Positions 1 to 64,000 of a stretch of 64,000 bases of DNA are shown piece after piece (positions within the stretch are counted from its first letter, which is position 1; every line of letters starts with the position of its first letter). Source of the DNA: Diadema setosum (Eukaryota > Echinodermata > Echinoidea > Diadematoida > Diadematidae); NCBI GenBank assembly GCA_033980235.1, contig CM067070.1:26132627-26196626 (forward strand), read 5' to 3'. The position numbers and the translations under genes are program-made. A model generated the notes under the pieces. The model worked only from the letters and a program-made list of their open reading frames with translations. It ran no database searches and was not told where the DNA came from.

Positions 1-20
1 AACAAACAAACAAACAAACA

Positions 21-1181
21 GATAAATTGACAGCTATCTCGTCATAGTAACGCCGGAATGGCTTCATGATCACACAAAATAATAATGGCGCTAAAACGGT
101 AGCAGCGAAATTGTGGGGCGGTATGGGGTTGGGGGTAAAATGGAGTGGGGTGATTTCGGACGGTTCAGGGTACGAATTTTGCGCATATGAACAAAAGATT
201 ATTTCCTCTTTTTCAAAGCTCCACTTTCCTCTTCAAGGAAATGAAATACAGTGTAGGTTTCCTAATCGCCTGTTGCACCTCGTATCGGCGGGACAACGGC
301 CACAGACGGACGAACACGCCCTCAGTAAAGTCGAGGCACATGATGTTGTGATCGTATGCAACACCATCAGCGCTCGTCAGGGTTAATTTCCTGTTGGTAT
401 TACAACACTGTCCCTTTCAGTTAATTAGCCAGAAAAGGAGAGCACTATGATACGGGGATCCATTACACAAATTGCACAGGTACATTAACACGTAATCGAT
501 GCGATGCATTTATGCATCTTGCGGTTGTCGATATAACCCCCCCCCCCCCCCATCCTTCAGTCTTTCCTTCTTTTGTCCTTCCTTGTGTTTCTTTTCTATA
601 CCAAAGAGAGGTAACAAGGTGCACTCATGCATGACAGCCAATAACCAAAATCTCGATTTTCTCACGGATTCAACTTCTGCAAGGCAGTTGTGGTTTTCCC
701 TCTTTAACTCTTTATGTGCCACGTTCGCACGTCCAGCTCAGCCGACGGCGTGCCAACTTCGCATATTCTACTCAACAGACAAAGCCGCCAAAACTGATCG
801 ATAAATCGCTAATCACTGCTAATCCCGCGGCACAATGAAAGCGTTTTTCGTGCCTTTGTTCCTCTCATGTGTATGTCTTGCATTCTATGTGGTGATTGAC
901 TATCAAGCAGTATTCCCAACTAGATTTGCTCGTACATTCTAAGTTTCTGTCATGGTTTTATGTGCAAAAGTCATGCCTTTACAGTAATGTAGCAACTGGT
1001 CATTCGAAAGAGAAATTGAAAGTAGATTCGTCATACAATTTATATTGAAACAAAGTTTGACATTCCTCTTTAACTTTGCCTACTATTACGCCCATCCTAA
1101 CAGAAATTTCAAGAGGTTATACAAATTAAAAAAACCGAATTCTTTCTCAAAGCATGACTACCTTCGTGTCTCGGAATAACG
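21..1181. other. No gene seen
   Basis: Holds an (AAAC)n edge and a C run at 539-552. The open frames here have no motif I recognise. Confidence 0.6.
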
Positions 1182-1211
1182 TGGCACACAGGAGGTTTCC
1201 ACCATGGCACA
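1182..1211. repeat. Micro-palindrome insertion site 12
   Basis: Core CAGGAGGTTTCCACCA between perfect TGGCACA duplicates; the core is only partly palindromic. Confidence 0.6.
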
Positions 1212-1226
1212 TAAAGAGTTAAAGGT

Positions 1227-1608
1227 ATTACTTAGTATAAACAGCATACCTTTAAAGACACATTTTACCATTGGGAACAGTGATTTCAAAAATTTTCAAC
1301 ATATCACATTTGATGCACAGTATGTGTAAGTCAGTTGTATCCCAAACATCGTACCATGTCAAAAATTCGCAATAAAGGCTAAAATGTGAGGAGGTATCGC
1401 TATTTTGATCACTAAACCATAACTGCAGACGGTTTAGTCTAGAAGAATTCTTATGATAACTACTGTTCACATTTTGTATATCTAACAATACTTAACATTG
1501 ATAATACTGGTTCAAATTTTTACATTGGTCGTTTTTCTCCCTAACTCACATTTAAGAACTATTTTGAAGCACTAAAGCTGGGTTTTTGTTTCATCTGCAA
1601 ATGGTAAA
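1227..1608 (+). mobile_element. TTTACCATT family, copy A
   Basis: Non-autonomous element of about 345 bp core. Its left end reads TTTTACCATTGGGAACAG (1263) and its right end CTGCAAATGGTAAATA, so the ends are inverted TTTACCATT. The core contains the family words TAGACGGTTTAGTCTAGAA and CATTTTGTATATCTAACAAT, seen in the other copies. TTAAAGGT stands at about 1219 and a mutated ATAAAGGT after the right end. It lies against half of an AAGTCC element (1615-1908). Confidence 0.72.
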
Positions 1609-1614
1609 TAAAGG

Positions 1615-1908
1615 TAATATTATTCCCCCTGCGTTCTGAAAGAGGCAAGTCGAGTGTTCTTTTATCATGCGAGAAAAGTGAAAACATGTTCAATTTTCTT
1701 TATATTCTTTATATTGTTCTGCACAATATGTGGCATCACAAGGTTAGGTAGTCTTCTCATCCAGCAGTGGCTGAGCAGAAACTTCAAAAATTCATAACAT
1801 TTGAACGTATATTGTCGGATTTTCCTCAAACTCTCACGATGTGTTCTACAAATATTGCTGCATTCACTCAATCCACAATCATATCAAAAGATGGACTTGT
1901 CCTTTAAA
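1615..1908 (-). mobile_element. AAGTCC palindromic element, half copy
   Basis: Matches the right half of the copy at 56138-56710 (CATCCAGCAGTG, CATAACATTTGAACG, ATGTGTTCTAC, CACTCAATCCAC, ending GGACTTGTCCTTTAA). The left half is absent; a TTTACCATT element lies immediately upstream. Confidence 0.7.
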
Positions 1909-1953
1909 GCAACTCCGGGATCCCAGCGTCGGACAGGTTTGTGCAGCGAAGGT

Positions 1954-2108
1954 ATTAGGGAGCTTTAGATTTTAGACGCGCGGACGTTCAAAGAGAAAAA
2001 AACATGATCTGAGCGTGCGCAGTAACTTGACGTGCGCTATTGCGCACGCTCAGACCATGTTTTTTTCTCTTTGAACGTCCGCGCGTCTAAAATCTAAAGC
2101 TCCCTATT
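1954..2108. repeat. Near-perfect long hairpin, 68-bp arms
   Basis: Left arm 1954-2021 and right arm 2041-2108 are inverse copies differing at about two positions, with a 19-nt loop. Opens AGGGAGCTTTAGATTTTAGA and closes with the inverse. Young foldback element or long hairpin RNA source; no coding. Confidence 0.8.
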
Positions 2109-3938
2109 GACCGATTCTGTGACGCGCTATGTGTATTTTTGGCATGGGCAGCGCCATTACTGCGGTGTATCATCCGACCCCCCCCCCCTCTCTCTCCCCA
2201 CCCCTCTTACGCGCGCAGAATGAAAAACTGATGCATGGTTGTTTTAGCCAATGGGCATCTCGTACTGAGTGCGCGAATGCTTGCTTAGTGCGCGAACCTT
2301 TGTTACAAGTGCGCGATAAACATGTTGCCCGTGGGGTGGGGGAGAGCGGGGGGGGGGGGGTCGGCTGAGACACCGCAATTTGAGCTCATGGCTGCGCCCA
2401 GTGCCATAAAATGTCTGCTGCCCTCAACGAACCCGAATCGGTCAATACAGGGGAAGGGAGGTGAATGGAGGAGTGGAGGTTGGCTGCATGGGGGTTGCAT
2501 TTCTTCAACGAGATAATGGTCATCAAACAGGGGGGTCATTTGCCTTGATTGACCGAAATGGGGGTTGAACTGGGCACGGGAGTTCGCCAAAGTGGTTTTA
2601 ATTATAAGGGACGGGCCATTGATTCAGTGCATAGAGCTACTTGAATTGCTTCTTGTCAATTACAGGCGGTACATTGGTCATAGATCTTCCCATCCATCGC
2701 CCCTACCCCCACCCCCACTTTGAAAATAAGCAAAGTAATATGTCTCTATCTCAGCAATTTTACAAAAATTGAAGGAAAAAAAAAACATGCAGCATAATGT
2801 TCTGAGTGAATGCGAACGATATGATATGAATCTGCAAAAGCTCAATCTCCAAAGCTGCCAGTGCTTTTAAAGGGTTGCATCTTGCAGATGTAGGCCTATT
2901 TGAATATTAATATCTGTTGCAAAGAGGCAAATATCGAAAAGCCGTATGAAAGGGCAATGTGGCGAAATATACAGGAAAAGAAAAGGAACGTTTGCTCCCG
3001 CAGACTATAGTCTTCAACGAAACGGGAAGATATGTCAGTAAACTAAACGTATGACAGTGATAGGGCAATAATCAATGTAGTACTAGTAAACTATCGGATC
3101 TCATGAAAAAAATATCCGCGCATTATTGCGATGACAACCAATCCCACTGTATTGAACGATTCAGTTGCAAGTAATGCTAAACGATGGTAAAATGGTGTCC
3201 CTACAGAACGTTTGCTTTGTCATTTGTTAAGAGCGAGCAAAATTATCTAGGCCTACAGAGGCTGGCGGTAAAGGGAGATTTAATGCACTTAGTGCGCAAA
3301 TTATGATGATAATAATAATAATCAAATGTGATGCGTATAAGTCATATAAAAGGGGCCGAATAATAATACCTAATCGATTCAAGAAAGTCATTAACCCGTA
3401 AAAAAGGCAGTAATTGTGTGTTAAGAATACCACGTATCCATCGCTAGATATAGTGTGGGTCCCCAGCCGCGAAAGATGCGCTGTAAAATGATGATTATAA
3501 TAATGCGGAGGAAAAAAGGGGGAAATTCTGAGAGTAGACAAAAAAAAAAAAAAACAACTTTTTTTTTTTTCACTTTCATCGACATCATACACTGGTAGAA
3601 TAGGATAAACTATATCATAACGCTATCCCTCCTCCCCCCCCCCCCAAAAAAAAGGGGGAGGGCTTCCGTTACTCAGCAATGATGGTTACTTAAGACAGAT
3701 TTCAAAGCTCAGAGGCGTTGTGTTCATCACAGGTGTGGGCATTATGTTTTTTTCTCTGTTTGTCTGTTTGTTCGTTCCATACGTGTTGACATGATAGATG
3801 AACTATACGTATACCGAAATGATAAGTGCAATGAGCAGGAAATTATGTATGTCGAAAATTTAGGGCGAACAACAACAGTAACAATACTTTCCATCATGTT
3901 TTCTTGTCTCGTCGGTACAATTTTTGGCAATACACGCT
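2109..3938. other. No gene seen
   Basis: 2109-2580 is GC-rich with C and G runs (about 2179, 2350). TAGGCCTA at 2891 and 3248. An A run and a T run nearly adjoin at 3541-3570. Confidence 0.6.
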
Positions 3939-3993
3939 GCCGGTGTCACAGGCGATCCCCCAGAACCCGGAACGGATCGCCTGTGACACCGGC
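3939..3993. repeat. Perfect 20-bp hairpin
   Basis: GCCGGTGTCACAGGCGATCC (3939-3958) and its exact inverse (3974-3993), with a 15-nt loop. Confidence 0.85.
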
Positions 3994-5232
3994 GCAGGTG
4001 TGAAATAGAACTCCTTATAGGAAAATACATCCCTTGTGTATCTGGCCGCTTGCTCAATTCCCCCGATCCACGTTATGTCAGGGTTTCTACCTTGAAACGC
4101 AAGTGGTAACGGGGTTAGCACTGAGTCGTTGTTAACAAAATTCCCGCTTAAAATAGGAATTGGGGTTGGAGTGTTTTTGGTCCCGAAGGGAAGGTATGGT
4201 ACATTAAAAACAAACTCAGTATCACTTTTTTTTTTAATACTGGCAAAGTCCTACCTCATGTTTTGTGGAAACTGTTTTTTTTTTTTTTCCTAAAGGATAG
4301 CAAGAGAGATGTAGAGAGCAAGAGTTAGAGATGGGGGGTGGGGAGGCAGGCCGGGGAGATGTTAAAAAAGTGCACAGACTCTCTAGCGATTAAACTAACC
4401 TTTCACAGCTTCGAGACGAATATTCCGCCTACCGAAAGTGTCAGATCTCTGAGGCTTTTCCTCTTCCTTAAAATGTCATCCTTATCTCGCAGTTTCCTGT
4501 TATCATTTTTTTTTTCATATTTCGTTCCCTTTACGTTTTATCTTCTTTTTTTTTAAGAGGGAGCGAGGGGGGCTGGAGGGTGACAGCGCCGTATGATGGT
4601 CGTTCCGCTAAAACTCGTCACCAAAGCGAGCTCTTGAGATCCGTGAGTGGTTCATGGTCCAATTACCGGAACAGCGCTATAGCTGGAAAATACGAGCGCG
4701 TTGAGGAGCGAGCTGTCGGGGCGGTGAACTGACGCGGCACACTACTCGGCAAACTAAACGCAGGGAGTACGACTTTTGACGCTTTCACGTAAATACGCTT
4801 TCGCGCCTCTCTTTTTCCCCCTTTAGAGTTAAGTTGATGGGAGTACAGTGGCCCAATAAACTTTGGAGAACTTTGAGAAACTTTGCGCAAATTGAAAAAG
4901 CTGCAGTACCACCAAAATTAAAATCATTACATTACACCATTTGCTTGCATGAACGTGCCGTTCACGGTTGAGAGTATTGAAATATCATTACGTCGAAATG
5001 TCAGAAGTAAACTTTATCACATTTTGCCTAAAATCTAAATGTGCAGCCCACCATTTCCCCAGACAATACTATTGTGTGCAGTCCGCAATCCCCTTTGCTA
5101 AGTTTCTTTCATCCTTATTAACTGTGTCATGTGACTGACCTATTGTGAGGTCGTTGACGCCAATTTGGTTGTACTATTAAGCGCGACGTCACGCCCACTT
5201 CGATGTTCTGTATACAAATATCTAGAGCCTAC
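3994..5232. other. No gene seen
   Basis: Several T runs (4227, 4275, 4506, 4547). Nothing coding supported. Confidence 0.6.
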
Positions 5233-5265
5233 TTGGCATCATGGAGCTATAGCTCATGGTGGCAT
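5233..5265. repeat. Micro-palindrome insertion site 11
   Basis: Core CATGGAGCTATAGCTCATG between TTGGCAT and GTGGCAT (6 of 7). Confidence 0.72.
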
Positions 5266-6095
5266 GTTGGTCACGTATAACAACGTGTTTATATATATAT
5301 TTTTTTTTTTTTTTGCGCGAGTGCAGTAATCATATTAAGCACCTTCATTAAACATCATCATCTAGCGTGATGTTTATTGTTAAGAATATGGAATTTAGAA
5401 GGCAAAATTGTATCACATTCATCGCTTCAAATCCCACTCAGGCGTCTCGCAGCTAAGCCCAGTATAGGGTACAATTCCTGCTGCTGTCCCTAAAATGGCA
5501 CTGATGCTATTAAATTTTGCTTTGCAACACCGTGACGATATATATCGAAATAAGGAGGACAATAACGGAGGAAGTGACAATAGTAGTAATGCAAAAGTCT
5601 AATCAGCCTGATTTCCTGAGGGAAATACGAAGGCTTATAGAAAATGCTCCAGAAAACGGGCCGCGAAGTAGAGAAAGAAAATGGTCAGAACTGTGGTAGA
5701 TGACCACGTATTACGTCCCTTGAAATTGTGTCTATTTAGCAGGGGTAGCGTTTATCATTTCATTTTGTTTGTAATTTCTACACTTGTTGGCAGACGACCA
5801 GAGAAAGGAGCCTTTTACACGCGAATCGCCGGTAGCATAAAATTCGATATTGCACGGGGTGATTAAGATAACGTCGTAAGAATACATGTACAAGTAGGTC
5901 ATATTCCATCCCTTGCTGCGCGAGAGAAAAAGAGAAAGAAAACACTAAGGATTTGAATTCCCCTTTAATATTTTTTTTCTCAGTCTCTAGTGATGAATAT
6001 AACGTTTCAAACAAGAACACGAGGAAAAAAAATATATGTTCGCAGCTGCCGGTATCTGTATCAAAATTGTGTCATATTCGCATTAGTGTCTGTTC

Positions 6096-6131
6096 GTATT
6101 ACCATGGACCTATATAGGTCCATGGTAATAC
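6096..6131. repeat. Micro-palindrome insertion site 1
   Basis: Core CATGGACCTA-TA-TAGGTCCATG between GTATTAC (6096-6102) and GTAATAC (6125-6131), a direct pair with one difference. Family member; see findings. Confidence 0.75.
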
Positions 6132-7108
6132 TTGACATGAATTTGCTCCTGATGCACGCTACATTTCATATGGCTAAAAAGCGCAGGGAAGAAGGTAAAG
6201 GCGACGAAAGGTTTCGTTACAGGAGCAGCATTAAAAAAAAAAGTAAAAAAAAAAAGGAGGAAGCATCACCAACGTTAATCACGAACGTTAAGCGCTCTTC
6301 CATGGGTTCACAGTTACTTGTACAGCAGTCATCTCAGCAGCTGCTTAATGTACTCGAAATTGTATAGGTACTTAAGGAGATGTTGTGAAGATCCCGGTTA
6401 CCGTAAGGACGGCTATTTGATCATCTGCCGCTGAGCAAACACCGGATGCTGCTGCAGCCTAGCTCCACACCCAATGGGCTCAGAGATTCACACCCCGGCT
6501 CGCTCACCTTTTTAGCACGTTACTGCATGAGCTTTTCTTCCCCTTGACGTTTATAACATTCTATAATGTTGTAATACGAGGCCTGCTGCTATCTAGAGAA
6601 GTGTTTATCCAGCGTCCGATTGAGGGCGCTCTTCATAAACAATGTCTCCAGCAACACTAATTATGTATCTGGACCGCGGCCGAATACTACACGATTACAC
6701 GTCATTTCCATTTGAAGTATGTGACGGCCCTGTTAAGTGCCGGATACTCTCGCAATAATTCACCGAGGTCTGTGGAGACAATGATGATGATGATGATTGA
6801 GTTTGCCAGTATCGTCTTTCTGTGCACTGGAATGTGCGAGTCAATTCTGTGCCGAGCATCATAAATCACAAAAAGCGCGGCGGCGCCGCTGACATAATTT
6901 TACCACGAGGTTGAATGGTCGCCACGCGACTGATGATGGCAGTGTGGTTGAATGAGTAGAATATGGATGAAGAATCGCAGCCAATATGCGTTTTTCATCC
7001 CTAGGATTATGAAGGAACAAAGACAAACAAACATACCGCTATGCAGGGAACCACTCGTAACAGCGCATGCGCGGTTGTGACAACAGAGCGATTATTAAAA
7101 GGTATTTC
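6132..7108. other. No gene seen
   Basis: A-rich 6231-6257 and an (ATG)n at about 6780-6797; otherwise plain. Confidence 0.55.
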
Positions 7109-7141
7109 GCCGCACCAGGAAGGTCACCTCCCTGGTTGCAC
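7109..7141. repeat. Micro-palindrome insertion site 10
   Basis: Core CAGGAAGGTCACCTCCCTG between GCCGCAC and GTTGCAC (5 of 7 match, two C/T changes). Confidence 0.65.
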
Positions 7142-8574
7142 GTAGATAATGTGCATGGTACTTTCGTGATTTTCGGTATTATCACGCACTACAAAGTCTT
7201 TTCGAAAGTACGATATTATAAGAGTTTCGTACAGCTTAGCGCTCTCCGGAGATTCTGTCGAGAAACAGTACAAAGAAGCGCTTTCACTGTCACCTGGGTG
7301 CACTTTAAACCAATTAATATTCCGGGTTGAATGAAAGCATTGCATAAAGCTGCATACGAATCAAAGTGATGTATCATTCGATGAATACGGCATGAGAATT
7401 TGACGGAAAACTCAAATTGTACTTTACAGCTGCCATTGCACTCTTCAAAACTGGCAAAAACAGGAAAGGGTATAAATTATGAACACTGCTTGTTTCATCT
7501 CAGGCTTTACTTTTGCGTTAATCACCAAATATGGTATTCACGAAATGTCATTTTACTGTCTTTTGATTCTTGTCCAATAAAGAACAGAAGAGGATTTTTA
7601 GCACCCAACACCCAATCTTTCGGCAGAAACGCACTTCGGCACCAGAGGGTACTTTATAGGCAACCCAGTAATGTCGTTTCCACGGAGACGGAGAGCGAGT
7701 GCATGGGAAAGAAAAAAAAAAGGAAAGAAATAAAAAGGACGCTTCGTCTGCAAGAACAAACACGAATTATATAAGAATGGAAGAATGGGGGAAAAAGAGG
7801 CAGTCATGATATCTTCACGAACAACAGCACTTGACATAGGACCTTGAAAAGTTTAAACCCTCGTTCAACAATGCAACTGATAGGACTTACCACACTTAAC
7901 TGTGTCCTACTGATCGACGAAACCTTTTCAGAAACGCTTACACCGTGTAAATGTGCTCACAGATTGATTGACAGCTGGATATCTATATTAAATGTTATAG
8001 TAATGTTGATCTCCCATATTCAACCTAGGTCTGTGGAGAATGAATGATTGAAATTAAAACAACAGAATACAACTCATATCGCGTCGGAAAACATTAAAGT
8101 TTCGAGTCGTGTTCTGATTGGCCGATGCATGGATTTTTTTTTTTATTATTATTATTATTTTTAATCCGGCGGTGTCGAAGCCGGAAGGGAGGAGGTCTAG
8201 GGTGAAAGGTGGATTTGTCTGTCGTCATCAGGGAGTCTGTTCAACTTTTCGTCGTTCTTCAGAATGATGGCAAGTGGGAGGTTGGAATGTGATCCCCCTG
8301 CTCAGAGAATTGCATTTATGAGACTTCCATACAATAGGACAACCGTGGACCAGAGGGTATTTCTAGTCCAATCAATGAGAGTCCTATATACGCCATAGTC
8401 TCAGATAGTCTGACTTCCCGACACATGATAATCGATTTCCTAACCAATTGCGGCGATTCACCGGAGGTAATCGGGTTTGATATCGTCTCGTGTAACATCC
8501 GCAAAGAGATGTCTGGTCCCCGCTTTCCATTTCTCGTGGTAGCATTGGGCGCGAGCTGTCAAGTCCCTCCAGCA
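7142..8574. other. No gene seen
   Basis: Poly-T then (TTA)n at about 8136-8162; otherwise plain. Confidence 0.55.
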
Positions 8575-8990
8575 TCCGGAGGAGGAGGATGAGGAAGACG
8601 AGGAGAAGAAAAAAGGATGAGGAGGGGAGGAGGGGGAGGAGGAGGAGGAGGAGGAGGGGGGGGGGAGGAGGAGGATGAAGAAGAAGAGGCGGAAGAGAAG
8701 AAGGAAGAAGAGAAAGAGGAAAAGGATGAGAAAGAATAAGGGAGACGAAAGAGAAGGAGGAGGAAAAGGAAAAGAAGAAGGAGGAGCCAAGAGGAGGAAC
8801 GGGATGAGAATGAGGGGAAAAGAGAAGTGCAGTCATGGCAACGGAGAAGAAGAAGAAAAGATGTGAAATTAAAACACAACAGTACACAAAAATATATATT
8901 CTTACAGATCTGAGAGGAGAGAAGAAGAAAAGACAGAAGGAAGAGGAGGAAGGGGAGAAGAAGATGATGATGAAGATGAAACATAGCATA
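8575..8990. repeat. Polypurine tract (GGA)n-rich
   Basis: Nearly pure G/A on the plus strand at 8575-8830, continuing G/A-rich to about 8965. The open frames it produces (Ser/Pro/Phe-rich or Arg/Glu-rich) are repeat artefacts. Confidence 0.88.
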
Positions 8991-10600
8991 GGAACACAAT
9001 CAGGACTAATAGCACACTTCGTGTACAGACGGAGTAAGTTTGAAAGTGTGTCTCATGGCGAGCCTTAATCCCCACAGGACCCCACCATAAGAGGCTATTG
9101 ACATTGTCTGTAACCATGGCAACCATGGTCCGAAAGACCTTATGACTCGAAATGGAGCGTTTAAGAAGAAGAGGAGCGCACGAAACTCTGACGTGATTTA
9201 CATTCGTCGCGTTATTTAGAGAGATGACAACATCGAGAAGGATTGTGACGTCGACATGCTCATTTTTTAACCCCCTCCCCCTCCACTTTTAATCGGTTTA
9301 GAGCGTTATTCCTAATCTAAGCTTACCATAATAACAAAGGACAAAATGCGGGGATCTGGGTTTTTTAATGTAATAAGATCAACCATACATGCGTTTGTCC
9401 TAAAATTCGGTCAAAGTACGAATCGTTAATCTTCTCAACTGCTCCGCAATGCTCCACATATTGCAGCAAATAATCTCCGTCCTCTATTCGCTAGGGGCAA
9501 ACACATACGTCGACAAAATAAATATGGATTGTATTGACGCAGATAACGCGTTGATTAAATCGGAAAACGACACGCCTGATATCGCAGCCCGAACGCCCGA
9601 GGATGGCACCGAACACCCTGGACGCCTGAGCCCCGAACGCCCGAAAGGCGTCTCGCGTGCGCGCCTGTGCCCGACTTTGGACTTCGACTGAAATAACTTT
9701 GAACGTCATTTTATGAGAGTGACGTTAGGAAGGGGGGAGGGGGTGGGGAGGGTACTGCAGGCTTGGAAGAGGAGAGGGGAAAAGATGATGATAACACATC
9801 AGCCATCAAGCAGGGAGGTAAGACCCTCCTTGATATAATAACTCACCTAGACAAGACTCCATCCTTTTCATCACCGCACGGAAGACGGACACCTACCAAA
9901 CCACGGAATAAAGTGCGTTTTCACGATCAATGCGTTCTCCCGACAAGTTATCAACGCACCTCAACGGAACATTACCTACACTTACTTATCTTTATACAAT
10001 GTTATTCATGTTTAGCATACTAAGGCTTGCACATGTGTGCGCATTCATCGCAATAATCCAGTCGAACGCTGTGACATTTTGCCATAAATCGCATTGCCAA
10101 AACGGTTAGACACAGACAAGGTCATACATTTTAAACTTGACTGCACGCGCTATCCATCATATTGATTTTCATTTAGATGAAAGTTACTATCATGCATGCT
10201 GTAAAGCCAAAATTTATTACGATTCACTGTTATCCTGATGTTATCAAAATGTATCATGAATCAAAAGGAGCCAATATCGTCCCAAATTCGGCCAACGGAA
10301 TCTGCGTGAAATTTAATCAGTTCTGGACGATTATTTATTTTCATTTTCCACCGGTCTCCCGGGCATGATGAAAGTCGTAAATCCTCCTCGTCAGATGGAC
10401 ACTAAAAAAAAAAAAAAATAAATAAATAAATAAATAAAAATTAATACCTTTTCACTGCCGGTCAATGATTAACGGCTCGAAGAGTGACAGGATTACGGCA
10501 GGCCCGTGGAAGCCACGATGTCCAACACTACTAATGAGATCTGGCGTCGGAAGTAGGTCCATGAAACTACAACTGACAACTCCGTGGTAGGACCATATTT
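8991..10600. other. No gene seen
   Basis: A GC-rich patch at 9575-9680 repeats CCGAACGCCCGA. An interrupted palindrome CAGGGAGGT...CTCCTTG at 9811-9832 lacks a duplicated flank. (AAAT)n near 10404-10440. Confidence 0.55.
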
Positions 10601-10924
10601 TAAATGGATGGTAAATAGCAAATTATTGGTTGAGGTGAAGATTCAGCTTTTAACTCTTTTTTTTGCGAGATACTTAGACATCATTTTAGTAAATATTAAA
10701 GAGCATACAATTTTAATAGGAATTCAGTGTTTATTTGATAAAAATCGGTTTTGAAATGGCTGAGATATCCAATAAAGTAGATATAAAGCGGTTGGTCCCA
10801 CCTTTCATTATTACCGCTTTGTTTTGGATATCTCAGCCATCTCGAAACCGCCTTTCGTCAAACAAAATTTAAGTTCCTCTTGGAATTCTGCTCTTTCAAT
10901 ATTATCGATCATAAGAGGTTTCTT

Positions 10925-10968
<44 letters not shown>

Positions 10969-11026
10969 GTTAAAACGATGGAAACCTGAAACCCCCATCT
11001 CAACCGAAACTGTACAATCCCTTTAA
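10601..11026. mobile_element. GGTATAG palindromic MITE, copy 1
   Basis: Imperfect palindrome. Left arm holds GGTTGAGGTGAAGATTCAG and TTTTGAAATGGCTGAGATAT; the right arm inverts it (GATATCTCAGCCATCTCGAA) and ends CAATCCCTTTAA. TTAA stands at each end. A long (TA)n lies in the right arm at 10928-10967. Confidence 0.78.
10928..10967. repeat. (TA)n microsatellite
   Basis: Inside the right arm of MITE copy 1. Confidence 0.95.
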
Positions 11027-11811
11027 TGTGGAAGGATGGCACTAGAAATCCAGCGGATTTTCGTCACTGACTCAAATCACATCGTATTTCGTCCATCTAC
11101 TACTGATTAAGAAGCGAGCGGTGAATATGGATTAGACATCCAACGACGTCCGTACATAGGAGAACTAGCGCGCATTTTCAGATTACAAAAGATTTAAAGA
11201 AAAAAGGAAAGAATGTAGCTTATAGAGTAGGAACTTATTTTTTCTCTGCCCATTCTTGTGTGGGGTTCTAGATCTACTTCTTCTTTTTTTGATTACAAAA
11301 GGCATTAATTTAGAAACCGGAAGTCTTCTGGAATGCAAACCATCATTGTATGACAAGAAGAGTACAGAGTATATAGGAATTTATGATTCATAATCAATAT
11401 CAATTCATATTTTGTTGCCATTGCTTTAGTTGTTGTTTTGCGGCAACAACCTATCAACAATGACATACATATAGAGGATGTTGAGTTGTTTTTGTTGCTA
11501 GTTTATCAACGCATATTTTTTTTACTGTTAAGCTTGTTTAGTGGCGGGTGTTTTCAAGGTACCCCAAGTATTCTTTCTTGGATGTGAATGGGGTCCTTGA
11601 AAGGATCTAGTTTCGATAAGCATGTTCTTATTGGCCTCAGGAGAGCGATGGCAGTGAGAACCATGCTCGCCGAAACGTCGAGATTGAGTAATGTAAAACC
11701 AGAAACTTTCCCGTAATGGAGCCGACGGCCTTTTCCACAGGATGAAACTTTCGTGAATTGCCACTGGCATTCATTGTTTTGTGAAGGCATAAAAAACCAA
11801 CAACATCAAAA

Positions 11812-11812
<1 letters not shown>
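11027..11812. other. No gene seen
   Basis: GCCGAAACGTCGAGATTGAG at about 11668-11687 resembles the tail of some Penelope-like elements, too short to call. Confidence 0.5.

Positions 11813-11849
<37 letters not shown>
11813..11849. repeat. (AC)n microsatellite
   Basis: Perfect (AC) run. Confidence 0.95.
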
Positions 11850-11851
<2 letters not shown>

Positions 11852-12011
11852 CAAATCTTTGGCATGCATTTTACCTTCGTGACTCATAGCTCGAGGCTAA
11901 ATTCGCGAACAGTTTTATGTACTTATTGTACGTTTGTTTGGAAGAGTTTCCCCAAACTTTGGTTGGATAAGAAAACGAGCACGAGTAAACGCACAAACAC
12001 ACATAAACAAA

Positions 12012-12013
12012 CC

Positions 12014-12045
<32 letters not shown>

Positions 12046-12061
12046 TACAAAGACACACACA
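12012..12061. repeat. (CA)n microsatellite
   Basis: Interrupted (CA) run just outside the left end of the 12070 element. Confidence 0.93.
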
Positions 12062-12069
12062 TACTTTAG

Positions 12070-13578
12070 ATATGTGACCGGCGACAACGGTTTCAGGCAA
12101 AAGTCGGAAATTTTGAAAATTCATTTTTTAATTGAATCACATTGCCCATTTCCTAAGCTTTACATTGATATAAAACACTTGTATTCTCCGGTACTGTGAG
12201 TGGTCATATAAAGCGAAATATAATGCACTTTTTGATTTGTTAGCCTAACAAAATTGCGAGAAAACGGGCTTTGAAGATTCCCCTCATGCTCGAAAACAAT
12301 GCCAGGCGGCGATGCGAGGTGAGAATCACCCATCTGTACAATGATGCCAATCGAGATTAAGCTCCGCCTCTAGCAACCACAGCGGCTTCTGATTGGTTCA
12401 CTGAGAGAGTCAAATTTCCCGGGCACCTTCCTCGGAACTCAGCGTATGGAGCCGAATGCACAATGCGTTTCGCTCGGGTTTACTAGTACGTCTTTCAAGC
12501 TGACGGATACGATAACTACAAGCTGCTGGTTACGTGTGCATGGTGCACGTATAACTCAATGGCATCCACACGCTATGCCAGTGTGTATACGTTACGGGAG
12601 CGGGTAGCACATTCGTTTCCACATCTTTACAAATCACGTTTTTATAGTGCTTGATTAGTCTTGTAAATTTCATCATGGGGACCCTTTCGAAGGCAGGAGA
12701 ATAAAAAGGGTCATGCTTTCTGTAGTTTCTTTTTTTAGCTGTACATGTGTTGCGTTGTGCGGTAAACAAGCAAGCAAGCAAACAAACAAACACGACTTTA
12801 CTTAGTTTGGTGCAATTTTGACGTTTACGACAGTGTATTGTTTGAATACTGGTCATTTATGACCACTCCTTTCCTCTCTTCTGCTGTCTTTTTGAGTCAA
12901 CCTGCTGTCATATTTACTACACGCACAATATCAACAAGTCAGTTTCCGATCGTACGTTGCACGATTTGTGTGGCAATTTGCCACTCTGATACGCTTAAAT
13001 CATGTTCCCTGTCGTATCTATTTATATTTTTCACATTAAGTTAGTGCTGCCTAGTGTTGCTGTTCACCTTTTGTTTCACTAATTCCGTTGTCAAACATTG
13101 TGGTAAAAAAGCTCGGATAGAAAGCCAAACGAGGAGTTTACACTAAAGACCGAGCGTACTGGTATCTATTGTAGCAACAACAATGGAGCATGCATGCGTA
13201 ATTAGCGTGGACAAAGCATTTCCGACAGGCTGCGAGGCGTATCTCTGAAAGCCGAACTATGTAAATGTGTGCGACGCACTATCCAATCGCACGCGAGATG
13301 CCGCGCCGTAGCAACGCTGGGCATAGTGGCGCGGCGTTCGAAAGAAGATCGAAACTGACGAGTGCGCTCCAACATAGGGTGTTTGAAATTCCATTTTAGG
13401 TAGGAAAAACTTAGTGTTATGCTGTGAAATTCAGTGTATATGTAGAAAACATATCAAAGATTCAAATTCTGCAAAAACCCAAAATCGACAAAAATAATGG
13501 TCAAAATGTTTGTACCCCGCCTAGGAGGGAATTTGCTTTTGCGACTTTTGCCTGAAACCGTTGTCGCGGGTCACATAT
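12070..13578. mobile_element. 1.5-kb TIR transposon, non-autonomous
   Basis: Inverted ends of about 38 bp: the left starts ATATGTGACCGGCGACAACG GTTTCAGGCAAAAGTCG and the right is its near-exact inverse (12070-12107 and 13541-13578). The interior has no recognisable protein-coding region, so it is a deleted or non-autonomous copy. Superfamily not assigned. Confidence 0.72.
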
Positions 13579-13890
13579 GAACGATATTTTTCTATCATGT
13601 CTGTGACAAAGTCCTAAACAATCTTGAAAAGTCGCGTCACGTGGCGGCCAGTGTTTTGTTTCCAAGGACAACGTGCGAAAGCGGCGGTATCTGTAATGTG
13701 ATATTATACGTGACTTTGTTTTCTGTCTCGTAAGAATTCCCTACACAAATAGACAAATTTTCGAGCCAACATTTCCGCTGGGCTGAAACGAACTCGAAGG
13801 AGCTTCCGTTTAATAACCAAAATTCACACGGGAGCTGTTTCGTGTCTAATTCCAATCATAGTTTTGACGGCGCGAAAACAACCTCCTCCC

Positions 13891-13908
13891 TCACGCACGC
13901 GCGCGCAC

Positions 13909-13964
<56 letters not shown>

Positions 13965-13994
13965 CACACGCATACACACACTCACACGCACAAA
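13891..13994. repeat. (AC)n microsatellite
   Basis: About 100 bp of (AC) with GC-rich start. Confidence 0.95.
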
Positions 13995-14780
13995 AGGACT
14001 CTTTCAAGAACATGCAGACTCTTAAACATGATCAGAATAATGCGGCGTGCGCCGAGCAAGCATTTTAGGGCGGTTTTATACACAAGCAGCATTTTACTAT
14101 CAAACGGAGATATAGAACAAGTGCATATTCATCCAACGCATTGTGGTTTCGCTTTCATTGGTCGTATCCTCTACTGAGTATTTCTCAGAAGACTAATAAA
14201 AAACATTATATTTCTTTCACAGATGAACAATAATTATGATGACTCAAACCAGAACATAGCTTTGAGTAAATGAGAGGAAAAAAATAAGTATATATTTCCC
14301 TTCGCAAATTTCAAAGGGTTTCACTAATCCTATTGATCATTGTCCTTTTTAGGGCAATATGTGTTCACGGAAATTGATATAATAAACTATGTGTGAGATT
14401 ATGACAGTCGCATGTTGAAGACAATTATCTTACACAATCACGCCGATAGTAAAACTACTGCACCAACTACCTACCATGCCTACACATTGTACTAACTAAT
14501 CCTACCACCACCACCACTACGAATAATAGGGCCTACTTCTATGGTGATAATGATTATGACAATACTACTGAACTAATGACAATGACGCTGAACTGCGTGG
14601 CCTTAAGTCCTTTGATCTACGTGTACATTATGAACCTTGTATTTTCCTCGATGCAACTTAAAAAAGGAGCATTATCCAATATAGCATTATACAACGCCAT
14701 AGTACGCAACAAACTGTTTTGTTTCATTTGCGTCATGCTATACTCCAAAGTTAACAAGTGAAACTAGCATTATATAATAC
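13995..14780. other. No gene seen
   Basis: A/T-rich with (CCA)n near 14503-14518. Confidence 0.55.
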
Positions 14781-14789
14781 ATGTGTGTG

Positions 14790-14836
<47 letters not shown>

Positions 14837-14885
14837 ATGTGTGTGTGTGCGTGTGTGTGTGTGCGTGTATGTGCGTGTATGCGTA
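14781..14885. repeat. (GT)n microsatellite
   Basis: (TG) run with CATG and CGTG variants. Confidence 0.95.
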
Positions 14886-15870
14886 CGTGTATTATTTTTA
14901 TCGCTTTCCTGAAGCTACAAAATTTGAGTGATATATCCGACAGCCGGAAACTTGCAAGGATGAAAAATGCTCAATGTGCTTTTACCTGAATGTGTTATTT
15001 CAAAGTCAAGTGCCAGCTAGGAGCTCTCTCCTTTTCTTATTACACCCCTTTGCCTTCATGTTGGGTGATGTGTGTGAGTAAGGTAATTGAAGACCAAGTC
15101 ACAACATCGCATGGATTCGCTACCCTGTCGAATTGCTGTTAGCTGCGAACAGGAGAAGTGGGGCATATTCAATGTTCAGTATCGCATGTTCTTGACAAGG
15201 ATGGATCTCTGATCACACGCCAGTTAATAACCCCGTTCTCACATGACTCGAGATGGGATAACATTCAGCTCAGCACAGCTTGCTGGCGGACTTTAATGCG
15301 AAAACGTGTCGCTGTTGGGTATCGTATTTCACTACGGAATGAGGTAACAACATCCGGATCAAAACCTTTAATCGTAAATTGGTCGTACCGTGATGGAGAG
15401 AGAATTGAAGAACGGGGAAGAGCGAGAAAGACAGAGAGAGGGGAAGAGGGTGCAAAGGAAGATGAGAGGGGATGACATGAGGGAGTGAAGAGGGAGGACG
15501 AAGAGAAGAAAAGAGGAGAAGAGATGAATCAAGAGGAAAGAAAACGAGCAGAGCAGATTGAAAGATTGAGAAAGTATGTTATAAACGTACTTATTCACTT
15601 CACCGTCCACCAATTCGCTTTCAGCTAACGCGAACTAACGATATTCTCATTCATATTCATACAGGGGCCTCGTATTAGCAGAATGCAAGTCACAGAGGCA
15701 CATCATCCGGTACGATCCAAAGGGCAGGCATCCTTCCTTTTTTTTTCTGTTTGTTTGTTGGGTTTTTTTATTGTGCAAATTGCGAATATTGCTGTTGATT
15801 GCGTATGTCAAACGGCAGGTTATACATCCATTCATTTCCTCTTTTTTCCCCTCAACTCCCTTCACAAAAG
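14886..15870. other. No gene seen
   Basis: Purine-rich 15400-15545. Frames without recognised domains. Confidence 0.55.
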
Positions 15871-15945
15871 CTCCCCCCCCCCCTTTCCCATTTTCTCCCC
15901 CCCCCCCCCCCCTCTCTCTCTCTCTCTCTCTATCTCTCTTTCTCC
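15871..15945. repeat. C runs and (CT)n
   Basis: Two poly-C runs then (CT); low complexity. Confidence 0.92.
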
Positions 15946-17606
15946 AAAATATCCATCTTTTGCTGGCTACACTTTTCCCGCCATGGTCTAACAATCACGA
16001 GATCAAAGCGTCCCGATTACAGGACAATATGTGAAGTAGCACATTTTGCTGGCAGCGTAAGTAGCAAAATCCGCAAAAGTCGACATCCCGTGGAATGGAA
16101 TTCATTTCATCTTCATCGCATCTTTGTGTGTGCATTTCGTGCAAAATAAAAGAAATCTACTGAGGTCTCGCGCCCAGGTCAGCGATCAGACGTGTGGGGC
16201 GACGCGGGAAAGACTACCGCGCCAAGTTCGCAGACGACGCGTGACCTTCAGTGTGGGGAAAACTCGCGGCACGCGTGGTTACTTCTCGAATTTTGATCGT
16301 CTTTAGCCTTCGCTTGCATGGCTTTAATGTCACTTCACATTTACCCACGGCATATCATGTGACCGATACTAACACATTCAACGATGGTCTTTCTAGTGAC
16401 TAATGATGTACTATTTTTTCATCTTTCTGTAGTTTCTGTCCATGTTCAAATCCTAATCGACATTTGATTGATCGCAAAAGTGCAATTCCGGGTGCGTGGC
16501 ACGTGTGTCTCCGCTTCAAGACTGCAAAAACTTGTACTTCAGGAATTTTCTGCTGCTGTTTTATTTTTTTTTTCTTAGTTCGGTCATTCGTTTTCCAAGC
16601 GGTAGCGGTGCATCTGCATTGACGATGTGTTTTGGATGTTTTTTTTTTTTTCGCATCTTCGTTGTTCCCTCCAATCATTATTATTGTATTATCATAAAGA
16701 CATTTAAGATAGCCACAAATAATCATCTCTCACGATGTCAGCGGTTCGAGTTCTGATAGCTGCGGCGGTTGTGCCTCCGGGCAAGATATTTGGTTACTAT
16801 ACATGTATTGTCTAGTCCTTCGTCGGTGACATAAGATTGGCGCCACTGTAGTAGCTTTCATGTAAGCATTCATTGTTTTCTTAGTAGCCACGTATCATAA
16901 ATCAAATCTATCATATCATATCATATCATTAATCATCACCTATATTTCAGAAAGGTGGCGTTACATAGGGCTGTCGGCAATATCCACAACGACAATAGGA
17001 GACGCGGAATTCCCAGTTCTTCTACAGCTCTGCATATTATTTTCTCTGCAAGCAGAGGTCAATGAGAACCAGCACAATGCAGGACGTGAAAGCAATTTTG
17101 TCAAATCTACACACACTTTCATTTATGACCTCAAGAGTAATAACATCGCATTTGACCAAGGAGGAACGGGCGAACTCGCCTAGACCTCCTTCATTGGTAA
17201 GATGATCGCTAGCGAGCGGCGACTATACACACAGGTCTAATTAAGTTTGGACACTTGAGCTGTGAAATGTTGTATTTACAGAAGTTAATGGAATCCTTGA
17301 ATAGAAAATAATATATGTAGAAATTGGAATCTCACTTTCACATGAAATATTTTCTTGGGAAAGCCAGTATGAGGACTTGTTATAATACGAGCACCCGGCT
17401 ACAAGTTAGTTGCTAATTTGTCAAACAACATGGCGACTGTTATTGTTCATCGTAGCAACATATCACTAACTGTTCTACAGATCATGACCATTGAGACAAT
17501 TTCGGTTTTACGACACAGATCAACGTCTCGGCGAGTGAAAAAAAAAAGACAGCGGTTATTTACCCCGGTTATCTATGTGGATCCAGTGTATGAAGATATA
17601 CTCCAG
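15946..17606. other. No gene seen
   Basis: (ATATC)n at about 16907-16930; nested palindromes CAAGGAGG / CCTCCTT and GGCGA / CGCC at 17157-17192. Confidence 0.55.
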
Positions 17607-17680
17607 GAACATATCAGTGAGGTTAGAGAAAAAATCTGACAATCCGTTCAAAAGTTATGAATTCGTGACGTTATGAATCA
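17607..17680 (+). repeat. AAGTCC family, short fragment
   Basis: ACATATCAGTGAGG, then GACAATCCGTTCAAAAGTTA TG match the left arm of the copy at 56138. Only about 75 bp are recognisable. Confidence 0.5.
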
Positions 17681-18610
17681 ACGTGTTGTCATCGTTAGGT
17701 TAAAAAAAGCACGTTAGTCGATGGTGGCCCAGTTACGTAGTGAAAGGAATTCAACAAAATATGAAGAGAATCCAATAAATCAGTGAATTTCCAATCACGA
17801 TGAAAGCGAACTTTACGTACTTCCTACACATGATAGAGTGAATGACATACTATTACCCTGATACTATTTGCCAAATACACGTCAAAGGAAAGAGTATTTT
17901 TCTGAAAACTGAAACTCTGTCATTAATAACTTCAGTCCCTTTCCCTCCCCTCGGGAAAACAAAAACTCATTTGATGCTAACGTTAATCAAACGCTTAAAA
18001 TGATACCGATAATATTACGGTCTTCTTCATCCACGGTAGCCCCTTCAGCATTTTCCTTCACAATAACTTCTACACTGTTCTGCCAAAGGACCCTGTCATT
18101 TTTTTGTTCTTAATTACCCCAGCGTTGCCAAGTACCCATTTACACACTTGGGTCGAGAGGGACTACAACATTTTGTCCACGAACGTACCTTCTACATGTT
18201 CAATTGAACTTACGTTTGAACTAACAAAACAAAACAAAACAAAACAAAACAAGCTCACCAAGCAAAATAATGAAAGAAAACTGAAACCAGAACTCTTTTT
18301 TTTTTCAGAGTATCTTATCTCTGCAGTTTAGACTCTGAAGTGAAAACACGTGAGTACAGCTGACATCATCTCAATCATTGTTTCGAAGAAAAATGTGTCA
18401 GGGTTCAGATCAACAGATTTCGAGAAGTGATGAGCCGATGTGATGTTCATCAACAGCGTGCCATGTTTTGATAATAGAGTGTTATTGTAATTTACCTTGA
18501 TTGAATCGTCTTCAAACACTGTTCTCGAAACAAGGAAGTGAATTTTAACTGGAGTGTATAATTGAGTGTGTATCTCTTTGCATGCATGGAATAATACAGA
18601 AAAAAAAATA
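17681..18610. other. No gene seen
   Basis: (AAAAC)n at about 18228-18251. Confidence 0.55.
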
Positions 18611-19025
18611 GGGTGATGTTCGTTATTCCGAAGGTTCGTTATTCCTAAGGTTCGTTATTCCGAAGGTTCGTTAATCCGAAAATGAAATAGGGTTCGCTAT
18701 TCCGAAGGCTCGTTTATGCGAAAATGAAATAGGGTTCTTATTTCGAAGGTCCGTTAATCCGAAAATGAAATAGGGTTCGTTGTTCCGAAGGTTCGTTGAT
18801 CCGAAATGAAATAGGGTCCGTAACGAACCTTCGGAATAACGAGCTTTGTGTCATTTTCGGATTAACGAACCTTCGGAATAACGAACCTTATTTCATTTTC
18901 GGATTAATGAACCTTCGGAATAATAAACCTTATCACATTTTCGGAATAACGAACATTCGGAATAATGAACCTTCGGACTAAAGAACCTTCGGAATAACGA
19001 ACCTTCGGAATAACGAGCTGTAACC
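18611..19025. mobile_element. Foldback element of ~16-bp units, copy 1
   Basis: Left half is a degenerate tandem of TTCGTTATTCCGAAGG-like words; the right half is the same in inverse (CCTTCGGAATAACGAAC). Starts GGGTGATGTTCG, ends CGAGCTGTAACC. No coding. Possible 8-bp flanking duplication AAAAAATA / GAAAAATA, A-rich and so weak. Confidence 0.75.
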
Positions 19026-20958
19026 GAAAAATAAAGGCCTGTCAGTATTCGACATCAGACTATACTTCAACGGGGGTATACATAATGGTACAGCTGAAGC
19101 TTCGATCGTACAGTTTGCCAACACCAAGCAGTTTTCCTTGCAAAAGCTGTATTTATTATGAAGGTACAAAATGTATTGTCTATCAAAGGACGGTCGCACG
19201 AATGATGGTGATGTTCAACTGTGCGCGCTATTCATGGGGCTACTGGAGGTGGGTGTGACAGTTTGATAGTACTGTAACAGCATTACGTTAAAGGAGACCT
19301 CCGGATGATTTGCAAACTTTCACATTTGAACAATTATAAATCAATTAAATTGAGTATAGAGTTTCGGAATTCATGGTAATCGGGATAATGAAAACGAATG
19401 TTTTCAAAATTTATAAAAAAAAAAAAATTACAATGAACAAGGATGATGACATGGCAGCCTCACCATAAGAATGTATTAGTCGGGGCTCAATGAAGCGGAA
19501 CAAAAGAAGAAAGCATGCATAGATTTTGCACAGGTGAACTTGCTAAGCAAGAGGTATTGTAATGGAATTACACTGCTACATTTCTGAAATCGTATGGAAT
19601 GCCCCTTCGGTTTTATAACTATACAGCAAATATAAATATACGTTTAAGGTTTGATTCAAATGTACTGTACATATCGATATAATACACGATCACCATCTGT
19701 CTAAAAACTCGTACGAATAAAAAACATGACACTAATATGAAACGCCCCCTTCCGTTTTCCTTCTATTTTTGCCATTCTGATCTGGATGGAAAGAATGGCG
19801 TACTGCATAATACGAACTGTATTTGTGATATCTTGTATTCTCATGCTGCTGTAACCGCAGCCATTCATAGCTTTTGAATTCCATTTTTGTCTTGATTCCG
19901 GCTTCGAAGAAATTTCTTATTATGGAAAGTCTTATTGTTCATTGTGTGAATTTGGACTGTAAAATGAAACAGCTGATGAAGGAATACGAAAATTCTCCAG
20001 AATCGAAATCCGTAATATTCGTACGTATATGTGAAAAAGAATTTCAAAGAAAAAATCAATATGAGCTACGTTAATAGAGACTATAATTATGACGGAAAAG
20101 AAACTAAGTCATAATTGTACTTAACCCCTTCAGATATGCACAAATTTAACACAAATACCTACAGACAGGATATTACTGCGGCATATGCAGAGGGTTAAAC
20201 ATGATTGGAGGAGAGCGATTACGTTAGCTTTATGACGGAACAGAAACTATGATAAGTTGCACTTTTAAACGTGATTGGAGACGAACAATTACGTTGGCTA
20301 TGATGTTTTATCTCGGGTGCTTTCGAAACTTCGAGCGCAGAGAGCGCGCAAGATATCGGCAGGGGATTGAACCGTAAACAAAGCACATTATAACTTATGT
20401 GTCATACTAGCAACACATCGTCGTCACGCGGTGATATGCATCTAAAATATTGTAAGATGATATCTATACCGCTTGCTGATTAATGGCAGACAGAGTGTTG
20501 ACTTGAGGAAAAGCGTCACTCTTTTGTTGAACTCACTCTGAAGAAATAGACAGCAAACAAAAACATTTGATGATTTGATCAAAAATCGAACAGATGGGGA
20601 TAATAAAACAAGCTGCAGTGCCCCATTATTATGTAAATCAGATGGGATTTCCCTGACATGGCCTACTGTTTCTCTATCTGTTTTCTATCTGGTTTCAATA
20701 GTCAAAAGAGCAATGCTGGAAATTTTCAGTTCTTGTCAATTTATCAGTAATATGGCAAGTCCTCCTCTGAAGAGCATGCATCGGTTATTCTACATTATTT
20801 AGCTCCGCGATACGTTTATGCGAAGGAAACAATGTGGACACACAATCCCTAAAAAAGAAGTAACGATAGCAATAATTATAACGTCAGAAACGATGATAGG
20901 ATTCAGTGCTCTCTTTATAAAGAGTAAATGACCATCATGTCGATTGTAAATGATAATA
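19026..20958. other. No gene seen
   Basis: A degenerate duplication (TTAAACRTGATTGGAG units) at about 20196 and 20264. Confidence 0.5.
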
Positions 20959-20960
20959 TC

Positions 20961-21013
<53 letters not shown>

Positions 21014-21030
21014 TAATAATAATAATAATG
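20959..21030. repeat. (AAT)n microsatellite
   Basis: Nearly perfect run, interrupted once by CAA. Confidence 0.95.
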
Positions 21031-21831
21031 ATAATGCTAACAATGATAATAAGAAGAATATAATTTATCATTATGGTATTTGTAATGCCCCTTACCACTC
21101 TTTTGGAGTGCTTAAAAGAGGCGCGAGAATTTCCTCAGACAACATGTAGAGAAAAAGACATTGAAAAAAGAAATGTAGCAGCCATCTCAAATCCAAACAC
21201 TTGCTTTATAGCGCGACGCTTAATGGGAACATCTTTGAAGTGAATATGAAAGTTTGCGATATGCCCATAGTTATACTGAAATCAAAAGAAAACCTTATTG
21301 TAGAACAGCATTTTATAGAAAATTCATACTGCAGTAAAGCGCTTCGCATTAGTGTGAAAGAGTCATTTGAACAGCAAGTGGCAAAATGGCATACAATCCG
21401 AGTTACACATTACAAACGTTTACTTCATAATAAACTAGGTAGGTGTGAACGTCCCCTTGACTTACTCACCAGCGGAAAGGTGCGGGCGCCCCTCATGATA
21501 CTCGAAGAGTTAATGAGGCGAATCTACACTCTGCCGGTCGAACGACATGCAAGTAAATTATCGTGTCAGAACACGGAACAAGGTATACTTCGTCGTCGCG
21601 ACGAGTGTTTGTAATGCCTTTGCCAGCAATTCCAACATAACACGAGCATGCCTCCAAAAGTGAGCACTCCGCCATTGTCCGCAAGTACGAATTAAGTACT
21701 GACTGTCCCCAATCATTCGCAGGAGCCATATCCAGGAAGACAATTACAATGTAAAAGGTATAGGTTTTAGCTCCTCCATATTGCATTCGCTTGTAATCAC
21801 TGATGTCATGTGACCACTTTGAAAGGTCCAG
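21031..21831. other. No gene seen
   Basis: One 137-codon frame (21201-21614) with no recognisable motif; not supported as a gene. Confidence 0.5.
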
Positions 21832-22193
21832 TTTACCTTTGGGAGTAGTGATTTAAAAATTGATTTAAAAAGAAAAAGTGTTCAAGATATCACATTTGAA
21901 TCATAGGTCACTTGTATCTCAAAACATCCTTCCATATAAAATTTACATGTACGCAATAAAGCCTAGAATATAAGGAGACATCACTATTTTTTCTCAATAA
22001 ACCACAACTGTAGACGGTTTAGTCTGGAAATATTTTTATTATAACTATTGTTCACATTTTGTATATTCAACAATACTTATCATCGATTATACTGGATCAC
22101 ATTTTTACATTGGTTGTTTCTATCCCTACCTCACATTTTAGAACTATTTTGAAGCACTAATGCTGATTTTTTGCTTCATCTGCAAATGGTAAA
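21832..22193 (+). mobile_element. TTTACCATT family, copy B
   Basis: Starts TTTACCTTTGGGAGTAGTG, ends GCAAATGGTAAATCATACC. Shares the ACGGTTTAGTCTGGAAA and GAACTATTTTGAAGCACTAA words with the other copies; clear homolog, same orientation as A. Confidence 0.75.
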
Positions 22194-22737
22194 TCATACC
22201 TTTCGAATCTGCACTGATGAGTTAGCACATGGGCGTTAGCAGCAGAAGTTTGGATATTCAATTGACGTGGTATAACCCATGTATTATAGCATTTGCCATG
22301 TCCAGACGATTGGTGAGCATTAATGAGCGATGCTCACGCCTGCTGAATATACGTATTCTGAAATGTTACGTAATCACGGTGTTCGACTGGCACCTCTAAA
22401 ATCATTCCGTTCCGTTAATTGATTTCTAGACCGACAGTATTCTAGCAAGAACGATTTTAAAAGAACGGGGTGGTATATTACAAATGGTATCGACCAAACA
22501 CACTTCTTCCATCACATCTCAGTGCATAAAGCAACATACAGTCTAGTCGATAGATATCGCCATCTAGCCAAAATTCTATTCGCACTTGATTCTGGAATAT
22601 CTACTATTCAAAAAAAAACAACAACAACAACAAAAAAAAGATAAATGATAACTCTCCATCTGTCTTATTTCACGCCCGAAAATTGTCACTGTACAGCGTT
22701 CTGCTTGTTTCAGTCCGTTCCCTTTTATAGCGTTAAA
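22194..22737. other. No gene seen
   Basis: (AAC)n at about 22608-22640. Confidence 0.55.
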
Positions 22738-22766
22738 ACACACACACACACACATACACACACACT
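22738..22766. repeat. (AC)n microsatellite
   Basis: Precedes the 30-bp tandem repeat. Confidence 0.92.
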
Positions 22767-22775
22767 GGCATAAAT

Positions 22776-22913
22776 TCGAGATCTTAAAGATCGCGATCTT
22801 AAACTTCGAGATCTTAAAGATCGCGATCTTAAACTTCGAGATCTTAAAGATCGCGATCTTAAATTTCGAGATCTGAAAAATCGCTATCTTATAAACTTCG
22901 CGATCTTTTGCCA
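22776..22913. repeat. 30-bp tandem repeat, ~4 units, self-complementary
   Basis: Unit GAGATCTTAAAGATCGCGAT plus CTTAAACTTC, about 4 copies with the last diverged. AAGATCGCGATCTT is a perfect palindrome. Directly follows an (AC)n run. Confidence 0.85.
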
Positions 22914-23052
22914 GTGTGACCTCGCTACGGAGATGTATTTTACGGCCAGGATGAATGCGAGGAATATTCATCGCGACGCAATATGGACAACGTAACTAAC
23001 GACAGAGTAATGATTATTGATAAGCGACACTCGGTGGTGACGGTTATTATCT

Positions 23053-23517
23053 ACAGTATGTCCTAAAAAATTACAATCAAAGTTTCGCATTGACAACACC
23101 CAATATGATTAAATTGTCTAAATGCTACTTCAGGGTCTTAAAATATGACATCTTAGCTCTATTTTGCAGAAAACCCCATTCAATTTGGTTAAGTGGTCAC
23201 AGAGAAATGTGAAAAGTTGTAAAGCATGTCATGAGTCTGATTCTTCCAAGTTTAGCACTTCGATGCTTTTGTGTGTGAATACAATAGACAGAACTTGGAG
23301 GGAAGAGATTCTTGACATCCTCTACAAAATTCATCATTTCTCTTTGACCACTGAAGCAAATCGAATGGGGTTTTCTGTAAGATGTGGGCAATGAGTTATA
23401 GTTTCATACCCTGAATTTGTATTTGGATTGATTCACTATTTTTTTTAAGATATCATTGCGGAAAATCGCATTGTATTTTTTTTTTTTTTTTTTGGGGGGG
23501 GGGGGGGGCATACGGTA
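23053..23517. mobile_element. R family element, copy 1
   Basis: Imperfect palindrome. Left starts ACAGTATGTCC; right ends GCATACGGTAC. Arms carry AAAACCCCATTCAATTTGG and its inverse CGAATGGGGTTTTCTG. The same family is at 54969. Contains T20 and G16 runs near its right end. The small open frames inside are not genes. Confidence 0.72.
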
Positions 23518-23799
23518 CACAAGATGCTTGTATGTGTTCACCCCTTGTAATCACCTCCCTGCTGCAACAGTCCCCGTAATGTGTGGTGTACGTGTGTGTA
23601 TGTGTCAGTGCGTGTATGTCTAGGTGTTTGTGTGTGCTGTGTATGTGCGTGTGTGTGTTGCCAATTTGTCAATGTGTAAAATTAACCTCAAATTGAGCGA
23701 TTTCCCTTGCACTGTAAATGCCGAGTCCTCAGCTGTTGCAAAGGAGGTGAGGCAGCAATCTTTATACATCCAAAACTTTCAGATATGCACGGCTCTTCA

Positions 23800-23890
23800 G
23801 TGAGCCACAGAGCGGTGAATTCTTGGAATAGCCTTTCTGCTGATACTGTCGAGGCAGTTAAGCTCAATGATCACTATGGAAACAGAAGCA
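23800..23890 (+). pseudogene. Possible remnant of a non-LTR RT C-terminus
   Basis: The frame within 23707-23916 contains VSHRAVNSWNSLSADTVEAVKLN, resembling the '(S)xRxVNxWNSLPxxVVxAxSVN' tail common at the end of CR1/Jockey-type RT proteins. Only about 25 residues match and nothing upstream supports it. It could be chance or a decayed LINE. Confidence 0.35.
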
Positions 23891-24690
23891 TGACAAACTT
23901 CATCCAGATTGCATAAATTGACCACCCCACGGATACATCACATCGAACACTCCAGGCTTAGGATTTGATCCTTTGAATGGTCATTTACACGTCTTTGACT
24001 TACTGAGCGTCACCATAGGTAATTTACGGTATTAAATTCAGGTAATGAGAAAACAAAATAAAACAAAACCAAGGGCATATTGGGAGGAAATGTGTAAGAC
24101 GCAGTTGATGAGTGGACGGGTGCATAGGGGGTGCAATACTAAACGAAACGTGATGCAACAATCAACATAATCATCATAAAACTCACATAGGCGGCAGTAG
24201 CAGTAGTGGTAGAAGAATTAGAAAACAGATGAAGTGGGAGCTATACCGAATCGTTGGTTGAGGACAAGATCCCACGAGAAATGACGAGGCTCGAGAAGTA
24301 TTTAAAAGTCACCGTCACGAGTTCTCACCAGCAGGCGCTTTTACACTAGAATGATGCGAAAGTCATCGGGACATCTTCACCGGGACAATGTGCACGGTTC
24401 AGAGTCTAAAAGAGCAAGAGAGAGAAAAAAAGAGAGGCTTAGAGAGATGCGAAGAGGGGGAGGCAGATCTTATGTATTATTCATTGGAGGGGTTTGGCGC
24501 TATTTCGCTATATCAACGGGACATCAATGGATAGCCGACATGCATGGGAGCTTCTATGTATGACATCATTCTTCATTCACATGATGCGAGTTTCTTCCGA
24601 TCGACCATTGTTACGTAAGACTACTCTAAGTCCGACACAAGAAAATCCATCGATATTCTTTTCTTTGAATTCCTATTTCTGTCCTGCGTC
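23891..24690. other. No gene seen
   Basis: Purine-rich 24400-24470; otherwise plain. Confidence 0.55.
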
Positions 24691-24786
24691 AACACACACA
24701 CACATTGACACACACACACACACAAACACAAACACACACAAATACAGCAGCGCGCGTGTATACGCACACACACACACACGCACAAA
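24691..24786. repeat. (AC)n microsatellite
   Basis: Interrupted (AC) with AAACAC variants. Confidence 0.92.
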
Positions 24787-25295
24787 CATCAATGCACACG
24801 TTATAAAAATACAATTAGGCCTATATTTCATTACAGTCCGGAAACAAATATACAATGTATAGGCATTATGTCATAGGTTGAATGATGGGAAGTTTTAACA
24901 TAAAACACACTGGTGTTTAATCGTGTCCTATTCTTTATTTACTGCAGAAATTCAGAAGAGGCTTATACGGAAATGAAGAATGACAAAAAAAAATAATAAT
25001 CATGCCAAATATTTGTCCCATGGTCCCCTTTCCGTGTTCATATACGAATTTTAAATAATCTGTTACGAAAGGTCTTCCAGCTCCGGTTTTATACTGACGC
25101 TATGAAATGTCACGGTTCGTTGTAAGGATTCATGATTTGTACGGGTTTTCTTTTTTTTTTCTTCTTTTTTTCACTGGACATAAAAGACAGTAAACATTCC
25201 TTTCTGGGTGAAATAATGTCACTAACAAAGACACTGCAAGTTTAAAAACAATGTTGACGCCCATTGATTCATCTTATGTTCCCGGGGGCCTACCT

Positions 25296-25303
25296 TCGCC
25301 TTC

Positions 25304-25371
<68 letters not shown>

Positions 25372-25376
25372 GTCTC
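25296..25376. repeat. (CT)n microsatellite
   Basis: (CT) run with CCC and GT interruptions. Confidence 0.93.
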
Positions 25377-25822
25377 GCTATATTCAATCGTATTTCGCAA
25401 CCTATCCATCTTCATCTGTATTGCAGCGAATTTATATCCACAATCGTGACACTTGACGTGATTCAATTCAGCGTTTCTTTTAATTAGGGCCTAACCACTT
25501 CAACGCGTACCGTGTCTTTCCGGAAACCCTTTTTTTTTTTGTTCAGCCAAGCTCCCGGACAATCCCCCAACATGCACTGCCTAACATCCACTTCGATGTA
25601 CTGCCTTCAAACCTCTTGAAGACAGCACAGCTTTATGATCAGCACTAAGCGTGATTGCAATTTATGGCTTTCGCATCTTGTTTGGTATAGATCTATTTAT
25701 ACGCCATTAAAGATGGATGCGGTCGTCAGCGCTCGCACATCGCGCGCAACCGATTTGTGCCTCCAGACAAAACAATCCAAATAATTTACACGGGTCTCTT
25801 CTACACTGTCTCATGCAAGCAC

Positions 25823-25829
25823 GCACGCG

Positions 25830-25860
<31 letters not shown>

Positions 25861-25862
25861 AT
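25823..25862. repeat. (GC)n/(AC)n microsatellite
   Basis: Alternating purine-pyrimidine GCGC then ACAC, a possible Z-DNA former. Confidence 0.92.
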
Positions 25863-26370
25863 GATGTTTTCTCGACAATAACGATTAAACTTGAACAGAA
25901 CAAGAAAAACGAAGGACGACGCACGACGCACACTGAACGCCGGACGAAGAGCTCAGGTGAGCTAAAAAAAAAAAAAAAAAACATCAGCTCATACTGACGA
26001 AGGTCTAAATTAAATACTGGGAACATTTTCCCGGTTGTTTTTCATTTGCTTTATCTTTGTTTCTTTGTTTGGTGTTTTTTTTTTCCTTCTTTTCTAATTG
26101 GCTGACAATCACAGCACTTTTAACATCCAGCCATCATGGATGAGATTTACAGCGCTCTGACCTGTCTTTCTCAATCTACAGCAAAAGCATGTTATGTCAG
26201 GGTTAGGTTTTATTACCTACTCGGCAAAGTGAAATTCAAAGCTGCCTGGAAGTAAGAACAGTATGAAGTGTCGCCATTAGTGTAGCATTCATCAACCTCG
26301 CTAGACACGCGATAGGTCAACGCATCCATATTGCGCGAAAAATAAAAGAGGAAAGAAACAAAATCACGGC

Positions 26371-26669
26371 TTTAAAGGGACACACAATAGTCTGTTTTCA
26401 AGTCTGTGTAAAATATGAGGAAAGTCAAACAAGCATGTAAAAACAAAAATCATTACAATTTTGACGAAGGAAAACAGCTTTAGAATTAAGGAATTAGACA
26501 TCGCGGAACAGTGTGTATGTGTCAAACACGTCATCGGATATGCAACTGAGGCTATGATGTTATCGTCTCGCTATTAAAATATCCACGTATAGTTCACACT
26601 CAAAGATACTGCAAACCTATCTTTCATGACTGCCAATAAGCCAAACACCTTTTACCTCTTCCCTTTAAA
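26371..26669. mobile_element. Possible short TIR element (TTTAAAGGGA ends)
   Basis: TTTAAAGGGA at the left and its inverse TCCCTTTAAA at the right, 299 bp apart. Only a 10-bp match supports it; interior unremarkable. Confidence 0.4.
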
Positions 26670-26750
26670 AATCCTTATAACTCAATAACATTAACAATTG
26701 GATACGAGAAAGAATTTTGATAATCTTCTTTCCGAGTACATGGTCAAATC

Positions 26751-26766
26751 GTTGTTTGTTTGTTGT

Positions 26767-26800
<34 letters not shown>
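26751..26800. repeat. (GTT)n/(GT)n microsatellite
   Basis: GTTGTT then (TG). Confidence 0.92.
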
Positions 26801-26801
<1 letters not shown>

Positions 26802-28174
26802 TATTTGTGTGTGTTTTTGTGGGTGATTTTTTTTTTTTTTCAAATCGTAAGAATTAGATGTATGTCTGCTTTCCGTCAGCGTGAAAATCTGGCCATCGAT
26901 ATCACTGCTCGACAGAAACAAAACACTGAGAGGTAGTCTGGCTTCCAGACCATCTGCTGTACTTTGCTTCCCAAACTACAGATATATTGGCGCCCTCTAC
27001 CGACATTCTGTTTTATGTACCCTACCTGTAAATACTAGCTACAAAGCTGAAGCTGAACAAAATTCCTGACGGGGATTTCCGAAAGCAGGATCCTATCCGA
27101 GTCCGGCCAGCTTAACCGTTGTACTGTACAATTACCCCTCGCTACTGTCTGGGTCTCTAACTTTCGTATATAAATACAAAGTACGCTGTGCCAATCTTTA
27201 ACGACATTTCTACCATTCTCTGTTCGTTGGATGTTGCCTGTTTTAATTAGACACAACTTGAACATGGACTGAATGCACGCTTCAAATTACCGGCGGATCC
27301 ATTAAACTGTAGGCACAAGGATTAATTTCCTGCAGCTGATGGGAATACTCCATGGTATACATCCTCTCACTGGATTGAAATCAAGGATAATTCCAATCAT
27401 TACCCGTCATTAAGCCTTAAGTTTGCTGCGTGATTTGCGGGTAGACAGTTAATGGCGTGTTTGCAAATATGGCAATTAGGGTAATAATAAATAATAGCTG
27501 CAGGGAGGTACGTATAACCACGAAGCTAACGTAGCTCCATGGTATAACCATATAACTGTTGTCATCACTAGCAATGAAAAGCAATAACAAATAACAACAA
27601 GCAAAATTGGATGAAATTGTATAAATGAGTGGTCCTGACGCAAAAAGTACGGTGAAATGTTAACAGCATTATGACTAAAATGCACCTAATTAGACCACCT
27701 CAAACACACAAACACTGTGCAGACCAAGGTCGTTATATCAAGGTCAGTTTTAACACCATGGACATCACGTTTTCTCCGTAAGTTAATAATTGACGAAGAT
27801 ACAATCACCGTTCTCAGGTCTTCGATACAGACATCGAATCCCAAACAAGAAAAAGGTGGCTCGAAGAGAGTTGCTCAATCTAAACTCCATGGCAAGTCGT
27901 TGAAAAGCAACAAGTTCTCACTTCACCAAGGTAAGCACTTGGTCTAACAATTCTTTATTGCTTTCAGGTGCTAAATCGCGGTCATATTTTGCAATCGGTT
28001 GAGTTTAACAAAGTCATGTTCGAGGGAAATAATGCCAGAAAAAATAATAAAACAAATAGCCTGTTGGCAAGAGAAAAATCAAACTACCTTTCGTTTTTTT
28101 CGTGATGACGGCGAAGATGTCAACAAGATCAAGTTTGATAAAAGAAAGTTACGTATATTCTAAAGCTCATAATG
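26801..28174. other. No gene seen outside site 5
   Basis: Plain unique-looking sequence apart from the micro-palindrome at 27512. Confidence 0.5.
27512..27548. repeat. Micro-palindrome insertion site 5
   Basis: Core CACGAAGCTA-ACG-TAGCTCCATG between perfect GTATAAC duplicates. A half core CAGGGAGGTAC stands just upstream of the left duplicate (27501-27511). Confidence 0.8.
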
Positions 28175-28575
28175 CTAAAGGAATGGTATAGTTTTGATTG
28201 AGATTGGGCTTCAGGTTTCAAAAAAAAAAACAATTTGTGAGATAATGAGAAACCTCGTAAGATATATGAAAGGGCGTGTAATTCTAAGAGGAATTCAAGG
28301 TTTAATTGATGAAAATTGGTTTTGAAATGAATGACATATCCAAACAGAGCGATCCTAATAAGAGGTGGATCTCACCTTTTACTAGGATCGCTTTGTTTAA
28401 CTCTGTTGTTTGATATCTCAGCCACTTAAAAACTGATTTTCATCAAATTAATATACTTTGAAATCATCTTCATAGAATATTGTATGCTCTGTAACATTGT
28501 ATGAGTGGTTTCTCAGTATCTCACAAAAATAAAAAGCTCAATCCTGATTTCAGGTAATACTACACCATCCCTTAG
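28175..28575. mobile_element. GGTATAG palindromic MITE, copy 2
   Basis: Left end TAAAGGAATGGTATAGTTTT, right end CCATCCCTTAG. Centre contains GTGGATCTCACC between two CGATCCTA words. Same arms as copy 1. Confidence 0.78.
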
Positions 28576-28984
28576 AATAAATCAACAGTCATGACAGTGA
28601 TATTTATAGTCACAACAACATGACATCACACTCAGTACGGGTAATCTGATATCATCGACTCAAGAGTTTCCTACTGACCTGGACATCGTGTTTAACACAT
28701 TTCCTCTCGTATAAATAAACAACAGAGATGTAACAATTTCGTCTTCCGCATGAAATTTGATATCGTAGAATGTTTATTAAAGTGGCACTTAGGAATAAGA
28801 ATAATCAAGACTTCAAGCAAGATTTCCTGATAATTTCATGTCCTTAATTAAAGAATAATACAGGCTATAGTTGAATACCCTGAAATCTTTTATTGCAGAA
28901 GCAGAGATATCGTGTCGTGGTTATTCACGTAAAAGTAAGAAACAACAGCATTATTCTGCTTATGGGTATGGGCTAGTCTTTAAG

Positions 28985-29330
28985 GTATTGTTTACTATTG
29001 GGAGCAGTGATTTAAAAAAGAAATGTTGGAGTTATCACACTTGATGCATAGTGTGTGTAGGTCAGATGTATATTACAAAACATCCTCCCACACAAAATTT
29101 CGCAGAAAGCCTAAAATATGAGGAGATATCACTATTTTTCTCAGTAAACCAAAACTGTAGACGGTTTAGTCTAGAAACAATTTTATCATAACTATTGTTC
29201 GCATTTTGCATTTTGTATTTTGTAATTAACAATACTTAACATGGATTACAATTATTCAAATTTTACGTGGGTTGTTTCTACCCGACCTCACATTTTAGAA
29301 CTATTTTGAAGCACTAAAATGCTAAATAAT
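28985..29330 (+). mobile_element. TTTACCATT family, copy C
   Basis: Left end preserved (AAGGTATTGTTTACTATTGG). The right end is shortened: after GAAGCACTAAAATGC the stretch with CTTCATCTGCAAATGG is missing, then AATAATGCCTTTGAT follows. Internal words match copies A and B. Confidence 0.72.
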
Positions 29331-29796
29331 GCCTTTGATACCATCATGACGGAGAGGGTGATGTGGAAATTTCGTGGCTTTCACTTCCAATACACGGCGA
29401 TGGACCTGGATTGAAATAACCACCACACCTTGATGGCGCATCAGTGACGACATGACACAATTTCCCATCATTCCTCAACACCATTCTTATCTCTCTTTGT
29501 ACACTCGTAACATCTACTCTTATTGCGTAATCGTTGGATTTTGACAAAAAGAATATGTCTTCATGAATTGCTTCTCTTGCTGTCAAAACCAAAAGCTTTA
29601 CTATTCATTTGTCTGGCTTTCACTCCAATCGTGTGACACTTCTCTATTGACTTAAAAGAGGTGTTAGAAACCTGTACTTTGTAGGTTTTCAGTGCGTCAC
29701 ACAGTGTCGGTGATAGACTTTGTCAAAGACTATCCTTATCAAGTAATGGAATACTGTTCGCATTCATCTCATGGTACATAGCACAAATGACCTTTA
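29331..29796. other. No gene seen
   Basis: Plain sequence with weak frames only. Confidence 0.5.
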
Positions 29797-29861
29797 TTTC
29801 TTTCTTTCTTTCTAACCCCCCCCCCCTCTCTCTCTCTCCCTCTCTCTCACACACACACACT
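29797..29861. repeat. (TTTC)n, C run, (CT)n, (AC)n compound repeat
   Basis: Four simple repeats adjoin. Confidence 0.92.
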
Positions 29862-30364
29862 AATTTTTTTGGTTAGGCTTTTCACTTGGTTTCAGAGCGA
29901 TATACTAATGCATAATACTAATAGTGTTCCAATTGTGTGACAATTTACGGAATCCATGTTCAAAAAAAAAACAAAAAAACAGAAAAAAAAGATCATGCGT
30001 AGACCACGGGGCCAGAGTGGTCCCTCCATTGACATTGGGGGGGGGGGGGGGGAGGGGGAGGTGAGCATTCACTTGATGCTGCATTAAGTGCATTTCTAGC
30101 CATTAACCTTTTTTTTTTCTATTTACATTGTCAAATTCAAGATGACTTTGTCACAGTTGCATGCATAGGTATAGATGTGTCGGCAAGCTCCAATGTGGAA
30201 ACCAATACGACTGTTGATGTGAACATCGAGCTGTGTACCTGTATAGCTCCATATGCGAACCAAGAACTGGTTTTATTATAGAAGCAAGTATACTCGCTCG
30301 TGATACACTGTAAATCTAATCGATGGGGCTCGTGTGTTGCAGCTCCACAGTTAGTAGCGCCATG
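29862..30364. other. No gene seen
   Basis: G run at 30038-30052 and A runs near 29961-29990. Confidence 0.5.
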
Positions 30365-30422
30365 GTTTGACCAGGAAGGTGAACTCCTTGGTTTGACGAT
30401 GGATTTAGCTCCATGGTTTGAC
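30365..30422. repeat. Micro-palindrome stacked site 6 (three targets, two cores)
   Basis: GTTTGAC occurs three times (30365, 30391, 30416). Between them lie CAGGAAGGTGAACTCCTTG and GATGGATTTAGCTCCATG, two different degenerate palindromes. Half cores flank on both sides (GCGCCATG before, CAAGGAGGG after). Confidence 0.85.
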
Positions 30423-30808
30423 CAAGGAGGGTAGAGCAGCGAAACCGACACTCTGTCTGGCAAGCAGATTTTCAAATATTGTTCGGGGGCCTTTGAAAAA
30501 GACTATCGGCAGGAAAATAGAAAATCGATAACTCCTCGTCACAGCTAACGCCTCTCACTCCGAGTGGTCACTTTTCAAATGTGAAATGGGAGACACGTAT
30601 GGTGTAGTCAGCGGTTTCGAGAAACGCACTTCAGAGAAGACTTCACACTCATCGCATCACACTCATGAATAATTCATGATCATTCATGTTTGATTACTAA
30701 AGAGCAGCAGAAAGGAGGATTTACCAGTCAATATTTCGACGCGTGGATACATAAATATGAAATGTAGGCCTATACCACGGCAGGTCCTTGTGTACACTAA
30801 AGTGCACT

Positions 30809-30865
30809 CGTGGAGCAAGGTAGATCCATGGGTGGAGCAAGGAGGTTATACCTCCTTGGGTGGAG
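30809..30865. repeat. Micro-palindrome stacked site 7
   Basis: (G/C)GTGGAG three times (30809, 30831, 30859). Cores CAAGGTAGATCCATG, then CAAGGAGGT-TAT-ACCTCCTTG. Confidence 0.8.
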
Positions 30866-31000
30866 TAAGTAACGGCTTTAGAAGTGTAGCAGCATCATAA
30901 TTTCAAAAAAGCGTGACATAGTCTTTGACATAATCTCATACCGATGACGATAACGATAATACTAAGAATAGAATGATAACAATAATGACAATAACACTGA

Positions 31001-31001
31001 A

Positions 31002-31069
<68 letters not shown>

Positions 31070-31076
31070 TAATACC

Positions 31077-31136
<60 letters not shown>

Positions 31137-31138
31137 TA
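31001..31138. repeat. (AAT)n microsatellite
   Basis: Nearly 140 bp with two GAT interruptions. Confidence 0.95.
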
Positions 31139-31516
31139 CAAAGCGCAAACAATAACAATTGTAATTAATGATTAGCAGTATTCATGCATGGTTGTACAAT
31201 TATAAATAGCAAGAACCTTTACATATAACTTCTGCTAGTTTTTGCCATGAAATGTTATCAGTACTAACCATCCATATGTTCTGGTTGAATCTCATTAAGT
31301 AGAGCAAAAATCCAACTGATGCACAATGACAAGTTTCATCCACATTAGATAAACGCAGTGACAATGAAATGAAATGAAAGAGAGAAGAATCACATCTGAA
31401 TATTTTACGCGTATCATAGAAGAGATGATATAATAATGACATAGGCTTGAGAGGAATCGCCAGGGGTTGATCGACCCATGAAATCGCAAAGTCTTAAGCC
31501 CGAATTCACGAAGGTG

Positions 31517-31557
31517 GTACAATTGAAACTATGGTTTAAACCATGGACAATTTGTAC
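31517..31557. repeat. Palindrome with ATGGTTTAAACCAT centre
   Basis: GTACAATTG on the left is inverted on the right (CAATTTGTAC), around a perfect 14-bp palindrome ATGGTTTAAACCAT. Confidence 0.7.
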
Positions 31558-31586
31558 GGGGCGTAAGTGTCGCATGGCCTATTTCG

Positions 31587-31630
31587 TTACGAAATCAGTC
31601 ATTTCGTCGAAGAAATGACTGATTTCGTAA
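31587..31630. repeat. Perfect 19-bp hairpin
   Basis: TTACGAAATCAGTCATTTC (31587-31605), loop GTCGAA, then the exact inverse (31612-31630). Confidence 0.85.
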
Positions 31631-31764
31631 ACTGTCTGCTTCACTCTGCAGTGACTTGCGCAAAAATACAGTTCAAGAAAAAAAAAGGGAAAAACAAACT
31701 AAGAGAATCAAAGCAACAAAAACCGGCAAACATGACACACCAGGATCCTATGTGCTGCAACAAG

Positions 31765-32184
31765 TTAAAGGGATGATATAGTTGTTGTTGTGATGGGCTG
31801 GGGATTCGGGTTCTTCCTCTTTGCCATATGATTATAAACCACTTGCAGCTGAACTGTATGCACACAATTCTTAGAAGAATTAAAAGTTTATTTGATGGAA
31901 ATTGGTTTTGAAATAGCTGAGATATTAAAAAAAAGAGTAAAACAAAGTGGTCCTCAAGGTGGGTCCCACCTTTAAATATAGGACCTCTTAGTTTTGTGAT
32001 ATCACAAGCACTTAAAAACCGACTTTCATAAAAAAAAACACACACACACACACACACACTTTTAATTCCCTTTACAATGTATGCTCTTTAATATAACATA
32101 TTATATTTAAAGTGGCTTGTAATAATCTGGCAATAATTCAAAACCTGAATCCACATCTCAACCAAAACTACACCATCCCTTTAA
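31765..32184. mobile_element. GGTATAG palindromic MITE, copy 3
   Basis: Left end TTAAAGGGATGATATAG, right end ACACCATCCCTTTAA, both with TTAA. Arms meet at AAGGTGGGTCCCACC (about 31957). A (CA)n run has grown in the right arm (32039-32058). Confidence 0.78.
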
Positions 32185-32283
32185 TCAATCCAGACCTGCA
32201 CCTGGTTGTACTCTCAGCAAACCCTTTATTTTTCTCAGAAAAGTGCAGCGTGAGTCACTCAGGCATAGCGCTCTGAAAGAACG

Positions 32284-32890
32284 ACTAAAGGGCTTTTTAC
32301 ACTTGTGTTTCTTAACCCCGGACTTTCTCTGACCCAGGACTATCGTTAGTCCCGTACCAATTTTTTTCAGCTTTTTACACTCGCCAATTAGTCCCGTACT
32401 ATCTCTTGTCCGGGGCTAAGGAGAAAACTGACATTTTTACACTCGTATTTCTTAGCCCCGGAGTTTCCAAACCACATGAATATTCATAATTATGGCGCCA
32501 TACAAATGCTGTGGATCATCATCATCATCAATTACGCTGTGTACTGTACACGTACACGCACGCACCGGCAGCACTTGATTACCTCGTTTCTGATTGGTCA
32601 ATGAGGGTCGGACTTCGTCTCCGTCGCTTAGCCCAGGATTATTTTTTCGGTCTGTTTACACTCACTTGCTTGGCAACGCAATTGCGGTGCTAAGCCCTGC
32701 TATTTTGCAGGGCCAGATAGTACCGTACTATCGGTGGGGCTAGCCCACTTTGCCAAAAACGAGTGTAAACAGAAAGTGGGCTAAGGATAGTCCCGTACCA
32801 ACGGTGGGGCTAAGCCCCCCCCCCCCCCCCCCTTAGCCCAACCGTTGGTCCGGGGATAAGCAACAATTTACAAGTGTAAAAAGCCTTTAG
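32284..32890. mobile_element. 0.6-kb TIR element with subterminal repeats
   Basis: Ends CTAAAGGGCTTTTTACACTT G and its inverse (GTGTAAAAAGCCTTTAG). Inner words TTTACACTCG..., CCCCGGAC and TAGTCCCGTAC recur near both ends. Poly-C at 32815-32832 lies in the right arm. Non-coding. Confidence 0.72.
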
Positions 32891-34036
32891 GTCTACATTG
32901 ACATTCAAATGCAGCCGGTCCTAAAGAGCGTTTGAGTGTGGTTTTTTAATGATTCACAAGTGCACGCAGAAAAATGCGTAAATCTATGACTAAATGCATA
33001 AAATATAGATAAATATGACATGATTACCTAAATAAACGCAGGACTCAATCGATAAACAAATACGAATTAGGAAAATACACTATGAATGAAGTACGGTCTC
33101 GAAGGGTAGGTAATGTTTATCACTGAACTATATTCAGAAAAAAAAAACTTTTTTGTGTTCGTTTGTTCAGTTCGATTTTATTTCTGCATTTTTTTCAAGG
33201 AAATCAAACATTGAAAAAAAAAATATTCAGAAAAACTTGAAAGGGAAAGGGAAAAAGAAATGAGGCCGGCACGTTTAGTAAGTTATCATTATCTATTTAT
33301 AATCATTACATATCTATTTCATTTTGGGGTTGGTTGGTTTTTTTGTGTGTTTGTTTGTTTGTTTTTTGTTTGTTTATTTGTTTGTTTGTTTGTTTTGTTT
33401 GTTTTTTTTTTAGTGTGGCCGGTTTTTGAAACGTTGAAACGCAGCGGAATAAACAAAGATCCGACCCCCGCTTTGGCATCATTTTGATGTTTTTCTTTTA
33501 TTTCCATATTTCTTTCTTCCTTTCCTCTTTTTTTTTTTGGGGGGGGGGGGGGTAAGTTTTACTTATAACAGCAAGCAGGTGCACATTTATTGTCCTTGTT
33601 GCTGTAGACATCGGATCTGTGGGCCCTATACACGTAAGAGGGCATTTTTTTTTTTTTTTTTTTTTAAGACGAAAAAATTGCCTGTCTTTCTTCGGCGCTC
33701 ATACAAAGACGACAAACACACATTTATTTGAATTGTCAATCACTGCGTTTCCTTGAGGACGGTAAGCAGGTGCATCAATTGCTCTGATATTGTTGTTGTT
33801 GTTGCTGCTGCTATTTCGGTTTTTATTTCGCCCTCCTCCCCTCCCCCCCCCCCCCCCCCCCCGTCGTCTCTTTTTACCCCTTCTTACAGGTAGGTGATCA
33901 GCAGCCGTCTCGCACCTCTTAACCAGCGGAACTCTGCTCTGATTCATTGCAACGCGCCCCGAGACCCGAGACAATTGACACCGACACATTATTTGGCTAC
34001 TCATCCCCGACGTTACGAGGAATGAAGGAGGTACTC
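32891..34036. other. No gene seen
   Basis: Many homopolymers: T and G runs at 33530-33552, T run at 33646-33665, C run at 33845-33862. Confidence 0.55.
33339..33411. repeat. (GTTT)n
   Basis: GTTT/GTTTT tandem units. Confidence 0.93.
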
Positions 34037-34078
34037 GATCTAATCATAAAGGTACCTGATCTAATCATGGAGCTCCAT
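34037..34078. repeat. Micro-palindrome stacked site 9
   Basis: GATCTAAT at 34037 and 34058, with cores CATAAAGGTACCT and CATGGAGCTCCAT. A half core AAGGAGGTACTC precedes. The third flank, GAAGTATT, matches 5 of 8 bases. Confidence 0.72.
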
Positions 34079-34556
34079 GAAGTATTATGTGCCCAAAGGA
34101 TATCTGGGCTCTGCTCAAGGCAAACAAATACAACGAATATAGGCAAATTGTGTCGAAATATTGTACTAATTACAGCAGCGCGGAGACAGAACAGCAGAAC
34201 ATGACTGATGTTCATTCTTCTTTTGAATAATTAACGAGAAACTATATACACTGCCGTAGGGAATTATTATTTCACGAGAGATTTTCCCTCTATTGCTTTC
34301 TCTATCACTGAGTGAGGCTGGAAACAAGCAATGAATATAAATCGGTCACAGAGTCTGTTACGACAAGAACTACATGTAGCTCAATTTAAATAACTTCTCA
34401 ATCTTAGTTCTTTATAGCACAGCCTCCCTGTATGTAGACATCGTAATTATTGACTACTTTCTATTCTTCTTTGTGAAGAATTGGTAAGAAACCACACACT
34501 CTGGCAGCAGTATGCAATCTTTTTTTTTTTTTTTTTTTCACCCGGAAACCTTTCCC

Positions 34557-34840
34557 GGGTGCTGTTCGTTATTCCGAAGGTTCGATATTCCGAAGGTTCG
34601 TTATTCCGAAGGTTCGTTAATCCGAAACACGCAAATTCCCTATACCTAGAGATTCGTTAATCCAAAAATGAAAAACGGTTCGTTAATCCGAAAATTTGTG
34701 GCGTTATTCCGAAGGTTCGTTATTCCGAAGATTTTTGTTCATCCGAAAATGAAATTCGGAAAAACGAACCTTTGGAATAAGGAATCTTCGGACTGAAGAG
34801 CCTTCGGAATAACGAACCTTCGGAATAACGAGCTGTAACC
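34557..34840. mobile_element. Foldback element of ~16-bp units, copy 2
   Basis: Same units and ends as 18611-19025 (GGGTGCTGTTCG ... CGAGCTGTAACC). Shorter and more decayed. It ends exactly where a separate palindrome begins. Confidence 0.73.
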
Positions 34841-35135
34841 ATCTGACTGCAAAATCCCATCATCGTTCCACTTTGTGTTGCGAATTAAGATTGACAAGAT
34901 AGTGTAGGTGATGTTGTCTTTTAAATTTTCTAGTTCCCAAATGAAATAACAACGGGCTATTTGTATTTCACCGTTGTTTTCCGCCTCCTCGGGTAATTCA
35001 AAGCAAACGAAAGAAAATGGTTACAGCTCGTTCATATGGGAACTAGACAATTTAAAAGACAACATCACTTACACTATCTTGTCAATCTTAATTCGCAACA
35101 CAAAGTGAAGCGATGATGGGATTTTGCAGTCAGAT
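34841..35135. mobile_element. Palindromic element, ~99-bp arms
   Basis: Left arm 34841-34939 starts ATCTGACTGCAAAATCCCAT and is matched in inverse at 35037-35135, ending GATTTTGCAGTCAGAT. The loop (34940-35036) holds GGTTACAGCTCGTT at about 35019-35032, the inverse of the end of the adjoining foldback element. Confidence 0.75.
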
Positions 35136-36795
35136 ATCTGGCAGCATATACACTCAAACTTCATAAGCGACAGCAGCATAGATCCAATCACGGTAAGTCA
35201 TTTTTCTGCTCCCCAATATCTGTGTTAATAGATTGTCAATTATACAAAGTGTGAGGAAGAAATTCGTGTCAAGTTATTCAGTGACGTCCCAAGTCTCACA
35301 TGTCTGCGAGTAATGTTTCACACTCGTAACAAGTACACCTGTTGAATCAACGTGTACATCTCAAACCGTGACTGCTATACGAGAAAAAAAAAATATTAGG
35401 GTTCAACTCAGTTATTGTTGTTTTTCCCCTGGCCTCGTTCTCCATCTGTCGTTATTCTTGACTGATATGCCGACTCAGGTCCCACATTTTGTCATGTGAT
35501 CCAACGAAAGCCGCAATCCGTCATTTGCTTTGGTGTTACACGACAAGCGCCCTGGACAGCAAATAGGAGACATCACGTGACACGGCTGTGACGATTTGTC
35601 ACATGATTCGATTAAAACTATAATTTGATATTGACCGCTTCTAGAAGACGCCTTGACGGAAGTCTATACGGCGCCTTTGGTACTACAAACAAGAAATGGC
35701 GACAACAGATTTTATACAAAGTGCAACAAGAAAATACATTATAAATCTAATGGTTTTCAGACTATTGAGATACAAATTGTAATCGCGGTAATGACATGCA
35801 GTATCTGTGGAAGAGACAGACGGACATACAAACAAAATTGACAGACAAACTGCCGAAAATAGTGACAAACGAACAAACAGAAAACACATCTTCGGGGACG
35901 GACGTGGCACAAGCATCTCATCTCAACTGTCCTCGGGGAAAATCGTAGAAATACGGGAGGAAATCAAAGTGCACCCTCCCAGAAAGCATGAATACTAATA
36001 TAACGAAGTCCAGATAAAGCAATGAATACTAATAAGTGCATTATTACAGGTATACGTTGTGTTCTATCAGCTTCATCAACTCTATATCCTTGGAGGTTGA
36101 TACAAGTTTCAGAGAGCCCATAGCAATAACTCTGTATGAAGCGGTGACGCACTTAGCTTGTTACAGAAACCCGACTCAAAGGGAAGTACTTGCCTGTTAA
36201 TATTTGAATAAGACAATGGTAATACTGCAAAGCTACATCTTTTATTCCAATGCATATAGCGGAACACGGTTAAAATTTTAATTACCCTGCACGAGGTAGC
36301 TAATCAGCTGTATAGTGTATGGTAGACCACTGTAGCGCTCGAACACTCCAGGGAGGTGCAATGATACAGCACGGTATACGGTACCGAACACAGCCTATGC
36401 TAAACACCTACATGTGTATAGAGATCCAATTACATTATGTTGTATTATAACGTAGGGCCTATATGCATGCAAACAAAACATATTTTCTGTAATTGACAAT
36501 GCTTTGAACATAAACTGATAGAATTTTTGAAATATTTAAACTCACGCAATCTAAACATTGTCCAAATATGCATTATTATTCATAGTATAAAATCATGTAC
36601 AATTTAAAGACGAGATCTTCCAAGCTGAGGCCATTCGAACACATAATCTGAGATCGAGGCAGGATACATACTTTTCGTCAGAAATGGTCTCATAAAACCC
36701 AAGGACAGCCATCTATGTGAAGGAATACAAAAGACAGTCACCGCGAAGAAGGCGGAAATCGGTTTCAGCAAAGTAAACTGTTGTTGCGGACGGAT
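35136..36795. other. No gene seen
   Basis: A half-core-like CCAGGGAGGTGC at 36348 without a partner; otherwise plain. Confidence 0.5.
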
Positions 36796-37187
36796 GGTCA
36801 TTAAATAGTTTCGGTTGAGATGGTGCTTCAGTTTTTCAACTCTTTTTTTAGATAATGCGAAACCTCTTGTGGAATATGAAAGAGCATATATTATAATTCT
36901 AAGAGGAATTCAAAATTTATTTGATTAATATTGGTTTCGAAATCGCCGAGATATCCAAAACAGAGGTATATCCTAATAAAAGGTGGGACCTACATTTTAT
37001 TATGACTGCTTTCTTTTACTTTGTTTGGGATATTTCAGCCATTTCAAAACTGATTTTCTTCAAATAAACTTTGTATTCCTCTAAGAATTGTTTGCTCTTT
37101 TATACTTAATGGAGTGGTTTCTAATCATCTCGCGAAATGTGAAAGCCTGAATCCCAATCTCAACCAAAACTATACCATCCCTTTGAA
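36796..37187. mobile_element. GGTATAG palindromic MITE, copy 4
   Basis: Left end truncated within the TIR (TTAAATAGTTTCGGTTGAG); right end CTATACCATCCCTTTGAA. Arms and centre (AAAGGTGGGACCTACATTTT) are of the family. Confidence 0.75.
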
Positions 37188-37247
37188 TATGATTCGATAG
37201 CTGTGTCTGCGCGCGCACCATGGCAAAGGCAGATGACAGAGAGCTAG

Positions 37248-37282
37248 ATTACAGCAGGAAGGTGGGACCTCCCTGATTACAG
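37248..37282. repeat. Micro-palindrome insertion site 8
   Basis: Core CAGGAAGGT-GGG-ACCTCCCTG between perfect ATTACAG duplicates. Confidence 0.82.
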
Positions 37283-38893
37283 CAATATTTTGGACATAGT
37301 ATGAAGTAACTCAAATTTCTTGAAAATAAACAGGACCACAGCTGCAGCGGCGCCCTAATCCGACCATCACAATAATCAAGGGTTGCACCAAAGGCGGCTC
37401 TTATTTATACGACACAGAGGAAGGAGATAAGGGATTTAGTAAAGACACTTAAGCCGATAATGTAAGACATAATAATATCACTTCGCAAGGGCATTATAAT
37501 ATCGTATTCCAATACAATAGAGCTGACATTCATAAGCGGTGACTATGACCTCGTGGTATGTAATTCATTCAATAGTTATTGTGAGTTCTGAGCTGCTGTA
37601 ACGATTGGGCGTCTGTCATTTGGACAGTGTACGATATTGTTAGGTTTCTTGTGCCAAGCGACACTCTAAGCACACTACTTCATTTCGCTTGATTTGAAAT
37701 TGACGAGTTTGTCTGTGTTTTGTTTCTTCGTTCTTTCACGAAATGTAAAGAGAAAACGTGCATGGCACACGGTTTGACAACAGTCACCAAGAGGAAAAAC
37801 AATGAGTTCATTCACTGCATAAAATGTGACAATCATAAACATTCGTAAAAATTATAGTTTAAACCCCTGGAGAAAGGTCCATCATTACGTCAAGCTCTGG
37901 AGGTAAAATATACTCATACACAATGATTGTAGACAGTCGGCTGGCCAAACAGAAGATACACACAAGTCAATGATAGATGGCAAAAGCCGGGATAGCAAAC
38001 AACGGCAATCACAGACAGGCAACCTATTCATGAAAAGTCTGTCGCGCTAATGGTTGGCATATTATCATTATGTATGGTAGTGACATAACCAATCACACTC
38101 GTACGTCCACTCGTAAAGCCTACCAGCTGTAAAGTTAGGCCTTTAATGACAAGTGATTAGGAGGTAAGTGTGCTTACCGCACCATTTCGTCAGCGGAGAG
38201 CTGTGAATTAAGCTGTCAAACATAGCTGGGTACAAAGTCCACCATTAAATCAGTCCATCTTCATCTCATGAGTTACGTAATACCGGGGCAACAAATGTTC
38301 GACCAATTAAGGTGCAGCCTCCCCGAGTTACGCGCTGCGTTAACACACATATGTATGGCAAACACAAAAATAATTGGCGCACTAATTACATGCGCTGCCC
38401 TAAACACAATCAAAACCTTTGCTAATCCTGCACAGAAACTGCTTTAATCTCAGCTCTAATAAGAGGCGTTATCCACATATAGTCGGACAAACCGTTACAT
38501 GAATGAGTATTACCATTTTTATAAATGGAAACTGTATCTGGTCAAACTCATATGACTAGGAGCATGCTGGAGGGGGAGGGGTCACACCCCTCCTTCTACT
38601 GGAGGATCCTCTTCATAATAATGCTCTCATCACTGGTATAATGTTGGGGGATGAGATGACAAGTAAAGCTACACAAGAAACAAAACGTTCACAATGCCAT
38701 CAATCAGAACACCCCCTCACAGATACACATACATACACATCATGTATTAGCACATCACTTTATCTTAGCACAAGGTCAACAGAGTTTAAACAGTATCTCT
38801 CTCTCCAAAAAAAAAAAGAAGAAACGCACTCACACAATAAGCATAATAAAAGAAAGCGTCAATTTACAGATATACAAAATGTACAGACGTGTT
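37283..38893. other. No gene seen outside 38572-38613
   Basis: Plain, A/T-rich. Confidence 0.5.
38572..38613. repeat. Palindrome between CTGGAGG duplicates (borderline)
   Basis: CTGGAGG stands on both sides of GGGAGGGGTCACACCCCTCC plus TTCTA. Resembles the micro-palindromes but the core lacks the CA...TG ends. Confidence 0.4.
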
Positions 38894-38930
38894 GATATAA
38901 CCATGGACCTATGTAGGTCCATGATATAAC
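38894..38930. repeat. Micro-palindrome insertion site 2
   Basis: Core CATGGACCTA-TG-TAGGTCCAT between perfect 8-bp duplicates GATATAAC. Confidence 0.83.
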
Positions 38931-39348
38931 AACGTGATGCAGACGTGATCGCCGAATTTATCGGAGTTGTGTCTCGGGCGAGCATTGTATTGTAGGCTGT
39001 CGTTATATTTCTCAGCCATCCCATGAAAACTGAAACTGTCCGTATCTGGCCTTGTATTTTGCAACAGTGCAAAGTAGAGAGCTGCAGAGGATCAAAATAG
39101 TTACGTCTGAGTTTGTACCGATATCATTACCATAGCGTGATGAGTTCCATTAAAGATTCGTCGGCAAATTGTATCAACAAGAAGATTTTGATTTCACACT
39201 ACACGAGAGTTGCATACCAGTTATACTAGCAAACAAAAAAAAAAAAACCCCGAAAAGGTGGAGGCGAAGGAATGAGGTATGGTTTTTGGCACGTTTCATA
39301 TTCAAATTTTCTGAACTCAGGCCCTGATTCCTTGGATTGTTTCATTTA

Positions 39349-39632
39349 ACCTCCCTCCTCCTCCTCCTCCTCCTCCTCCTTCTCCTCCTCCTCCTCCTTC
39401 TCCTCCTCCTCCTCCTCCTCCTTCTCCTCCCATCCTCCTCCTCCTCCTCCTCCTCCTTCTCCTCCTCCTCCTCCTCCTCCTCCCCTCCTCCTCCTCTTCC
39501 TCCTCCTCCCATCCTCCTCCTTCTCCTCCTCCTCCTCCTCCTCCTCCTCCTCCTCCTCCACCTCCATCTCCTCCTCCTCATCCCTCCTCTCCTCTCCTCT
39601 TCCTCTTCTTCCTCCTCCTCTTCTTCTCGTTA
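39349..39632. repeat. (CTC)n polypyrimidine tract
   Basis: About 280 bp of CTC/CTT units on the plus strand; low-complexity frames on both strands are artefacts. Confidence 0.9.
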
Positions 39633-40743
39633 GCCCTCTCCTTTGCAACTGATTGACAACTGATTTTTCCAGTTCTTCCTCTCCTTTTCTTTGTTTCATT
39701 CTCATTATAAGAGTTTGTTTCATTTTTTGTAATTTTTCTATGTCATAATAATTATTGAACATTTTCAAAGGCAGGCACGTACGTCTCTACTAAATCACTT
39801 TCATCGAGACGATTTTTTTTTTCCTGAATGAAATTTTATCCCTCAATTCGAATTATCTACCACGTATTTATTATCTTCTTTGACAGTGCAATCGTGCCAA
39901 ATGGGGCTTGTTCGCGAAACTGTGAACAGTTTAATTTCAATAAATGTACTGCATTATGTCTTCTTTTTCGTTGGCCCGACTGATATAATTCTTTCATGGA
40001 ACGTCGTTATGCTGTTTGACTTCCTTCGATGTTTCTTTCAAGGTCAACTTAAAGAGGAAGTGAGATATCAATCTAAAAGTAGCCGTGGCTATAGCGCGTA
40101 CATCATAAATGAGTTTGTTTGTTCAGTGACAATTCACTACATGCGTTTACAGCGAGGACGTATCAAGCTGTGTGTTGTGTTACGTTGAACATCGGGAGAA
40201 AATATAAATGGGGAAACCGAGGACGGAGTCTGATTGCGAGAAGAATTGAAAGACTCGATAAAATGGAGTAAATATTGGATCAGGGGTGGCTGATGACGAG
40301 CTATGACAAAAAAAAAAGCGCATGTACCCCGGCCACCATTAACTCGTCAAACAGCCGGAGTGTTCTCGCTGAGTGTTTTCGGAATAATTGGAGTACTTAA
40401 CAGGCTGATGGGAGTTTGAGGCTTACCCGGGGACTGGACAGGCGATTGAAGTACAAAGACATAAATCATGCTCACTGCAGTCCCCACATTTACGTCAACA
40501 TAGACAGATAGATTTAAGTAAACATTGCCTATACGTCGACTTCGCATAAAACGAAATATTGTCGATGTCGAAGAAAAATTCTACATGGATGGAGTGTTAA
40601 CATGTGTCAGTTCTAATCAAGTATTGTATAAAAATTCCTGTAAGTCACAGTTAGTGACTAAGAGTGAATTAAACAGTAATATGATCAATTTCTGGTGAGA
40701 GTGTCGAACGAGATGGACTTGGCCTCAGCACAGTTTTACCTCT

Positions 40744-40776
40744 TAAAGTTCAAAGTTCTAAGTTCAAAGTTCAAAT
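40744..40776. repeat. AAAGTTC tandem repeat
   Basis: Four to five units of (A)AGTTCAA. Confidence 0.75.
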
Positions 40777-41244
40777 TTAGTTTTCATGACCATCAAATAC
40801 ACAGATAAATTGTGTATAAGCAGAACCTCTTAAATGCAACACCCCCCCCCCCCGTCATTCACGTACTCGGAGGTGTGGGTGTGTGTATGAAAAAAGAGGG
40901 TGGGACCCACCTCTCTCACCTGTGTACGCCTTATCCACACTGATCCTATTCCCTCGGCCATTGGGTTGCAACAAGGCAGCGTAGCTTCGCTGACCATAAC
41001 CTGAACCATGCTTTCGTAGGAGCACTCGACAAGCACTCGAGTCCATGCGTCAGGAGCTTTATACTCAACGCTCACCAAATCTAGATCACAGGCGAGTCAC
41101 AGTGGGAAACGGACCTATATAAGTCTTTCACTGCCAAAAACAAATTCTCAGTGTGTAATGTCAATGGCAATAGTACACGGCGGTCTTAAAAGGTTTAACC
41201 GCCAGAACGGTGGACGCATGCACGCTCCCGGACACCGGGGTTGG

Positions 41245-41260
41245 CTGCGGGACTGAACTT
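41245..41260. repeat. LINE target-site duplication, 3' side
   Basis: CTGCGGGACTGAACTT lies directly next to the T run (LINE poly(A) tail). The same word stands beyond the other end of the element at 48154. Confidence 0.92.
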
Positions 41261-42007
41261 TTTTTTTTTTTTTTTATTTGTATGTTTTATTTCGAAATCA
41301 CATAAAATCACAATATTTACAAATAATCATCAATCAGCAAACACGAGAAAAAGAAAAAAAAGAAGAAAAAGTGACAAGAGCAATTCAGAGATAAAATAAA
41401 AAGAGAACCACCATGATTCATCAATAAGTAGTAAGGTAAAGCTTCCTCAAAGACCCCCGTCTCATAACACACCCAGGGAGAATGGCTCCCCCAGTGGGGT
41501 CCCCAGGTCTGAAAGAGGACCATACCCTCTTATTCAACGACAAAAGTCACACTTTATCTACACAATCAAAATATACTCATCTAATCATCCCTCAAAACTA
41601 CACATTCTCAACTCATCTCGAGACATCTTTAGCATTGTAATTCAAACCACTACATAAAGCCTAAATCAGACCTGGAAATCCCTGACAGGAAAAGATTACA
41701 TTACAGACTGTTTAAAAAAATAAAAAATAAAAAAAATTAGAGCCAAAAAAATTCCAAAACCATTGAGCAATTAGTTCATGTCCAAGGCGCGCCAACAAAG
41801 CTGGAGAAAACATAAAGGCCAGACAGAGGCCGGCAAATTCACTAACTACAATGTAGTACTACACATGGTTGTACTTTGTATCAGCGACAGATCATGGAGA
41901 TTCCAATGAGCAAAATACAATGACAAGTATTCAGCATACCAATACACAATATGAAATAAACTTAATCCAAGGGGTATGAAACAATTTTAGAGTAACATTT
42001 AAACATA

Positions 42008-42601
42008 TCATAAATCAAATCTCCATTTTTTGAAATGTAAAGTAAGCTTATTTCTTTTCTTAGCTAAATAATACTCTGTTTCTTTTTGCTCCTTAATGAA
42101 ACTCTTAAAAAAATCAACAGTTGGTACTTCATTCCTAAATTTACAAATATAAAGGTAATATTTTACAACTAATACAAGGTATGTTAAAAACTGATCTGAT
42201 AATAAACCAAATAATTTTTCAAAATTGGAGAGCTTAAAATTATTAATGTGGATTTCTATTATGTTTACTACATATCTCCAAATTGGTATAACCTTCTCAC
42301 AATCGCAAAACAAATGAACCATAGTCTCTTCCATTTTCCCACAAAATGTACAGTTTGGTGAGTCTTTCCTTTTAATTTTATACAAAAAAGCATTCAAAGC
42401 TATGGATTTGTGAAAAACTTTAAAATAAAAAGAGCGTAACCTAGTATCAATAGTGCAAGTAAAATTAATCTTGTGTACATTATCCCAAATGATATCATCA
42501 GGGACTGTTATTTGACTTTTCCAATATTCATATCTTTTCTCAGGGACATGTAGCACATTTAATATTTTGTAAGCATGTCTGGGTACTTTTTTTCTGGGCA
42601 T
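42008..42601 (-). CDS. LINE ORF2 segment 3: C-terminal zinc-knuckle domain
   Basis: C-terminal end of ORF2, about 197 codons, in a different frame from the RT segment and overlapping its last codons. It carries the zf-RVT pattern of L1/Tx1 ORF2: ...LRSFYFKVFHKSIALN followed by CTFCGKMEETMVHLFCDC, giving a C-X2-C-X8-H-X2-C spacing at residues about 84-99. The domain is thought to help RNA binding in this LINE group. The frame shift from the RT part sits at the homopolymer near 42587-42593. The ATG at 42601 is fortuitous: this segment would be read as the end of ORF2, not as its own protein. The stop at 42008 is followed by about 730 bp of 3' UTR. Confidence 0.85.
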   Translation of the reverse strand: MPRKKVPRHAYKILNVLHVPEKRYEYWKSQITVPDDIIWDNVHKINFTCTIDTRLRSFYFKVFHKSIALNAFLYKIKRKDSPNCTFCGKMEETMVHLFCDCEKVIPIWRYVVNIIEIHINNFKLSNFEKLFGLLSDQFLTYLVLVVKYYLYICKFRNEVPTVDFFKSFIKEQKETEYYLAKKRNKLTLHFKKWRFDL

Positions 42602-44771
42602 TCAAAATAATAACCAAAGAATCACAAATATCTAAATTATTCAATGCAGTATCGTCCAACCATCCATTAGGAATATTCCTTAATAAGAAATTGAATTTTC
42701 TTCTATCTGTATGGGGAATATCAAAATCTAAAATCAATTCTTCAAATAATTTATGACCAGGGAGGGGTGGGTTCAACAAGTCGGAAATTCCCAAAACATT
42801 TTTTTCGTACCAAGTTTCATAATAGAAATATTTTTTTGATTTTGAACGAATCAATCTATTAAACCACAGCACTTGACAAGACCCAATTTCAGAAAATTTA
42901 GAATCATAGGATTCTAAAGTGGCATATTCTCTATAAATATACCAAGTACGTAATGACTCAGCCACTTGTGAGTTTTGCAAAGATCGCAAAATTGTTTCTG
43001 GGGCATATGCTTTCCAAAGAATCTTGGGGTCTCTATGAAATTTCTCTAGGGCCAATAATTCAATAGATTTCCAGACAGACTCATAATTTTCATCTAACAA
43101 ACATTTAACCCATGTCATTTTTTGAGCAAGTGCAAAAGCCCATGGATCAATCATTTTAAGACCACATTGAATATAGTCATTATACAAACATTTTCTTTGA
43201 ACTCTATCCCTACCACCATTCCAAATAAACTTAAAAAAAAGACTATTCAAATCATTAAAAAAATTTTGAGGGATTTTTATACTAAGCACAGAAAAAAGAT
43301 AAATTATCTGTGGCAAAACAAGGGACTTTATTACGCATACTTTACCAATTAAAGAGAGATTCCTCATCCGCCAGCAGTTTATAGTCTGTGCCATTCTTTT
43401 TAACTTCTCTTTATAATTAAGATCATATATCAAACCCAAATCCAAAGAAAAATTAACCCCCAAGGATTTAAAGTCAGAGGTTTTCCATGTGATTCCTTGA
43501 TTTCTCAAAGGAAAATCTTTACATCCCCTCTTTGAACCAATCCAAAGTGCCTCTGTTTTGGTTAAATTAATCTTACATCCAGAATATCTACCAAACCTAT
43601 TCAAAATATCAAACAATACACCAAAAGAATCTCTAGTTCCATCTATAAAACATACAGAATCGTCAGCAAATAAAGAAATCTTCACTTCATGATTATTTAT
43701 CTTTATCCCATTCAACTGCTCATTCTGTCTTATTAATAAGGCCATGACCTCAATAACAAACAAAAATAAATATGGAGATATGGGGCAGCCCTGAAAAATA
43801 CCTCTTTGCATGGATATACGATTGGTTAAAAAACCATTGTTTAGAACGTAAGACTTCCGTTCAGAATATAATGTCTTTATCCACTCAATAAATGTATCTC
43901 CAAAATTAAACTGTTTTAATGTCTGAAAAAGGAAGTTATGATTAACACTATCAAATGCCTTTTCAATATCAAGTAATACTATAGCTCCAGGAACTTCATT
44001 AACCTGAGTATACTCAATAATATCAAAAATTAATCGAACATTATGACTTATATTTCTGCCTTTTAAAAAACCAGACTGATCTGAATGAATGAGAGAGTGC
44101 ATAAATATTTTAATACGTTCTGCGAGACATTTTGCTAATATTTTATAATCAACCGTCAATAGTGTAATAGGACGATAATTTTTTATCAACAATTGGTCCT
44201 TATCTTTTTTAGGAAGAAGAGTAATAACACCATTTCTCTGTGATACAGACATCATTCCATTTTGTAAGGAAAAATTATAAGAGTTCATCAACATGTCACT
44301 TATGTCAGGCCAAAATACTATGTAAAATTCAATAGGAAGTCCATCAAATCCAGGAGTTTTATTAATTTTCATCGATTTGATAACATCAAATATTTCTTGT
44401 TTAGATAAAGGTTTTTCCAAAATTTGTTTTTCATCATCAGTCAATTTTGGAATATTCAAATCATTGAACAAATCCTGACGTACATTTTCATCAGCCATAT
44501 CTTGATGCTCAGGTTTGGAATACAGTTTATTATAAAAAGCATGTATTTCTTGCAAAATCTTGTCAGGGTCAGAAATCAAGTTATCTTTTTCATCCTTCAT
44601 TCTACTAATCGTTTTCTTTTGCCAAGATCTGTTTTCTAAATTACAAAAATACTTTGAATTTGTTTCTCCTTCTTCTAACCACCTTACCCGAGATCTTATA
44701 ATCAAACCTTTAGTTTCAAAATCATAAATTTTATTTAGATTATCTTCTAATTTTTCTAAATCTAATAACAA
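42540..44771 (-). CDS. LINE ORF2 segment 2: reverse transcriptase (frameshifted both ends)
   Basis: Central ORF2, 743 codons read from 44771 (a TTG, not a real start; the frame is a continuation of the endonuclease segment). Non-LTR reverse transcriptase copies the LINE RNA at the nicked target. RT motifs in order: NKTPGFDGLPIEFY (about 137-150), KNYRPITLL (197-205), the DQSGFLKGRN block (231-240), LLDIEKAFDSV holding the first catalytic Asp (about 268), FQGCPISPYLF (326-336) and FADD (368-371), the catalytic box in its usual LINE form. A thumb-like region follows, with the W-rich segments found in L1/Tx1 ORF2. The frame ends near 42540, next to a T run (42587-42593 on the plus strand), after which the protein continues in the frame of the next segment. 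Catalytic residues are all present. Confidence 0.93.
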   Translation of the reverse strand: MLLDLEKLEDNLNKIYDFETKGLIIRSRVRWLEEGETNSKYFCNLENRSWQKKTISRMKDEKDNLISDPDKILQEIHAFYNKLYSKPEHQDMADENVRQDLFNDLNIPKLTDDEKQILEKPLSKQEIFDVIKSMKINKTPGFDGLPIEFYIVFWPDISDMLMNSYNFSLQNGMMSVSQRNGVITLLPKKDKDQLLIKNYRPITLLTVDYKILAKCLAERIKIFMHSLIHSDQSGFLKGRNISHNVRLIFDIIEYTQVNEVPGAIVLLDIEKAFDSVNHNFLFQTLKQFNFGDTFIEWIKTLYSERKSYVLNNGFLTNRISMQRGIFQGCPISPYLFLFVIEVMALLIRQNEQLNGIKINNHEVKISLFADDSVCFIDGTRDSFGVLFDILNRFGRYSGCKINLTKTEALWIGSKRGCKDFPLRNQGITWKTSDFKSLGVNFSLDLGLIYDLNYKEKLKRMAQTINCWRMRNLSLIGKVCVIKSLVLPQIIYLFSVLSIKIPQNFFNDLNSLFFKFIWNGGRDRVQRKCLYNDYIQCGLKMIDPWAFALAQKMTWVKCLLDENYESVWKSIELLALEKFHRDPKILWKAYAPETILRSLQNSQVAESLRTWYIYREYATLESYDSKFSEIGSCQVLWFNRLIRSKSKKYFYYETWYEKNVLGISDLLNPPLPGHKLFEELILDFDIPHTDRRKFNFLLRNIPNGWLDDTALNNLDICDSLVIILNAQKKSTQTCLQNIKCATCP

Positions 44772-44827
44772 ATGTTTATTTTTTGAGACATCCTCACCTA
44801 ACTGCGAGTTAATTTTATGAATTTCAT

Positions 44828-45775
44828 TTATAAGATGTTCCTTTTCTTTATTCCTTTCTTTTTTTTCCTAGCAAAATACTCAATACTAGTTCCAGTTATA
44901 ACACACTTCAGGGCATCCCATTGAGTATTAGGGTTACAATCAGACTCTTCATGAATTTGTTTAAATTCAATTATTTTTTCTTTAATCAATTTAATATAAT
45001 CTGCATCATGGTGTAAATAATGACAATTAAGCTTCCAATAACCTCTACCCCTCGAAGGAATATTATCATTAAAATGAATTGAGACTACTGAATGGTCCGA
45101 CTGAATTCCTGGAGAAATTTTAGATTTAATACAGTTTCCAATGAAATTGCTTGACACCAAAACATAGTCCAATCTAGATAACACCTGAGGTGTCTTTTGG
45201 TGCCTAGTATACTGTCTTAGTGTTGGGTGAAAATGTCTCCAAACATCAATCAAATTATATTCTTCAATAATATCAGAAAATATATTACTAACCCTAACAT
45301 TGGAATGTTGCTGACGAGTACCCTGATAATCTAAATGGCTTACTACCGCATTAAAATCTCCACCTATAATTAAAACAGAATTATCAAATTTATCAATTTC
45401 TGCAAAAACTTCTAATAAAAAATCTGGGTCATCTTTGTTTGGGGCATAAATATTTACTAATGTCACAGGTATATCATTCAGAACAGCGTTTAAAATTATG
45501 AATCTACCATTAACGTCATAAAATGCTGCATTTTCTTTAAAAACAACTGAGTTTCTTACTAGTATTGCTACACCCCGACTATTCGAAGAAAAACTTGCAA
45601 ACCAACATTGTTCACCCCATTGGGATTTCCAAAACTTCTCATCATTTTTGGCAGAATGAGTTTCTTGTAGTAATATTATATCAGATTCAGTATTTCGCAA
45701 ATAATGACAAATCTTTCTTCTTTTTACAAAGTCTTGTAGACCCCTACAGTTGAAAGTACTTAATTTCACTACCAT
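44828..45775 (-). CDS. LINE ORF2 segment 1: APE-type endonuclease (frameshifted at its end)
   Basis: N-terminal part of ORF2. I choose the ATG at 45775, which gives MVVKLSTFNCRG; the frame stays open upstream to 45808 only through a GTG. The enzyme nicks target DNA to start target-primed reverse transcription. Apurinic-endonuclease signatures are in order: FNCRG (N9), LQETHS (E38), NIYAPN (Y110), GGDFNAV (D140, N142), SRLDYVL and the closing SDHSVV (D227, H228), so the catalytic set looks complete. The frame ends at 44828, shortly after a run of eight to nine A/G bases near 44860-44870, and ORF2 continues in another frame. A one-base slip in that homopolymer explains the break, either a real mutation or a sequencing error. 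Confidence 0.88.
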   Translation of the reverse strand: MVVKLSTFNCRGLQDFVKRRKICHYLRNTESDIILLQETHSAKNDEKFWKSQWGEQCWFASFSSNSRGVAILVRNSVVFKENAAFYDVNGRFIILNAVLNDIPVTLVNIYAPNKDDPDFLLEVFAEIDKFDNSVLIIGGDFNAVVSHLDYQGTRQQHSNVRVSNIFSDIIEEYNLIDVWRHFHPTLRQYTRHQKTPQVLSRLDYVLVSSNFIGNCIKSKISPGIQSDHSVVSIHFNDNIPSRGRGYWKLNCHYLHHDADYIKLIKEKIIEFKQIHEESDCNPNTQWDALKCVITGTSIEYFARKKKKGIKKRNIL

Positions 45776-45808
45776 TGTTCTATAAACAAAAACACACAAA
45801 AGTACCAC

Positions 45809-46611
45809 CCCGGATCACAGAAAAAACATAAAGTGCATTGGTTGAATGTCACACATATACATAAAACTAACCAGATTGTAATAATCTGAAGTATACAATG
45901 AAAAGTTGAATAAAAACACATCTTGTCACAGAAAAAAAAAACACACAATGAAAAATATGTATAAAAAAGAGAGAAAAAGAAAACAAATACGGTATTATCA
46001 AGGCAAAAAACTGAAGAGAGCAAGAGCACAAGTAGTCAAGACTTCAAATCAAGCAAAACAGTCTTGACAAGTGCAAAATCATGTAACCAAATGAACAAGT
46101 TTGGCACGGAACAAAAAAAAAACCAAATCAGCTGGAAAATCAAAAGGTAAATACAGTATTGTCACATACATAGATCCAAAGTAATTACACTCCAGATTAA
46201 ACCAAAAGAGCCTTACCATTAAAAAAAAAAAAACAAAATTATAACCTTTTATAATTAATGAAATTACAATTCTACATGTGGTTTATATTAAACTTGAACT
46301 ACATGGACGAAAAAAAGGAGAAATCAAAAAAATGATACTAATACTAATACCCCAATCTCGACGAAGAATCGCCCTAGACATGACTTTAAAACTACATACT
46401 GCATAAGTAAATTAAAAAAAAATAACTTTGGATTTATGAGAATGCAATCTACACATACATAAAAGGAAAAATTATTCCTCATAGTAAGTACATACAGCTG
46501 TACATGTAACTATTACACACTACTCCTGGAATTATCTGAAAAGTGAAAATGCAATTGCAATGACCACACGATATAGCAAATCAGTTCCCATCAATACAAT
46601 TTTAACATGTA
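45809..46611 (-). other. LINE inter-ORF spacer, first part
   Basis: A/T-rich, no ORF of interest. With the MITE and 46788-47207 it makes a 1.4-kb gap between ORF1 and ORF2, which is long for L1/Tx1 elements. The pieces may include other insertions I do not recognise. Confidence 0.6.
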
Positions 46612-46787
46612 CAGTGGTCTCCCATTATAATGAACATTGGCACGAGGTCTCATCACAACAAGGTAATCCCCGTAGACCCACATTGCAATCCTCCATTGCA
46701 CCGCATTATTTTGGAATGCTAACACAAGGTTTAACCACAACAAGCACACCTTCCTGGCCCAAAAGACCTCGCCACGAGAGTCCACTG
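46612..46787. mobile_element. Pogo/Tigger-like MITE nested in the LINE
   Basis: A 176-bp element with TA on both sides and inverted ends CAGTGGTCTCCC and (from the right) CAGTGGACTCTC, continuing into ATTATAATGAACATTGG. CAGTGG-type ends with ATTATAA and a TA duplication fit pogo/Tigger-type DNA transposons. No coding. It lies between LINE ORF1 and ORF2 and may partly explain the unusually long spacer. Confidence 0.75.
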
Positions 46788-47207
46788 TATCTTAAATAAC
46801 TAAGCAGCGAATTAGACCCAAAAGTAGAAAAAAATAATATTTTGGAAAATATACTCGTGCCATGGCAACACAATAAAATACATACTAATGTACACTGTAC
46901 AAGTATACAAATTATATGAAAAATAAAACGTACAACACTTATACAATACATGTATGTGGTTTTAAAACTTAACATCCATCTACTTTTCTACGAATACATG
47001 TCACATTGATCAAACAATGAGAAAAACAATTAAAGACAAGTTAGAAAACTTTGGAACCAAAAATTGTAAACCAAAAAAGTTCTGCCATCAATATTGAAGG
47101 AGTCACTAACCTACACAAAGTGTTTGAAGTGTAATAGGCCTACATGTCTCAAATTCGTAAAAGTCAGAGCTTATTCTTTATTTTGATCATGAGAGATCAT
47201 GTCCTCA

Positions 47208-48005
47208 CTAAACAAAGACAAGCTTTCCTTCCTTACTCCTGTAAGCTAGTTTTGCTGGGTACAAGAAGAAGGGCTTCCTTCCCGCGTCTTTCAACTGCTT
47301 TAGTTGGTCCATTTTTTCCTTTCGCATCTGTAGAATGCGTCGTGAAAAGTCCTCTGACACGTAGATCTTGCTTCCTCTGAAGGAGCCCTCGGCTTTAAGC
47401 TTGGATATGCACGCTTTTCTCACCCTCTCCTTGGTCGCATACGACGAGAAAGCGACGTGGATAATTCTTGGCTTCGTATTCCCTGTACCACTCAGCTCGC
47501 GTACTGTAGGGGTGCGGTGACACCGTTCGATAGCATACTCATCCACACCAACAAAATCGGTAAGGAACGACTTCACGGTTTCATAGCAGTTCTCCCTGGG
47601 AACTTCTGGGATACCATGCAATACCAGATTACTCCGTCTTGCACGATTTTCTAGGTCATCGATCTTCAACAGCATGTCATCCTTCTCCTTCTTCAACTTT
47701 TTCACTTCCTCTGTAACTGTATCCAGCTGGATACAGCAAGCACTGATTTTCTCCTCGTTGGCATTCGTTTTTAGCGCTATTTCTTCGAGCCTGTTTATTA
47801 TCAACGAGTCTATACGCTCCTCCAGCTTGTAGAATTTTTCTAGGAAGGAAGCGAACCAGTCCGGCGGGGGCGAGCTAGCTGCGTCGCCCGGCCCAGCGGG
47901 CTGCGACACCATCGGAGTGTCGTCAACTACGTCAACGGCGCTCGCTTTCTTCGGCGGAGCAAATTTTCCCTTTTCAGGGGTATCAAGATGTCGTTTCATT
48001 GACAT
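47208..48005 (-). CDS. LINE ORF1 protein (L1-type, coiled coil plus RRM-like domain)
   Basis: ORF1 of the LINE, 265 codons from the ATG at 48005 (the open frame reaches 48017, but only through a TTG). L1-type ORF1 proteins bind the element RNA and act as chaperones in the RNP. Residues about 1-50 are basic and Pro/Ser-rich, with the KRH and PPKK clusters. About 52-122 is a heptad-like stretch rich in L, E and K, consistent with the trimerising coiled coil. At 123-134 comes RRSNLVLHGIPE, a strong match to the start of the L1 ORF1 RRM (Transposase_22 family), followed by the ERCHR motif and then KPRIIHVAFSSY, the usual conserved strand. The C-terminus (about 205-265) resembles the C-terminal domain with its basic helix. 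The frame is unbroken and of normal family length. Transcription would come from the short LINE 5' UTR just upstream. Confidence 0.87.
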   Translation of the reverse strand: MSMKRHLDTPEKGKFAPPKKASAVDVVDDTPMVSQPAGPGDAASSPPPDWFASFLEKFYKLEERIDSLIINRLEEIALKTNANEEKISACCIQLDTVTEEVKKLKKEKDDMLLKIDDLENRARRSNLVLHGIPEVPRENCYETVKSFLTDFVGVDEYAIERCHRTPTVRELSGTGNTKPRIIHVAFSSYATKERVRKACISKLKAEGSFRGSKIYVSEDFSRRILQMRKEKMDQLKQLKDAGRKPFFLYPAKLAYRSKEGKLVFV

Positions 48006-48153
48006 GATTGCAATCAAACTGTCCTACAAATGAATATTGACAATACTACTCACTGTATATAATCACCAAGACTTCTCTCCAGCAAATATTTGGTAAAATA
48101 TAGCGAACTAAGTGAGAACCATGCTTTCAGAACAAAGGGTGAGAGCGCCCTCT

Positions 48154-48170
48154 CTGCGGGACTGAACTTT
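48154..48170. repeat. LINE target-site duplication, 5' side
   Basis: CTGCGGGACTGAACTTT matches 41245-41260 exactly and continues into GTTGAG, the original target flank. It fixes the 5' end of the LINE at 48153. Confidence 0.92.
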
Positions 48171-49265
48171 GTTGAGTCTTCGTGTTTTTCATACATTTTT
48201 ATCGCAGATGGAGAAAGTGTACTTTGGATTCAACCCATGGCCTCTGAGTTCAAAATACAAGGAAAGTATGCAAGAGTGAAAGAAAGATGGGGACGCGAGA
48301 GGAGGAAAACAAGGAAGGAGAACAAAACAACAACATGAGTCTCTCGTCGGCCTATCATCTGATCCCACCTCCCTGATAGCACAAGTGCCCTGTACCAACC
48401 TGCAAATGACCTCAAATCTACATGTATACCAAGTTGAGAAACAGGTGTGTTGCGTCTCAAAGGCTCCACAAGTCTTTTCGTAAACAAGGAGAACGATGAT
48501 GATCATGTTTTTGATTAATGAACCTCATCCTTTACCATCGATTGTAATCGTTACTGGGTTAGTACAAGAGAGCAAAGGATATACATTGTACTTGTAGAGC
48601 CCCCTCCTCGTTCCCATTAGATGGGTAAAATATCTACGATTAAGGGTCATATTTCCCATGAAGCCGGGAGCTGAATGGAGCATGGCACCATGCCGCGGAT
48701 ATTATTTCCGGTCTTTCACGAGAACAAGTAGATTGTAGAGATTTCATCTTTTTAAAGTGTAGGCCTATATAGATCTTGGCAAGATGAATTCTACAGTGTA
48801 ATCTCATTAGTAAATATTCGATGAAAACACAGGACTACATGTAATTTAGCAATGATATACAAAACATCAAATACAACTCTTGGGCAGTGACCTTATTCTG
48901 GAAATACATGTACGTAACATATTGAGGGGATGATTAACCAATGTGGTTACATATTATGATCACTAAGAGATAAAACTGAGTCTCCTTGATTTCATGTACA
49001 GACTAAAGAATTATACTGAACGCTCCTATGTCCAGCCATGGAAGACTTGCGCTATGACGGCGTCTTAGTTTGCTTTACGTATAAATCATAGGTAGACCTA
49101 CTGTGCATGTTGCTATACTGTGACGTCACTCTTTCATGAAAAAATTATGAAACCAAACAATTAGGCCTACATAATTTGCCAAGTTCATATGAATTCATGT
49201 ATTGATGGAACCACTATCGCCATGTTCACCTGATTCCATTCTCTGACGTAGACCTGATCCTGCAC
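48171..49265. other. No gene seen
   Basis: TAGGCCTA at 48760 and 49162. A half-core CACCTCCCTG at about 48366 without a clear duplicate. Confidence 0.5.
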
Positions 49266-49637
49266 TTTATGATACAGTTTCGGTGAGATGGGGCTACAGG
49301 TTTCAAAGTCCAACTTTTTTTATGATGATTTTTTTTTTTTTAGATAATGACCTGTTACGTAATATGACAAAGCATATAATTCTAAAATGAATTCAAAGTC
49401 TATTTGATGAAAATAGGTTTTGAAATGGATGAGATATCCAAAAACAAAGCAAAACAAATCGACCCTAATAAAAGGTGGGTTCCTTGAATATCTAATCCAT
49501 TTCAAAAACCTATTTTCATCAAATCAACTTTGAATTCCTCTTAGAATTGTATGCTACTCATATAAGTGGTTTTGAATTATCTAATGAAAAGTTGAAAGCT
49601 GATTCCATATTCCAACAAAACTATACCATCCCTTCAA
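49266..49637. mobile_element. GGTATAG palindromic MITE, copy 5
   Basis: Left end ATGATACAGTTTCGGTGAG; right end CTATACCATCCCTTC. The right arm has a deletion after AAAGGTGGGTTCC (49473-49485), so the central GATATCTCAG half is missing. Confidence 0.72.
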
Positions 49638-50610
49638 CCCACATAAAGAACCAAACGAACATGTGTTCTGCGTATCGCCAAAGAGGTTCACGTATCATAC
49701 ACCATGCAAGGACATACTGTATACACAAACCTCTTCGGTATCAGTAAGCGGATAATTGCAGGAGGTCACATAATATAGATGACCTATACACATCACTTGC
49801 TTCATGTTGACAATTTACGTCTGGACCTTTTTCGGCAGATAAACCGATGACACCCGGCATGCCAGTAAACATTCAGCAACTGGGTAAAAAGTATGGGGTC
49901 CATACATTCATTCACATGCCTCTCTACATGATGGAAGTAAAACGTTGTTACATACACAGGATGTTTCTGCTACTTGTACATACATTTAGTATGTAGGTCA
50001 AGCCAATGTTTACATTCGCCAATCGACCGAAAACAAGTTATGCACTCTCTACCTGTTAATTCGTTCAGACTCGTCGCAAGTGGAGTTCGTACAAAGTCAA
50101 CAACATTTTGAGCTGCGGGTCTCCAAGGGGGTCATAATGTAACCATAAACAAGCACATACACGTACGTGTCCTTGAAAGTTCAATTTCGCATTGATAAAT
50201 CACCTTTACACAATAGAAAAATGGCAATGAAAATATTAGGGAAGAGACTCCACAGAGTAGTATCCATAATAGGCAGGCCTACAAACTTTGTAGGTCACAA
50301 ATTCATGGACCCATAATGCTATTCCACCCCACTATATAGGGGAATGTCGAGGTCTCTAAACGCGAGTACGAATCCCCATGTCACGCGTGTACATAGAGCC
50401 GTCTGAAACAGTCGCACACATTGCGCTTTTTATGGGGGTATTATTTCAGAATCATTGTCTGTTTCAAGTCGCATACAGGCAATACAGGCGGACAATTAGA
50501 TATGCAGACTTCAAAAAAAAATGATATTAATAATAAAGCAGCCCGCTTCGCACGGAATCCTTCACCGGCTTTGGAAGTGGCGAACAATGAACTTCAAACA
50601 CAGCCATTGT
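49638..50610. other. No gene seen
   Basis: Palindrome ATTCCACCCC ... GGGGAAT near 50321-50345; otherwise plain. Confidence 0.5.
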
Positions 50611-50630
50611 TACGTATCATAGTTTATTGT

Positions 50631-51375
50631 CACCTCGTCTACAGCCACTTTGTCTATTTTCCAATTGGTCTACTGGCATATCGTCTATTACCGATTAGTC
50701 TAATACCCATTTGGTCTACATCTCGTTTTGTCCAGTACCCATATTGTCTAATAGCCACTTTGCCCACTACCCGTATTGTCTAATACCCAACTCGTCTAAG
50801 GAGCATTTCGTCTACAAATCAATTGATCTAATAGTCAAATCGTCTACACTCACAATGTCTATTTGCCATGTCGTCTAATATTTATTTTGTCTACTACTAG
50901 TTAGTCTACTCCCACCTCGTCTACAAGTCATTCAGTCTACATTCACTTTGTCTAGTTATCATATCGTCCAACCCTAGTTTGTCCATACCCAATATGGTCT
51001 ATACCCATCTCGTCTACTCCCAATTGGTCTACTCCCAATTGGTCTACTCCCAACTGGTCTACTGCCAACTGGTCTACTCCCAACTGGTCTACTCCCAATT
51101 GGTCTACTCCCAACTGGTCTACTCCTAATTGGTCTACTCCCAATTGGTCTACTCCCAACTTGTCTACTCCCAACTGGTCTACTCCCAATAGGTCTACTCC
51201 CAATTGGTCTACTCCCAACTTGTCTACTCCCAATTGGTCTATACTCGTCTATACCCAATTGGTGTACTCCCAACTGATATAATTTTACTCTCAACAATTT
51301 ACCCAAACTGATCATTTCCATCTGGTCATGGTAATAATGAATATACCACTTTGTCTAGTGTCCAGTCCGTCTCAC
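50631..51375. repeat. 15-bp tandem array, left (TU-like)
   Basis: Unit close to TACTCCCAACTGGTC. Homogeneous at 50990-51260; the left part (50631-50990) is diverged, keeping only a GTCTA/GTCTAC word per unit. Its left edge, CACCTCGTCTAC, matches in inverse the outer edge of the array at 60468. The pentapeptide-like frame (GVDQL repeats) on the minus strand is an artefact of the 15-bp period. Confidence 0.85.
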
Positions 51376-51645
51376 TGTCATGAACTATTCATATTAAACC
51401 CTGCCCTTGATTAGCACAAAAATCAATATTAGACTATTCTAGTTGTTAATTATTCCGCACATGCTGAATATAAAGACATACTAATCAATATATAGTGAGA
51501 CATGACTATCCAGTCTACATTCTGGCCGTAAAATAACTAAATAATGATAAACTAGCTCAGTTACAATCCTCCATCACAAACGAATTGTCAGTCATACGAA
51601 ACAGAATTACATTCGACCGACCACCCAGTCCACCCGTACCTCCGT

Positions 51646-51776
51646 GCGCATGCATGCCAGTTTGCAGGCACAAACCCTTGTTGGTCGTAAAGGAGTTTGC
51701 GCCAAGACTACTATATGCACCACTTCAGCACTGTCCCATAGGCCCTGTGTTGTAGCTTCTCCCAACAATGGTTTGT
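51646..51776 (-). repeat. SINE-like dispersed repeat, copy 1
   Basis: Inverse of 59986-60100: GGGTTTGTGCCTGCAAACT, ACGACCAACAAG and GGAGAAGCTACAACACAG (read on the minus strand). Ends show inverted ACAAACC-TTGTTGG words. Confidence 0.65.
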
Positions 51777-51811
51777 ACAACCATGGACCTACAGTAGGTC
51801 CATGGTACAAC
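51775..51811. repeat. Micro-palindrome insertion site 3
   Basis: Core CATGGACCTA-CAG-TAGGTCCATG between perfect 7-bp duplicates GTACAAC. Adjoins SINE-like copy 1. Confidence 0.83.
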
Positions 51812-53010
51812 CTTTGGGTCCTTTTCATGTTTATAAGGCGGAGCTTCATTCTGAGAGGATTAGGATTGTCATGGTAACCGTGATTGACATGTCCTATGGG
51901 GGCCTGTCTGGCTGACCCCCACTGAGATAAAGGTCAACCTGAGTAGAAAGCCAGAAGGTGGTTTGAACTGTTATGTAACACCTCGGAATGTACTTTCTAG
52001 AGCAAGAAATGCTCCCTTCTGTTCTGTCTGCAATGAGTGACCACCTCCTTGCATGAGGAACCAAGGAACATATCCCTGCCATTCCCATTCTGTTTATTCG
52101 TTTTCTTCTTTTCTCTCTTTTCAAGCTCTCACTAGATCTTTTTTCTTTCTGTCCGTCTGTCTACTCTTCATAATTACTGAATCATGTCAAGACCAACATG
52201 ATTTTTCCCTCTATTTTCACCTTTCTCTCAATAAATCTCTTTATGAAAGAAATACTAAAACAGGCCTAAATCATTAATTCTCTGTTTTTGTACATTGAAA
52301 ATGCACTCCCCATTTGCATTAAAAGCTCAACAAGTTTGTAGGTGTTTTTTTTTTTTCTATATCAGTCTACCTTACATGTATATTTTTCTTGGCCTCTGGC
52401 GTACCACTTATACAATGTGTCATATAACTCCTTTCATATTTCTATAATATTTCATGAAGGGCTATACATGCCTAAGTCGAGATCTTAATCAAGATTGTAC
52501 CACACTATAACGAGCCTAAACTTTATCTGTTTAAGAAAAAAGATAATAGCTATAAATAAGCTTTTACATTGTATGTGACATTTAATTGTGAATGCGAGTT
52601 TACTTATGCATGTTGCCTGCTTATCACGCATTTCATCAAATTTGCCTTCTTGGAAGTTTGATGATAAATCTACTAAGGCTTATTCATCTACAGTAATAAA
52701 TGACTATACTTTATGATTGGTGACTTTTCCCTTCAGGCCTACGTAATTTCTTGCTCGTGCTATTGCTAATGTGTTGTACATGTACCAAAACAAAATCTCA
52801 ACGAAATACTTGCCATTAGGCCCATAACGAGCTGAGATAAAAGATTAGCTAACCTGGATCAATCCATTCAAGTAAAAATCTGACACCATGCAATGTCAAA
52901 TTTATAATTGTCCTGCATTCAAACTGTTTAGCTGAATTAGTCAATAAATATAGGCGTTCATGTATCTTACAAATATTGTGGATAATATTGTAGAGCTTAA
53001 TAACATAGTT
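51812..53010. other. No gene seen
   Basis: T-rich, nothing coding. Confidence 0.5.
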
Positions 53011-53440
53011 ATGAATTTTTGAAGTTTAAACTTGCTCTTTATCTAACTTTCCTCAAACGGTCACTGATGTTTATTGTTCTAATAATGTTGCTGAATTCTC
53101 TCAATCCACATGTATTTCATTGTGAAATTGACTTTTACGATTTCATCAAAATATTTCTTGCGATTGTTTGATATTTCAATTAAACAGTGTTATAAAGCCA
53201 TGACCACATAACTGTAGTATGTTGTAATTTTTGTAAGAGTAACAGAAAAGAGATTAGATATGTTTTGATGATATCATAAAAGTAATATGTACTGCGCAAG
53301 TTCACGTTGAAATCATGTGGACTGAGAGAATTCAGCAACATTATTAGAACATATCAGTGACAGTTTGAGCAAAATTAGAAAAAGAAAAAGTTATGAATTT
53401 TTGAAGTTTCTATAGCCAGGTCAAAATATCAAGGTCCCAC
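53011..53440. mobile_element. AAGTCC family, head-to-head pair of half copies
   Basis: Two arms with opposite orientation face outward from a centre near 53200: TTATTGTTCTAATAATGTTG CTGAATTCTCTCAATCCAC on the left and its inverse (GAGAGAATTCAGCAACATTA TTAGAAC) on the right. The outer ends are GAATTTTTGAAGTTT on both sides. Compared with 56138-56710 the arrangement is inside-out. Confidence 0.62.
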
Positions 53441-54375
53441 ACATACTGTAATGTGGGCTACATTGCCAAGGAATATACGCCTTTTTTTTTTTTTTTTTTT
53501 TTTACAGAGAATATTACAGTTTAAAGAACAATAGCCTACCTACATTTCTTTCAAAAACAACAGAAGTTCATTGAAATGTAAACAAACAAGCAAAAACGTG
53601 TTGCTCAGAAAATAATGAGAATGTACTGGGGGGGGGGGGGGTCAAAATTTCAAACCAAATATTTTTTCATTATTCTGTTTGATTCCTGTTTGAAAGTATT
53701 CAAATTTTTGAAAAAATAACATTTCAGACCTTAAAGCTGAAGGGTTATTCGTGTAATTTAAGGAAAACCCTGGCACCTGAAGTAAATTTAAGCAAAACTT
53801 TGCTTTCATGAATTGCACCATATTGACAAAACTCTGAAGTCAAACTTCACCATGCAAAGTTTATATGGTTAACAACAATATATAGTTTGTGAATCAAAAC
53901 TATTTGGGGGTTGAATATAAAGTGAATTTTTAAAAAGATACATGAGATTTATAAATTTTTGCTAAAAATACCAATTGACATGTAATTTTTAAGATTTTAA
54001 CTATTTATTGGAGGGCAGGCCAGGTCAAACTCTTACTATAACAAGTCTTTAAGTAGGGCTACCTTCCTATGTAGGTTAAATGAAATTCCAATAATTTCTT
54101 AAAAACTTGGATTTTTCACACATGGATGTTTCGGAGGTGACAGTTAAGATATTAGAATGTTTCCGAGGTGACATTAATATTAACACTCACTTTTTTTTTG
54201 AGAATAAGTGACAATAACACAAAAACTTCTTCTTTTTATCAATGTTTTTAATAATTATAACTCGAGAACAAGAAATTAGCCCCTGTTTCAAGCAGATAGA
54301 CCACACAGAACAAGTGTTTTTTTACACTTCATTAATTAGCATGGGTACCGGTAGTTTGCCTTCCATTTGGACGAA

Positions 54376-54968
54376 GGATGTAAGCTAAATATTGTAATCT
54401 GAAGAAACATGGCATTCCATTTTCTACCTTGAATTGAGATGAGGGTGTAAGATCATTTTAGTAATGTTTCTTTGTTCTCGGAACATTTTATTCCACAACA
54501 CCAGGGAAGAATCACTTCGTTTCGGAGGTGACATTCAATGTTAACATTGTGTTGAAATATTCATTTACAGTAAGAATATGATGGACATAAGCTAGATATT
54601 GTAACCTGAAGAAACATGGCATTCCATTTTCTACCTTGAATTGAAAGGAGGGTGTAAGATCATTTTAGTAATGTTTCTTTGCTCTTAGAACACTTTATTC
54701 CACAACACCAGGGAAGAATAACTTTGTTTCGGAGGTGACATTCAATGTTAACATTGTGTTCAAGTATTCATATAGTATGTCCCCCCCCCCCCCAAAAAAA
54801 AAAAAAAAGAAACATGGCATTCCATTTTCTACCTTAAATTGAAATGAGGGTGTAAGATCATTTTAGTAATGTTTCTTTGCTCTCAGAACATTTTATTCCA
54901 CAACACCAGGGAAGAATAACTTTGTTTCGGAGGTGACATTCAATGTTAACATTGTGTTCAAGTATTCA
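54376..54968 (+). repeat. ~200-bp tandem repeat, three copies
   Basis: AAGAAACATGGCATTCC recurs at about 54402, 54609 and 54807 (periods 207 and 198). Each copy contains GGTGTAAGATCATTTTAG and GTTTCGGAGGTGACA. Copies 2 and 3 end in TAGTATGTCC plus C and A runs, the end of an R family element. Confidence 0.82.
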
Positions 54969-55436
54969 TATAGTATGTCCCCCCCCCCCCCAAAAAAAAA
55001 AAATGCAATTAGACTTTTGCATTGATAGCACCCAATTAAATCAGCTAAATTCTACTTTATTTTAATTATAACATCTTAGCTCTATTTTGCAGAGAGCCCC
55101 AGTCAGTTTTGTTAAGTGATCTCAAAGAAATGTAGATTGTTATAAAGGATGTCAGGAGTCTGATTCTTCCAAGTTCAGCACTTGGATGCTCTTGGAACTG
55201 CATATTAATGTGTAAACACAATATACAGAACTTGGAGGGAAGGGATTCCTCACATGCTCTACAAAAATCCTCAATTCTCTTTGACCTCTGAAGCAAATTG
55301 AATGGGGTTTTCTGTAAGGTGTGGGCAATGAGTTATAGTTTCAATCCCTCAAATTGTATTTTAGAATGATTCACTATCTTTAAAGTTATCGTTGCGGAGG
55401 GTACCACTGTGATTATTTGGTGGGGACATACGGTAT
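54969..55436. mobile_element. R family element, copy 2
   Basis: Left end TATAGTATGTCC followed by C and A runs; right end GGGGACATACGGTAT. Shares with copy 1 GATTCTTCCAAGTT, CAGAACTTGGAGGGAAG and GTGTGGGCAATGAGTTATAG. Orientation is the same. Confidence 0.72.
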
Positions 55437-56137
55437 GAATAGGAAAAGCAAAAATTTGACTTTTGTACGTTTTTGTTTGCAAATAGTTTTATAACCTAGA
55501 TTAATTCAAGGATGTTCATGAATTCTTCATTATCCTTGACAGCCACCATACAAATGTCATAATACTGGTGAAAGGTGTTTGGTTCATCTGGGATAAATTT
55601 TCTATTTACACCAGATTCATTTAAACTGTTGACATTAGTAAAATATATTTTACGTATCTTTCTGAATTGCTTGAAAATTACCTGCAAATCATGCATATTA
55701 ATCACTTTTGAGAGTAAAAAGTATAAGATAAGTAAAACCATTTTGTTGTTTTTGAGGTGACACAACACAGAGACAACCCAACTTCTCAGGTGTTAACTAT
55801 TTAGTGAACATTCATGTCTTTCCACATGGCTTTAATTTTCAAATATAAGCTCTTTTTTTCAGTTCTTACTTGTTATTTTGTTTAATTATTCTCTTTCATT
55901 ATAATGAATACCAGCTCATATTTTGTTTGAGATTGTAATTCATACTAATCTTTAACAGGTTTTTACAGTTTGGTTAAGACAACAGTTTGTGTTTCCCAGC
56001 TGAAGAGAGCAGCATAATGCTTTTCTGTGAACTTGAGGGGAAAATTTGTTTTTGTTCAGTAATTTCCTCCATCAACTTCACGGAAGGTCCCGGACACAAA
56101 CTGGTCTCAAATAAGCCTATAAGGGACCGAAACTGGA
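55437..56137. other. No gene seen
   Basis: A weak GAGGTGACA motif at about 55754; otherwise plain A/T-rich. Confidence 0.5.
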
Positions 56138-56710
56138 AAAGGACAAGTTCACCTCAATAGACATGAGGGCTGAGTAAATACAGCAATATTAGTAAAACAC
56201 ATCAGTGAGAGTTTGAGGAAAGTAAGGCAATCCGTTCCAGAGTTATGGATTTTTTAAGTTTCTGCTCAGTCAATGCTGAATGAGAAGACTTCTATACATG
56301 TAGCTTGTGATGTCACATGTATACGAGGATATAGAGAAAGTATCAAGAAAATTCAACATACTGTATTTTCACTTTTCTTGCATAACAAAAGAACACATGA
56401 CTTCTCTCTTTTAGAAGGCAGGATGAATAATATTGCCTTAAAATACATCAGTAGCAAGTTGAAGAAATGTGAACTTTTTTCAAAAAGTAAAATTTTGTGA
56501 AATTCATTATATTTTCCTTATATCGTTGTACACATGTGACATCATACACTGTCATAGTCGTCTCATCCAGCAGTGATTGCGAAGATACGTAAAAAACCCA
56601 TAACTTTTGAATGGATTGTCCAATTTCCCCAAAACTTTCAATAATGTGTTCTACTAATGTTGTTGCATTCACTCAATCCACATGTATATGAAGGTGGACT
56701 TGTCCTTTAA
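56138..56710. mobile_element. AAGTCC palindromic element, complete copy
   Basis: A long imperfect palindrome with no coding. The left arm opens GGACAAGTTCACC and contains GAGTAAATACAGCAAT and AACACATCAGTGAGAG; the right arm is its inverse, ending GGTGGACTTGTCCTTTAA. The arms meet near 56420. A fold-back MITE with TTAA-AGG type ends. Confidence 0.78.
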
Positions 56711-58315
56711 GAAACCATTTTCTTTTCCTTGAAATTCCAGTACTAAAAGCCAAATTCTAAGATAAAACATAATAACAAAACAAGGTAAACACCTCATCAA
56801 AATTATATTGAGATAGAACTACAAATCTTGTTTTTGGATCTTTCCCTTTCCAGTCCTGGGGACTTGTTCCTCTGTTCACTTTAGTTGTCACATAACTTCA
56901 ATAATCGTAAAAAATACAACATTTGTCATAAACAGTTGGTTCAACTTGGAAAATGTAATAATTATTGTCATATTAAAAAAAAATCACATAATTTTGTTTA
57001 TGACTATACCACGTTGTACATGGAAAAACAACAACTAAGAATTCAAGAACAAGTGGTGCACCAGCTATAGGCATGTGGCCTTTTTGTGGAGTGTGATTAT
57101 TTGATAATTTTTTTTTTTTTTTACATTGTTTTTTTTAGATTGTGGACTAGGGCATGCATGAACTGCCACATGTATCACTTTGGTATCGAGGGAATTCTGG
57201 TGAGCTATGTATACAAAAGTCACTTCTGTTGTGATGATTTTGTAGATATTAAATGTATTAGAAAATATTGATAGATAGTGAAAAGGAACTGAAGTCTTGC
57301 CTTTCACTATCATATAACAATATGGTGTTAACAAACAATGTCACCTCCGAAACACAAGAAATAGTAACCTACATGGAAAGCTGTGATTGGTAAATCTTCA
57401 CAAATAATTTGCTTGTTGGAAATCAAGCTTCTAAGATGAAAGCATCTATATGTTTACTTAACTAAAGCAGGAGAATTGATATTGATTACAATGTTATATA
57501 TACAACAGATGGGTGTATTTTGTGCATTCTCATTGTTAAAAAGAGTGAAAAAATGTAAATTTGCCCTAAAACGTGCTGTCTAGTAATACAAAAAAGAGTG
57601 AGAGTGTGTTAGTTGATTTCTCCACTTTGAGACTTATGTTACTAAAATAAATGAAACCATTGGTGTACATGATATGGTTTCTCTTCAACAGAAATGAGCA
57701 AAAAATCTTGTTAACAGTGTTTTGTCACCTCCGAAACAGTAATTCTTAGTTTTTATTAGATCTTTTATTAATCTCTAGAAAATTCTCATTTCCTGTTGCC
57801 ATATTACTATTTTCATCCAAAAGAGATTCCTGTCAATTGGACAGAATCAAACAAAATTGCTTTGTCTTCGAGAAATTATCAAATATAATATGCTTGTTGT
57901 TTCGGAGGTGACAATTGTTTCGGAGGTGACAAGTGTTAACGGAAAATTGTAAATTGCTCCGAAATGAAAACAACAGGCTATATTTCTACTACCTTCCTTC
58001 AGAGATAATGTGAGGGGATATGTTACATTTTTGCCAATGTAATGTATAACCGATGTCAAGAATTAAAAAAAATCAAATACATAAATCTGTTGTCTCGGAG
58101 GTGACAGAAATGTTAACGGAAAAGTTACATAAATTTATAAATGCTCACCAAAAAATGATAAACTATTTGAATTAAATAATCTTTGGATCAAAGTTAAGTC
58201 AGATTGATTACTATTCTGTTTTGATGGAAATTAGCAAAGTTGAATTTCATAATTGTGAACAAGAGCTAACTCAAAAGAGGGGTTAATTGTTAACGGAAAA
58301 TGTCACCTCCGAAAC

Positions 58316-59221
58316 ATAAAGTTTGGACAATTTCAGTCTTTAAAGAAGACAAAGCAGAACCTGGTAAACATAATAGTTCTTAATGTTGGATACCTGTCTA
58401 TCACAAGAACAAAAATAATGAAAAGGAATAAACAATTTAATATGCTAGCTCTGACAAAAATACTATGTCAGAGTGAGTACACCAAAAGTGTTGGATTTCA
58501 AGCATGTAAGTGCCTGCCACATCTGAAAGAAAAAGAGAGGAAAGTTCATTAAGGTACCCAAGGTAGACACTATGGGTGGTAAGTTTATGAGAAAAAATAA
58601 TGCATATCTGTCAGTGTATAAGAAAGTTATACACCAATTAGTGCAAACACTGTGTTTTACACCACTGATTGTAAAAATGGCCAACCAGCAAATGATTTTA
58701 ACTAGTATAGAATAGAGAATTGCAATCAATTGCAAGTTATGATCAACTGCAGCATCCAGGAGATTTTACATTGATATCTATCAGTATCACAAGTCTTAAA
58801 AGATGTATGGATACATTCACTTTAGAAATGTATTGTTTTATCAGACCAATAAATAGGGAGGAATTTACCAAGAGTGAATTTGAAACACTGTCGGAACTTA
58901 CATAAGGAGAGAGATCAAACTAGGGAGAGAAGTTATACAGAAGACCATCTCTGACTCCACTTATTAAAAATTCCTCATAGAAGTAGAAAACCTCTTAGAA
59001 GTAAAATGTGTTTCTGGGACTGGTTCCTGCATAGGCACAAGAACTGTTCTTTGCTTTTCGGCATTGATTTTTCCAAAATTAAGGTTTCATTCAGAACCTA
59101 CACATAATGATATTAAAGGGTATTAGTTTTAGATTGTTATATAGGCCTAGGTTGGTACATTTACAATGAACCTAGGTTTGTGTTTACAGTATACCAGCGA
59201 GAAAAAGAAAAAATGTAGGTG
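58316..59221. other. No gene seen
   Basis: TAGGCCTA at 59142. No supported frame. Confidence 0.5.
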
Positions 59222-59575
59222 TTAAAGGATTGTAGTTTTGGTTGAGATGGTGATTCAGCTTTTGACTTTTTGCAAGATAGAAACTACTCGACATACTATT
59301 ATCAAACAGGAGTTAAAATTCTATTTGATGAAAGTCAGATTTGGAAATATCCAAAAACAAAGTAAAGCAAAATGATCCATATACAAGAAAATTCCCACAT
59401 TTCATTAGGACCACTTTGTTTTGGGATATCTCAACCATCTCAAATTTGATTTTCGTCAAACAAAATTTACTTCCTCGTAATACAATAGTATGTAGGCCTA
59501 TGCTTTTGATAGTCATATAAGGGGAATCTCATTAATTGTTACAAAAAGTTGAAACATGCCTTGAAATCTTGTTCA
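59222..59575. mobile_element. GGTATAG palindromic MITE, copy 6
   Basis: Left end TTAAAGGATTGTAGTTTTGG. The centre keeps GATATCTCAACCATC and CAAATTTGATTTTCGTCAAA; the far right end is decayed. Confidence 0.68.
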
Positions 59576-59985
59576 GAAAATAAATAATGCCCCCAAATAT
59601 CTCATTACATTTTAGTCATTTCATGGTTTACACGTGAATGAATCCACATTATTATGTCTGCATATGTTACTCCATGGTTTACAGAAGAGCCAGATACTGT
59701 ATAAGGGGGAAAGGTGATTGTACTGACTACTGTACTGACTACTGTCACCTGTACCCCTTGGAATTTGGTGCACTGGTATCCATGGAGGAAGGGTTGTCTG
59801 ACCAGTGTTGTTTTTATTTCACCCATGGACTGGTGATATCTGCCTAATCTGTTTCCCTAATTATCCAGTTATTGGGTGTTGCCAGGCAAGTCCCAATAGA
59901 TGGTGATGGACATTGGAAAGCAACTAATCACATGGGTAGAGGGTGGAGTTTGATTTTCACCGTGAGAAACTGTTTTTAGAAGTCT

Positions 59986-60100
59986 GTAGAAACCTTTGTT
60001 GGGAGAGGCTGTAGTGCAGTGGTGCGTGTATTAGTCTTAGCAAATGCAGACTCCTAATACGACCAACAAGGGTTTGTGCCTGCAAACTACATGCATGCAG
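59986..60100 (+). repeat. SINE-like dispersed repeat, copy 2
   Basis: Contains TAGTGCAGTGG (60012-60022), fitting the pol III A box TRGYNNANNNG, and GGTTTGTGCC (60071-60080), a weak B box with two mismatches. Ends are inverted ACAAACC-TTGTTGG. May be a tRNA-derived SINE. Copy 1 does not keep the A box exactly. Confidence 0.55.
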
Positions 60101-60173
60101 CGATCTTGGCGGGATCCCGAATGAGGAATTATCGAGTAATTTGATTTTCATTGCGTTTGGTACACTAGTGAAG

Positions 60174-60212
60174 GTACTAACCATGGAGTTTTGGTAGCTC
60201 CATGGTACTAAC
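60174..60212. repeat. Micro-palindrome insertion site 4
   Basis: Core CATGGAG ... CTCCATG (23 bp) between GTACTAAC duplicates (9 bp if the G is counted). Confidence 0.82.
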
Positions 60213-60290
60213 GATCCGCGCGATGTGGGCGTGTAGTTGGATGGATCGACACCGGATGCTCGCGTGTACTAGTAATGTGTTCCGTTTGTG

Positions 60291-60300
60291 TATGTGTGTG

Positions 60301-60333
<33 letters not shown>

Positions 60334-60334
60334 T
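60291..60334. repeat. (GT)n microsatellite
   Basis: Between SINE-like copy 2 and the right 15-bp array. Confidence 0.93.
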
Positions 60335-60467
60335 TACGTTTACATGTATGTAGTGCTGGGATGTGGTTACAGTAACTGTGAGAGAGATGCAGTAGGTTGT
60401 TTCCTATTTCACTGGGAAAAAAGAAACTGGATGAAGTAGACTTAAATAAAAAAAATATATATATATA

Positions 60468-61056
60468 ACTAGTAGTAGACCAGTTGGGAGTAGTCTAGTT
60501 GGCAGTAGACTAGTTGGCAGTAGATGAGTTGGCAGTAGACGAGTTGGGTGTAGACCAGTTGGGTGTAGACTAGTTGGGAGTAGACGAGTTGGGAGTAGAC
60601 CACTTGGGTGTAGACGAATTGGGAGTAGACCAATTGGGAGTAGACGAGTTGGGAGTAGACCAATTGGGTGTAGACCAGTTGGGAGTAGACCAATTGGGAG
60701 GAGACCAGTTGGCAGTAGACCAGTTGGGAGTAGACTGACTGGTTATTAGACTAATTGACTATTAGACAATGAGTTGTAGACCAATTGGCTATTAGACAAA
60801 ATGGGTTTTAGACTATTTTATTCATAGACCTTATGATTAATAGACGAAATGGTCAATAGACATAATGGGTGTTAGACGAAATGTGACTTAGACAAATTGG
60901 ACATTAGATAAAATGGCTAGTAGACGAAATGACAATTAGACTAATTGGCATATAGACAAAATGGTTGATAGACGAGTTGGTAGTAGACGAAGTGAGTTTA
61001 GACAAGATGGCATTAGACTAGGTGGACAGTGGACAGGGTGGGTGTAGACGAGGTGC
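60468..61056. repeat. 15-bp tandem array, right, inverted (TU-like)
   Basis: Same unit as 50631-51375 in inverse (AGTAGACCAGTTGGG). Homogeneous at 60474-60740, diverged outward, ending GTAGACGAGGTGCC. Same polarity when inverted: diverged outside, uniform inside. Confidence 0.85.
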
Positions 61057-61944
61057 CAATTTACCTATCCATGACGTTCCAACGGTGCAAAATGACATTT
61101 GTGGCGTCAGAACGTGCCAGCAGCGCAACATGTAATCTGTAGTGATATCGACTTGTTATTGGTGTGGATGGGGCGGGGTGGAAAGGGCTCCTTTGAAAGC
61201 AATTTCGGTGATTGCGTTAACCGATGTTAGCTGTCATTCACTGTTTGAGAGCGAAATTCCATACCGCTGTTTATTATTAAAAACCCTCCTCTGTTCTGTT
61301 TTGCACAGCTACATAAGTAAACATTTTCAATCTAAATTTTAAATGGTTTTCTGCTATCGTCAAGAAAAGAAAGAAAGCGAAATTTCTGCAAAAGAAACAT
61401 ATTGCTAACATAAGCTGAGGAGTAAATTTGTTCTGATATTGTTATGTTTAAAGCAAATCAAATCAATTTTTCTGACGCTTTTTTTTGTTTTGTTTCGTGC
61501 TGCTTTCAATGTGTGTGTGTGTGTTTGTGTGTTTGTGTGTTTGTTCCTTTTCGAGAGTTGTTTGTTTTACGTGTTTCTTTTATCTTCATTTTCCAGTTTT
61601 CTGATATACACTGTAATTTGGTCCACTCCGTCGTAACTCTGTGGCGCGTTTATGCAGGCTGTTCTGTAGGGCTTTTACATAATACCTTCCTTTCCGTAAT
61701 AACACCTCACCCGACTCAGTCACGGTTGACCTGTGCTTTTATTAAACGAAACCAGTCAAGGTGTGTGCTGCTGAGCTTTTTATGCGGATTTACATCCCTC
61801 TGTATGTATATACCGAGTGCATTCATTGTGCCTGCCTAGTTTGTACATAGGTCTACACGCAAGATTCGAGCTTCAAATTTTGAAGCTCCGAAGTACACGA
61901 CACGATCTGCGTGCCCAAGATTACTGTATTACGCGAACTTTTGT

Positions 61945-61979
<35 letters not shown>

Positions 61980-62833
61980 ACGCGCTCTCAACTCATCATG
62001 TTCACCAAATACTGCTGAAAATGTGAAATTACGCTGTAGAAACTAAAATCTTGGCATGGCTAATTTCACGGGTGAAATTATATGGAACAGATAAAATGCA
62101 TTCAATATGCATAAATTTTAGAAAACAATCCATAAAATCTATAGGACGGAGAGGCAAAAACATTAATTCTTCGAAACGTTATCGCCAACATTTAGAATTA
62201 GCTAAAATTACGCAATAAGAATGCTTCTAAAAATGGAAACAAGACAAACTTCTTTTTCTTTTGTTGATGAACAACGATTTCAGATGAAAAAATATCTATT
62301 ATTTTCGCTCTACCAACAAACCATGAAAATGCGGTTTGTACAACTTAATGCATTGAATGGATGTGTCACGGATCGTTTCATTCACAATGCACGATAATGC
62401 AGGATCTACGCACAAAAAAAAAAAAAAAAACTGTCGCGCCGTGCACGTGCAATATACGGTTGTGATATAAACGATTCATTGGTGTACATTGCAATATACA
62501 ACAGTGTGAACCAGTAACTATCTTCCAAGTGCTACACCTATAATAATCATCGTTCCCCAGAGGATCATTTCTCTTCTCGAAATTGGATGGCAATTTTAGT
62601 CGACGGAAAAATATCTTGAACAAAATGGTATGTAATTCCATATTCTGTTAATTTGCTACACAATATGAGTTTCTGCACAACAGTCACATTTAATTTGCAT
62701 AGCAAGGTGCCATGCGATACCAGGAAAATATATTCCCTGTTCCTCCGCTGGGTAATGATGCTACTCCTACGCAAAGCTCTCTTCAAGTATTAACACCATA
62801 CTTAAGATGTTTAACACATGGGGATACAACGTT
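61057..62833. other. No gene seen
   Basis: Overlapping low-complexity frames near 61440-61840 are T-rich and unsupported; A run at 62414-62430. Confidence 0.5.
61948..61980. repeat. (GT)n microsatellite
   Basis: Perfect run. Confidence 0.93.
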
Positions 62834-63193
62834 AGTTGCAGACGAAACAGAAACCAAGCTTTAGTGCTTCAAAATAATTCTAAAATGTGAGTTAGGGATA
62901 GAAACAAGCAATGTAAAAAAAAAAAAAATCATCAGTACAATCAGTATTAAGTATTGTCAACTATACAAAATGTCAGCAATAGTTACAGTGTACGATAAAA
63001 TTGTTTCTAAAATAAACTGTCTACAGTTATGGTTTATTGAGGGGAAAAAAAATTGTGAAATCTCCCTCCAGGATTGCTTGCGAATTGTTCATATGGTAAG
63101 ATGCTGCGTGATACAACTGACCTACACAGATGCATCGAATGTGATAGCTCGAACATTTTTTACATCACTGCTCCCAATGGCAAACAATACCTT
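62834..63193 (-). mobile_element. TTTACCATT family, copy D
   Basis: Inverted copy. Right end reads CTCCCAATGGCAAACAATAC followed by CTTTAA, i.e. TTAAAGG inverted. The left end is more decayed (AGTTGCAGACGAAACAG). Carries the family word ACTGTCTACAGTTATGGTTT. Confidence 0.68.
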
Positions 63194-63319
63194 TAATCAA
63201 TCTATACCTGACACCCCGTACAGAAACCAGTTACGTGGGAGAATGACTATCTCAAAGTTATATTGGTCGAACACAAGATTCAGGAAAATCGAACCATTTG
63301 GTCAACAGTTGTGACTATC

Positions 63320-64000
63320 TAAAAGTTTCAGTGCCGCCACCGCTGGATGAAACAGTTCGTATAAACGTCACCTCAGGACAACGATATAAAGGAATTATAC
63401 AGAAAACTCAACATATTACTTTTCTAGCATAACAAACGAGCACTTGGCCCACCTCTTTCAGAAATCAGGGGGGAATAATTTTACCTTTAAAGGCATAATT
63501 TACCATTTGCAGATGAAACAAAAACCCAGCATTCGTGCTTTAAAGTAGTTCTAAAATGTGAGTTAGAGATAGAAACAACCACTGTAAAAATTTGAATCAG
63601 TAAAATCGATGTTAAGTACGTTGTATTGCTGAATATACAAAATGTAAACAATAGTTATGATAAAAAAAAAATGTTTCCAGACGAAACCGTCTACAGTTAT
63701 GGTTTATTGAGAAAAATACTGATATCTCCTTATTATATCTTAGGCTTTATTGCAAAAATTGTATATGGTAGGATGTTTTGTGGTACAACAGACCTACACA
63801 TGAAATGTAATATCTTGAACATTTTTATATCACTGCTCCCAAAGGTAAAAAGGACCTTTAACATAAGTTGAGGGAATGTGTATTTTTTTTTCATGAACAA
63901 ACACAAATGATATCTTTAAATTTTCCCTATATTATTGTATATCGTTACACTTCGGTGACATCATGAACTCAATTGTATATCTTCTTATCCATTGATGTCG
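63320..64000. mobile_element. AAGTCC family copy split by TTTACCATT copy E and cut by the window end
   Basis: 63320-63483 matches the left part of the complete copy (ACCGCTGGATGA, ACTTTTCTAGCATAACAAAC, GGGGGGAATAATTTTACC). After copy E, 63861-64000 matches its right part (TATATTATTGTATATCG, GGTGACATCATGAA, ATCCATTGATG). The right end is outside the window. Confidence 0.65.
63484..63860 (-). mobile_element. TTTACCATT family, copy E, inserted in an AAGTCC element
   Basis: Starts CCTTTAAAGGCATAATTTAC and ends CTCCCAAAGGTAAAAAGG followed by ACCTTTAA. The word ACCTTTAA is repeated on both sides. Flanks on each side match the two halves of the AAGTCC family (compare 56138-56710), so the element sits at its centre. 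Confidence 0.7.

Follow-up and report, generated by a model that had tools for sequence, protein, structure and literature searches.

Short palindromic cores between target-site duplications in the sea urchin Diadema setosum are probably transposon excision footprints

The Drosophila P element has the end sequence CATGATG, its footprints retain end bases, and double P insertions can have one common target word. The cut made by P transposase lies 17 bp within the element end, and the donor DNA retains end bases (available text of PMC7776569); the ends of zebrafish Pdre2 start with CATACC (available text of PMC10983969), and Galileo makes 7- or 8-bp duplications with the consensus GTATTAC/GTANTAC (available text of PMC4168063 and PMC2775673). 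The Diadema setosum sites described here resemble Drosophila Galileo in their 7-, sometimes 8-bp duplications, and its GTATTAC consensus, as given in those portions of the two papers, is the left word at our site 6096. They differ in that Galileo has long inverted repeats, whereas those of a 757-bp D. setosum MITE discussed below align over 29 bp, and in that such footprints are not described for Galileo in the same available text; on the D. setosum side the comparison covers ends and target words. The likeness to the P element and Pdre2 is a cut inside the end that leaves end bases in the donor (P transposase; available text of PMC7776569), but their duplications are 8 bp and their end sequences unlike, and the arms retained in the D. 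setosum cores are mostly 7–12 nt, which differs from the P element. As in MITEs in general, the 757-bp element is repeated and has inverted ends and a target duplication, whereas the sites in the window are without any interior. Searches of the literature on very short transposable elements, footprints and 7-bp duplications turned up no description of these sites among the titles and abstract openings listed.

The window (the whole stretch analysed) is 64,000 nt of D. setosum (GCA_033980235.1, CM067070.1:26,132,627–26,196,626, forward strand). Seventeen cores were catalogued in it, with the flanking 7–8 bp word identical on both sides at 10, differing by one mismatch at four and by two at one; the remaining two, 9811 and 34066, have no clear flanking pair. 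All seven loci cited in a sequence-only reading of this DNA were found, and are as it described them. At the clear window loci CATGGASCTA cores are more frequent than any other type, and in three places consecutive cores have a common word: 30365 (GTTTGAC three times), 30809–30865 (GTGGAG three times) and 34037 (GATCTAAT twice). The sites are as follows:

1182..1211, unstranded: TGGCACA, atypical hybrid core CAGGAGGTTTCCACCA (1189–1204), TGGCACA
5233..5265, unstranded: TTGGCAT, core CATGGAGCTATAGCTCATG (5240–5258), GTGGCAT; one mismatch
6096..6131, unstranded: GTATTAC, core CATGGACCTATATAGGTCCATG (6103–6124), GTAATAC; one mismatch
7109..7141, unstranded: GCCGCAC, core CAGGAAGGTCACCTCCCTG (7116–7134), GTTGCAC; two mismatches
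9811..9832, unstranded: core CAGGGAGGTAAGACCCTCCTTG; flanking pair not recognisable
27512..27548, unstranded: GTATAAC, core CACGAAGCTAACGTAGCTCCATG (27519–27541), GTATAAC
30365..30422, unstranded: chain of GTTTGAC, core (30372–30390), GTTTGAC, core (30398–30415), GTTTGAC
30423: end-like stretch CAAGGAGGG adjoining the 30365..30422 chain
30809..30865, unstranded: chain of CGTGGAG, hybrid core CAAGGTAGATCCATG (30816–30830), GGTGGAG, core CAAGGAGGTTATACCTCCTTG (30838–30858), GGTGGAG
31454..31487, unstranded: GAATCGC, core CAGGGGTTGATCGACCCATG (31461–31480), AAATCGC; one mismatch
34037..34079, unstranded: chain of GATCTAAT, core (34045–34058; 14 bp when the word is taken as ATCTAAT), GATCTAAT, core CATGGAGCTCCATG (34066–34079); right-hand word absent
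37248..37282, unstranded: ATTACAG, core CAGGAAGGTGGGACCTCCCTG (37255–37275), ATTACAG
38895..38930, unstranded: ATATAAC, core CATGGACCTATGTAGGTCCATG (38902–38923), ATATAAC
51775..51811, unstranded: GTACAAC, core CATGGACCTACAGTAGGTCCATG (51782–51804), GTACAAC
60174..60212, unstranded: 8-bp word GTACTAAC, core CATGGAGTTTTGGTAGCTCCATG (60182–60204), GTACTAAC

When cores were chosen blindly over the whole window, by motif (at most three mismatches in total) and with flanks ignored, 72 were obtained, nine of which have a 7-bp pair (at most one mismatch) at the exact boundary; 60182, with its 8-bp word, is additional to these nine. Moving the right-hand word by −6 to +11 left 0 or 1 pairs at every one of the 17 remaining offsets, and 100 order-2 shuffles contained on average 74.84 cores, of which 0.09 were paired on average, with a maximum of 1. 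A separate half-site scan of the window found 11 pairs shorter than 50 bp versus 0 in 10 shuffles. Among the rows listed from a ranking of 257 hairpins, exact words belong to the core family, three tandem satellites, 42145 and 59154, the last two being single rows of other hairpin types. The palindromic cores between duplicated words are thus real, and a count against shuffled sequence, which the sequence-only reading had called for genome-wide, bears it out in the window. Its view that the words are locus-specific duplications left by staggered insertion also holds, since an identical word lies at the exact core boundary well above chance, and a 7-bp duplication with a similar GT...AC bias flanks long elements that share the ends of one core type.

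The words differ from locus to locus, as that reading had it, but they are not unrelated: 5 of 12 window words match GTNNNAC, a pattern recognised post hoc, versus 0.3% of window positions (in this count the right-hand copy GTTGCAC represents 7109, whose pair differs at two bases, and 60174 is omitted). Positions 1, 2, 6 and 7 are G, T, A and C in 7, 8, 9 and 8 of the 11 words of the 757-bp MITE and in 6, 7, 6 and 7 of eight footprint words from outside the window, a set from which L003, with its decayed word, the less convincing cores of the sample and those found later in L055 and L056 are excluded; the full GTNNNAC is present in three of the 11 and three of the eight. Duplications of 7–8 bp with a palindromic GTNNNAC-like preference are what is expected of P-superfamily targets, although the preference is a positional bias and is not exclusive to P. 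Together with the retained end bases, these targets fit the P superfamily.

A long element with the ends of one core type lies at L008:5753–6509 in the genome sample. It is 757 bp long, begins with the same nine bases as that core type (CAAGGAGGT), and its ends, CAAGGAGGTTCGAGAAATGGAG and CAAGGAGGTTCGAGAGATGGAA, lie between perfect copies of GCTGCAC and align with each other as inverted repeats over 29 bp. Among the 21 rows above 30 bp in the end-pair scan that yielded it, a scan run with no shuffle control, it is the sole one whose ends are alike beyond the first ten bases. The element is repeated: a genome-wide search, in which 40 of 2,444 first-look candidates were scored, gave at least 40 main alignments. 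Of these 40, 30, the query included, span positions 1–757, the others being 87–93% identical, and the ten best-scoring other full-span copies have nine perfect 7-bp duplications and one with a single mismatch. Family-type sizes in the end-pair scan are 14–30 bp and then 757 bp; at 31–756 bp it contained no family-type element apart from the 30365–30416 chain (44 bp, from the half-site scan), the rows in that range being three L017 simple repeats and a further two whose ends are unlike. No long CATGGASCTA-ended element was found in the DNA searched (window, flanks and genome samples). The window gave 16 end pairs, five of them longer than 1 kb, and shuffles gave 0–6; one of the five joins two known sites and another has the end of a known site. 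A wider search of the window for long elements did not rise above shuffles outside the 51-kb satellite, and in the window plus 40 kb beside it no full-length element was present, the three long rows there having ends that are unlike each other. Footprints are commoner than long copies in the DNA examined.

Applied to 200 kb drawn from 20 further places in the genome (4,856 bases N), the same core scan gave five pairs among 246 cores. Two of these five, the L017 rows, are GTAGTAC simple repeats and were dropped, as were L029:8151 (a weak core in a CA-rich stretch) and an AT-rich L055 row at 6270. Best-matching cores (0–1 mismatch) have a pair at 3 of 15 in the genome sample versus 7 of 12 in the window, so the window is rich in paired cores. 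A further, longer core in L020, beyond the five sample pairs, is the longest at 30 bp, which is inside 2 × 17 nt, twice the depth of the P-transposase cut. The core pattern occurred 0 times in viral contigs, and no LINE relatives were found in viral and genome contigs. Four cores similar to that at 38902 lie elsewhere in the D. setosum genome, and identical arms CATGGACCTA enclose the centres TA, TG and CAG at window sites, whereas elsewhere they enclose CA, AG and CG; as CA is TG on the other strand, the six sites have five different centres, in a small sample retrieved by similarity to 38902. Of 18 cores, 12 have outer arms that pair perfectly over 7–12 nt and 6 have arms that do so over 2–4 nt, not over 17. 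These 18 were hand-picked with words at 0–1 mismatch (window cores 1189, 5240, 7116, 9811, 30398, 31461 and 34066 omitted), and their 7-bp columns do not display the 8-bp word of 60182.

These observations suggest that the window cores are probably excision footprints of cut-and-paste DNA transposons, most likely of the P superfamily (Galileo/P-like). Most likely the original insert was long and the core is its remainder, because the outer 9–12 bases of CAAGGAG-type cores are the termini of 29–30 bp ends and because the centres mostly differ; the sequence-only reading had taken the 13–23 bp core itself as the inserted element, and that part of it is not supported. With a repeated 757-bp element that has the ends of one core type, 7-bp duplications and a similar bias, the cores look like two joined ends, and the CAAGGAG type has what a footprint should have, both words and the terminal bases of a longer element. 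By analogy, CATGGASCTA-type cores would also be footprints of long elements. Against the footprint reading count the failure to find a long element for this commonest core type in the DNA searched, the excess of footprints over long copies there, paired arms shorter than 17 nt, and the six transposase loci described below, where no gene lay between matched ends. The one-sided core L026:3605 (CATGGACCTACATG, shortened on one side), the 7+7 joins at 34066 and L022:5723 and the hybrid 30816 core all argue for excision footprints. In addition, the footprint GCCCTAC, CAAGGAGCTATT-AG-AATAGCTCCTTG, GCCCTAC matches 12 nt of the end CAAGGAGCTATTAAACACTGGAGTCACAAC at L054:232, about 9 kb distant, its arms thus following one particular end past the bases common to all.

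Such sites could arise in three steps. A non-autonomous transposon of several hundred bp, with 29–30 bp inverted ends CANGRASST, would insert at a GTNNNAC-like site and duplicate 7, sometimes 8, bp; this is seen for the MITE with CAAGGAGG ends and is presumed for the CATGGASCTA-end family. The transposase would then make staggered cuts, with one strand severed at the boundary of the element and its partner some 10–17 nt inside, as P-element transposase does, and both broken ends would thereby keep terminal transposon bases. Finally, host end joining would trim and join the tails to give the anatomy that is observed: word, left end, a join of 0–6 bp, right end, word. Chains with a common word could reflect repeated insertions at one word, each leaving a footprint.

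The core at 1182 is a special case. It lies inside a TTAA-type MITE, in the inverted repeat on the right, and it was amplified together with this host, since all 39 further copies of the host-MITE end that were listed align across the core with length differences of at most 4 bases. A search within the window for 15 joined "empty sites" gave an independent match for 1182 only, and this sole internal comparison is weakened because those 39 copies share the core. The foldback arm opposite 51775 shows likeness that ends inside the word, and is uninformative.

The P-type RNase H domain has 48 matches in the D. setosum genome. At six of these 48 loci (L050–L055; L056 extends L054) no P-type transposase gene between matched ends with a 7-bp word was found, and L054 has a left-type end only, upstream of the transposase domain.

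Footprints of another superfamily, with hAT the first candidate, are possible but unlikely, and this alternative overlaps with the preferred one. Hobo-type hAT elements target GTNNNNAC, which counts in its favor. Fungal hAT families with 7-bp duplications also exist (available text of PMC12730594), but in hAT footprints of the Ds type it is the bases of the flank that are altered, and cleavage falls on the flanking nucleotide (available text of PMC1978519), and in D. setosum element end bases persist between intact words; altered flanks devoid of element ends, as that text gives them, are not what these sites display.

That the cores are themselves mobile, as 14–30 bp hairpin elements whose transposase would act on single strands in folded form or on two ends lying very near each other, is improbable. 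Perfect duplications do surround short cores, a long CATGGASCTA-ended element was not seen in the DNA searched, and the 38902 core recurs, centre included, on the opposite strand at a different word in L002; this last observation counts against footprints, and core copying would also produce it. On the other hand, the five kinds of centre between identical arms, the one-sided truncated and hybrid cores, and the 757-bp element, which has the ends and word length of one core type and a comparable bias in its targets, all speak against mobile cores. Equally improbable is loss of the interior of long elements by replication slippage or deletion between inverted ends, without transposase: it would yield identical anatomy, two ends and two words, but apart from the 44-bp chain nothing of family type lies between the 14–30 bp cores and the 757-bp element. 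A further proposal, that cores once formed were re-mobilised as 14–30 bp hairpins, would account for chains on one common word and is very improbable. Chance pairs or tandem-repeat artefacts, which simple-repeat and satellite rows that imitate the core pattern might suggest, are ruled out for the core family as a whole by the shuffle and offset counts (nine exact-boundary pairs against 0.09, and 0–1 at other offsets), and are almost certainly not the explanation.

If the cores are scars, short palindromes between target duplications are not necessarily mobile elements; if they re-mobilise, they would be the shortest DNA transposons known. Should the preferred explanation, excision footprints, be true, the sea urchin genome preserves a readable record of transposon arrivals and departures, in which the target word, the end bases that were kept and the join made by repair can be read at every scar. 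The position of the cut and the germ line's habits of end joining would then be measurable from sequence alone, and 7-bp, GTNNNAC-biased, Galileo-like behaviour would be placed in an echinoderm.

The pattern of short palindromic cores, each beginning CA and ending TG between two direct copies of a 7–8 bp word, is real. All seven loci cited in the sequence-only reading are present in the sequence as stated there, and scans for exact 7-bp words around hairpins, for CA...TG and for half-sites bring the list to 17 cores in the window; their flanking words are identical at ten, one base off at four and two bases off at one, with no clear pair at two. In a stricter test, cores were chosen from the motif alone and a pair was accepted only if its 7-bp words lay exactly at the boundary and differed at no more than one base. 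Such pairs flank 9 of the 72 motif-chosen cores in the window, while shuffled sequence gave a mean of 0.09 and a maximum of one (100 order-2 shuffles), and displaced boundaries gave 0 or 1 pairs at each of 17 displacements. Among the hairpins listed from 257 ranked ones of any kind, the family is prominent beside tandem satellites near 22.8, 51.0 and 60.6 kb. Other repeats in the window are the following:

1956–2106: near-perfect hairpin with 69-nt arms (97% complementary) and a 13-nt loop.
18605–19016 and 34564–34831: inverted pairs of arrays, with the 16-bp unit GTTCGTTATTCCGAAG running in either orientation.
42008–48023: degraded LINE on the minus strand, with an ORF1-like frame as well as endonuclease and reverse transcriptase; the two matches assigned to an organism, among the best 120 of 518, are from the sea urchins Strongylocentrotus purpuratus and D. 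setosum.
50626–51276 and 60464–61060: 15-bp tandem arrays, an inverted, foldback-like pair about 9 kb apart, similar to the TU elements of sea urchins.

The words at the cores are not random. GTNNNAC accounts for 5 of 12 of them, against 204 positions in 64,000 (a post hoc count), and in chains at 30365–30422, 30809–30865 and 34037–34079 several cores sit on one common word. The locus-specific duplications had been taken as a mark of insertion, and we judge them to have been correctly read. The proposal of an ultra-short element fared otherwise; the varying joins, the shortened cores and the ends shared with a long element argue that the element was very probably not ultra-short. The arms CATGGACCTA are identical at six sites with the centres TA, TG, CAG, CA, AG and CG, that is, five kinds, CA being TG on the other strand. 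One core fetched from elsewhere in the genome (L026:3605, CATGGACCTACATG) is shortened on one side, those at 34066 and L022:5723 are 7+7, and at 30816 unlike arms are joined. One core in another fetched stretch, L056, matches 12 bases of a specific longer end, CAAGGAGCTATTAAACAC, which is found in full at L054:232, and family-type cores range from 14 to 30 bp in the long-element scan, the next size being 757 bp. Constant arms, mostly varying joins, shortened, 7+7 and hybrid cores, the L056 match and the size gap are together characteristic of a repair that has joined two cut ends.

The long-element scan covered the window and the fetched DNA for identical 7-bp words with CA after the first and TG before the second, allowing cores of up to 8 kb. 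It returned 21 rows longer than 30 bp, only one of which has ends that are alike past the first ten bases. This 757-bp element, in the fetched stretch L008, has the ends CAAGGAGGTTCGAGARATGGA, which can be aligned as inverted repeats over 29 bp, and a perfect GCTGCAC word on each side. It is repeated in the genome; 40 main alignments were scored as the best of 2,444 first-look candidates, and 30 of these, query included, are full-length. Both ends were fetched for the ten best-scoring other full-length copies, nine of which have perfect 7-bp duplications and one a duplication with one mismatch. The words of the 757-bp element have a G-T-...-A-C bias resembling that of the footprint words, the complete GTNNNAC occurring in only 3 of 11 long-element and 3 of 8 footprint words. 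The ends, duplications and word bias argue that the CAAGGAGGT cores start with the nine bases that stand outermost on a long transposon with the same mode of insertion. In the DNA scanned, the CATGGASCTA end was not seen on any long element.

The initial empty-site result at 1182 carries less weight than it first seemed to. A TTAA-type MITE with inverted ends TTAACTCTTTATGTGCCACGTT occupies 702–1224, its right end carrying the core at 1182, and its left inverted repeat (702–725) is without that core. Because the 39 other listed copies of the MITE end align through the core with length differences of at most 4 bases (best 40 of 2,266 candidates scored), this core is one old event amplified with the MITE. 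Fifteen joined empty sites were tried within the window, and an independent match was found for 1182 only.

Across the genome (885,718,524 bases in 96 contigs, with the window on C12), a 101-base query found the CATGGASCTA core at four further sites, three with clean words (GGTATAT, GTATAAC and ATATAAC) and the fourth, L003, without. When 200 kb sampled at 20 places was scanned for the same motif, 246 cores yielded 5 pairs, two of these pairs being simple repeats; a 30-bp core in L020 is additional to these. The window is locally rich, since 7 of its 12 best-matching cores are paired compared with 3 of 15 in the 200-kb sample. Loci fetched for other purposes held further exact pairs, two in L055 and one in L056.

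P-element transposase is described as cutting one strand at the transposon end and its partner strand 17 bp further in (PMC7776569), and the broken donor DNA would therefore keep end bases; such retention through a P-type staggered cut is the mechanism that these sites would require. Galileo, of the P superfamily, is described with duplications of 7 and sometimes 8 bp and the consensus GTATTAC (PMC4168063), and the words in the window are likewise 7 bp, or 8 bp at 60174. The hAT element Ds is described as leaving an altered flank behind (PMC1978519). The P-type RNase H domain has 48 matches in this genome and none in 14 control genomes. Counting against a P-type source, these ends were not found paired with a 7-bp word in any of six fetched P-type transposase loci. 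Upstream of the P-type transposase domain in one such stretch, the transposon end CAAGGAGCTATTAAACAC occurs twice in direct order (L054:170 and L054:232), and the copy at 232 has TGGAGTCACAAC in common with the end of the 757-bp MITE; no right-hand counterpart was found in the remainder of the 12 kb read. Two other loci on one chromosome (C12:1768301–1773800 and C12:32947601–32953100) show 99.6% identity across 5,470 bases. Both have a match to the P-type transposase domain and, near position 3,250 of the stretch on the minus strand, a footprint-like core; either they were duplicated recently or they belong to a large element whose ends are beyond them. If the sites are footprints, a transposon of the P superfamily is on balance the favored source. 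In Diadema setosum, the sites are most likely scars left by the excision of longer transposons, probably P-like ones.
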